Positions 1 through 37,680 of a stretch of 37,680 nucleotides of DNA are shown piece after piece. This DNA comes from a virus. The position numbers and the translations under genes were made by a program. Position 1 is the first letter of the stretch, and every line of letters starts with the position of its first letter. Where the stretch lies: IMG/VR virus record IMGVR_UViG_3300044638_004237, positions 1 to 37,680 of that record. One strand, written 5' to 3'. Below the pieces are notes generated by a model. It had not been told where the DNA came from and did not search any database. It worked only from the letters and a program-made list of their open reading frames with translations.

Positions 1-127
1 AGTTGGTCAATAAGTGGCTTACAGCCTCCTGCAAAATTGTCGGCGTCGAGGAGCGAGCATGCGCTTCTCGTAATGATGAGAGTAGTGCGAGCTTTGCGCG
101 GACTTTCTCTTGGGCCAGCGTGGTCCA
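1..127. repeat. Direct terminal duplication, left copy
   Basis: The first 127 bases are identical to the last 127 of the window (37554-37680). The duplication lies inside a single open reading frame, the RusA-like gene, which is intact when the ends are joined. The simplest reading is a circular assembly whose ends overlap by one assembly k-mer (127 is a common maximum k), so the sequence was cut at an arbitrary point. It is not evidence of true terminal repeats on the packaged DNA. Confidence 0.95.
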
Positions 128-251
128 ATGCTTTCCGAGGAGCCGGTTGAGGCTTGGCGTGAGGTATCCCGGCAGTTGAAGAATGAGAGAATGAGCCGTC
201 TGGGTTTTGCCGGTAGCCGAGTTGTCGGAGTTGTTCATGGGTCCAGTTCAT
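1..251 (-). CDS. rusA: RusA-like Holliday junction resolvase, 5' part (cut by window edge)
   Basis: This is the N-terminal part of a 139-residue protein when the circle is closed; the 3' part lies at the right end of the window. It starts at an ATG overlapping the end of the upstream coiled-coil gene. The N-terminus begins MNWTHEQLRQLGYRQNPDGS, followed by a Pro/Lys-rich linker. The RusA metal-binding signature LLDADNFAGG follows (Asp69, Asp71), then Asp82 and an acidic IADDDPE stretch near residues 90-96. RusA enzymes cleave four-way DNA junctions as dimers, and phages use them to resolve recombination or replication intermediates before packaging. It is the last gene of the early recombination and replication run and sits directly before the terminase genes. 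Confidence 0.85.
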   Translation of the reverse strand, partial: MNWTHEQLRQLGYRQNPDGSFSHSSTAGIPHAKPQPAPRKALDHAGPRESPRKARTTLIITRSACSLLDADNFAGGCKPLIDQ

Positions 252-705
252 ATTTTCCGTTTTTCCAAATGTAGATTTCGCGCCGTTCTGGGATTCCGTT
301 GTCGAGCGGATGCTTTTTGCCGTGAAAGCGAGCGGTGACAATTTCAAGTTCCTGCTTGAGGTTGTTGCGTTCTTCCCTCGCCTCGTCGCGCTCTTGCTCA
401 AGTCTCGCCAGCTCCTCAGTAGAACGGAGTTCCAATCCGGACAATTTGTCCGCCAGCGCAGCCGCATCGGCCCTTGCCTGGTCGCGTTCTCTTAAAGCAA
501 TCGAAAGAGGCGTGCCTCCGGCGTGGTTTGTGGTTCCTTCCAATTGGCGGATGCGCTCTGCTTGCCGTTGGATTTTCCTTATCGCCGAGGCTCGCTCGCG
601 TTCCAATCTGCAAGCCAGTTCCAGCATCTCCTCCAAATAGATGAGATTGCCGGGGTTTTCGGCCAGCAGGCGCTCATAGAGCGCATCTGTCTCCGGTGTT
701 TTCAT
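235..705 (-). CDS. Coiled-coil phage protein, unknown function
   Basis: About 156 residues, starting MKTPETDALYERLL. The middle (about residues 30-125) is rich in Glu, Arg, Gln and Leu with heptad-like spacing (RLERERAS, RQAERIRQLEG, ARLEQERDEAREERNN), which predicts a long coiled coil. The last 30 residues are not coiled and end in KYELDP. I chose the ATG one base after the upstream stop because small phage proteins with this opening are common; an ATG 12 bases earlier (position 717) would add MIGN. It overlaps the RusA start by 17 bases. No catalytic motif is visible. It could be a scaffold or adaptor for the replication proteins around it, but that is a guess. Confidence 0.75.
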   Translation of the reverse strand: MKTPETDALYERLLAENPGNLIYLEEMLELACRLERERASAIRKIQRQAERIRQLEGTTNHAGGTPLSIALRERDQARADAAALADKLSGLELRSTEELARLEQERDEAREERNNLKQELEIVTARFHGKKHPLDNGIPERREIYIWKNGKYELDP

Positions 706-706
706 G

Positions 707-898
707 TTACCAATCATTTCGTTTTCGTTTGGCTTCGATTTCCCGGCGCTCTGGCGTTGCCGCCCAGAACCGGTCGCAGGCTTCCTTGATCTGTCTTGAG
801 AGCAAAAGCCACCAGCGGTCTTCCCGGTCGGAGCCGCAGGTCTCTGTGCCTGCGGCCCCGGTGCAAACCTTGGCTCGATTAGAACGAGATTTCTTCAT
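707..898 (-). CDS. Small basic hypothetical protein
   Basis: Sixty-three residues beginning MKKSRSNRAKV and ending in KRKRNDW. It is highly basic at both ends, with a Trp-rich centre (DRWWLLLSRQIKEACDRFW). It overlaps the end of the upstream DUF669-like gene by 20 bases and ends just before the next gene, which fits a translationally coupled early operon. I do not recognise the family. Length and position support a real gene, but no ribosome binding site stands out, so it is less certain than its neighbours. Confidence 0.5.
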   Translation of the reverse strand: MKKSRSNRAKVCTGAAGTETCGSDREDRWWLLLSRQIKEACDRFWAATPERREIEAKRKRNDW

Positions 899-1364
899 CG
901 GTTGGGGTTGCGGTGCGGGCGGCGAGGATGCGCTCGTTGAGGGTCGTGAGCCGGTCAGCCGGGAGCGGCTGCGAGGAGGTCATGGGGTTGAGCCATCGCA
1001 CTTTTAGACGCACCTTGCCGTCCTCTCCCTCCTCGGCCTCGATAGTGATCCGGCAGAGCTTGCCGACCCATGGCGCTTTTCCAGCGTTGAGCGATGGGAT
1101 GTCCCACTCCCGGCCAAATGCCTCGTCGAGCGTCTTCGCCGTGCGCTCTGCGGCCTTCTCTGAGAGCCAGCCCTGCCAGACGATCTCCCGTCCGTGCTGG
1201 TCGCTGGCCGGATCGTCGATAAGGAGCGGGATGCGGATGAAATCCGAGCCTTTGGTTGTCGTGCCAAGCCATCCGTTGCCGGGAGCTTTTACCTTCGCCG
1301 TGTATTTGCCTTCGGCAGTCACATAGCGGTTCTGTTGTTTGTCTGCGAGTTCGTGTGTTGTCAT
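879..1364 (-). CDS. DUF669-like predicted ssDNA-binding protein
   Basis: About 161 residues from MTTHELADKQQNRYV. The start is set by an ATGA overlap with the stop of the upstream DnaC-like gene. The body opens with a beta-rich segment (VTAEGKYTAKVKAPGNGW) and continues with FIRIPLLIDDPAS, EIVWQGWLSEKAAERT and VGKLCRITIEAEE, ending in an acidic tail with TPTDEEISF. This pattern (a compact OB-like core, a description of how an input is modified, an acidic C-terminus) resembles the phage DUF669 group, which commonly sits next to recombination and loader genes and is thought to be SSB-like. That assignment rests on resemblance and context, not on a diagnostic motif. Confidence 0.55.
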   Translation of the reverse strand: MTTHELADKQQNRYVTAEGKYTAKVKAPGNGWLGTTTKGSDFIRIPLLIDDPASDQHGREIVWQGWLSEKAAERTAKTLDEAFGREWDIPSLNAGKAPWVGKLCRITIEAEEGEDGKVRLKVRWLNPMTSSQPLPADRLTTLNERILAARTATPTDEEISF

Positions 1365-2062
1365 TTTTCTGTGTTGATGATGTTTGTAAACTCCGAGAGC
1401 CGCCGGAGGATCGGCTCGCCCCTGTCGGACGAGAGCATTTTGCGTAGGTCGCCCTTGGCGGCATTCGCCGTCCAAATGATGGGCAGTTCGTGGGAGGATC
1501 GGTGTTCCAGCAGGTCGAAGAGTTCCAACTCGCTGCGCTCGGTCATCTTCTGCTTGCCGAGGTCATCGAGCAGGAGAACCTTCGTCCGGCGGCAGCGGGT
1601 CAGCGTGTCCTCGGCCAGAGCTTTAGCCTGGTTGTTGTCGTGCCACTGGTCGGCGCAGGCTTTCGCAAATCCCGTGGCCGTGATGCCAAAGACGCGAATT
1701 CCGCTGAAATGCAGTCGCTTGAGCAGTATCCACGCCGCTCGCGTCTTTCCGCAGCCCGCAGGCCCGACGAGACCGAGGCCGACCGGATTATAGTGCCATG
1801 CCTCGCATTCACGCAGGAAAGCCGCTGGAATGCGTTCGGGGTTGCTTTGGCGGTAGAGTGGTGGACAGATGGCATTGAACGCCTCCTGCCGCCTCTCCTG
1901 CTCCTCCATGGCCTGCTCCTGTTGGAGCTTCTCGATGCGTTTGAGATCGCAGTCGTCGCACAGGATTCGGACATTCGGGAAGTAGCGGATGAAATCCTCG
2001 CTCGGTGAGGAAACCGAGTTGAAGCACGACTCGCTCGCGCAGGCTTGGACCGTGGCTACCAT
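1361..2062 (-). CDS. dnaC: DnaC/IstB-like helicase-loader ATPase
   Basis: An AAA+ ATPase of about 233 residues, predicted to load the host replicative helicase at the phage origin. The N-terminus carries four cysteines (C8, C13, C35, C38; the second pair is CDDC), which could bind zinc. A charged helix follows (KLQQEQAMEEQERRQE), then Walker A GPAGCGKT at residues 100-107 and Walker B VLLLDD at 162-167. A later WTANA with an arginine-rich stretch suits the sensor and arginine-finger region. The start overlaps the stop of the DUF1376 gene (ATGGTAG), and the pairing of DUF1376 and DnaC is a classic phage replication-initiation module. Confidence 0.88.
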   Translation of the reverse strand: MVATVQACASESCFNSVSSPSEDFIRYFPNVRILCDDCDLKRIEKLQQEQAMEEQERRQEAFNAICPPLYRQSNPERIPAAFLRECEAWHYNPVGLGLVGPAGCGKTRAAWILLKRLHFSGIRVFGITATGFAKACADQWHDNNQAKALAEDTLTRCRRTKVLLLDDLGKQKMTERSELELFDLLEHRSSHELPIIWTANAAKGDLRKMLSSDRGEPILRRLSEFTNIINTEK

Positions 2063-2778
2063 TGCTCGACCTCCTCGACTTTGGCTGGCGCAGGCTTTTT
2101 GTTTTTCGGCGGGAAAATGCCTTGCCACCCGTTGGCGATGGATTGGTTGATCGCTTCGATGGCTTCGTCGTGACCCATCTCCGAAAGGTTTCGGAGTTGC
2201 GCCGTGACCGATGCCGGGGCGAGGGCTTTGAGTCGGGATGACTTCCGGTAAGCAAGGTAGCTTTCCCATGCCGCTCCAAAATCCGCCGACTTGAGGTTCG
2301 CCGGAAACTCCACCCTTACTTCTTCTTTAGAAGAAGTATTAGTAGATGTAGACTGAAGAAGAAGAGTTGCCTTTTGGTTGGAACCATTTGGCAAGCACCC
2401 TTCCAAGGGTGGTTGAAGGGTGGTTAAAGCACCCTTAAGATTTTGCCTCTTTTCAGCCGATTTCCTGCCACCTTCGCGGCTTTTTTCAGCCCAAGCATCC
2501 TGCTTGTCCCTTTCACGCTCCAGCCGGTCATGCACCAGTGAAGCAGACTCGCAGGGGTGCGGTTGGAACATGGTTGCAAGGGTGGTTGCAAGGGTGGTTG
2601 AAGCACCCTTGCCGATGAGGCGGGCGATCTTGTCGGGATCGGATGGGATGGAACCATGCTGCCAGCAAGACGCCAGCAAGCGCAGATACGCCCCCTCCTC
2701 CTCCAGTGTCATCAGGGAAACTCGCTGCGACCCCAGCCAGTCGCCGGGGTAGAATTGAAACGCAGGGCGCTTAGTCAT
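2056..2778 (-). CDS. DUF1376 (YdaU-like) replication protein
   Basis: About 240 residues starting MTKRPAFQFYPGDWLGS, with a strong ribosome binding site (GGGAGGA) a few bases upstream. Residues 5-60 show the DUF1376 signature: FYPGDWLGSQRVSLMTLEEEGAYLRLLASCWQ, then a winged-helix-like IPSDPDKIARLIGKG. A low-complexity linker follows that encodes repeated Thr/Leu/Gln-rich segments; the DNA there contains repeats of GGGTGGTTGAA and AAGCACCCTT. The C-terminal 80 residues (FGAAWESYLAYRKSSR...) resemble the C-terminal region of phage replication initiators. It lies directly before the DnaC-like loader, so it is the best candidate for the origin-recognition protein. Confidence 0.85.
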   Translation of the reverse strand: MTKRPAFQFYPGDWLGSQRVSLMTLEEEGAYLRLLASCWQHGSIPSDPDKIARLIGKGASTTLATTLATMFQPHPCESASLVHDRLERERDKQDAWAEKSREGGRKSAEKRQNLKGALTTLQPPLEGCLPNGSNQKATLLLQSTSTNTSSKEEVRVEFPANLKSADFGAAWESYLAYRKSSRLKALAPASVTAQLRNLSEMGHDEAIEAINQSIANGWQGIFPPKNKKPAPAKVEEVEQW

Positions 2779-3059
2779 TTGAGTTCCTCCCAAAATTTTC
2801 CATCCCCCATTTTGTCCCAACTTTTTCTCGCTTGAATGCAGTCTTTTATGAAAGCATCAACTATGTCAGCCTTATCCCATGCGGGGTGTATATACCATTC
2901 CGTTTCACTCAAGTCAGCTGTTCCATACCCAACAAAATCACGGAATTTTGCGTGTAGCTTTTTAATTTTTTTCCACTCAAGACAAATATCTTTTGCAATT
3001 TGATTGATAATTTTTTTGTCTTTTTGAGATAAATAATAATTATCGTTTTTCTTTTTCAT
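2775..3059 (-). CDS. AT-rich hypothetical protein (probable moron)
   Basis: Ninety-four residues from MKKKNDNYYLSQKDKK. The stop overlaps the DUF1376 start and the start overlaps the upstream stop, so it is coupled on both sides. It is Lys/Asp/Trp-rich and has no recognised domain. The gene is far more AT-rich than its flanks and uses A/T-ending codons, unlike the GC-rich neighbours, which suggests recent acquisition. Its function is unknown. Confidence 0.7.
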   Translation of the reverse strand: MKKKNDNYYLSQKDKKIINQIAKDICLEWKKIKKLHAKFRDFVGYGTADLSETEWYIHPAWDKADIVDAFIKDCIQARKSWDKMGDGKFWEELK

Positions 3060-3346
3060 GCCGCCCCCCTGTAGACGGCCAGCACCCGAGCATGAGCCTG
3101 CGCCCGCTTCGCCTTGCGGTAGCAGAGGTGACTGATCACCCCTGCCCGCACTGCTGCCGAGAATCTTGCGCCCATCGCATTTGGGTGCGGCGGCTCCGGA
3201 ACCCACGGGCGGACATCCTCCGCAGTGAATTCCGCGCCATTCCGGGCGAGCCACCCGATCACTTGGTCACAGGTCGCCTTCCAATCCTCCGGGGTATTGG
3301 CATCCACCGCGAGAATGCCCCGGTCGCGTAGTTCCTCGCCGGTCAT
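3056..3346 (-). CDS. Hypothetical phage protein with conserved C-terminal motif
   Basis: About 96 residues starting MTGEELRDRG, with a good ribosome binding site (GGAGGG) seven bases before the ATG and an ATGA overlap with the upstream stop. The second half reads as PHPNAMGARFSAAVRAG, then VISHLCYRK and an AHARVLAVYRG ending. This order (a PNxxG turn, a hydrophobic helix, a final beta strand) recurs in small replication-region proteins of many phages, some resembling winged-helix domains, but I know of no assigned function. GC content is normal, although it is sandwiched between two AT-rich genes. Confidence 0.7.
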   Translation of the reverse strand: MTGEELRDRGILAVDANTPEDWKATCDQVIGWLARNGAEFTAEDVRPWVPEPPHPNAMGARFSAAVRAGVISHLCYRKAKRAQAHARVLAVYRGAA

Positions 3347-3657
3347 TTTGCGGCCCTCCAATTTATATTTGAAAGGTCAATTAGTTTATAAAATGCTGAT
3401 TTGAAATTTATAATTGCATTTAAGTAAGCCTCGTTTTCTTTAACAATCCGATCATATTCATTATATTGTTCTAACCGATATGTTGTTAGTATATTTTTTA
3501 GCTCAATATATGATTTTTTACCGCATCCCCGCTGGTTTTTGATTTTTTTTAATGCCTCTTCATCAATCTGATTAAGCGTTTCATAACCTCCAACTTTCCG
3601 CAGGATGTTGTCCAACCGGACAGACATTTCGATTTCAACCAAAGGTATATCTCTCAT
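3343..3657 (-). CDS. RNA polymerase alpha C-terminal domain-like protein
   Basis: A protein of 104 residues whose first 55 resemble the alpha subunit C-terminal domain: VEIEMSVRLDNILRKVGG, then TLNQIDEEALKKIKN, then GCGKKSYIELKNIL. In RpoA the matching parts are the LSVR helix, the loop and helix-hairpin-helix, and the GxKSxxE(I/V)KxxL helix, which contacts UP-element DNA and activators. The remaining 50 residues form a predicted helical tail. It lacks all other RpoA parts. It may modulate host transcription or simply be a DNA-binding HhH protein. The gene is strikingly AT-rich, so it was probably acquired separately from its GC-rich operon. Confidence 0.7.
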   Translation of the reverse strand: MRDIPLVEIEMSVRLDNILRKVGGYETLNQIDEEALKKIKNQRGCGKKSYIELKNILTTYRLEQYNEYDRIVKENEAYLNAIINFKSAFYKLIDLSNINWRAAK

Positions 3658-3953
3658 TTCGCAGCCCTCCAGACTCTGGTTGCCGCCCGATCTGGCGAAT
3701 ATCCCACGGCCATGAGGCCAGCGATGACCTTCTCGTCATCCGGCACTTCAGCCTGCCATTTTAGAAATTTGTCGAAGATTTGGAACCCTCGCTTCTCGTA
3801 AGTTTCGCGAGTGTAGATGGACGCAAATTCCCACCATACACACCTCGCCACAGCAGGGCGGTCTTCTTCAGCCACTCCCGCGAGCGCCGAGGACCACTCC
3901 TCACCGCTGCGGTCAAATAGCTCATTCTCCTCCGGCCAAATGCTGCGCCTCAT
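3654..3953 (-). CDS. Hypothetical protein
   Basis: Ninety-nine residues from MRRSIWPEENELFDR. It has stop/start overlaps with both neighbours, so it belongs to the same translational chain. Composition is normal for the genome. It is Trp- and acid-rich at the N-terminus, mostly helical, and ends in SPDRAATRVWRAAK. I recognise no domain. Its place beside the nuclease and RecT genes hints at a role in recombination, but nothing in the sequence proves this. Confidence 0.65.
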   Translation of the reverse strand: MRRSIWPEENELFDRSGEEWSSALAGVAEEDRPAVARCVWWEFASIYTRETYEKRGFQIFDKFLKWQAEVPDDEKVIAGLMAVGYSPDRAATRVWRAAK

Positions 3954-4978
3954 TTGGATGCCCTCGCTTTCTTCGGCTTGTCCTCGACGAGCTTCACGAT
4001 GTCGGCCTTGCGTTGGGCATACTGCTCCTGCACCGGCATCCGCATCTTCTCATGCCATTCGCGGAACGATTTCCCGCCCATGTCGCCGCCCATTGCGGTG
4101 ACAAGGTCATCGAGGCTGCTCTTCCCGGCTACTGCCGCTGAGACGATGGCAATCCGGTCAAAGAACTCGCTGCCGGTCTGGTGCTGGAGCTTCCAACCCG
4201 GAACATCCCCGCTGGCGGCGAGGATTTCCTTCGCCGCATCCTTGATAGGCTTGAGGAGTTCCTTCTCAAAAATCGACGCCGCTTTGAGGAATTTCCCCAG
4301 CCGATCCGGATCAGCGAGGATTCCCTGCCGGACATCGGCCAGCGAGACCGACGACTCCACGGTCGCCAGCGTCTGCACGACCGGCTCGACCACCTGCGGG
4401 CATGTGTCCTTCTTCACGCACCATGAGCAATACTCATTCGCGCAGGGCTTTCGGTTCGGATCGGTCGCCGACTGCACGATCCCCTTCACCCACGCATCCG
4501 CCTCCTCGTAGGTGTAGCTGTAGTGGACGACCTCCTTCTGGTCGCAGAAAAGCAACACGCACTCCCACTCGGTCGTGAATGTCCGCGCCATGTTGCCGAG
4601 CGCATAAGCCGCCTGCTGCTTGTGATACGAGCGAGGCTGGCCCGACTTCAAATCCATGGAAAGGGAGAGCGCCTCCACTCGCGAATCCTCCGTTCCGACA
4701 TGGGAGAGGTGAGGTGTTGTCACCTTGAGGAGTGCCTCGTCAGTGATGATGCCCTTCCCCTGCGATAATTGCATTGCCTCGTTCACCGCCCACATCACCG
4801 AGTCCTTCTCGTCATCCGAAAGCGCCAAGAACGGCTGCCGCTCGCCCATAAGAAGACCACGGAAGGCCAAGTCCATCCGAGTTCCCCGCTCTGCCGCAGG
4901 CCCGGATATTGGGTTGGATTCAAAACAAGGACAGAGGTCGAGCTTGTCGAGAGCGGAGTGGCGTATCGTCGCGCTCAT
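3950..4978 (-). CDS. PD-(D/E)XK nuclease, Cas4/RecB-like with Cys cluster
   Basis: A 342-residue exonuclease-type protein. The N-terminal HSALDKLDLCPCF places C16 and C18 near the start. SMDLKSGQ holds the core Asp109 and Lys111 of a PD-(D/E)XK site, followed by YHKQQAAYAL, a QxxxY-type motif (residues 119-126). Three more cysteines follow at 184, 187 and 193, with a fourth at 179 (CANEYCSWCVKKDTC). A first cysteine near the N-terminus plus a C-terminal trio is the iron-sulphur arrangement of Cas4 and AddB-like nucleases and of phage DUF2800-like proteins. It lies next to RecT, so it probably resects DNA ends to make 3' single strands for annealing. Confidence 0.8.
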   Translation of the reverse strand: MSATIRHSALDKLDLCPCFESNPISGPAAERGTRMDLAFRGLLMGERQPFLALSDDEKDSVMWAVNEAMQLSQGKGIITDEALLKVTTPHLSHVGTEDSRVEALSLSMDLKSGQPRSYHKQQAAYALGNMARTFTTEWECVLLFCDQKEVVHYSYTYEEADAWVKGIVQSATDPNRKPCANEYCSWCVKKDTCPQVVEPVVQTLATVESSVSLADVRQGILADPDRLGKFLKAASIFEKELLKPIKDAAKEILAASGDVPGWKLQHQTGSEFFDRIAIVSAAVAGKSSLDDLVTAMGGDMGGKSFREWHEKMRMPVQEQYAQRKADIVKLVEDKPKKARASK

Positions 4979-5802
4979 TATGCGACCTCCTTCAGCACGG
5001 CTTCCAAGAATCGTGGCGTGTTCGCCAGCACTCGGTTGCGATAGCCCTCATCCGAGATGTCTCGGAAGGTCTGCCCCTCGGCGATCTGCCCCTTGGCTAT
5101 TAGGAAAGCGTTGACCTGCTTCTCATGCTCGAAAATGCGCTTTTCCAAAGTGATCGCCCACTCCGGCTCCTCGGTATCAATTGATACCACCTCGGCCTCG
5201 ATGGCCTTCGTCTCAGTCGCAGGAACTGCAACAGGCTCGACCACTGGTTCGGCCTTCACTTCCACGACCGGCTCCACCTTGACCGCCCGCGCAGGGCGAG
5301 GCGCGTCGAATTCGCCGACCTCTTCGGGTGTATACATCCCATTGAGAACCGCAGGGAATGTCGCCCGGACGCCCTCCGAAATCACCCGCGCCCGCAGCAT
5401 CTGCCGGGGGTAGGATTTCCAGTTGTCCTTGCCGCCCAGCCCAGCCGCCTTGGCGCGGGCCATGTCCCAATCGATCCGGAGCGATCCGCCCGCCGGATGC
5501 GTGAAGGTCGCCGAGACCTTCTCGTTCGTGTGGTCGTGCCACTCGACACGCCCGCCGCTCTGCTGGAATCTTGCCAGCATCGAGTCGGCCTTCAGCGAGG
5601 CGCGGCCTTGGATGATATGGTAGTCCGCAGCCACCGATCCGGGGTGACGCCCTTCGGCGGTCGCCACGATCATCAAGGCGAGTGCCTGGTCTGGTGTCTT
5701 CATGCCGAAGAGACCGCTTTTCACGATGGCCGAGGCCATCACCTGCATGTCGCCGAGGGCGACTTGTGTGTTGACTTGTGTAGTCAGTTGTGTAGTGTTC
5801 AT
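4978..5802 (-). CDS. recT: RecT-family single-strand annealing protein
   Basis: A 274-residue recombinase that would anneal complementary single strands made by the adjacent nuclease. The central region carries the RecT-like signature: TAEGRHPGSVAADYHIIQG, SLKADSMLARFQQSGGRVEW, ATFTHPAGGSLRIDW, GKDNWKSYPRQMLRARV and GMYTPEEVGEF. A Pro/Val/Glu-rich linker (about residues 170-210) joins this to a 60-residue C-terminal helical domain that may contact host SSB or the nuclease. The stop overlaps the nuclease start (TAATG), so the two are coupled. There is an 83-bp gap upstream containing a hairpin. Confidence 0.87.
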   Translation of the reverse strand: MNTTQLTTQVNTQVALGDMQVMASAIVKSGLFGMKTPDQALALMIVATAEGRHPGSVAADYHIIQGRASLKADSMLARFQQSGGRVEWHDHTNEKVSATFTHPAGGSLRIDWDMARAKAAGLGGKDNWKSYPRQMLRARVISEGVRATFPAVLNGMYTPEEVGEFDAPRPARAVKVEPVVEVKAEPVVEPVAVPATETKAIEAEVVSIDTEEPEWAITLEKRIFEHEKQVNAFLIAKGQIAEGQTFRDISDEGYRNRVLANTPRFLEAVLKEVA

Positions 5803-5834
5803 TTGTTATTACTGCTTTTCTGTGGTTTTGACTT

Positions 5835-5864
5835 GGCCCCGTTGGATTGCCGTCCTTCGGGGCC
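5835..5864. other. Hairpin in the leader before recT
   Basis: GGCCCCG (5835-5841) pairs with CGGGGCC (5858-5864) across a 16-base loop. It lies in the untranslated gap between the small membrane-protein gene and recT. There is no T-run downstream on the minus strand (GGGGCCAAGTC), so it is not a standard terminator. It could shape the recT leader RNA or be an operator. Confidence 0.35.
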
Positions 5865-5885
5865 GCTTTCTTGTGGTGAGGATGT

Positions 5886-6029
5886 TCAGTCCTCAAATTC
5901 TTCCCAGCGGCGTCTGCGCTCATCATGCCGACGAAACCGCTCAAGGATGTCCGACTGCCCCAGCCGGTAGCTCGCATAGCAGGAGCCGAGCGTGAGGAGG
6001 GCGAGGAGGATGGCGAATTCCGCGCTCAC
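5886..6029 (-). CDS. Small membrane protein, 47 aa
   Basis: Read from a GTG start that overlaps the stop of the preceding small gene (GTGA). A hydrophobic segment (SAEFAILLALLTLGSCYASY) spans residues 2-21. A strongly charged tail follows (LERFRRHDERRRRWEEFED). A GGGGGG run about nine bases upstream may serve as the ribosome binding site. An in-frame ATG 15 bases earlier (position 6044) is an alternative. A single-pass inner-membrane protein with a cytoplasmic charged tail is likely; the function is unknown. Confidence 0.55.
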   Translation of the reverse strand: MSAEFAILLALLTLGSCYASYRLGQSDILERFRRHDERRRRWEEFED

Positions 6030-6133
6030 TTCGTGACCCCCCATGTAAGGAGAGCCAAGAGCGCCACCGGCCCCAGCGCCTTGATCGCCTCCCAGATCGA
6101 CTGGAGTAGCCAGAGCGTTTCTTGGTGGTTCAT
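6026..6133 (-). CDS. Tiny membrane protein, 35 aa
   Basis: Thirty-five residues beginning MNHQETLWLLQSIWEA and ending in ALLALLTWGVTK. The last 18 residues form a hydrophobic segment. The ATG overlaps the stop of the upstream HTH gene (ATGA) and the stop overlaps the next start (GTGA), so the two mini-genes and the HTH gene are tightly chained. This chaining is the main reason to believe such a short gene. The function is unknown; superinfection exclusion or holin-like roles are possible. Confidence 0.5.
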   Translation of the reverse strand: MNHQETLWLLQSIWEAIKALGPVALLALLTWGVTK

Positions 6134-6336
6134 TTCGCGGACCTCCTGCGGTTGGTGGTTTTGATTTTGCGGCCCTCATACCAGTTGAGCAGAACTGCCC
6201 TGCTGACCTTGTGGCCGACTCGGTTGCCGAATGGTTTCGACGCCTCAATGGTTCCGGCATCAATAAGCCGGTAGACCGTCTTTTTGCTCACGCCCAAAAG
6301 GGTCGCAGCCTCGGTGGTTGTGATCTCGTCGCTCAT
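6130..6336 (-). CDS. xis: Excisionase-like helix-turn-helix protein
   Basis: Sixty-eight residues from MSDEITTTEAATLLGVS. It contains a MerR/excisionase-type HTH: TEAATLLGVSKKTVYRLIDAGTIEAS at about residues 8-33, then a wing with VGHKVSRAVLLNWYEG and a basic tail KTTNRRRSAK. The start is fixed by an ATGA overlap with the stop of the RHH gene. Size, fold and proximity to the integrase suit an excisionase or recombination directionality factor. A transcription factor of the same fold is the alternative. Confidence 0.72.
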   Translation of the reverse strand: MSDEITTTEAATLLGVSKKTVYRLIDAGTIEASKPFGNRVGHKVSRAVLLNWYEGRKIKTTNRRRSAK

Positions 6337-6482
6337 TTTTTCTTGGCCTCCATCATTTGACGAACAGCGCGGGAAATGAGTCGCGATACTGGCATCCCAT
6401 CCTCTCGACGGGACTGAGCCTTGAGATAGGCCAGAACATCCTTTGGGATGCTGATGCTTGTTTTGCGATATGCGTTTTGCAT
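6333..6482 (-). CDS. Ribbon-helix-helix DNA-binding protein, leftward
   Basis: Forty-nine residues from MQNAYRKTSISIPKDV. The fold is RHH (Arc/CopG-like): a KTSISIP strand, then helix VLAYLKAQSRRED and helix VSRLISRAVRQMMEA. It is the first gene of the leftward early operon. It is clearly related to the rightward RHH gene across the intergenic region: KxSxSI, then [YW]LKA.S+RE, then VSRL..RAV+.M. One of the pair is presumably the lysogenic repressor and the other the early, Cro-like regulator. I chose this start because an upstream in-frame region would run through the operator repeats. Confidence 0.72.
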   Translation of the reverse strand: MQNAYRKTSISIPKDVLAYLKAQSRREDGMPVSRLISRAVRQMMEAKKK

Positions 6483-6651
6483 GGAGCAATTGGTAGTAAG
6501 AAGTAGCAAGAGGTGGCAATAAAATTTTGAAAGTTTTTTCAATAAGGTGATCACCTACCCTCTATTTTTATCTTGACATCCGCATGGGCATTGAGTTTGC
6601 GGGCGAAAAAATATTTTTGCCTTGGTAGTAAAAAATGCTACTTTGGAGTAT
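6483..6651. promoter_or_regulatory. Divergent control region between two RHH genes
   Basis: 169 bases separate the divergent starts. They hold three tandem 10-bp repeats at 6493-6522 (GTAGTAAGAA, GTAGCAAGAG, GTGGCAATAA). A second GTAGTAA lies in an inverted arrangement at 6625-6641 (GTAGTA, five A, TGCTAC). There is a perfect palindrome GGTGATCACC at 6546-6555 and an inverted repeat TTGAAA/TTTCAA near 6528-6543. A leftward promoter is plausible with TTGAAA as -35. TTGACA at 6573-6578 may be a rightward -35, but no good -10 follows at normal spacing. The repeats sit just before each start codon, as expected for autoregulated operators. Confidence 0.65.
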
Positions 6652-6903
6652 ATGAGCGCCAACAAAATCAAAGTCAGCGTGTCGATTTCACCCGATATGC
6701 ATGAGTGGCTGAAGGCCGAATCCAAACGCGAAACGCAGGAGTCCGGCGAGGATGTGAGCGTCTCTCGCTTGGTTGTCCGCGCAGTGAAAGCCATGCAGGG
6801 AAAAGCCAAGCCGGATGCTGGTGCTGTGATCCAACCAGCGTCCGAAACTTCCGGTTCTGGGCGCTTAATAGCTACGAAGAAGCCCTACCGGAAAACTGGA
6901 TAG
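6652..6903 (+). CDS. Ribbon-helix-helix DNA-binding protein, rightward (candidate repressor)
   Basis: The only clear plus-strand gene. From MSANKIKVSVSISPDM it gives 83 residues; the RHH core is KVSVSISPDMHEWLKAESKRE followed by VSVSRLVVRAVKAM at residues 6-50. The C-terminal 33 residues look disordered (Gly/Ser/Lys-rich). A GGAG lies seven bases before the ATG. An in-frame ATG at 6622 would add ten residues but would place the start inside the operator-like repeat. Being transcribed against the rest of the genome and beside the integrase suggests a lysogeny-maintenance role. Confidence 0.72.
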   Translation: MSANKIKVSVSISPDMHEWLKAESKRETQESGEDVSVSRLVVRAVKAMQGKAKPDAGAVIQPASETSGSGRLIATKKPYRKTG

Positions 6904-6979
6904 CTCAACTCCACGACCTTACTACTGACGACGAATGCGAGAATGAAAATGCATGGGGGGGGCTGTAAGTTGCTTGTTT

Positions 6980-7174
6980 TTATTTCTTTGTGTTTATTTT
7001 AGTCTTCTTCGCCCGATTCTCCAGCACTCGCGCAATCACCTTCTCGCGATTTCGCTGATACCAGTCCGCCTTCCGCATAGCCTCGGCCTCTTTGAATTTG
7101 TCATCGGTCGCATACTTTTTCGTGTATTGGCGAGCCATGAATTTCTTCTGCGTTTTTTTGTTCGCGTAAGGCAT
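6980..7174 (-). CDS. Small basic protein downstream of integrase
   Basis: Sixty-four residues, very rich in Lys and Arg (MPYANKKTQKKFMARQY...). It contains ADWYQRNREKVIARVLENRAKK, a helix of a kind seen in small phage DNA-associated proteins. The ATG lies three bases after the integrase stop, so the two are translationally coupled. It converges on the plus-strand RHH gene; the 76 bases between contain no clear gene. Function unknown; an accessory DNA-bending or integration factor is a reasonable guess. Confidence 0.6.
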   Translation of the reverse strand: MPYANKKTQKKFMARQYTKKYATDDKFKEAEAMRKADWYQRNREKVIARVLENRAKKTKINTKK

Positions 7175-7177
7175 AGA

Positions 7178-8170
7178 TTAAATCTCCCACCACGCCTCGG
7201 AATCCGCTCTGGCAGCGGGAACAGCGTAGACTCGTTGCACCATCGCGGAGTTAGAATGCCCCATCTGGAATGCCGTCAAATTCGCGCTCTTGCACCGCGC
7301 CAAGTGGTAGGTCGCAAACGAATGCCGGAGCGAATTCTCCGGAAACCCATCCCAGCCGAGCTTCGCCGCCAACCGCTTTCGCTCCTCGTAATGCGCCCGC
7401 GCACTCCCCGGCACGATCCGGCCTTTCTTGCCGGTGAAGAATTTTTTCCTCTTCGTCAGCGGCTCCGTGAAATCCACGATCCGGTCCATCATGCCGTGAT
7501 GTTGCTTCGACACTTCCGGCCTCACCCAAATCTGCCCAGCCTTCACATCGATGTCCTCCCAGTTCATCCGCTGAATCTCGATGCTCCGCAGGCCCGCAAA
7601 TCCGCCCAGCAGGATCGACGCCCTCATCTCATCGCTCATGTCCGCATCGAGGAGCGCCTTCATCTGACCGGCGTTGAGTATGCCCTTCCGAGACCTCGCC
7701 CTCGGACAATCCACCGCCCGGAACGGCGACCGATCCAGCAGGTCCATCTTGACGCACCAGTTGAAGAAAAGCCGCACATAGCGGTAGACCGTCGCCCGCT
7801 GCGTGTCAGAACCCTTGATCTTTCCGAACCACTCCACCATCATCATCGGGGTCACTGCCTTCAGCGGGCAGCGCAAATCCCTCGCCAACCACCCGCACAC
7901 CTTCTCAATTTTTTCACGGTGCGATTTGGATGTGTTTTCGTAGAGTGGAATGAAGATTTTTGCAGCACCGGCCAGAGATGGACCGTCTTCCTCCACCAAC
8001 CCATCAAGACCGCCCTTCTGGAGCTTCTTCAAAATCCGTGGCGCATCGGACCACGCCTGCCCCTCGGTCTGGTAAAAATACCGCAGCCGCCTCCCCGCCA
8101 CCTTGGCAGGGATATCGAGTTTCCAAGGCGAGGTCCGGCGTGTAGAATCAAATGTTACCTTGTAGGCCAT
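7178..8170 (-). CDS. int: Tyrosine-recombinase integrase
   Basis: A 330-residue phage integrase that would recombine attP with the host tRNA-Leu attB. An N-terminal arm-binding region (residues 1-65) precedes a core-binding SAM-like domain (about 66-155) and the catalytic domain. Catalytic residues visible are Arg195 (GFAGLRSIEI), a candidate Lys222, Arg282 (SLRHSFATYH), His305 (MGHS) and the nucleophile Tyr315 (QRVYAVP). The first histidine of the usual HxxRH box is Asn279 here, a tolerated variation. The gene points away from attP, which begins about 145 bases upstream of its start. Confidence 0.93.
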   Translation of the reverse strand: MAYKVTFDSTRRTSPWKLDIPAKVAGRRLRYFYQTEGQAWSDAPRILKKLQKGGLDGLVEEDGPSLAGAAKIFIPLYENTSKSHREKIEKVCGWLARDLRCPLKAVTPMMMVEWFGKIKGSDTQRATVYRYVRLFFNWCVKMDLLDRSPFRAVDCPRARSRKGILNAGQMKALLDADMSDEMRASILLGGFAGLRSIEIQRMNWEDIDVKAGQIWVRPEVSKQHHGMMDRIVDFTEPLTKRKKFFTGKKGRIVPGSARAHYEERKRLAAKLGWDGFPENSLRHSFATYHLARCKSANLTAFQMGHSNSAMVQRVYAVPAARADSEAWWEI

Positions 8171-8183
8171 AACTGGACATTAG

Positions 8184-8201
8184 CTTGTGCCAGTTGTGCC
8201 A
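8184..8201. repeat. Left arm-type integrase sites
   Basis: CTTGTGCCA and GTTGTGCCA stand directly in tandem between the integrase start and the attP core. The same word recurs twice on the other side of the core. Paired direct repeats flanking a tRNA-derived core are the typical layout of arm-type sites bound by the integrase N-terminal domain. Confidence 0.6.
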
Positions 8202-8253
8202 AGATCGCAACCGATATTTGTCCTTTTAAGGAAAAACAAGTCTCACAAAGTCC

Positions 8254-8298
8254 AGACACAGAAAACCCGCAGAACCTGTATTGATCGGCTTCTGCGGG
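8254..8298 (-). terminator. Probable terminator of the late operon or of the host tRNA unit
   Basis: On the minus strand CCCGCAGAA (8298-8290) pairs with TTCTGCGGG (8274-8266) around a 15-base loop and is followed by TTTTCTGTG. It sits past the endolysin gene and past the tRNA-Leu 3' end. It could stop late transcription in the phage, or after integration serve the restored tRNA-Leu gene. Confidence 0.55.
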
Positions 8299-8314
8299 CT
8301 TACTAAGAAGAGTT

Positions 8315-8363
8315 TACCGGCGGTCGGGATCGAACCGACACTCCCGAAGGAACGAGATTTTGA
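8315..8363 (-). other. attP: attP core: 3' half of a tRNA-Leu(CAA) gene
   Basis: Read on the minus strand this runs from the anticodon loop (CTCAAAA, anticodon CAA) through the 3' anticodon strand TCTCG. It continues through a long variable arm (TTCCTTCGGGAGT) and a perfect T arm (GTCGG TTCGATC CCGAC), to the acceptor strand CGCCGGT and a discriminator A. The 5' half of a tRNA is absent. The long variable arm identifies a type II tRNA. A 3' tRNA fragment beside an integrase gene is the classic phage attachment site, which restores the host tRNA on integration. Confidence 0.88.
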
Positions 8364-8402
8364 GTCGCTTTCGGTGCGTTGATTTACAGATACTTAAACC
8401 TG

Positions 8403-8421
8403 CTTGTGCCAGCTTGTGCCA
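8403..8421. repeat. Right arm-type integrase sites
   Basis: Two perfect CTTGTGCCA words (8403-8411 and 8413-8421) lie between the attP core and the endolysin stop codon. They match the pair on the other side of the core in the same orientation, consistent with P and P' arm sites. Confidence 0.6.
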
Positions 8422-8423
8422 GA

Positions 8424-8936
8424 TTACACCGAAGCTGGGCGGATTCGGATAAAATTTCTGGCGATGGTTTTTTGCCGTGCCTTGCGCCAGACTCCGTCTC
8501 CGGATTCTGAGTCTCGCTCCCCTCGCCCGTTGGTGTTTCCCTCGATGGTGATGATCTGGTGGCCGGAATCAGACTCGACGATTCCGACATGAGAGAAGTC
8601 GAAGACGACGATGTCGCCGGGTCGGGCGAGTTCTCGGTCGTGGAGGATGATGGTGGTCTTCGGGCGGGCTTTGGCCCAGTTGAGGAATCCGTATGCGAGT
8701 GCGGTTTTGGGTCTCCAGTCTTCCGGGGAGGATTGGAGGTTGAGCCAGTCGCGGACGCCGGGGTGGTCGAGCCACTCGGCAATGCACCAGTCCACGAAGG
8801 CCGCGCACCATGGCCATGAGGCGGGCTTGAGGTCGGTGGCCTTTTGGTAGTCGCGAATTTTTGCTCCGTTGTTGTTCCCGCCTTCCTCGCGGACTCCACT
8901 TTGTGAGGCGGCGATTTCGGCGAGGAGCTTGGTCAT
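8424..8936 (-). CDS. Endolysin, CHAP/NlpC-P60-type amidase or peptidase
   Basis: A 170-residue cysteine-dependent cell-wall hydrolase with no signal peptide, so it needs the adjacent holin. The fold signature is SGVREEGGNNNG near the N-terminus, then WPWCAAFVDWC with catalytic Cys44. LARPGDIVVFDFSHVGIVE follows with catalytic His116, and then TIEGNTNG (Glu132/Asn134). This spacing is typical of phage CHAP domains that cut peptidoglycan peptides or the amide link. It overlaps the lipoprotein stop (ATGA), completing a three-gene lysis cassette. The final bases adjoin the arm-type sites of attP. Confidence 0.88.
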   Translation of the reverse strand: MTKLLAEIAASQSGVREEGGNNNGAKIRDYQKATDLKPASWPWCAAFVDWCIAEWLDHPGVRDWLNLQSSPEDWRPKTALAYGFLNWAKARPKTTIILHDRELARPGDIVVFDFSHVGIVESDSGHQIITIEGNTNGRGERDSESGDGVWRKARQKTIARNFIRIRPASV

Positions 8937-9181
8937 TTGTCTTTGAGGGCTTTTGCCTCGCCGAATTTCGACCAGGCGTGATTGAGATTCTGATCTCCGG
9001 GGAGTTCGGGGTTGGTGAGAGGAATGTATTTGACGCTGACGCTGACTTGCAGGTTGCCGAGTTCACCTCGCCGGTCACCGAATGGCGGAACCGGAACGCT
9101 GACGCAGGAGGTGAGGAATGCCAGCGCCAGACAGGCAAAGGCGAAGATGATCATCCCTGCGGCGATCCGGCGTGACTTCAT
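8933..9181 (-). CDS. Small outer-membrane lipoprotein (possible spanin)
   Basis: Eighty-two residues from MKSRRIAAGMIIFAFACLAL. The hydrophobic signal ends in a lipobox LTSC, so the mature protein would begin at the Cys near residue 26 and be lipidated. The rest is a short periplasmic stretch with Val/Ser and Pro repeats. It shares stop/start overlaps (ATGA) with both the holin-like gene and the endolysin. In Gram-negative phages such a lipoprotein in the lysis cassette is usually the o-spanin, but no separate i-spanin is obvious here. A longer reading from 9301 would run back through the holin gene and is unlikely. Confidence 0.75.
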   Translation of the reverse strand: MKSRRIAAGMIIFAFACLALAFLTSCVSVPVPPFGDRRGELGNLQVSVSVKYIPLTNPELPGDQNLNHAWSKFGEAKALKDK

Positions 9182-9348
9182 CCTTTGCGGAAGATGTTGA
9201 TCGCACCTACGAGGCCGAGGCCCGCTGCCACGATGGCCTCTTGGTGCTGCGGAGAAAGCGACACGCCGAGGGCGGTGCAGACGAGCAAAATGCCGCGCCA
9301 TGTGGAGTTCTCGTTGAGCCTGTCGAGGAGGTAAAGGAGTGGTTTCAT
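9178..9348 (-). CDS. Holin-like small membrane protein
   Basis: Fifty-six residues starting MKPLLYLLDRLNENSTWRG. Two hydrophobic segments are visible: ILLVCTALGVSLS (about 20-32) and EAIVAAGLGLVGAINIF (about 37-53), separated by a short polar turn. A basic end (RKG) follows. This is the pattern of small two-pass phage holins, which time lysis by opening the inner membrane. The ATG lies 11 bases after a copy of the recurrent late 15-mer. It is the first gene of the lysis cassette. Confidence 0.8.
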   Translation of the reverse strand: MKPLLYLLDRLNENSTWRGILLVCTALGVSLSPQHQEAIVAAGLGLVGAINIFRKG

Positions 9349-9359
9349 GGTGGATAAAT

Positions 9360-9374
9360 GGTATCAGTCAAAAC
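9360..9374 (-). promoter_or_regulatory. Late 15-mer motif, copy before the lysis cassette
   Basis: Exact GTTTTGACTGATACC on the coding strand, 11 bases before the holin-like start and 12 bases after the stop of the giant gene. See the finding on the whole family. Confidence 0.7.
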
Positions 9375-9386
9375 ACTATAGTCAAA

Positions 9387-12300
9387 TCAGTCTTCGCTCA
9401 CTGCGTCCACCGCAGAGTCGCCGATGTTGAATAGGTCTTTTGCAAGGTGGGTGATCGAGGCTGCGGCGGCGATGTTTGGGTGAGCCAGACCCATGGCCGA
9501 CACGATCATGTCGATGTCGCGCATGACATCGCGCATCTCAAAATCGCCGGACAGGTATTCGGGGATGCGTTTGACCGGGTTGATTGCGCGATCTACATCG
9601 AACATTGATCCGCTCGGTTGATACTCTCCGAATGCTTTGTAGATCGCATTTTGTGCTGTCGATCCAAGGACTGGGAATCCGTAGAGAGGTTCGGTCGCAA
9701 CCGCGAGGGCGATGCGTTTTGGAGACCAGTATTTGTCGTCGAATAGTTCCTCATCCTCGTCATCGAGCATGTCCCGCCAGATAGATCGAAGAATTGACGA
9801 AGCAATGGAATTGAGCGCCACCACATAGGCGAGCGTCCGAATCTTGGTTGCGGTGTCCCGCTCTGCAAACGAATAGGCTACGAGTGCGAGGTTTTTCCTC
9901 GCCTCGGATGCGAATGCCCATCCAGCGCGGGCAAGAGGATTAGTTGAGGTGTTCTCAAAAAGACTTCTCGCTCCTGCGCGTGTCGGTTGCGCGATCCGGT
10001 CGGTGACTCGCTCGGCGATGTTTCGCGCATAGGATTCCGCCTCCGCGCCTGCCAAACCAAGTTCTTGTGCTTTGGTGAGATGGTAGTCGTAAGTGATCGC
10101 GTAGGTTCCTGCGGTGAACAATCCATCTGCACCGGAGAGTAGGTTTCCGAGGCGCTTGCCTGCTTGCTGGATAGCTGTCGGCTTCGCGCCCTTGAGTCCC
10201 TGCATTGCCATTTGCACGACCGGCGGCATCTGTGCGATTCGGCGTTGGATGTAGGTCGAGTTGAGCGCGGCATCCCACCCAAGTTGCCCGGTGAGCAGTT
10301 TACCCATGCGTTTGAGATATGCTTTGAGCGGCATCTCTGCGAGTGCGGCTCCGAGTTGCGTTGACTGCACAAGAACCGTGGACACACGACCGATGAGCGC
10401 AACCTGCGAGGCGCGGCCCAGCACATTGCTGATGCCTTGGTTGAGCGCCAGATGCGCCCCGGCATCGCGAGTGCCGCCCTGCGCGAAGTAGTCGAGCCAT
10501 GCGTTGAGAATCTTCCGCGCCTCGGCCCCGCCTTTTTCCTCGACCGAGTTTTGCACATCACGATTCCGCAAGACTCCATTGGCTTCGGCGATGTAAGGCG
10601 CGAAGGCTTTCCAATGCTCCATCTGGAGTGTGTGCGAAATGTAGGTTTGCAAGACATCTTGAAACCTTGGTTCGGCAATGGCGGTTCCGCGAGTGCGTAG
10701 CGCCCCCGGCGATGTGCTTGCGCCGGACATGGCTGACCCGCTGACCGGATCAAGAACCTGTCCGGTTGGTGCGGCCACAGGCTGCACGGTCACAGGCGAG
10801 TAGTTGCGAATCTGCGGTAGGTTGACTCCGTTTAGTTCGGAGTAGACGGCATTGATGTTGCTGTATTCTGTAGCGTATTGTTGGAGCAACCAATCCCGCA
10901 GGGCAATCGCTTCCGGTGAAAGGTTCGCCATGATCTCGTCCACAAAATCTTGGTCATAGTGCCAAGCTCCAGACGGCCTGCCAGTCTCATCGAGTTCGCC
11001 AGTCATGTGCCTACGACCATCTTCCTGTTCCCACATCATCACAGCAGATAGTGCTTCCAGTTCTGACAGCTTGATGCCCTGCACATCCATGCTGGGTTGC
11101 GCGAGGTTGTAGCGGAGTTGCTCGCCTGCGAGCAGATTTCCTTCGGACAGGTTGGTGAAGAATCCTTCCAGAGCCTGCATTTTTGTTTGCGATCCATCTT
11201 CCTTCGCGTTTTCCGCAGCCCTCTGCCGGTCAATTAGAGTGTTTGCTGTATTGCTATTTTCTCCAAAAAGGATACCTGCCACTTGGTCAAAGTTGAGCAG
11301 ATTGAGGATGTAGTCTTTCCAGCTTCCCTTCAGTCCGGAGTCCGCAATCGCTTTGGATTTTCTGCCTGCGAGTTGACCGGCCTTACCGGTGGCTTGGATT
11401 GCTTCCAATCGTGCGACTTCGCGTTGCTCGCGTTGTTGGATTGTTTTCTGGGTGTGGGCAGCATAAGCGCCAGACCATATCCTGGTTGCCTCGACAAATG
11501 CTGACCGACGGCGATCCGCATCGGCATTGCGCCAATCGCCAACCAATGCGACGAGTGCCGCCTCGACTTGCGCCCGCGCCTCTTCTTCGGCGGTGAGTTC
11601 CCCGCTGGCGATCTTGGCATCCAAGCCTGCAATGTGTGCTGCGACCGAGACGGCATCCATTTCCACGGCATCCCGAACAACTGCAAACAGGTCTTGGATG
11701 TCGACTCCGATGCCCTTTGGCTTTTCTCCGGGCGCGGCCTTCTTCGGCTTTGTGCGGTCGAGGAGTTTTCGGAATGCCTCGTCGTATTCCTTGCGGAGGG
11801 ATTTCTCGACCTCGCGGTCAATCATGCCAATGCGTTGCTTGAAAAAATCGGCGAGGGCTTTGTCGGCGCGGGCCGTGGCGAGGTTTTCTTTGGTTGTGTA
11901 TCCGGGCGGGAGTTCGGTCTGTTTACCCGCCTGCCCGATGCTCATGCCTTGACGCATCCATGCCGAGATGATCGCGCCGTTCATGCCGCTGACTTCGCTG
12001 ACCTTTTCGCCATCCTTGAAGACATCCATCGGCGCAATGTTTGCCAGCTTGGTGTATCCACCCACTCGACCACGGATATCCGGCGGGAAGACTGAGAGGA
12101 TTGCGTCAAGTTCGCCGAGACCTTGCAAAAGTTGGGTGCGGCGAAACTTGGCCGTTCCTTTGTTGAGAGAATCCAGCGTTTCGCGATTGCGATCCATGAG
12201 GCCGATGAATTTCGACCGCGCCCGCTCGTAAAGGGCGAGTCGGCCTTCCGGGCCTCGGTTCATTCCGCCGAGGGCGCGGTTCACCCGGTCGATCTCCGAC

Positions 12301-15300
12301 TGGCTGGCGATGGAGTAGTTGGTGTCTCCATCTTCTGCTTCCAAATCTGCGGGGTCGATATCCTCCTGCGCTTGCGCTCCGGATCGGGCCACCATGACGG
12401 CATCCAAATAGTCAGCGGGCTTTGCTGCGGCGTTGGCCACGCCGGTGCGGGCAAAAAGGTTTTTCTCGCGATACCAGATGATGGCCTGCATGTCGGCCTC
12501 AGTGAGCTTCATGCCAAGTTTTGCAAGTTTGGCTTTTGCCTCCAAAACCACCTTGGCGAAATACTGCCGGTGCGTCTTGTTCTGAGTAGCGCCTTTCATT
12601 CCGCCGATGCTGAAGATTCCGCGAGCGGCTTTCTCTATTTTGTATCCATCGGGGAATTTGAAATAGCCTTTTTCGGTGTATTCATTATCGCCTCGCGCCC
12701 AGCGTTGGAAAAGCGTGAGAGCCGCCTGCACCGTGGCTTCGTCGTCTTTGATCGCCTCTGTGAAGTCGATCCCATAGGTGCGGACTCCATCCTTTTTCAA
12801 TTCCTCTCGGAATTTCGTGATGGCATTCTGCATCTTGTCGGAATCCAGCGGGACAACCGTTTCACCCAAGAACCGATGCATCGTGCGGGTATACCACAGG
12901 TCCATCGTGATGGTATCGAACTGCCCGCGCAGGTTATTGAAGAAACTGCCAATTTTGGGACCAAGGACACGATTGCCGCGCACCGTGTCTTTGAGGGTCA
13001 CGCCGGTTGGTGTTTTCCCGAACTGGTCGCGCAGCGCCTGCCCGGTGACCTCTTGGTCCATGAATTCAGCGTAGCCATCTAATCCATGCTCATCGATGAG
13101 ACCTTGGATTTGGGCGAGGTTGGAGTTGATTGGGTCCGAAGATTTCGCAAATTTAAAATCGGTCGGGATTCTGCCGGTTCGCTTGTATTCGTTGTAGACC
13201 TTGTTGGCCTGCTTAAAATTTTCGACAACCGTGTAGCCCTGCGATGTCGTGGCAAGGATGCCGATGTAAACTGCAAGGGCGTTGGAATCCGTTGCAAACT
13301 CTGGGTGCAATTTGGAGAGTTCGCGGATTGTTTCCTGCACCCGCTCGTCATACCACCCCATCCCGGAGCCATCACCGGCCAGCCCGTCGATGATATCGTA
13401 GACGAACGCATCCGATGCGATATCGATGCCCTCTTGCCCGCCGATCTCAAATGATGGCTTGCCGAAGACCTTATTGAACCGGGCGTCGAGGTATAGCCAA
13501 AGCTGGCGGATATTATCGAACTGCTTGCCCTTGAGTTCGGTCTCGATAGCCAGCGCCGAAGTGGAGGGGCGCTTGAGCTTCTTCTGGATTTTCTTGGCTT
13601 GCTCCGAAATTTTCAGAGCAGCGGCATAGCGATCTACACGCCGTTCCGCCCGACCAACAACATCGAGGAGGGCTTCGCGTTGCCCTTGTTGGAGTAAATC
13701 CGCTCGGCTCCGAGCGCCTTGCAGATATCCTCGATAGTCGCTCTCGGATGGGAAGGCGGCAACGCCCGATCTCGCTTGAGTGCCTCCGCGAGAGCTAATG
13801 CTGCCTTGCTTGGTATGGTGGTCGATGAAGTCATAAACCTTGGGAATACTCTCCGGTGAAACTCCTGCCAGAACAAGTGAAAACTTGCGACTCTTCGTGT
13901 CATAGGTGAATCCATTCAGCCCCGCCGCATTCAAATCCTTGGCGACCGCCAAGGCCGAGTCGGCTCCTTTGGCTTGGAATTCCAGCACGGTATCTTTCCC
14001 GGCATCGTCATCCTTCCAGAGCATCACGGCATTTTGCAGTTCCGGGGCCGAGGCTCCGACGATTGCCGCCATCTCCTGCGCCATCTCAAGGTCATCCGTA
14101 TCGAAAAGGATAGCCTCTGGAACCTCCAGACTGATCTGCCCGCTTTCAACCCATCCACCGATGACCGGCTGGCGGGATTCAATTTTTACTCCATACGCAT
14201 TGGCGACATCATCGATGACTTGCTGGAGGTGGATGAATTTTGCAGACGAAGCCCGCTTCTGCATTTCCTTTTTGTTGAGTTCGGAAAGTGAATCTCGGCG
14301 CAGCGGGGCGACCGTCATGCCGATGCTGTAGTTGGTCGCGCCGGGGGCTGGTCCAGCAAAAGCCTGCGATGCGGGGATGCGATTGCCGTTCTCCTCGGTG
14401 ATGCGAATGAGGTTCTCGTCGAAGATTACATAATTGGATGAGCCTTGGCCTTCGGCTCGACTATCGCCGTCGAGGTAGCGGATGCCGGGGATGCCTGCGG
14501 CGAGGATGGCTTCGGAGGCCGCTTTAGGACTTCCTTTTGTTGAGGCTAAAAGCCGATACAAAGATTCTCCCGTGTCTGTTGTAGCTATTCCGCCAGCAGA
14601 ATGTTTTTTGACCCAATCAATAAATTCTTCAGCAACTTCTGGGGCGGCTTCTTTAATTTCGTCCCATACTTGGAAACCAAATTCCTCACCATATCCTCCA
14701 GATTCTACTGCTTCATTGATTACTCTGTTCAGTCTATTTTCCGAATACCCAGACGGGCCATTTTCAGATAGATCGTCAACTAACCTCCCTGTCCAATACT
14801 CAACCGCATCTCGGCTAACTCCAAATGCAGACGCTAATCCATTGCGAATTTTCTCACTTTGCTCGCTCAACGGTTTGTCCCAGTCGAGCAAGTCTTCCAG
14901 TTCGACATCAAGTTCGACGGTGTAGAGGTTTCCTTTGTTTACATCGAGCGACTTGCGTCCTTCTTTTACTCTCTTATCAATAAGATCGGCTATTTGCTTA
15001 TTGCCTTCTTTTCTAAATTCAGATGATGCCAAAGACAGGTCTCCCCCATTACCAACTAATTTTTCTGCTAATTTTGAAGACGCAGAATGACCTCCCAATC
15101 CTATCAAAGATAGATGTTTATTGATTTTTGCAACCGGATCGGGGGTTAGATCATCCCTGTATTTTTTTGCGACTCCAAACTTTTCTGCAAAATATAATCC
15201 CCAGCCATAAACCTGCGCTCCTTCGCCTGTGCCGATCTTCGCGGTGCTGAACTTGTCCACCTTGTGCGGTGTGCCGTGGAATGCGCCGATGCTGTAGTTC

Positions 15301-18128
15301 GCGGGGCCGGTGATCGTGGCGTTGCTGGCGCGGATCGCCGGAGTATCAGTCGAAACGGCGTTGGTTCGGGAGCCGATGGAGAAGTCCATGAGCATCTGCC
15401 CGCCATCGGTGATGATGTCTTTGCTGACCCTGTTGCTTGCGGTGTCCACACGCGCCTGCTGGTTGAGGCCGACCGAGTCGGCGAGGAAGGATTCAAAGTT
15501 GGAGTCGATCTTGCCGGTAGCGAATGCGTCCTTGAGCTTGATGGCGCGGGCCATGGTCTCTTTGAAGACTTGGAGCATGCGCTTGATGTAGTCCACGAAG
15601 GAGGCCGGGAGGGATGTCTCCTCGATGCGGCCTGCGGCGTAGTCCATGCCGACCTTGGCGATGTTCTCGATGATGTCGGTTTCGGTCTCGGTGGCGTAGG
15701 TTTCGCCAGTTGCCTCGCTGGTTTGGTTGAGCCACCCGCGCAGGGAATCCAGATCGGTGCGGCCCTCGGCGAGCGCCTTGCGGACGAAGACATGGTTGAT
15801 CTCCTCAAAGGCATCCTCCGGGCGGGAATTCTCGCGGAGCTTGATGACGCCACGGAAGACGCCTTCGGCGGTTGTCTCGACATTGGCCTCGCCGAGGATG
15901 TTGTAGGTGGTGAGGTCGGACCCTTCGGGGATGCCTGCGAACCGGATGCGCTCGTTGAGATTGGCGATGCCTTTGGAATCACCGGCCTCTGTCAGCCGGT
16001 CGAGTTCTTGCTGGACGGTGCGGGGCGCTTCGATGGTGGCAACATTGGCGGGGTCTTGGGCGCGAAAGTAGTCCACCATGTCGGAGACAGCATTGCGCTC
16101 GTTGATGAGTTGCGCCTCGTTGTGCTGACGCACGGCCTCCAGCGCGGCCTGCTCGCTCTTGGTGCGGAGGAGTTCCTTGCCATCGGGTGAGGTGACGACG
16201 ATGTCCTCGGACCCATCTGGCGCGGTGACTCGTTGCATGCGGGCGTCGAGTTCTCCGGGAGTGCGGGCTTTTTCGATGGTGTTGAGGACTTCCTGCTCAC
16301 CGGCCTTGATGTTCTCCGGCGTGCGCTTTTCCCATTCCATCTGGATGCGGGCGTCGTATTCCTCTGGGTTCTCGGCTCGCTGGATGAAGGTGACTTGATC
16401 CTTCCCAAATCCGGCCATGCGGAGCTTGGTGGCGTTGAGTTCGGCGGATGGGTTCTTGATGTCTTGATATGTGGCGACTCCACCGCCGATGAGGGCGAGC
16501 GGGAGGGTGGCAAAGAAGGTCTCAGCCCGCTGGCCAGACCAGTCGTCCATGAGCTTGGTGAAATCTTTGTCGGGCATGTCCTCGCGGAGGGAGGCGACGG
16601 CGGTCTCCAGCACAGGGGCGATGAGGTCTTGAGCGCCTTCCTGCAAGTTTTGCTCCACGACATTGGCCCCGATCTTGACGGTGCGGCGGACGCCATCGCT
16701 GGCGATGCGGTCGAGGTAGCGGCCAAACATGGGGAGTCGCCCGGAGATGCTGCTCAACTGGACCCGGTCGATGGCGGCATTGGCCGCGCCTTCCACCAGG
16801 GCGAGACCTTGGGCGAACTGCGGATCGATGTCCGGGTTCTCCAGCATGATGCGGTCGTATTCCGTGGATTGGTAGGCGAGGACGCCGAGGAAGGGATTGA
16901 CGGCAGTCGCGCCCATGAGCGGGATGCTGCCAGACAAACCGTAGGCTCCGCGCTCGGCGGTTCCCCAGAAGGAGTTCTCCTCCAGCACGGGTCGGATGGG
17001 ATCGACGCCGGTCTTGGCGACATTGCGGAGTTCGCGCACGACCTTGAATGATTCGCGCACATTCTGGCCACTCTGGATGAGTGTCTCGGCCTCCGGCACG
17101 GTGGCCTGCCGCCACGCATCGGACTCGGCTCCGGCGGGGGCGTTTCCGACCACGGCTTTGGTGAGGTCTCCATCAGCGGGAACCCAGATTTGCGTTCCGT
17201 TGCGGATGGACTCCAGCCAGTTGTTGACGCCTGCCTCTTGCATCTGAAGCGTTCCCTGCGGGACGAAATCGAACCCACGGGTGAAGGCTTGCCCCATGTT
17301 GATGGCAAACTGCTCGATCCCGGCGCGGTCGATCTGACCGGCCTGCGCGGCGAGGGTCACATATTTGTAGATTTTCTGGCGGTCTTCGGGTGGAGCGCCG
17401 ACGAAATCATTGGCGAGGCTTTGCATGTCCTCGTCGGTGGCGTTGCCTTGGGTGAACGAGGTGAGCGTAGAAAGCGCCTTGGATGCCTGCGGGCGAACGG
17501 TGTCGAGGTCGTTGATCGTGTCGTAGTAGAGCTTGTAGCCCTGCGAGAGGAAGGCGGCGTCATTCTTGCCGTCCACCAGTTCCGGGTATTTTTGCTGCCA
17601 CTGGTTGAAGACCTCGGTCATGCCGTCCACGAAGGGACGATTCTGTCCGAGTTGGGAGTCGGTGATCGCTTTGCCGACTGCCTGCATCTGGAGTTCGTTG
17701 ATGGCCTCTGTGCGTTGTTTCTGCCAATCGTAGTCGCCACGGATAAAATCGAAGAGTTGGCCGTCGTTAAGGTTTTTCTGACCGAACGCCTGCATAGCAA
17801 AGGCATCGCGCTCCGGTTCAAAATTTGCGGTATCGATGGGCCGGTTAAGTTGGTGTTCCAAATAGGCATGGATGCTGGCCCTTTTCGCGGTTGCCTCCGG
17901 ATCAAGCGATTCAGAGAGCGCAGGATCGTTGTCGTTGATTTGCTGGTAGTAGCTGTCGTCTGTAAAAAGTTTTGAGAAGTGGGTCTCTAATTCCTCCCGC
18001 TCCTTTTTTTGCTTTTGCTCTCCCCAAGCAAGGAGGGCATCGGCCATCTGCTGGCGATCCTCTTCTGAGGCGTTGTCGATTTCGTTGTAAAAGCGTGTAG
18101 CTGTATCGTCGTCGATGAGTGCAATCAT
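9387..18128 (-). CDS. Giant polyvalent protein with ADP-ribosyltransferase-like domain
   Basis: At 2,913 residues it takes up nearly a quarter of the genome. It starts with an ATGA overlap with the gene upstream and ends before the lysis cassette. Residues 1-900 are mostly helical, with a hydrophobic stretch near 535 (FATLPLALIGGGVATY) and a degenerate HExxH-like EEINH near 772. Residues 945-1245 form a polyvalent-protein ART-like domain: FHGTPHKVDKF, GTGEGAQVYGWGLYFAE, then GIPGIRYLDGDSR and NYVIFDE. The remainder contains further conserved but unassigned blocks and a C-terminal amphipathic region. The short motif [DN][FY]SI[GA] recurs at domain edges (915, 944, 1266, 1937). Its place after the core proteins suggests an internal virion protein ejected into the host. 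Confidence 0.8.
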   Translation of the reverse strand: MIALIDDDTATRFYNEIDNASEEDRQQMADALLAWGEQKQKKEREELETHFSKLFTDDSYYQQINDNDPALSESLDPEATAKRASIHAYLEHQLNRPIDTANFEPERDAFAMQAFGQKNLNDGQLFDFIRGDYDWQKQRTEAINELQMQAVGKAITDSQLGQNRPFVDGMTEVFNQWQQKYPELVDGKNDAAFLSQGYKLYYDTINDLDTVRPQASKALSTLTSFTQGNATDEDMQSLANDFVGAPPEDRQKIYKYVTLAAQAGQIDRAGIEQFAINMGQAFTRGFDFVPQGTLQMQEAGVNNWLESIRNGTQIWVPADGDLTKAVVGNAPAGAESDAWRQATVPEAETLIQSGQNVRESFKVVRELRNVAKTGVDPIRPVLEENSFWGTAERGAYGLSGSIPLMGATAVNPFLGVLAYQSTEYDRIMLENPDIDPQFAQGLALVEGAANAAIDRVQLSSISGRLPMFGRYLDRIASDGVRRTVKIGANVVEQNLQEGAQDLIAPVLETAVASLREDMPDKDFTKLMDDWSGQRAETFFATLPLALIGGGVATYQDIKNPSAELNATKLRMAGFGKDQVTFIQRAENPEEYDARIQMEWEKRTPENIKAGEQEVLNTIEKARTPGELDARMQRVTAPDGSEDIVVTSPDGKELLRTKSEQAALEAVRQHNEAQLINERNAVSDMVDYFRAQDPANVATIEAPRTVQQELDRLTEAGDSKGIANLNERIRFAGIPEGSDLTTYNILGEANVETTAEGVFRGVIKLRENSRPEDAFEEINHVFVRKALAEGRTDLDSLRGWLNQTSEATGETYATETETDIIENIAKVGMDYAAGRIEETSLPASFVDYIKRMLQVFKETMARAIKLKDAFATGKIDSNFESFLADSVGLNQQARVDTASNRVSKDIITDGGQMLMDFSIGSRTNAVSTDTPAIRASNATITGPANYSIGAFHGTPHKVDKFSTAKIGTGEGAQVYGWGLYFAEKFGVAKKYRDDLTPDPVAKINKHLSLIGLGGHSASSKLAEKLVGNGGDLSLASSEFRKEGNKQIADLIDKRVKEGRKSLDVNKGNLYTVELDVELEDLLDWDKPLSEQSEKIRNGLASAFGVSRDAVEYWTGRLVDDLSENGPSGYSENRLNRVINEAVESGGYGEEFGFQVWDEIKEAAPEVAEEFIDWVKKHSAGGIATTDTGESLYRLLASTKGSPKAASEAILAAGIPGIRYLDGDSRAEGQGSSNYVIFDENLIRITEENGNRIPASQAFAGPAPGATNYSIGMTVAPLRRDSLSELNKKEMQKRASSAKFIHLQQVIDDVANAYGVKIESRQPVIGGWVESGQISLEVPEAILFDTDDLEMAQEMAAIVGASAPELQNAVMLWKDDDAGKDTVLEFQAKGADSALAVAKDLNAAGLNGFTYDTKSRKFSLVLAGVSPESIPKVYDFIDHHTKQGSISSRGGTQARSGVAAFPSESDYRGYLQGARSRADLLQQGQREALLDVVGRAERRVDRYAAALKISEQAKKIQKKLKRPSTSALAIETELKGKQFDNIRQLWLYLDARFNKVFGKPSFEIGGQEGIDIASDAFVYDIIDGLAGDGSGMGWYDERVQETIRELSKLHPEFATDSNALAVYIGILATTSQGYTVVENFKQANKVYNEYKRTGRIPTDFKFAKSSDPINSNLAQIQGLIDEHGLDGYAEFMDQEVTGQALRDQFGKTPTGVTLKDTVRGNRVLGPKIGSFFNNLRGQFDTITMDLWYTRTMHRFLGETVVPLDSDKMQNAITKFREELKKDGVRTYGIDFTEAIKDDEATVQAALTLFQRWARGDNEYTEKGYFKFPDGYKIEKAARGIFSIGGMKGATQNKTHRQYFAKVVLEAKAKLAKLGMKLTEADMQAIIWYREKNLFARTGVANAAAKPADYLDAVMVARSGAQAQEDIDPADLEAEDGDTNYSIASQSEIDRVNRALGGMNRGPEGRLALYERARSKFIGLMDRNRETLDSLNKGTAKFRRTQLLQGLGELDAILSVFPPDIRGRVGGYTKLANIAPMDVFKDGEKVSEVSGMNGAIISAWMRQGMSIGQAGKQTELPPGYTTKENLATARADKALADFFKQRIGMIDREVEKSLRKEYDEAFRKLLDRTKPKKAAPGEKPKGIGVDIQDLFAVVRDAVEMDAVSVAAHIAGLDAKIASGELTAEEEARAQVEAALVALVGDWRNADADRRRSAFVEATRIWSGAYAAHTQKTIQQREQREVARLEAIQATGKAGQLAGRKSKAIADSGLKGSWKDYILNLLNFDQVAGILFGENSNTANTLIDRQRAAENAKEDGSQTKMQALEGFFTNLSEGNLLAGEQLRYNLAQPSMDVQGIKLSELEALSAVMMWEQEDGRRHMTGELDETGRPSGAWHYDQDFVDEIMANLSPEAIALRDWLLQQYATEYSNINAVYSELNGVNLPQIRNYSPVTVQPVAAPTGQVLDPVSGSAMSGASTSPGALRTRGTAIAEPRFQDVLQTYISHTLQMEHWKAFAPYIAEANGVLRNRDVQNSVEEKGGAEARKILNAWLDYFAQGGTRDAGAHLALNQGISNVLGRASQVALIGRVSTVLVQSTQLGAALAEMPLKAYLKRMGKLLTGQLGWDAALNSTYIQRRIAQMPPVVQMAMQGLKGAKPTAIQQAGKRLGNLLSGADGLFTAGTYAITYDYHLTKAQELGLAGAEAESYARNIAERVTDRIAQPTRAGARSLFENTSTNPLARAGWAFASEARKNLALVAYSFAERDTATKIRTLAYVVALNSIASSILRSIWRDMLDDEDEELFDDKYWSPKRIALAVATEPLYGFPVLGSTAQNAIYKAFGEYQPSGSMFDVDRAINPVKRIPEYLSGDFEMRDVMRDIDMIVSAMGLAHPNIAAAASITHLAKDLFNIGDSAVDAVSED

Positions 18129-20248
18129 GTGGAAAAAACTCTGGAGTGGGCTTGACGCCAGCCGGATTCATCCAACGGGAATCGACGACCTGTTTCGTGG
18201 CGAGACATTGCCTTGGCCAACGGGATGGCAATATCTGGGTCGGCCAACAAGGCGGGGGTCAAGACGGTGTCCGGGGAAATCCCGGCTTCGCGCTGGATCG
18301 TTGCGAGGTAGGAATCAACCGAGTTCCCGCCACTCCAAGTGCGGATTGCTTCGCGGATGGGCTTGCCGAGGTATTGCGGGCGGTTGAGCTGGGCGAACTG
18401 AGCTGCGGCTCCGTCCGTAGGTGTGCGGAATGAGGCGATCTTGTGGCCTCCTCCAATGGTGGATGATCCAGTGGCTCCGTATTTGGTGGCGAGACCGCTT
18501 GGGTAGATGGCCCCGGGGTTGTTGTGCCGGATCGTGGCCGGATCGGAAACTTTTCCCAACGTGTTTCCGCTCTTGGCCTCCTTGGCTTTTTGGATGGTAT
18601 CGGTGGATGGCGGTGGCGGTGGCTTTGGAGTTGGCGCCCCGTAGGCTCCAGCGCTGATGCTGTCTACATAGCTGCTGCGATTCGATGTCTGGTTTTTGCG
18701 ATGGTTCTTCGACGACTCGTTGATCAGCGGTTGGATGCGGCTGTCACGATAGGCTTGAGCATCCGCCGGAGTCTTGTCCTTGTTAGCTGGGTTAGCAAAC
18801 CACTCGCGCATATCTTCTTGGATAGAGTAGACACGCGACCAGTAAGCGTTGTTTTTGGCGACGTCTATGATCTTTTCTCCGTAAAGCCCGGAAGAAGTTT
18901 TTTCTGTTCCCGGATCGCCAAGGAGTCCAGATTTCCCAAGACTAAGGACATGGCCAATCATGTCACCTTGCCATTTTTCGGTTGGTGATTTGAGCGTCCC
19001 ATCGGCGTTGAATTTTTTGACCGATTGGGCAAGCCGGTCATTGAGAAGCGGGCGAAGCTGTTTGGGTGTATTGGCGGCGATTTCGTTCTGCAAGGTCGCG
19101 TATTCGCTGAGGTCATTGTCAGTCGCCGGGTCGTAGGTTGCCAACCGCGCATTCACTTCGGAGATTTTTTTGGCATCATACGGCACATTGTCGCTGATCA
19201 ACCGCTCCAACCGTTTCTTGGACTCTGTGCCGGTGACTTTGTAAGACGCCAGTGCTGATTCAAGTTTGTCTTTGTCGGTGATGAGGATTTCGTTCCCGTT
19301 GGCATCGCGGATCGGGGTGTTGGAATCGATGGCTTGGGCGAGAATGTTGTAGTTGTTCGCCTCGCTGATCCGTCCTTGCTGATCTACCTGCGCCATCAAC
19401 CGGCGGACTTTACTCATCGGCATCTGTCCGTATTCGCCATCAATGCGGGCATCGTCCTTTGCCTCCCCGGCGGTCTTGACATATTCGGTGAGGTGCTGCT
19501 TCGCGACCGTCCAATCCGTCATCATATCAGCGGTGATCCGGTCAGTCTGCATGGACTCGGTGGCACGGATTTCGTTGTCGCGGATGTCGGCGGCGAATTT
19601 GTCGAATTCCTCTTGGGTGAAAACGCCTTTGTCCACTCCTCCTTTGAAGGCAGAGAGAGAGGCTTCAAAATTGCTTTCGGCGGCGAGTCGGAGGGCGTTG
19701 GCCTTGATGTCGGTCTTGGCAAGTTCCAGTTGCTTGATGCGGGATTCCGCATTCATCGACGCCTCAGATTTGAGCGTCCAGTTCTCGAAATACGGGTTAA
19801 ATTTTGCAGCGGCGTTGTTGCTGAATTGGATTTCTGAAAGCGCCTTTTTAGTTTCCTCTTGGTTTCGCGCCAGAGATTCGCCCCACTTTTCCATTGGGAG
19901 AGTTGCTTGGTCGGCTTTCTGTTTTTGTGAGGCGACCGCGAGAAGCGTCTCCCCGCGCTGGATATCTGCGTAATCCTTTGCTTCTGCAAATTTTTGCCCC
20001 CACTGCAAAGCCACATTTCCAATACCTTGTATGGAGTCGCCAAATTTTGCAGCTGCTTTGGCCTCTTGAGAAAAGGCGTCGAGCGCCAGCGTCTGGTCGA
20101 GCATCGACTTTGCGCCACGGGTTGCGATGGAGGAATCCACCATGGCGGCTCCGGTGAGCTTCGCGGCTTGCGGTGCGAGGATGCCGGTCGAGGGGCCGAG
20201 GGCTTGCGGGCCTGCGTTTGGGATGTCAGCGAGTCGGATGGTTGGCAT
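18125..20248 (-). CDS. Internal virion protein with C-terminal lysozyme/transglycosylase-like domain
   Basis: 707 residues. The first 520 are helical and Ala/Lys/Gln-rich, like the elongated core proteins of podoviruses. A Pro-rich hinge (PTPKPPPPPST, near residue 550) leads to a C-terminal domain: IRHNNPGAIYPSGLATKYGATG, GGGHKIASFRTPTDGAAAQFAQL, AIRTWSGGNSVDSYLATI, ending in KAMSRHETGRRFPL. This pattern is typical of phage virion lysozyme-like domains that locally open peptidoglycan during DNA entry. It overlaps the giant gene start by four bases, and both probably form the ejected channel. Confidence 0.75.
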   Translation of the reverse strand: MPTIRLADIPNAGPQALGPSTGILAPQAAKLTGAAMVDSSIATRGAKSMLDQTLALDAFSQEAKAAAKFGDSIQGIGNVALQWGQKFAEAKDYADIQRGETLLAVASQKQKADQATLPMEKWGESLARNQEETKKALSEIQFSNNAAAKFNPYFENWTLKSEASMNAESRIKQLELAKTDIKANALRLAAESNFEASLSAFKGGVDKGVFTQEEFDKFAADIRDNEIRATESMQTDRITADMMTDWTVAKQHLTEYVKTAGEAKDDARIDGEYGQMPMSKVRRLMAQVDQQGRISEANNYNILAQAIDSNTPIRDANGNEILITDKDKLESALASYKVTGTESKKRLERLISDNVPYDAKKISEVNARLATYDPATDNDLSEYATLQNEIAANTPKQLRPLLNDRLAQSVKKFNADGTLKSPTEKWQGDMIGHVLSLGKSGLLGDPGTEKTSSGLYGEKIIDVAKNNAYWSRVYSIQEDMREWFANPANKDKTPADAQAYRDSRIQPLINESSKNHRKNQTSNRSSYVDSISAGAYGAPTPKPPPPPSTDTIQKAKEAKSGNTLGKVSDPATIRHNNPGAIYPSGLATKYGATGSSTIGGGHKIASFRTPTDGAAAQFAQLNRPQYLGKPIREAIRTWSGGNSVDSYLATIQREAGISPDTVLTPALLADPDIAIPLAKAMSRHETGRRFPLDESGWRQAHSRVFST

Positions 20249-20251
20249 GAC

Positions 20252-21088
20252 TTATTGGGCTTTGAAGGTAGTTCCCGATCCTGTTGGATTTTTTGATTTC
20301 GAGCTTCCGTAGGCGGACAACCCGATCTGGCCCATCTGGGCGACTCCAGCTGCTCCGGCAGCGTAGCCACCGAGTTGGGTGGCGCGACTCGTCGCATAGC
20401 CTGCCTGCTGCTCGATGGCGGCTTGGCGCATGGCGATTCGGTAGCCTGCGCCTGCGGCTTTTTCGGCGAACTGGGCGTCATTGAAAGAAATCTGTGCGCT
20501 CTTCTTGGCCATGGCGCTGGAGAAGAGGTCGGCATTCATGTTGAAATCGCCAACCAGGCTATTCATGTCCGCCTCGTAGCGTTTCTTGTTGCTCTCCAAA
20601 TTGGCGAGGAGCTTTGTGTCGGCGACCTGCATCTCGTAGAGGTTCGCGGTATCAGTCAAAACAGCAAGAGGAGATCCTTCGGTGGTGACTCCCCCCTTGG
20701 CGAACTGGCTCCGCTGGAGACCGAGGATGCGGGCCTTCTCGGCGCGGATGCGGTCTGCCTGCTGGCGGGCTTGGGTATCGACGCCATCGGCTTGAGCGCG
20801 GAGTTGCTGCGCTTGCTGCTGGACGAGGATGTTGTTCATGTTCGCTTGGTCGGCTTGCGACTGCGCGTTGAACATGGCGAGTTGGGAATTGAACTGCTCG
20901 GCCTGCGCGGCCCGCTCTGCGGCCATGCGTTGCCATGCGGCGTTCTGCTCGTTGATCTGGCGGTTGTAGTCCGCGATGGCGGCTTGGGATTTCGCCTGCT
21001 GGTCGGCAGAATACATCGCGATGCCGGTCGAGGCGGCAGTGGCGAGGACGGATGCAGTCGTAAGGGCGATGGTGGTTGCGGATGCCAT
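20252..21088 (-). CDS. Internal virion (core) protein, gp14-like
   Basis: 278 residues. It opens with a hydrophobic, Ala/Thr-rich segment (TASVLATAASTGIAMYSADQQA) and continues as a long Gln/Ala-rich helix. KSQAAIADYNRQ, NILVQQQAQQLRAQ and GLQRSQFAKGGVTTEGSPL are recognisable. The last of these, GxxxxxGSP, is common in T7 gp14-like and other podoviral internal proteins. The C-terminus is Gly/Ala-rich (QLGGYAAGAAGVAQMG). Such proteins insert in the outer membrane as the first part of the DNA ejection tunnel. A copy of the late 15-mer lies inside the coding region and encodes VLTDT. Confidence 0.75.
   Translation of the reverse strand: MASATTIALTTASVLATAASTGIAMYSADQQAKSQAAIADYNRQINEQNAAWQRMAAERAAQAEQFNSQLAMFNAQSQADQANMNNILVQQQAQQLRAQADGVDTQARQQADRIRAEKARILGLQRSQFAKGGVTTEGSPLAVLTDTANLYEMQVADTKLLANLESNKKRYEADMNSLVGDFNMNADLFSSAMAKKSAQISFNDAQFAEKAAGAGYRIAMRQAAIEQQAGYATSRATQLGGYAAGAAGVAQMGQIGLSAYGSSKSKNPTGSGTTFKAQ
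20648..20662 (-). repeat. Late 15-mer motif, copy inside the core-protein gene
   Basis: Exact GTTTTGACTGATACC in the coding strand of the gp14-like gene, in frame as V-L-T-D-T. It lies about 400 bases upstream of the gene for the 707-residue core protein. Confidence 0.6.
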
Positions 21089-21089
21089 G

Positions 21090-21503
21090 TCAGTTCAAGG
21101 TTTGCACAAGGTGGATCATTTCCGTGTCTGTGCGTTGAAAACCGGTCTTCTCATAAACCCGCGCCAGCGACTCCTGTTTGCATGTGGTCAACATGACAGA
21201 GTATCCAAAGGATTTTGCCTGCCCTTTGAGGAATTCCACAATGGCCTTAATCGACCTGTAGACGGATTTCGGCTTGGCTCCGGGGTTGGAAACGACCCAC
21301 TCCATCATGGAAACGCCGATGCTATTGTCCATGTAAAGCCATCCTGCGGCGACGGGACCACCATCTAAATTTGCCACGATTCCAAGTTTTGGAAGAACGG
21401 AGATTGGAACGGCATTCCATCCGTGACCTACCCACCATTCTTTCACAATGGCGTAATCCGTCTCTGGATCAAACATTTTGAGAATTGGAAAAATCTCACT
21501 CAT
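21090..21503 (-). CDS. GNAT-fold N-acetyltransferase-like protein
   Basis: 137 residues. GNAT features: an N-terminal helix (ETDYAIVKEWWVGHG), strand and bulge GIVANLDGGPVAAGWLYMDN, then SMMEWVVSNPG. Helix KSVYRSIKAIVEFLKGQ follows, then SVMLTTCKQESLARVYEKTGFQRTD, where a C-terminal LARVYEKxGF is the family hallmark. The Q/RxxGxG/A acetyl-CoA loop is replaced by SNPGAKPKSVYRS, so activity is uncertain. Genes of this type often lie among tail and core genes of T7-like phages, at the gp13 position. It overlaps the nozzle gene and precedes the gp14-like gene by one base. Confidence 0.75.
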   Translation of the reverse strand: MSEIFPILKMFDPETDYAIVKEWWVGHGWNAVPISVLPKLGIVANLDGGPVAAGWLYMDNSIGVSMMEWVVSNPGAKPKSVYRSIKAIVEFLKGQAKSFGYSVMLTTCKQESLARVYEKTGFQRTDTEMIHLVQTLN

Positions 21504-24417
21504 TACCGAAAGTATCCCAGACAGGTTGAAGGGCGATGACGGCCATTGGATAAGGGGCAGTTTGCCTCAGAGTGACATCTGCGTCGATTCCAAACGCACC
21601 GGCGAGGATCATTTTTTGGTCGCCGGTGGAAAGTGTGTCGGCGAGGGCATACCACTCGCCATTGTTGGTGCGGACCTCCCCTCCCCGGCTCTTGTAAAGG
21701 CGGGCGATGATTTTGTGGATGCGCTTCTTGCGGCCTTGGGACGAACCGTCCTCCAAGTCCATATCGAGCTTCATGGGCGTGAGCGTGCTGGTGTAGGGCA
21801 GGCCGACATAGCCTGCGGCTGCGGTGGGAACGGTGATCGCGCCGCTGGCCACGGTGCGGGTCACAGGAGCTTGGCCGTCTTGCATGACGGTGACGGTCTT
21901 GTTGTTGAAGCGTTCGAGGCCGGAGATCGTGCGGCCTGCTGCGCCGGAGGCAAAGGCGGACCACCCATCGAGGTAGCGCCATGAGTTGGCGGTTTGGTCG
22001 TCGAGATATTTGCGCCAGAGGAGCGGGAACCGCTCGATGGTGCGGTAGTCTTGCCCGGAGACGGTGCGCTTGACGACCATCCAGACTTCGTCCTCCGTGC
22101 CGTTGCCGTAGATGGTGGCGACCGATTCAACCAGGGCATTGTCGGCGATGACATGGCGATGCCAGCCCACGACTTTCTGGTCGCGCTCGTAGGTCATGGC
22201 GATGAGCGTGCCGTCACCGCGCACGCACCACAGGACGGCATCGGGTTGCTGCTGGTAGGCGACCTCCACGATCTCGCCGGAGGTGATGTGTTCGGCGAGG
22301 AGGGTCAAATCCGGCGCGACCCATCCGTCCTTGTTGAGTTCGTAGACGAGTTCGCGCACCTTGCGTCCATTGCGCTGGACGAAGAGGAGGACATCGTTAA
22401 CCAGCGCGGCTCGCATGTATTTGCTGCCGTAGCTCGACTGGCGGCTGGCTTGCACATTGGTGGCCGAAAGCGAGGCCGAGGAGTCGGCGCTGCCGATGGT
22501 CCACTCGTCGCCGGATGTGCCGATGAGGAGTTGGGACTGGCTATACATCCAATTGATCCGATTGCCTTCCGAGGCGGCAAGGGTGAACTGCACGGCATCG
22601 CTTGCGGTGACGCCGGTCTTGAAGTTCTCGAAATTGTCAATCTGACTGCACCAGATTGTGTTGGGTTGGGAGGATGTGCCGCCGAAGCACAGGCGTTGTT
22701 CGTGCATGGCGACTGAGCGCGGGTAGCCACGACTGGAAGAGAATGCGCCGAACGCCCAGAACTTGGTGTTGCGCTGGTTGCGCGGTCCCTCGCCGAGCCA
22801 CTTGTCCACATTGATCTGCGCGGAGCCGACGATGGTGGCGATGCCGCCGGTGACCTTGGTGTCGGTTTCCAATCGGGCTTTCCCAGACCCCGATGCCCAG
22901 TCCAAGATGCGGATTTTGAAACCGCATCGGGCGGATTCCGTGCCGCTGGCGATGATGTTTCGGTCCGCAGCCACGGCATATTCCTTCACGATCTCCATCT
23001 TCGTGAGGTTCTCCGGGTAGATGTCGAGGTAGCCGGTCTGGGCGTTTGATCCAACATCGTAGGTGTAGGTGTGCGTGCCGGTGACGGTGATGGCGGCTCC
23101 GTGCGTGGCGTAGTTGTTCGTCGATAGCCCATCTCCTACACAGATGCGGTCTCCATTGTTCCACCCATGGTATGGGTGGTAGACGCTCACTACCGTGCCG
23201 CTTCGCGTGCCAGTGGCCACGATGCGCCCAGCGGAAAAGACATCCGAGGGAACGCGCAGAATTTGCACGGTGGCCGTCCATGTGCCGGAGGTGCTGAAAT
23301 CCCATCCGCCCTCCACGGCAAGCGTGGTCGAGACAAAGTTGCCGGTGATGACTTGCTCGGCGTAGAAGTTTGGCTTTTGCCATTTGAGTTCCACTTGGGA
23401 GCCGATGGTGGAAGCCGGGAAAAGTCCGGACCCGGCGCTCACCGTGTATTTGCCCATCTCGTTGAGCGGAATCGGGAATTGCGACCATTTGCCAGCGGCT
23501 TGATCCACGCCGAAGTTCGACCCGGCGCGGTGGGCGCTCATGGCGTAATAGTAAAACGACTGGTTGGCTTGGTTCTGGGCAGTCCAGTTGGTGGTGGCAA
23601 AGGTAGCCGGGGAGGTGTGAGCGGTCGCGCAGCGGTAGGCGATGTTGCTGTTTAGCACGATGTCGCCAACAGCGTAGGCTGTGGATGCCGCCCATGCGGG
23701 AGGACGCACATAGTCTCCGAGGATGTAGTTTGTGCCAGCCACCCAAGTGTCCGGGTTCGGGTAAATGTTCACGACCTGCTCGGTGGCGTTCTGGTCTTGG
23801 AGCGGAGGATAGTCAAAGACGATTGGCGCGAATGTCCAGTTGTTGTCGGCAAGGCGAGAGAGCTTGTGTGGCAGGTAGTTCGCATGCGCGAAATACATGA
23901 TGTCGTTGATCTGGGAAAATTGGATTTCGCGCAGGTCAGCGGCGGCGTAGGGAGTGGGAATCTCAAGGATCGACTGAGCCACCCAGCGGCCTGCGGTGAG
24001 GTCAGTGGCAAATGTGCCAGCGGTGTGGGCGGTAACGCAGTAGTATGTCGTGCCGCCGGAGGAAACATAGTTGCCGACTGCGTAGATATTCCCGGTCGCC
24101 CATGCGGCAGGAGTGGCCGCATTGACCGGCGCTCCCGTGGAGGGGTTCCAGAACCTCATGTAGCCTACGCCCATTTCGATAACGAACCGGGTGGTGGTCG
24201 AGAAGTTGAATCCGATCAAGCGGGTCTGGTTGGTGGCCGACTTGGTTGCTCCGCGAAACTCCGTGCCCGGTCGCCGGATGACGCCGCCGTAGGGCAGGAT
24301 TTGGAAGTTCTCCAGCGTGCGGCAGGCGCTGCGGTATTTCTCCAAGCTCGTCCGGGCGTCGATGAAGGGCGAGACTTCGCCTGCGTTGAACGAGGGATAG
24401 AAATCGAACTTCGGCAT
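21496..24417 (-). CDS. Tail nozzle-like protein (tail tubular protein B analogue)
   Basis: 973 residues. The N-terminus DFYPSFNAGEVSPFIDARTSLEKY, CRTLENFQILPYGGVIRRPGTEF is the hallmark of large tail-tube proteins of short-tailed phages. The beta-rich body carries CBM5/12-like inserts near residues 104-150 and 222-280 (W..G..YAVG+YV...YYC...HT), and VAMHEQRLCFGGTSSQPNTIWCSQ near 565. A long C-terminal beta region ends in FGNE. It would form the distal tail tube and anchor fibres. It is the largest structural gene after the giant. Confidence 0.82.
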   Translation of the reverse strand: MPKFDFYPSFNAGEVSPFIDARTSLEKYRSACRTLENFQILPYGGVIRRPGTEFRGATKSATNQTRLIGFNFSTTTRFVIEMGVGYMRFWNPSTGAPVNAATPAAWATGNIYAVGNYVSSGGTTYYCVTAHTAGTFATDLTAGRWVAQSILEIPTPYAAADLREIQFSQINDIMYFAHANYLPHKLSRLADNNWTFAPIVFDYPPLQDQNATEQVVNIYPNPDTWVAGTNYILGDYVRPPAWAASTAYAVGDIVLNSNIAYRCATAHTSPATFATTNWTAQNQANQSFYYYAMSAHRAGSNFGVDQAAGKWSQFPIPLNEMGKYTVSAGSGLFPASTIGSQVELKWQKPNFYAEQVITGNFVSTTLAVEGGWDFSTSGTWTATVQILRVPSDVFSAGRIVATGTRSGTVVSVYHPYHGWNNGDRICVGDGLSTNNYATHGAAITVTGTHTYTYDVGSNAQTGYLDIYPENLTKMEIVKEYAVAADRNIIASGTESARCGFKIRILDWASGSGKARLETDTKVTGGIATIVGSAQINVDKWLGEGPRNQRNTKFWAFGAFSSSRGYPRSVAMHEQRLCFGGTSSQPNTIWCSQIDNFENFKTGVTASDAVQFTLAASEGNRINWMYSQSQLLIGTSGDEWTIGSADSSASLSATNVQASRQSSYGSKYMRAALVNDVLLFVQRNGRKVRELVYELNKDGWVAPDLTLLAEHITSGEIVEVAYQQQPDAVLWCVRGDGTLIAMTYERDQKVVGWHRHVIADNALVESVATIYGNGTEDEVWMVVKRTVSGQDYRTIERFPLLWRKYLDDQTANSWRYLDGWSAFASGAAGRTISGLERFNNKTVTVMQDGQAPVTRTVASGAITVPTAAAGYVGLPYTSTLTPMKLDMDLEDGSSQGRKKRIHKIIARLYKSRGGEVRTNNGEWYALADTLSTGDQKMILAGAFGIDADVTLRQTAPYPMAVIALQPVWDTFGNE

Positions 24418-24418
24418 C

Positions 24419-24694
24419 TTATTTTGACTCCAGCTTTCGCTCGACTCGCTCGATGACAGATTTGGCCGAGGCGATGACGGAGAGCATTTCTTGGTTGGCG
24501 GTTTTTAAATGCGCGACGAACTCGGCGGTCTGGCCATCCATGCGGTCTTGGAGGGTGTCCAAGCGGGCCGTGAAGTATTTGAACAAAATGCCAATGGCCG
24601 AAATCCCAATGACCAAAAGCGCCACGAATAGCCAGCGGTCGGACTGAGCCGCCGCATGGCTGATCGTTTCGAGCATTGTGGAATCGGCGCTCAT
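24419..24694 (-). CDS. Membrane-anchored coiled-coil protein
   Basis: 91 residues. One transmembrane segment (WLFVALLVIGISAIGILFKYF, about 21-41) is followed by a 50-residue amphipathic coiled coil (ARLDTLQDRMDGQ...SVIERVERKLESK). It overlaps the spike gene stop (TAATG) and lies two bases before the nozzle gene. N-in/C-out topology with a periplasmic coiled coil resembles an i-spanin (Rz-like), but it is 15 kb from the lysis cassette. A holin-associated or virion-associated role is equally possible. Confidence 0.65.
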   Translation of the reverse strand: MSADSTMLETISHAAAQSDRWLFVALLVIGISAIGILFKYFTARLDTLQDRMDGQTAEFVAHLKTANQEMLSVIASAKSVIERVERKLESK

Positions 24695-26844
24695 TAGCTG
24701 TTGGCCTGCGCGAGAAGGTTACCTACCTGCGAAAGGGTTGCGGTGTTGTTGATGCGGTCAACATTGATGGAATCCGTCTTGGCCTTGATGGCGGTGATGT
24801 TGGCGCTTGGGATGTCTCCGGTCGCTGCTGGCGATGCGGGGAGTAGGTCTGTCTTTGCCTTGATAGCCGCGAGCTGCGTGCTGTTGCTGTCGATTTCAGC
24901 ACGGATTGAAGCGGCGCTTGGGACGCTCGGCGCATTGGTCAAAGTCGTGACCGTTCCTCCGGTGATCTCCTTGGTCGCGGCTCCCCACACTGCTGTTGCG
25001 TTCTGCGCGGCAGTTGGCGCGGCGCTCGGCGCTGTGTAGCCACTTGTTGCAAGTCGGCTGGAGACCGTTGCGTCCAAGTTTGCAAGCTTAGTCGAGTTCG
25101 CATCCATCTCAGCGCGGATCTGCTGTGGCGTGACCGAGGCCGGAGCATTAGTCAATGTTGTGACCGTTGCTAATGTGCCGGATGGCGCGAGGCGGCTGGA
25201 GACCGTGGCGTCAAGGTTAGCCAATTTGGTCGAGTTAGAATCCAGTTCCTGCCGGATTTCGACTGCTGTCGGTCCGCTCGATGTGGTAAGCGTGCGTGTT
25301 GCCGCGCCCCACACTGCCGAAGCCACGGCAGCGGGATCGAGGACGGCAGTGCCGGTGGTCTGCATCACTGCGCCTGTGCCTGCGGTGGCACTGTGCGTAT
25401 TCGGCACGGTGAATGTCACCTCTGTTCCGGACACCACGGTAGCGACCGTGTAGCTGCCATTCCATTCGGTGTTCGATGCGCTGGTGACGGTGATCTGGTC
25501 GCCGACGACAAGCGGGTAGCTGTAAGCCAGCGTTGCCGTGGCAATCGTGCCAGAGCGCGTAGCCGTGAATGGCATGCTTGGCCCGTAGTTCACCGAGAGC
25601 GCCACCGATCCGCGAGCGGGGACGGTGAGGCGACCGGTCTGGGAGTTGCCGATACCGTATGCCACGCCGCTGCGGACATCGGTCGGCGCGGCTTGGTTCA
25701 GCGCGGTCGAGTTGTCAGCCGTGAACATGTCCACATATGTTCCCGCGCCGCTTAATGCATAGCGTGTCAAGGCATTAAATGGTTGTAAGCCAAGCTTGAA
25801 TTTGCTGCATGTTATAGGCTTAAACCCATTAACTGCATCGATAAATGATCCGCTGAATTGATAGTCAGCCGATGTCGATGTTGCGTTTACTGCACTGCTT
25901 GTGGGGGATGCTGTAAAAGTGCAATTTGTGCAAATAATCGGCGCACTTCCATTGGATTGAAAAGCCCATGCCTGGGTGCTGCTTCCGGCATTTAAATTTG
26001 AGCTTGATATATTTACAGTCCCTACTCCAGTTATATTTACAGTCGGAGCGTTTGCACTAATACCACCCGTAATTGTTGAGGTTGAAATATTGACTGTTCC
26101 AGTTGATGAACTTAAAATTGTTTGACCTGTGTTGGCCCCTGCAATCGTGCTACCTGTTATGGTGATTGAGCTTGGACTCGCTCCACTATTGACTATCGCA
26201 CCACCGCTTACGCCAATTGGTCCTGTCATAACGCAACTATTAGCGACTACTGATCCGGTCGATGTGTTTTGAATAGCAATCTGTTGATTTGCAGTAATGG
26301 TGCAAGATGTTACTGAAATTGTTCCTGTCCCTGTATTGACAAGAGCATTTTGGTTTGTTGCGGCACCGGCCACAAAAAAAAGATTAGATTGTGTAAAATT
26401 AGCTGATCCGCTTAGTGTTAAGCAATTTGTTGTTCCTGCCCGTAAATCGCACGGCACACTCCATGTCGAACTAGCAATAAACCCACCGCCTGCCGATGCT
26501 CCTGCGGCAGCATTTAATGCAGTCGTCAGCGTAGCGCGAGCGCGGGCTTGGCCTGTGCCACTACCGACTCCGGTGGCGAGAAATAAGGTTCCCACGGCAT
26601 TTGAGGCTGCGCCGATGGAGGTGAAGGTCGTCGTGCCTGTGCTGGTGATCTCATACCATTGGCCGCTCACGAATGATCCGGCGTTGACGGTGGGGTTATT
26701 TGCCCCACCGATGTTGATGTTTTGGTTGATGGTTACGGTGAATCCGTTTGAGTAAACGGTGTCGCCGTTTCCGGGAAGGACGCCGCCGTTCCATGTCGAG
26801 GTTGCGCTCCAGTTGCCGGAGGCGATTGCGCGTGCTGTTGCCAT
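24694..26844 (-). CDS. Tail fibre/spike-like protein with beta-helix and repeats
   Basis: 716 residues. Residues 1-60 (SGNWSATSTWNGGVLPGNGDT...NQNINIG) form the G8/pectate-lyase-like start seen in phage fibre proteins. Residues 110-350 are rich in Ser/Thr/Asn/Gly with alternating hydrophobics (TITGSTIAGANTGQ, NISTSTITGG), a right-handed beta-helix pattern typical of spikes. A Thr/Val-rich domain follows. The C-terminal third has three imperfect repeats of IRxExDxNSTKLANLDATVSSRLA. The middle is more AT-rich than the ends, suggesting domain exchange. It probably binds the host surface. Confidence 0.72.
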   Translation of the reverse strand: MATARAIASGNWSATSTWNGGVLPGNGDTVYSNGFTVTINQNINIGGANNPTVNAGSFVSGQWYEITSTGTTTFTSIGAASNAVGTLFLATGVGSGTGQARARATLTTALNAAAGASAGGGFIASSTWSVPCDLRAGTTNCLTLSGSANFTQSNLFFVAGAATNQNALVNTGTGTISVTSCTITANQQIAIQNTSTGSVVANSCVMTGPIGVSGGAIVNSGASPSSITITGSTIAGANTGQTILSSSTGTVNISTSTITGGISANAPTVNITGVGTVNISSSNLNAGSSTQAWAFQSNGSAPIICTNCTFTASPTSSAVNATSTSADYQFSGSFIDAVNGFKPITCSKFKLGLQPFNALTRYALSGAGTYVDMFTADNSTALNQAAPTDVRSGVAYGIGNSQTGRLTVPARGSVALSVNYGPSMPFTATRSGTIATATLAYSYPLVVGDQITVTSASNTEWNGSYTVATVVSGTEVTFTVPNTHSATAGTGAVMQTTGTAVLDPAAVASAVWGAATRTLTTSSGPTAVEIRQELDSNSTKLANLDATVSSRLAPSGTLATVTTLTNAPASVTPQQIRAEMDANSTKLANLDATVSSRLATSGYTAPSAAPTAAQNATAVWGAATKEITGGTVTTLTNAPSVPSAASIRAEIDSNSTQLAAIKAKTDLLPASPAATGDIPSANITAIKAKTDSINVDRINNTATLSQVGNLLAQANS

Positions 26845-26848
26845 AGTA

Positions 26849-27130
26849 TTAGATTCCTTTTGAGGTGATGAATGTTTGGAGAGCGGCGTGAATTGCTGTC
26901 ACGGCTGCGAGAGTCGGCTCGTCAGCCTGGTCGAGCTTACCGAGGCGGATGTTGAGGGCGTGCTGCGGGGCGGTTTCCACCATGTCGCCTTCGATGCGCG
27001 TTGGAACGAGGTTACAGACTACAGAGGCGTCGGGCTGGCCCTCGGCGTCATAAGAGCCGCTGACGATTAGGTTGAGCGAGAAACGGTCGAAAGACTTTTC
27101 GCCGATAACGATTGGGTTGGTAGCTGTCAT
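26849..27130 (-). CDS. Hypothetical tail-region protein
   Basis: 93 residues from MTATNPIVIGEKSFDRFS. Beta-rich first half (LNLIVSGSYDAEGQPDASVVCNLVPTRIE), helical second half (LAAVTAIHAALQTF). The start lies two bases after the stop of the preceding gene, and the longer upstream reading would run through that gene. No known domain recognised; from position it is probably a minor tail or fibre-associated protein. Confidence 0.65.
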   Translation of the reverse strand: MTATNPIVIGEKSFDRFSLNLIVSGSYDAEGQPDASVVCNLVPTRIEGDMVETAPQHALNIRLGKLDQADEPTLAAVTAIHAALQTFITSKGI

Positions 27131-27131
27131 A

Positions 27132-27506
27132 TTATGAGTAGGTGAGAGATTGTTTGGAAGACCACTGGCCGGTGGCGCTGGATTCGGATGAGGTTGTGCC
27201 TGCTGAGTTGAAGATGGTTCGTGCGATCTCCCATCCCTCGGCGTCAAAGACGCTTCCGGAATTGGGGAAGGCCGAGTAGAGGAGGTATCCGAGGTAAGTG
27301 GTGTCGCCGATGAGGTCGAACATCCAAATGCGGTCGGGTGCGTCCTTGGCGCCTGCGAGTCTATAGACTTCGCCGGTCGCGGGATTCCGAGTGTAAAGCC
27401 TCCGGTCGGTGTGGTTGATGCACACTTCGCCCAGAGCAAGGTCGGTCGTGGCGGGAATTTTCCCGGCGACTGCGCTTTTCTTCGGAATGATTTTTGGGTT
27501 GGCCAT
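27132..27506 (-). CDS. Tail fibre-associated protein
   Basis: 124 residues. The N-terminal 50 residues (IIPKKSAVAGKIPATTDLALGEVCINHTDRRLYTRNPATGEV) match the common phage fibre head motif, in which a KxSxxxGKxP...LxxGExxxNxxDxxLYxxxxxG stretch forms a small beta domain. The remainder is Ser/Thr-rich. It lies between two fibre-type genes. It probably caps or links fibres; no enzyme motif seen. Confidence 0.7.
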   Translation of the reverse strand: MANPKIIPKKSAVAGKIPATTDLALGEVCINHTDRRLYTRNPATGEVYRLAGAKDAPDRIWMFDLIGDTTYLGYLLYSAFPNSGSVFDAEGWEIARTIFNSAGTTSSESSATGQWSSKQSLTYS

Positions 27507-27523
27507 CTTATGGAAGAGGGTTG

Positions 27524-27548
27524 CCGCCGGGGGATTGCCCCCCAGCGG
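27524..27548. other. Strong hairpin between two fibre genes
   Basis: CCGCCGGGGG (27524-27533) pairs with CCCCCAGCGG (27539-27548) over ten positions, with one G-T wobble and a five-base loop. No T-run follows on the minus strand, so it is not a canonical terminator. It could protect mRNA ends or slow read-through between the fibre gene upstream and the next gene. Confidence 0.5.
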
Positions 27549-27564
27549 ACTTGGTTATTGAATA

Positions 27565-28419
27565 CTAATAAGTTCCACCATCTATTTCCGTTTCCAAAGC
27601 GGTGATTCGATTGCCCAAGCTGGTATCAGCCGAAGCACGGGTCGAAGCCTCCGAAGAAACTGCGTTGGAGCGATTTGTGATCTCTGCGGAGAGATCGCTT
27701 TCGAGGGTGCTGATGTCGCTCTCGGCTGCGGTCACCCGCGAGGCCAAGGCCGTTGCTGAGGAGACAACTCCATCGATACGAACTCCGAGTGCCGATTCCG
27801 CTGCGGTGGCGCGGGTAACCTCGTTTTGCAGGCCGGTGGAGGCTGAGGAAGCGAGGTTGGTGATGGCTCCGTTCAAGCTGGAATCCGCAGCCTCAAAGGC
27901 AGTTACGATTTCCGACAAGCTGTCGAGCGAACCTTGTGTTGTGTTGCTCAACACATTGTCGATCCGAGTTCCGAGAGCTGCCTCTGCTGCGGTCGCACGG
28001 GTCACCTCGGAGGCGAGGTTCGTGGTGAGAGTGCCTTCAGCGGCTTGGGCGCGTGTGACTTCCGAAGCGAGGTTCGTGGTCAATGTGGCGTCACCGGCTT
28101 GTCTTGCGGAGGTTTCTGAAGCGAGGTTGCTCGCGGCGGTGGCTGCGGCTGCGGAGACGGCTGCGGCTCGATCCGAAACCTCGGTTGCGAGATTCGCGGT
28201 CAAGGTGGCGTCCGCTGCGGAGCGAAGCGCGGCTTCTGCTGCCACCGCTGCGTCAGCGTAAGTCTTTTTAGCAAAGACATTTTCACCGCCGATAACGAGC
28301 GGGCCGTCTGCTGTTCCTACGAACAGGGACTTGTTGAGTGTGTCGATTGCGAGTTCACCAGCGGAAAGATTTTGTGGCGAACCACTTCCGCGTTTGATTT
28401 TGAGGATTGGATTGGGCAT
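27565..28419 (-). CDS. Tail fibre protein with Ala-rich coiled-coil repeats
   Basis: 284 residues. The N-terminus MPNPILKIKRGSGSPQNLSAGELAIDTLNKSLFVGTADG is the familiar virion-attachment head of phage fibres. From residue 60 onward it is an Ala/Thr/Ser-rich coiled coil with repeating units such as TTNLASEVTRAxAAE (at least three), then AAESALGVRIDG, TAAESDISTLESDL and a final ALETEIDG. Such trimeric coiled coils make shafts of fibres. No receptor-binding tip or chaperone follows, so it may be a short fibre or carry an accessory tip. Confidence 0.78.
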   Translation of the reverse strand: MPNPILKIKRGSGSPQNLSAGELAIDTLNKSLFVGTADGPLVIGGENVFAKKTYADAAVAAEAALRSAADATLTANLATEVSDRAAAVSAAAATAASNLASETSARQAGDATLTTNLASEVTRAQAAEGTLTTNLASEVTRATAAEAALGTRIDNVLSNTTQGSLDSLSEIVTAFEAADSSLNGAITNLASSASTGLQNEVTRATAAESALGVRIDGVVSSATALASRVTAAESDISTLESDLSAEITNRSNAVSSEASTRASADTSLGNRITALETEIDGGTY

Positions 28420-28442
28420 TTGATTTATTTGGTTGTTGGTTT

Positions 28443-28457
28443 GGTATCAGTCAAAAC
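28443..28457 (-). promoter_or_regulatory. Late 15-mer motif, copy before the fibre genes
   Basis: Exact GTTTTGACTGATACC, 23 bases before the fibre start codon in the 69-base gap. With the preceding CATCA it can fold as ATCAGT-TTTG-ACTGAT. Confidence 0.7.
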
Positions 28458-28488
28458 TGATGGGTTTTCTTGGTGTTATGGGGAAAGT

Positions 28489-28725
28489 TCAGAAGTTGCC
28501 GCAGTCGATGGTTTCGAGCATGAGTCGGTAGGTGTTGGCGGCGTTGTCCCACAGCCATTGCAGGTGTGTATCCTGCGCGTGGTAGATGCGGGCTTCCTTG
28601 CCGGGTTGAGGAAAGTTTTCTGCGGTTGGGTAGATGACGAGCGCCTTGGTGTCATCCGGCAAAAGGATCGTGAACTGGGAGAGGTCCAGTTGCTGCGTGA
28701 TGACATTCTCAGTGATCGTCGTCAT
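28489..28725 (-). CDS. Hypothetical protein after the adaptor fusion gene
   Basis: 78 residues from MTTITENVITQQLDLS. The ATG overlaps the adaptor stop (ATGA). Beta-rich, with FTILLPDDTKALVIYP and a Trp-rich end (LQWLWDNAANTYR). No family recognised. The composition resembles small tail or fibre-associated proteins. The gap downstream holds the late motif. Confidence 0.62.
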   Translation of the reverse strand: MTTITENVITQQLDLSQFTILLPDDTKALVIYPTAENFPQPGKEARIYHAQDTHLQWLWDNAANTYRLMLETIDCGNF

Positions 28726-30650
28726 GCGTAAAAGGCATTCTCCCGGTTGGTCCACGCGACATCGGTCGCCTTGGCGGTTGCAGTGACGGCTCCGGCGGAT
28801 GAGAGCGCGGAGCGGGTGATGATCCATTTGTCTACGGCGGCAGCGGAGCCGGTGGCTGGGATGTCGGAGTTGAGCAGCAGTCCGTAGTAAGAAAATGTGC
28901 CATCGGTGTTCAGCGCAAAGGCGTGAATGTAGTTGTCCGGGTCGCGTTGGGTAGTTGGGGAGTAGAGTCCGAGGGCGACGACAACTATCTTCGCGCCGTT
29001 TGGGATCGCGGAGGTGAAGGTGATCGTGCCGCTTCCTTGGTTGACGAGGTAGTCGGCGGTGGGTTCCTGTGTCACACCGTTGATGGCCACGATGACATGG
29101 TTCGGGTCGCTGGAGCGGAGACCATTAACAGGGAAGGTTCGGAGCGTTCCGTTGCCGGTGAGCGTGGTTTTGGCCGAGTCGAGGAGACCGGCTTGAGGGA
29201 GACCGAAGTTGAGGACGGCGGTATTGCCTGTGCCGGTGTTGGTGACGAAGGGTTGGGCATTGCCGGAGACCGGGGAAACATTTCCGACTTGGACGAGGAG
29301 CGAAGGGTAGCTGACTCCCCCACCCGATCCCCCGGCCTTGGCTTGCGAGGCATCGACGCCATCGCCTCCATTGCGGGACGAGACGAGTTTCGAGGACATC
29401 CACGCTGGCTTGATGCGGCCTTTGCGCTCGGTGGAGTCCCGGCGCATGGCGGGGTTTTTGCCGAGGATGTCGGTTTCCTTGGCGAGGAGCGCGGCCTTGG
29501 CGGCATCGCCGGTCAGCGGGACAGCCAGCTTGGCCGCGAGGCTTGCGGTGAGCAGATCGATAAAAAGGGAGTCAAAGAGGGTGACCTCGGTGACTTTGCG
29601 GACATACTCCAGTGTGATGGCCGTGCCGAGCCAGACATCCCAGTCAGTCGTCCAACTGGCGGACACGCCGGGTTGCTTGGTCGTGCCGGTAACCATACAG
29701 CGGTAGACCGCCGTGGCGCTGGTCACGACATTGCCGACTTCGTAGGCGCGACCTGCAACCCAATCGGGAGCGCCGGAGTCGGAGTTGGAGAGGACAAAGT
29801 TTCCGGAAACCTCCCAAGCGGCATCGCCGGTGGAGTAGTCTTGGTCGTTCACGCGGAAAACACGCAGGCAGTCGGACGGGATCGCGTAGCGGTAAGCCCA
29901 CTTGTATTCCGGGCGCGGCAGGGTCTCGACCACCGTGGTGGATTTCATTGCCCAAGTCCATGATCCGGCGAGGAGGAGCGCATCGCGCACCTGTGGGTAG
30001 AGCGACTTGGCGAGGAGCATCGCTTGCGAGGAGGGGCCGAACTGCTCGGCAGTTCCTACGCGCAGGATCGCTTGGCGGCAGAGTTCGTCCTCGGTGAGCG
30101 TGGTGGATGGGCGGTCCTTGGCGGTCGCGAGGATGAGCGCCTTGACCACCGGGCGCTGCATGTTGGCCGAGAAAACCTCGGCCATTTGAGCGAAAAGGTC
30201 TTTCGATCCGGTGAGCGGCATCGCGAGGTTCGTGGCCAGCTTTGCGGAAAGGATTTCGACAAAGACCGCCGGGAACTTCGCGGCGTCGGTGACAGAGGCG
30301 ATGTATTCGATCTGGGCGGGAGCGGCGAGATCGGTGTGGATGAATCCGTCCACGATCTCCCACTTGGAGAAATTCTCATCCTCGTCGATTCCGTTGAGGC
30401 GGATGAGACGCAGGAAGTCGGAGGGAACGGCGAACCGGCGGGCGTAGCCAAAAGCCGGAGCAGTCGCATCAGCGGTGAGCGATGCCAGTTTGCGGCAGAA
30501 CTGCCAGTCGAACTCCGTCTGGAGTTCCTCCAAAGTCTGCGAGTAGAACAGAGAACAATACTGCGCCTGTGCGGTCGCGTCCGTGAGCGCGGTGATGCGG
30601 GAATCACCGAGTCGGGCGAGGGCGAGGTTGCAGATTTGGATGTCTGTCAT
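28722..30650 (-). CDS. Head-tail adaptor with duplicated domain fused to fibre-like domain
   Basis: 642 residues. The first 180 are a tail tubular A-like adaptor (ICNLALARLGDSRIT, FYSQTLEELQTEFDW, FAVPSDFLRLIRLNGID, LSAKLATNLAMPLTGS). Residues 188-400 repeat the same plan (LCRQAILRVGTAEQFG, LYPQVRDALLLAGSWTW, YAIPSDCLRVFRVND, LTASLAAKLAVPLTGD), with a CBM5/12-like insert at about 293-345. The last 200 residues resemble a fibre-anchor domain (FPVNGL, VIVAINGVTQEPTADY, TITFTSAIPNGAKIVV). It would bind the portal and hold the tail; the fusion and duplication are unusual. It lies just before the capsid gene's terminator in genome order. Confidence 0.8.
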   Translation of the reverse strand: MTDIQICNLALARLGDSRITALTDATAQAQYCSLFYSQTLEELQTEFDWQFCRKLASLTADATAPAFGYARRFAVPSDFLRLIRLNGIDEDENFSKWEIVDGFIHTDLAAPAQIEYIASVTDAAKFPAVFVEILSAKLATNLAMPLTGSKDLFAQMAEVFSANMQRPVVKALILATAKDRPSTTLTEDELCRQAILRVGTAEQFGPSSQAMLLAKSLYPQVRDALLLAGSWTWAMKSTTVVETLPRPEYKWAYRYAIPSDCLRVFRVNDQDYSTGDAAWEVSGNFVLSNSDSGAPDWVAGRAYEVGNVVTSATAVYRCMVTGTTKQPGVSASWTTDWDVWLGTAITLEYVRKVTEVTLFDSLFIDLLTASLAAKLAVPLTGDAAKAALLAKETDILGKNPAMRRDSTERKGRIKPAWMSSKLVSSRNGGDGVDASQAKAGGSGGGVSYPSLLVQVGNVSPVSGNAQPFVTNTGTGNTAVLNFGLPQAGLLDSAKTTLTGNGTLRTFPVNGLRSSDPNHVIVAINGVTQEPTADYLVNQGSGTITFTSAIPNGAKIVVVALGLYSPTTQRDPDNYIHAFALNTDGTFSYYGLLLNSDIPATGSAAAVDKWIITRSALSSAGAVTATAKATDVAWTNRENAFYA

Positions 30651-30676
30651 TGAGGCGCGGTCAGATCACAGATTGG

Positions 30677-30707
30677 AAAAAGGGTGGCAGACATTGCCCG
30701 GTCTGCC
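30677..30707 (-). terminator. Rho-independent terminator after the capsid gene
   Basis: On the minus strand GGCAGAC (30707-30701) pairs with GTCTGCC (30692-30686) around an eight-base loop; a five-T run follows after a four-base spacer. It lies in the 72-base gap between the major capsid and adaptor genes. This partial stop would keep capsid message abundant relative to tail genes. Confidence 0.75.
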
Positions 30708-30722
30708 AGCGGGGTGCGGGAA

Positions 30723-31622
30723 TTAGGCTTCGTCGCAGGCGATCTCGACGACCTTCTTCTCTTCCATGCGGACGGCTCCGAGCGAGGCGACCGAGCGGAT
30801 TTGAAGTGAGTGCGAGAGGTCCGTGCGGACATCCATGTAGGTTTTGAGTCCGCGCTCCGCGAGAACGACTCCGCTCTTCACATAGGCGTAGCAGGAGCGA
30901 ACCGTCGAGGTGAGCGGCAGGAGTTGGGTGCGGCGGAATTTGAAACCCATGAAGGTGTCCACATTTCCGTCAACCAAGGCGCGAACCGTGTTGAAGTCGG
31001 CGCTGGTCACTTGTGGGTCACGGAGCAAATCTTGAAGTTGCTTGGCCGATACCACGATGATGCGTTCCTCTTCTTCGTCCACCTCGTTGGAGTCGAGGAT
31101 GAACTTGGCGCGGCGGAGTTTGGCAATAGTGAGGCCGGAATTAACGGCTGTGCCGGATTCCACATAGTTAGGCACGACCTTTTGGTCTGAGCCAAGAGGC
31201 ACATTGACATCGCCGACGGTTCCAGTTGCGGCATTGTTGCCAAGTGCATTGATGATGACCGTATCGCAGGTGCGGGCATAAGCTGCACCATGGGATTGGA
31301 CGATGGGGCTGGTTGGCAAGACGACTTCGCCGAGCTTGGCCTCGTCCCATTCGTCGAGAAGTTTTGCGGTGTCGTATTCCTTCGTGCGAACCCAGCGTTT
31401 GGCAAAGGTCTGGGCGTTGATACGGGTTGTCACCGAGCGGTCGGTGATTTCCTCCATGGTTGCGAGGGCAATCGTGTTGTAGGATTTCTCCTTACCCTCG
31501 ATGGAATCCACGGTGACATATTCTTTCAGCCGGGAATTTTTTTGTTGAACGAGGTGTTTCCAGTTCGCGTCGAACTGGGTCGTGTAGTGATTCGGGATAT
31601 TGGTCAGAACATTGTTAGCCAT
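30723..31622 (-). CDS. Major capsid protein
   Basis: 299 residues from MANNVLTNIPNHYTTQF, with an excellent ribosome binding site (AAGGAGG) five bases upstream. Segments VDSIEGKEKSYNTIA, DRSVTTRINAQTF, AAYARTCDTVIINALG, VVSAKQLQDLLRDPQV and GFKFRRTQLLP fit the HK97-fold capsid family of podoviruses. The C-terminus, KSGVVLAERGLKTYMDVRTDLSHSLQIRSVASLGAVRMEEKKVVEI, is the typical P-domain strand arrangement. It follows the scaffold and a tRNA, has its own structured leader and two copies of the late motif, and is followed by a terminator. Confidence 0.88.
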   Translation of the reverse strand: MANNVLTNIPNHYTTQFDANWKHLVQQKNSRLKEYVTVDSIEGKEKSYNTIALATMEEITDRSVTTRINAQTFAKRWVRTKEYDTAKLLDEWDEAKLGEVVLPTSPIVQSHGAAYARTCDTVIINALGNNAATGTVGDVNVPLGSDQKVVPNYVESGTAVNSGLTIAKLRRAKFILDSNEVDEEEERIIVVSAKQLQDLLRDPQVTSADFNTVRALVDGNVDTFMGFKFRRTQLLPLTSTVRSCYAYVKSGVVLAERGLKTYMDVRTDLSHSLQIRSVASLGAVRMEEKKVVEIACDEA

Positions 31623-31652
31623 TTGGGCCTCCTTGGTTGATTGAGTTGAATT

Positions 31653-31667
31653 GGTATCAGTCGAAAC
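31653..31667 (-). promoter_or_regulatory. Late 15-mer motif, variant copy in capsid leader
   Basis: GTTTCGACTGATACC on the minus strand, one base different from the consensus. With the preceding CATCA it forms a hairpin ATCAGT-TTCG-ACTGAT. Confidence 0.65.
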
Positions 31668-31788
31668 TGATGGTTCGTTGCTCCCTTCGCTTCCGAGTGT
31701 CCCGTGTGGGGTCTTCGACGGCGGGTATTAGGGAGCAGGCTCACAAAGGAGGTGTCTGCTCTGACGAAGTTGACATTACCGCTGATGC

Positions 31789-31803
31789 GGTATCAGTCAA
31801 AAC
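31789..31803 (-). promoter_or_regulatory. Late 15-mer motif, copy after the tRNA
   Basis: Exact GTTTTGACTGATACC on the minus strand, 15 bases beyond the tRNA 3' end. If the motif starts transcripts, this copy would drive the capsid leader. Confidence 0.65.
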
Positions 31804-31818
31804 TTTTTTTCAAAAAAA

Positions 31819-31889
31819 TAGCGGGGCCGGGAGTCGAACCCGGAATTCCAGATTATGAAACTGGTGTTATACCTTTTCACTACCCCGCA
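31819..31889 (-). tRNA. tRNA-Met(CAT), phage-encoded
   Basis: A 71-base tRNA. The T arm is perfect (CCGGG TTCGACT CCCGG). The acceptor strands pair over six GC pairs (GCGGGG/CCCCGC), with a T-T mismatch at 1:72. The anticodon loop TTCATAA gives CAT. The anticodon stem CCAGT/TCTGG has a T-T mismatch next to the loop. The D arm is weak (GTGA..., one mismatch) but keeps GG in its loop. CCA is not encoded. It could be Met, or Ile with a modified C34. It begins four bases after the scaffold stop. Confidence 0.85.
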
Positions 31890-31893
31890 GTTT

Positions 31894-32772
31894 TTACCCC
31901 TGCTTGAGCAGGGAGGTGACGAGCGCAGCGGCTTCGCGGTCGCCTTCCATGTAGCGTTTGTGCCAAGTGTTGTCGGGATTCGACATGATGTCCTTGGCGC
32001 GTGCTGCGCCGGTCATAAACTCCGTGCCACCCATCGAGCGCCCGACCTTGTCCTCGCTCATCATCTGCGCCATGCGAACGAATCCACGCACAACCTCCGG
32101 GTCGCTGAACCCGTGGGAATTCGCATCCACGCCAGCGAGCTTCGCGGCCTGCTTGGCGAGTCCGATGTTCTTTCCGAAATCATTCCCCCACTCTTTCTGA
32201 AGCGTCTGCACAGCCTCGGTGCGTTGCTTCTCAAAGGTGGCTTGGATCGCCTCCATCTTGAACATTTCGGTCTTTGCGTGCTGGGCGACGAGTTCCTTCA
32301 TGGCCGAGGGCGGGATGCCGTGCTTGTGGGCGATCTCGGCATACGGCTTCGCCATGTCGTCGCTCCATGTCATCCCCTCCGGGAGGGAATCCGGCGCGAA
32401 CTTGTATTCCTCCAGAGAGTCCGGCACGCCCATGGCGCGGCGGAATGCGGCGACCTCTTCGGGCGAGGATTTCTCGTTTGGAACGCCGAGCTTTTTCCCG
32501 ATGAGTGCATTCGCATTCGCGAGTGCCTTCGCCATGTCCGGAACGCTTTTGTATTTTGAGAGCGTGTCCTTGTAGTCCTTCGCATCATCTGGAAGGGCAT
32601 CGAGCCACTTGTCGCCAAATGTGCCGTCCGGGTTCACCCAGCCGGTCGAGGGAGTTGAGGGTTGCGTGGAGGTGTCCGCAGCGGGCTGCGCCTGTGCATC
32701 TGGAGATGCGCTTGTGTTATCGGCTGCGGCGAGAAGCGAGGTCTCGCCGGAGGTGTCGATGGGGTCTTCCAT
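31894..32772 (-). CDS. Scaffolding protein
   Basis: 292 residues. The first 45 are disordered (Ala/Ser/Thr/Gln). The core has WVNPDGTFGDKWLDALPDDAKDYKDTLSKYKSVPDMAKALAN, then GKKLGVPNEKSSPEEVAAFRRAMGVPDSLEEY, a motif shared by many phage scaffolds. A long helical region and GSGA-like C-terminal part follow (FMTGAARAKDIMSNPDNTWHKRY). It lies between portal-side genes and the capsid, the usual place for the scaffold. A late motif stands five bases before its ATG. Confidence 0.82.
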   Translation of the reverse strand: MEDPIDTSGETSLLAAADNTSASPDAQAQPAADTSTQPSTPSTGWVNPDGTFGDKWLDALPDDAKDYKDTLSKYKSVPDMAKALANANALIGKKLGVPNEKSSPEEVAAFRRAMGVPDSLEEYKFAPDSLPEGMTWSDDMAKPYAEIAHKHGIPPSAMKELVAQHAKTEMFKMEAIQATFEKQRTEAVQTLQKEWGNDFGKNIGLAKQAAKLAGVDANSHGFSDPEVVRGFVRMAQMMSEDKVGRSMGGTEFMTGAARAKDIMSNPDNTWHKRYMEGDREAAALVTSLLKQG

Positions 32773-32776
32773 AAAT

Positions 32777-32791
32777 GGTATCAGTCAAAAC
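32777..32791 (-). promoter_or_regulatory. Late 15-mer motif, copy before scaffold
   Basis: Exact GTTTTGACTGATACC, four bases before the scaffold ATG and six bases after the preceding stop. Confidence 0.7.
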
Positions 32792-32797
32792 TGCGCG

Positions 32798-32977
32798 TCA
32801 GTCTTGATGCGGGTGGTAACCGAGATGGGTCGAGCGACCGGCGTAGGTCTTTTGGAATTCTTCCGGTGCGTAATCGCGGAGCCACTCGACGAGTTCGATG
32901 GTCTTGTCGCCCAGCATGGGGTCCATTTCGGGGCGCGGCGGGATGTCTTGTTTTGTTTCGGATTTGGGTTTGCTCAT
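32798..32977 (-). CDS. Small hypothetical protein between head genes
   Basis: 59 residues from MSKPKSETKQDIPPRP. The ATG overlaps the previous stop (ATGA). Pro-rich start, then ELVEWLRDYAPEEFQKTYAG and GYHPHQD. No domain recognised. It is coupled to the gene upstream and ends just before the late motif, so it belongs to the portal transcript. Confidence 0.65.
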   Translation of the reverse strand: MSKPKSETKQDIPPRPEMDPMLGDKTIELVEWLRDYAPEEFQKTYAGRSTHLGYHPHQD

Positions 32978-33270
32978 TTTTTGACCTTTCGTTTGGGAGT
33001 CTCGATGTCGCCATCCGCGATGACCGGTCTGCGAAGGATCGCCTCGATGTGAAGGATGACGCCTCGCTGGCCATCGCGGAGGGCTGCGACCACGGGGTTG
33101 AAATCATAACCAGGCAGGAAGACCTGTGAGTCGGTGGCGAACTGCGTCTTCAGATCGGCGATGACCGCAGCGCCTTCCTTGGAACCGAAAACACGGTGGT
33201 AGGCGTTGGTGATCTTCTGACGCTCACGCTCGCGCCGGAGGGCGGAGGCTTTGTCTTCTGGAGCCATCAT
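32974..33270 (-). CDS. Bbp19-like head protein
   Basis: 98 residues. The segment ITNAYHRVFGSKEGAAVIADLKTQFATDSQVF, then PVVAALRDGQRGVILHIEAILR matches the Bbp19-like family, which is common next to podoviral portal genes. The N-terminus is a charged helix. The role is unknown, possibly in head assembly. Its ATG overlaps the portal stop. Confidence 0.7.
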   Translation of the reverse strand: MMAPEDKASALRRERERQKITNAYHRVFGSKEGAAVIADLKTQFATDSQVFLPGYDFNPVVAALRDGQRGVILHIEAILRRPVIADGDIETPKRKVKK

Positions 33271-34937
33271 GCTTGTCCCATCATGCCGGGGAGCATGCCA
33301 GCGAGAGCGGAGTCCTGCTTCACGCTGCCAGCCTTGCCGAGGGCGCTTGCGGCCCGCTCCATCTGCTCAGCCTGCATGGCGGCTTGCTGGGCTTGGGCGC
33401 GTTGAGCGCGGGTCTGGGCGACCATGTCCTCGTCGAGTAGCCAGCGGGCAGGCAGGCCATCGTTGCGGGCCATGTCGCGGGTGATCTCATCGAAATCGTA
33501 GTTGTCGAGCATCTCCGGCTTGATCTGCGCGTAGGGCAGGAGCATCTCGGTCGTGCGGATGAATGCGGCGTTTTCGAGGGATTTGATCGCAAGGGCGATT
33601 CTGCTGTTGTAGGCAACATCCGGCTCCGGGATGACGCCGATCATTTGGAGCGCCTGCGGAGGTGGTGGGAACTTGCCAGCGCGGGCCAAGATCGCGAAGA
33701 CCCGGCGAAGGAGAGGATTGAATAGCTCGGTCGTGAGGCGGGCGAAGGTCGGAGAAAATTGGATGAGCTTCTCGCTGGCACGCTCGGCGACTTCGCGGGC
33801 GGTCATCTGCTTTTGGAGTTGGGCGAACATCTGGAAGAGGTCCACATGGAAGGCTTGATCAATCGCCTTGCGCTTGTGTTCGGCCCTCTGGATGCCGATG
33901 TCGTAGCGTCCGCCGGTCCCCCACTCCTTCGGCGTAGCCTGCGGGTTGTTTGGGTCGAAGTAAGTCACACCACCGGCGCGGAGATCGATGTCTCCATCGA
34001 ACCCGGCAGGGATCAAGATGCGAGGGAACGCATGAATCTCGGCGAGCGAGTCGAGTTGTTTTTCAAGGAAGTTGAGTTGCTTGCACTCTGGCAGCGCGGT
34101 CCACGATGGCGAGTAGCCATAGCATTCCGAGTTTTTCCACTTGAGGTAGCGGGTCACGAAGAACGGCTGCTCGTCGAACCCGGAAGCGAGGAAGACATGC
34201 TTGCTTGCCTTGTCCACATAGATCGAGGCGTATGGCTTGTTCTCGGCGTCCCGCTTGCCCATTTCGATCTCACCCGGACCACGGGGAGCGATGAGATGGA
34301 CACAGGCAAACTTGCGGTTGGAGTTGGGTTTCTCCAGTTCTTTCCGCATGGCGTCAGTGATGTTCTCGATGCCGAACTTGAGCGCGGCCTGCCGTGCCGT
34401 CATCTCATACTCGCGGGAGAGCGTGTCCACATAGCCTTCGTCGTCCTCGGAGATCGCAAAGCTGCCCAGATCGAGCTTGGTGAAGTTGAGGGAATTGTTC
34501 TTCCCCTGCTCGACCAGAATTGCCGCCGTGCCGAATGCGCCACGGTCCAGATAGAGTTCGTGAATCTCGGTGTAAAAATTGGACCGGCTGAGTTCGGCCT
34601 GCATGACCTCGGTGCAGCGTTTGAACCATTGCTCAATCTCGTCCTCGCTTTCCATCGCCTTCGGAGGCTCCAGACTGAACCAGCGGCTTTCGAGTGGGGT
34701 CATCCAACTGAGTTGGCCATTGGCCAGAATCATGTTCGCCCGCACCGCAGTGGCGTCGAAGAGTTGCGCCTCGTCGTCGGTGGTGGGCGATGTCGTCTGC
34801 GTGAACATCGTCGCCTTCCGGGGCATCACATACTTCGCGATGTCCTCCCAGAGCGACTCCCATGTCGCTCGCTGATGAACCATCTCAGCGTGGCGCTGGA
34901 GAACCTTGTCGGCGAGTTCGGGATTCTTTCCGGTCAT
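33267..34937 (-). CDS. Portal (head-tail connector) protein
   Basis: 556 residues, of the T7 gp8-like connector family. Typical blocks: QRATWESLWEDIAKYVMPRK near the N-terminus; ANGQLSWMTPLESRWFSLEP; YLDRGAFGTAAILVEQ; YGYSPSWTALPECKQLNFLEKQ; and the conserved QKQMTAREVAERASEKLIQFSPTFARL. Twelve copies would form the ring at the capsid vertex through which DNA is pumped. The ATG is two bases after the late 15-mer and has no visible ribosome binding site, which makes the motif a candidate for both transcription and translation start. Confidence 0.9.
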   Translation of the reverse strand: MTGKNPELADKVLQRHAEMVHQRATWESLWEDIAKYVMPRKATMFTQTTSPTTDDEAQLFDATAVRANMILANGQLSWMTPLESRWFSLEPPKAMESEDEIEQWFKRCTEVMQAELSRSNFYTEIHELYLDRGAFGTAAILVEQGKNNSLNFTKLDLGSFAISEDDEGYVDTLSREYEMTARQAALKFGIENITDAMRKELEKPNSNRKFACVHLIAPRGPGEIEMGKRDAENKPYASIYVDKASKHVFLASGFDEQPFFVTRYLKWKNSECYGYSPSWTALPECKQLNFLEKQLDSLAEIHAFPRILIPAGFDGDIDLRAGGVTYFDPNNPQATPKEWGTGGRYDIGIQRAEHKRKAIDQAFHVDLFQMFAQLQKQMTAREVAERASEKLIQFSPTFARLTTELFNPLLRRVFAILARAGKFPPPPQALQMIGVIPEPDVAYNSRIALAIKSLENAAFIRTTEMLLPYAQIKPEMLDNYDFDEITRDMARNDGLPARWLLDEDMVAQTRAQRAQAQQAAMQAEQMERAASALGKAGSVKQDSALAGMLPGMMGQA

Positions 34938-34939
34938 TT

Positions 34940-34954
34940 GGTATCAGTCAAAAC
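34940..34954 (-). promoter_or_regulatory. Late 15-mer motif, copy before portal
   Basis: Exact GTTTTGACTGATACC, only two bases before the portal ATG, with no ribosome binding site between. This is the tightest spacing in the genome. Confidence 0.7.
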
Positions 34955-34958
34955 AACA

Positions 34959-35351
34959 TCAACCAAGGGTCGAGTAGCCGGTCGTCATCGGAGCCTGTCC
35001 GGATTCGCCTGCGAGGATCGACTTGCGGAGTCCTTTGCGGCGTGCGGCCTCGGCGGCAATATCGGCCTGTGGGTTGCCGGGGTCAACCTGCGCTGCGGGC
35101 GCGGGTTTGTTCGCCTCCATCTGGCGCATCATTTCCTCCTGCGCCTTGCGCTGGGCTTCGGCCTGCTGGCGGGCGAGTTCCATTTGCTGCTGTTGGGCTG
35201 CGGCTTGCTGCGCGGCCTGCTGCTGCATCTGTTGCTGTTGCTGCTGCGCGGCTTGTTGCTCCTGCTTGCTTGGACCTTTGCGTCCACCTCCTCCAAACCA
35301 TGCTAAACAAGTGGAGAGAATGGGATTTTCTTGGTGGTCAGTGAGTCGCAT
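34959..35351 (-). CDS. Gln-rich coiled-coil protein before portal
   Basis: About 130 residues from MRLTDHQENPILSTCLAWFGGGG. A long low-complexity Gln/Ala stretch (about residues 35-65) is followed by a charged coil (ELARQQAEAQRKAQEEMMRQME) and a Pro/Ala region, then RRKGLRKSILAGESGQAPMTTG, a motif shared by small podoviral head proteins. The chosen start overlaps the previous gene by about 49 bases; no later in-frame ATG fits. It may be a head-assembly or ejection accessory. Confidence 0.6.
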   Translation of the reverse strand: MRLTDHQENPILSTCLAWFGGGGRKGPSKQEQQAAQQQQQQMQQQAAQQAAAQQQQMELARQQAEAQRKAQEEMMRQMEANKPAPAAQVDPGNPQADIAAEAARRKGLRKSILAGESGQAPMTTGYSTLG

Positions 35352-35698
35352 CGCGTATGGAGTTTCGAGGTTTCGTAAATCCGGAGCGGGCGGTCTCGCC
35401 GACTCCATGCGATGAATGGAAGTGTATACGGAGCGAAGTTGCAAGGATTATTTTGACTGATACCACAATATATGGTGATCAGCCAGCAGTTCTGACACAA
35501 CCTGTGGTATGTGTGGGCGGAATCGCGCCAGTGTTCCTCCGGGTCGTGAATGTCCACCGGGCGGGCGAGCATGAAGAAGTCCTCGGTGTTGATGACGACT
35601 CCATTCCATGCGGTGAGTTCGACCTCCTCGGAAAAGGATCGCGGCTGCGGGTAGCGCCGGTAGAGGTCGAGGATTTGGAGTTCCAGTTCGCGTTTCAC
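35303..35698 (-). CDS. Hypothetical protein after the large terminase
   Basis: 131 residues from a GTG overlapping the terminase stop (GTGA). It begins (M)KRELELQILDLYRRYPQPRSFS, then DFFMLARPVDIHDPEEHWRD and RLCQNCWLITIYCG. The segment PYTLPFIAWSRRDRPLRIYET looks like a folded beta region and suggests the frame is real to its end. An inverted copy of the late motif lies inside it. The stop lies inside the next gene. Function unknown. Confidence 0.6.
   Translation of the reverse strand: MKRELELQILDLYRRYPQPRSFSEEVELTAWNGVVINTEDFFMLARPVDIHDPEEHWRDSAHTYHRLCQNCWLITIYCGISQNNPCNFAPYTLPFIAWSRRDRPLRIYETSKLHTRCDSLTTKKIPFSPLV
35450..35464 (+). repeat. Late 15-mer motif, inverted variant
   Basis: ATTTTGACTGATACC on the plus strand, one base from the consensus and the only copy in the opposite orientation. 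It sits inside a minus-strand gene, where it encodes GISQN. Confidence 0.55.
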
Positions 35699-37017
35699 CG
35701 GCGCACCTTTCCGAATCCCCCACCCCGGAATCCTGCCATCACTCTGGTCGGTTCGTGACGCTCGGCCTTCCGAGGGATCGCAGAGCGGTCGATCACCATG
35801 CCGCGCTTGATAGCCTGGTGCGAGAGGGAGAACGCATCGGCGAAGTGCGATGACCAATCATGCACCGGCACATCCTTGATGGTGACACCATCGCGCTCCT
35901 CTTTGCTGTGGTAGGCGTCGAGCGCCTCGATGCCATCCGCGCATCCGGCCTCGTTGACATGAATGCGCGGGAACGCATCGTTCGCGAGGTTGATGCCATC
36001 CCATACCGAAATCTGCCGAGGGACGGGGATGACGCCGGTCAGCCCGCTGCGGCCCAGCGCCTCCTGCCAGAGTCCTCCGACCTCCGCTGCGGCGTCATGG
36101 GGAAGGAAGTGGCCACCGTAGCCGTATTGGCGCTCCTTGAGCCGTGCCGCCCAGTCCGCAGGCGTCTTGCACTCGTCGCTCCCGGAGAGAGATTCCAGAT
36201 AGTTGATGCGGTCGCCGACCATCTGCCATATCCAGACCTTCTGGTTGAGCGGAGCGCCAACATCCCATGAGGTGTAGACCGGAAGCTCCTTGAACCAGAG
36301 AATGTCGTTGGTGATGCGTTTCTCAGCGCGGGCCTTTTCGAGGGACCGCACATAGATCGCGCCGGGTCGCCCGATGTTGAAGCTGCACTCGTATTCCTGT
36401 GCAAAGGCATTCTCGGTCGTGCCACGCCGGATGTCGGTTAGTTCCTCCTGCGGAATGATGCCGCTTTCGCTCGCCTTGAGCATGAGCGTGAACCAGTCGT
36501 TGTCCGCGCAGGCGCGGTTCCACATTCGCCAAAAAATGTTTCGTCCCTTGGGTGTTCCGACCCATGTTGCCCAGCCTTGGTAGTCGGTGAGCGTTGGGCG
36601 GATGACATTGTCCCACGCAGCCGGGTCGAGGTCAGCGGCCTCGTCCATGACCACGCCATCGAGGTAGATGCCGCGCAGGCGCTCGTAGGCTTCTCCAGAG
36701 TAGAGGCGGATCGTGGCCTCGTTGTGGAATGTGATCGCGAGATCGGCCTTGTTCACCACCACGCCGGGGATTTGCGAGGTGAACTGGACAAGGTATTTCC
36801 AAGCGATGTCCTTTGCCTGCTCGCGGGTGGGAGCCACATAGGCGTAACGGAGCGGTGGTCCGCTGCGGCGATGCGAGAGCGCCTTGGCAATCAAGTCTTG
36901 GATGCAGACGAACGATTTCCCGGCACGCCGGTGCAGCACCATCACCGACCAGCGTTGCGTGCGGTGCAGGTAGCTTGCAAGTTGCGGGCGCGGGATGATG
37001 TCGATGTTAATGGCCAC
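35695..37017 (-). CDS. terL: Terminase large subunit
   Basis: 440 residues from a GTG that overlaps the small terminase end (GTGGCCATTAA). It is the DNA-packaging motor. The ATPase has HRRAGKS (residues 29-35) as Walker A-like and GVVMDEAADL (Asp125, Glu126) as Walker B plus catalytic Glu, followed by YQGWATWVGTPKGRN as coupling motif. The nuclease domain is marked by YTSWDVGAP, later HFLPHDAA, and DDxx-like acidic residues near the C-terminus (HDWSSHFADAFS). It forms the usual pair with the small subunit. Confidence 0.92.
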   Translation of the reverse strand: MAINIDIIPRPQLASYLHRTQRWSVMVLHRRAGKSFVCIQDLIAKALSHRRSGPPLRYAYVAPTREQAKDIAWKYLVQFTSQIPGVVVNKADLAITFHNEATIRLYSGEAYERLRGIYLDGVVMDEAADLDPAAWDNVIRPTLTDYQGWATWVGTPKGRNIFWRMWNRACADNDWFTLMLKASESGIIPQEELTDIRRGTTENAFAQEYECSFNIGRPGAIYVRSLEKARAEKRITNDILWFKELPVYTSWDVGAPLNQKVWIWQMVGDRINYLESLSGSDECKTPADWAARLKERQYGYGGHFLPHDAAAEVGGLWQEALGRSGLTGVIPVPRQISVWDGINLANDAFPRIHVNEAGCADGIEALDAYHSKEERDGVTIKDVPVHDWSSHFADAFSLSHQAIKRGMVIDRSAIPRKAERHEPTRVMAGFRGGGFGKVRR

Positions 37018-37372
37018 CGATGCGGATGTTGATGTCCATGGCCCCGGCGACCTCGATTTTTTCCGGCTCGTTCCATCCCATCGCCTTGGCCAGCATCTCG
37101 CCATACTTCGCGCAGGTCGCCGATTCGGGGGGCATTTCCATGAACCGCTCGCGGAGTGTTTCGAGGTAGGTCTCGCGTTTGTAGGTGAGTTTCGCCTCGG
37201 ATTTGGCGCGGAGTTCATCGACTCGCTTGGCCACTTCAACATTTTTCAACAAGCGTTCACCTCCCTGTCCGGCTCCATTTTCGGAGTAACCGGCTTTGAC
37301 ATAGGCTTGCGTGATCGAGAGACCGCTCGCGTAGGCTTGGCAAAACGCCTCTTGTTTCGGGTTGAGTTTCAT
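37007..37372 (-). CDS. terS: Terminase small subunit
   Basis: 121 residues. The N-terminus has the HTH typical of Terminase_2-like small subunits: LNPKQEAFCQAYASGLSITQAYVKAGYSENGA, then ERLLKNVEVAKRVDELRAK. A coil and the C-terminus follow. It recognises the packaging start site in the phage DNA. It is the first gene of the late block and follows a copy of the late motif by eight bases. Confidence 0.88.
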   Translation of the reverse strand: MKLNPKQEAFCQAYASGLSITQAYVKAGYSENGAGQGGERLLKNVEVAKRVDELRAKSEAKLTYKRETYLETLRERFMEMPPESATCAKYGEMLAKAMGWNEPEKIEVAGAMDINIRIGGH

Positions 37373-37380
37373 GTGGTAAT

Positions 37381-37395
37381 GGTATCAGTCAAAAC
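37381..37395 (-). promoter_or_regulatory. Late 15-mer motif, copy before terminase
   Basis: Exact GTTTTGACTGATACC, eight bases before the small-terminase ATG. The RusA stop codon (TGA) lies within the motif itself. Immediately upstream is an inverted repeat CTTGTC-TT-GACAAG (37396-37409). Confidence 0.7.
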
Positions 37396-37680
37396 TTGTC
37401 TTGACAAGATCGTCGTTCCCCCTTTTAAAATCCCCACAGCTTCGCGTGATTTCCACCTTGGTCATTTCTTCGGCTTTCGTTTTGACTTTGACTTGCCGGA
37501 AGAGGATTTCGACCGTTTCCGGGTCGTCGTCAGCGATGAGTTTGGCGTAGCGCAGTTGGTCAATAAGTGGCTTACAGCCTCCTGCAAAATTGTCGGCGTC
37601 GAGGAGCGAGCATGCGCTTCTCGTAATGATGAGAGTAGTGCGAGCTTTGCGCGGACTTTCTCTTGGGCCAGCGTGGTCCA
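37385..37680 (-). CDS. rusA: RusA-like resolvase, 3' part (cut by window edge)
   Basis: Contains the second half of the 139-residue protein that begins at the left end, and includes the 127 duplicated bases. It carries LLDADNFAGGCKPLID, LRYAKLIADDDPETVEILF and RQVKVKTKAEEMTKVEI, the RusA C-terminal half. It ends in DLVKTSFD, with the stop codon inside a late-motif copy. Confidence 0.85.
   Translation of the reverse strand, partial: DHAGPRESPRKARTTLIITRSACSLLDADNFAGGCKPLIDQLRYAKLIADDDPETVEILFRQVKVKTKAEEMTKVEITRSCGDFKRGNDDLVKTSFD
37554..37680. repeat. Direct terminal duplication, right copy
   Basis: Identical to bases 1-127; see the left copy. Removing one copy gives the circular genome of about 37,553 bp. 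Confidence 0.95.

Follow-up and report, generated by a model that had tools for sequence, protein, structure and literature searches.

Dispersed asymmetric 15-base sites at the gene junctions of a temperate podovirus-like phage as candidate stoperator-like operators

Introduction

In the lysogen of mycobacteriophage L5, the repressor acts at many asymmetric sites and blocks both the initiation and the elongation of transcription (PMC9283540, PMC6550527, PMC3029335). The function of these sites, the stoperators, is abolished by reversal (PMC9283540). The stoperators of L5 and of the Cluster A/CA actinophages, which are temperate, are asymmetric sequences of 13-14 bp that occur many times per genome, mostly in short intergenic gaps, and their specificity differs between subgroups genome-wide (PMC3029335, PMC6550527, PMC13313380).

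Comparable repeats have been described in other phages. The available part of the report on Nostoc phages A-1 and N-1 describes asymmetric intergenic motifs that are not consistently oriented, for which a role as stoperators was suggested (PMC4916379); these phages are cyanobacterial myoviruses with motifs of their own, and no comparative test of specificity change was found in that part. Repeats before genes in phages TLS, T1, and Stevie were likened to stoperators (PMC11447400, PMC4319613), but these phages are virulent, and the TLS repeats, 21 bp in length, precede start codons by about 76 bases and all point in the direction of transcription. The Start-Associated Sequences of Cluster K are a 13-bp asymmetric word found a few bases before start codons, with rare copies in the opposite orientation (PMC3203893). 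The Cluster K word contains a Shine-Dalgarno core, whereas the word described here has no AGGAG-like core and is antisense at some syntenic genes. In the literature compared, genome-wide silencing through dispersed asymmetric sites is thus established for actinophages and only suggested elsewhere (T1-like and Nostoc phages).

Here we describe a dispersed word in a stretch of 37,680 nucleotides from IMG/VR virus record IMGVR_UViG_3300044638_004237 (hereafter the window), and compare it with these systems.

Results

The window encodes a terminase, a portal-type adaptor, a scaffold-like protein, capsid and tail proteins, and a 2913-aa protein, together with an endolysin, RecT, a DnaC-like protein, and an integrase, and is a temperate podovirus-like phage. 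Judged by its capsid, the closest isolates are the HTVC010P-type Pelagibacter phages, at about 40% identity. A capsid relative at 74% is contained in a Verrucomicrobia MAG of 2.6 Mb, in which the word was found at up to one mismatch on two phage contigs only. The host is therefore probably a member of the Verrucomicrobiota, and the word belongs to the phage; derivation from the host was rejected. For the 2913-aa protein (9387-18128), a PHROG head/endolysin match was obtained; its match to an ADP-ribosyltransferase (polyvalent protein) was weak and fell below the cut-off. A small protein at 3343-3627 showed a weak match, also below the cut-off (E 0.005), to the RNA polymerase alpha C-terminal domain.

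The 15-base word is GTTTTGACTGATACC. Our recount of its copies agreed with an earlier note made from the window alone: seven copies are exact, and three others carry one, one, and two changes (Table 1). The seven exact copies all lie on the coding strand, here the minus strand, and nine of the ten reported copies read with the genes, the one at 35450 being the exception. When up to three mismatches were allowed, the window held 13 matches, whereas 100 dinucleotide shuffles averaged 0.47 and never exceeded 4, so that the copy number exceeds chance as the note had held. The six copies that it had described as standing close before start codons were measured at 2-30 bases from them (holin, 11; fibre, 23; capsid, 30; scaffold, 4; portal, 2; small terminase, 8), the capsid spacing being that of a one-change copy.

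Table 1. Copies of the word, and two genes discussed in the text, in the window
Feature	Position	Strand	Remarks
64-aa basic protein (gp69), candidate reader	6980..7174	-	beside integrase; three helices predicted
Tyrosine integrase	7178..8170	-	marks temperate lifestyle
Exact site	9360..9374	-	between 2913-aa gene and holin start
2-change site	15342..15356	-	inside 2913-aa gene; similar place in clade A and C relatives
Exact site	20648..20662	-	inside gene 20252-21088
Exact site	28443..28457	-	upstream of fibre-like gene 27565-28419
Capsid-proximal site (T5C)	31653..31667	-	1 change; 30 bases before major capsid start
Exact site	31789..31803	-	166 bases before major capsid start, 15 bases after tRNA-Met gene
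Exact site	32777..32791	-	fills gap before scaffold gene
Exact site	34940..34954	-	fills gap before portal gene
Inverted site (G1A)	35450..35464	+	1 change; inside gene 35303-35698; inverted here in all clades
Exact site	37381..37395	-	before small terminase gene

In contexts pooled from relatives, the conserved stretch comprised positions 1-15 of the word only, with changes tolerated at positions 1, 5, 7, and 15. A purine was preferred just after the word, as in most clade A copies, and no second element was detected at a fixed distance downstream. No dyad or hairpin was consistent across all copies; some copies have flanking inverted repeats, the centres of which differ. At the codons of the site at 20648, synonymous changes among relatives were unusually scarce, with rank 6 of 247 windows, and the same analysis of the site at 15342 gave no clear outcome on constraint. 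No occurrence of the exact 15-mer was found in the papers searched.

A scan of viral contigs found the exact word in many of them. Nearly all capsid relatives of at least 74% identity carry it, and the search of related phages that the earlier note had proposed found it kept at the same gene junctions in many of them. Other relatives carry changed words, namely GTCTTGACTGACACC (A'), TTTTGACTAAACC (B), and TTTCGACTAAYCC (C). The 136 loci with at least three sites, which are related to each other so that the number is descriptive and not a count of independent events, consisted of 98 pure A, 21 pure B, 9 pure C, and 8 pure A' loci, with none mixed. In the A' loci, the same pair of changes recurs from site to site, and the inverted site shares it. 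Since all sites changed together, selection by one trans-acting reader would fit, and a joint change across the genome is the product expected of it. Before the capsid genes of distant capsid relatives, such a site was found in 0 of 61 loci, and no comparable dispersed word was found in the distant relatives with capsids about 30-46% identical (Akkermansia prophages). An integrase is encoded by each of the 13 near-complete genomes that bear the sites.

With genes called by a simple script, and the placement counts accordingly approximate, the sites located within 40 bp of a gene start numbered 33 of 67 in clade A, 20 of 42 in clade B, and 13 of 25 in clade C (expected 5.6, 4.3, and 2.2, respectively). 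The clade A excess bears out the view of the word as a real, conserved element of regulatory type. The junctions common to the clades are before the capsid gene (two sites), before the scaffold gene, inside 35303-35698, beside the 2913-aa gene, and, in relatives, close to the SSB gene. The earlier note had also confined the word to the late region. This stands for the window, where no copy with up to two changes lies at 1-8.4 kb, but 'late only' is not a rule, because the replication region of relatives also contains sites, both ahead of the SSB gene and within RecT.

The orientation of the sites differed between clades at the same junctions. Clade A has the capsid-proximal site and the site at the scaffold junction in sense orientation, clades B and C have both in antisense orientation, and the capsid-distal site is sense in A and B and antisense in C. 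The capsid gene of clade A is preceded by sense sites, two of them in 46 of 59 loci. Over whole genomes, the sense/antisense counts were 61/6 in A, 13/29 in B, and 6/19 in C, so that each clade has its own bias. Because orientation is not kept at the same junctions, a promoter, antitermination, RNA-processing, or translation element, the kinds of function the earlier note had proposed, is disfavoured; as judged from the sequences, the switch of orientation and the sites within genes would instead agree with recognition of double-stranded DNA by a protein.

The 64-aa gene beside the integrase is present in all 13 near-complete site-bearing genomes. It is absent from eight capsid relatives that lack the sites, of which four possess an integrase. 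Most B, C, and A' genomes have a copy of their clade's word adjoining or overlapping the start codon of this gene, and some of these copies are degenerate; in a clade B locus (L466), GTTTTGACTCATACC stands four bases before its ATG. This L466 site (upstream of 10001) lies within a 6-bp inverted repeat, ACTGGT...ACCAGT. Clade A, including the window, has no proper site at the gene's own start, and two mosaic phages (G014 and G015; L467-L471) possess the gene and lack dispersed sites. These two points make the identification tentative, and we regard the 64-aa protein as a possible, somewhat doubtful reader of the sites. The linkage between reader and sites is confounded by common descent. The two mosaic phages have integrase, exonuclease, and SSB-type genes in common with the group, and their capsid and terminase are unrelated.

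Searches with the 64-aa protein against Pfam, NCBIfam, and PDB sequences yielded no convincing match. Its AlphaFold model consists of three helices (pLDDT 88, pTM 0.51), and a fold search with the model gave no match. Neither this protein nor three other small ORFs matched the PDB entries 7TZ1/7R6R, which represent the two-domain HTH repressor of the L5-type system. Small regulatory genes are located between the integrase and RecT. The RHH (Arc-like) and HTH_17 genes were rejected as poorer candidates for the reader because they vary among clade A phages that share one identical word. The gene at 6652-6903, the sole plus-strand gene called, encodes an Arc-like ribbon-helix-helix protein and is divergent to its neighbours, and this module also contains divergent RHH genes in clades C and A'.

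Discussion

We read the word, with moderate confidence, as a set of dispersed operators or stoperators that would silence the prophage as in mycobacteriophage L5, although without detectable homology to that system and without one shared orientation. This reading draws on the comparison of related sequences and on analogy. The 15-mer would be recognised in double-stranded DNA, as an asymmetric site, by a regulator acting in trans; its copies, about ten in number, are spread along a one-directional gene array, mostly in short intergenic gaps and a few within genes. From the observed copy number, placement, and conservation, the genome-wide change of specificity, the orientation switching, and the temperate gene content, we infer protein binding and silencing. 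The regulator would most likely be both a repressor and a roadblock, which in the lysogen would be bound and block initiation and elongation. Stray transcripts would thereby be kept from expressing lytic genes, as with the L5 stoperators. For the identity of this regulator, the small basic protein next to the integrase is the foremost candidate.

Several observations count against silencing, among them the lack of a recognised L5-type repressor. Orientation switches between clades, whereas an L5 stoperator fails when reversed. In addition, similar dispersed repeats are present in the virulent phages TLS and T1, and lysogeny is therefore not always the reason for such repeats.

The sites resemble L5 stoperators in being many short asymmetric copies at gene junctions of a temperate phage, with a jointly changing specificity. 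The differences are the host phylum, the number of sites (about 10 here versus 20-36), and the orientation to transcription, which varies by clade here and is fixed and required in L5. Furthermore, no L5-type repressor was recognised here, and the candidate reader is a protein of 64 aa with no sequence or fold match. The present system may work like stoperators, but we do not file it as a member of the L5 type because its orientation is not fixed. The reverse complement of the A' word, GGTGTCAGTCAAG, agrees with the L5 consensus GGTGGMTGTCAAG at 11 of 13 positions, and the window word agrees at 9 of 13; this match was noticed after four word variants had been seen, and the likeness is a lead only, which could be convergence.

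Among the other explanations, a late promoter, used by a phage polymerase or by the host polymerase with a phage factor and starting at the purine after the word, is improbable. The long exact word with sharp edges, the purine after most clade A copies, the nearby start codons, and the predominance of one orientation in clade A would be expected of it. The antisense copies that B and C have at these junctions, the sites inside genes, and the lack of an element at fixed spacing would not, and PF00940, for a polymerase of the T7 kind, had no match in 21 records, although control genomes gave none either.

We hold it equally improbable that a phage activator of the late genes binds the word and recruits the host polymerase. 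An activator accounts for a trans-acting reader and for the genome-wide change of specificity, and many sites do precede structural genes. However, sites 2-30 bases from start codons and within genes are too close for acting upstream of a promoter, the sites in relatives also precede replication genes, and their orientation is not kept.

A little less probable still is an architectural or segregation site (nucleoid-like binding, partition, or packaging) with no part in transcription control. The dispersal and flexible orientation of the sites agree with such a function, for which the basic helical protein would be a candidate binder, but sites so strongly concentrated at gene junctions near start codons would be unexpected, and no partition genes were noted while an integrase is present.

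An RNA-level element acting in antitermination, processing, or translation start is very unlikely. It finds support in the closeness of the start codons and in the short hairpin that some copies can form with their flanks (ATCAGT-TTCG-ACTGAT at the capsid-proximal site). This hairpin is missing at other copies, antisense copies at syntenic places would yield a different RNA, and a Shine-Dalgarno sequence is mostly absent from genes with and without a site alike, with no clear difference. Chance repeats or copies of a mobile repeat are refuted by the enrichment, the synteny, and the genome-wide change, and nothing was found in their favour.

Silencing by dispersed operators remains the reading we prefer. 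A more specific form of it, which we consider rather unlikely as a whole, is a stoperator-like silencing in Verrucomicrobiota phages that arose independently of that in actinophages and functions whichever way the sites point. Its readers would be a new family of basic three-helix proteins of 60-70 aa encoded beside the integrase, the specificity of which co-evolves with all sites. The comparison adds to the systems described so far one reader specificity per genome, as indicated by comparative evidence, the switching of orientation between syntenic sites, and a candidate for the reader. With four site specificities at the same gene junctions and a small candidate reader, this large group of uncultured phages makes the co-evolution of all sites with one protein, and the need for orientation, testable questions.

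Additional observations

Between the two sites upstream of the capsid gene lies a conserved leader of about 120 bases (31668-31788). No Rfam family scored above its cut-off for this leader. The consensus fold of its alignment has 27 pairs, three of which are changed on both sides. A tRNA-Met (CAU) gene is located at 31819-31889, between the scaffold and capsid genes; a tRNA-Met gene upstream of the capsid gene is absent from the two clade B loci tested and present in clade A, A', and C loci.
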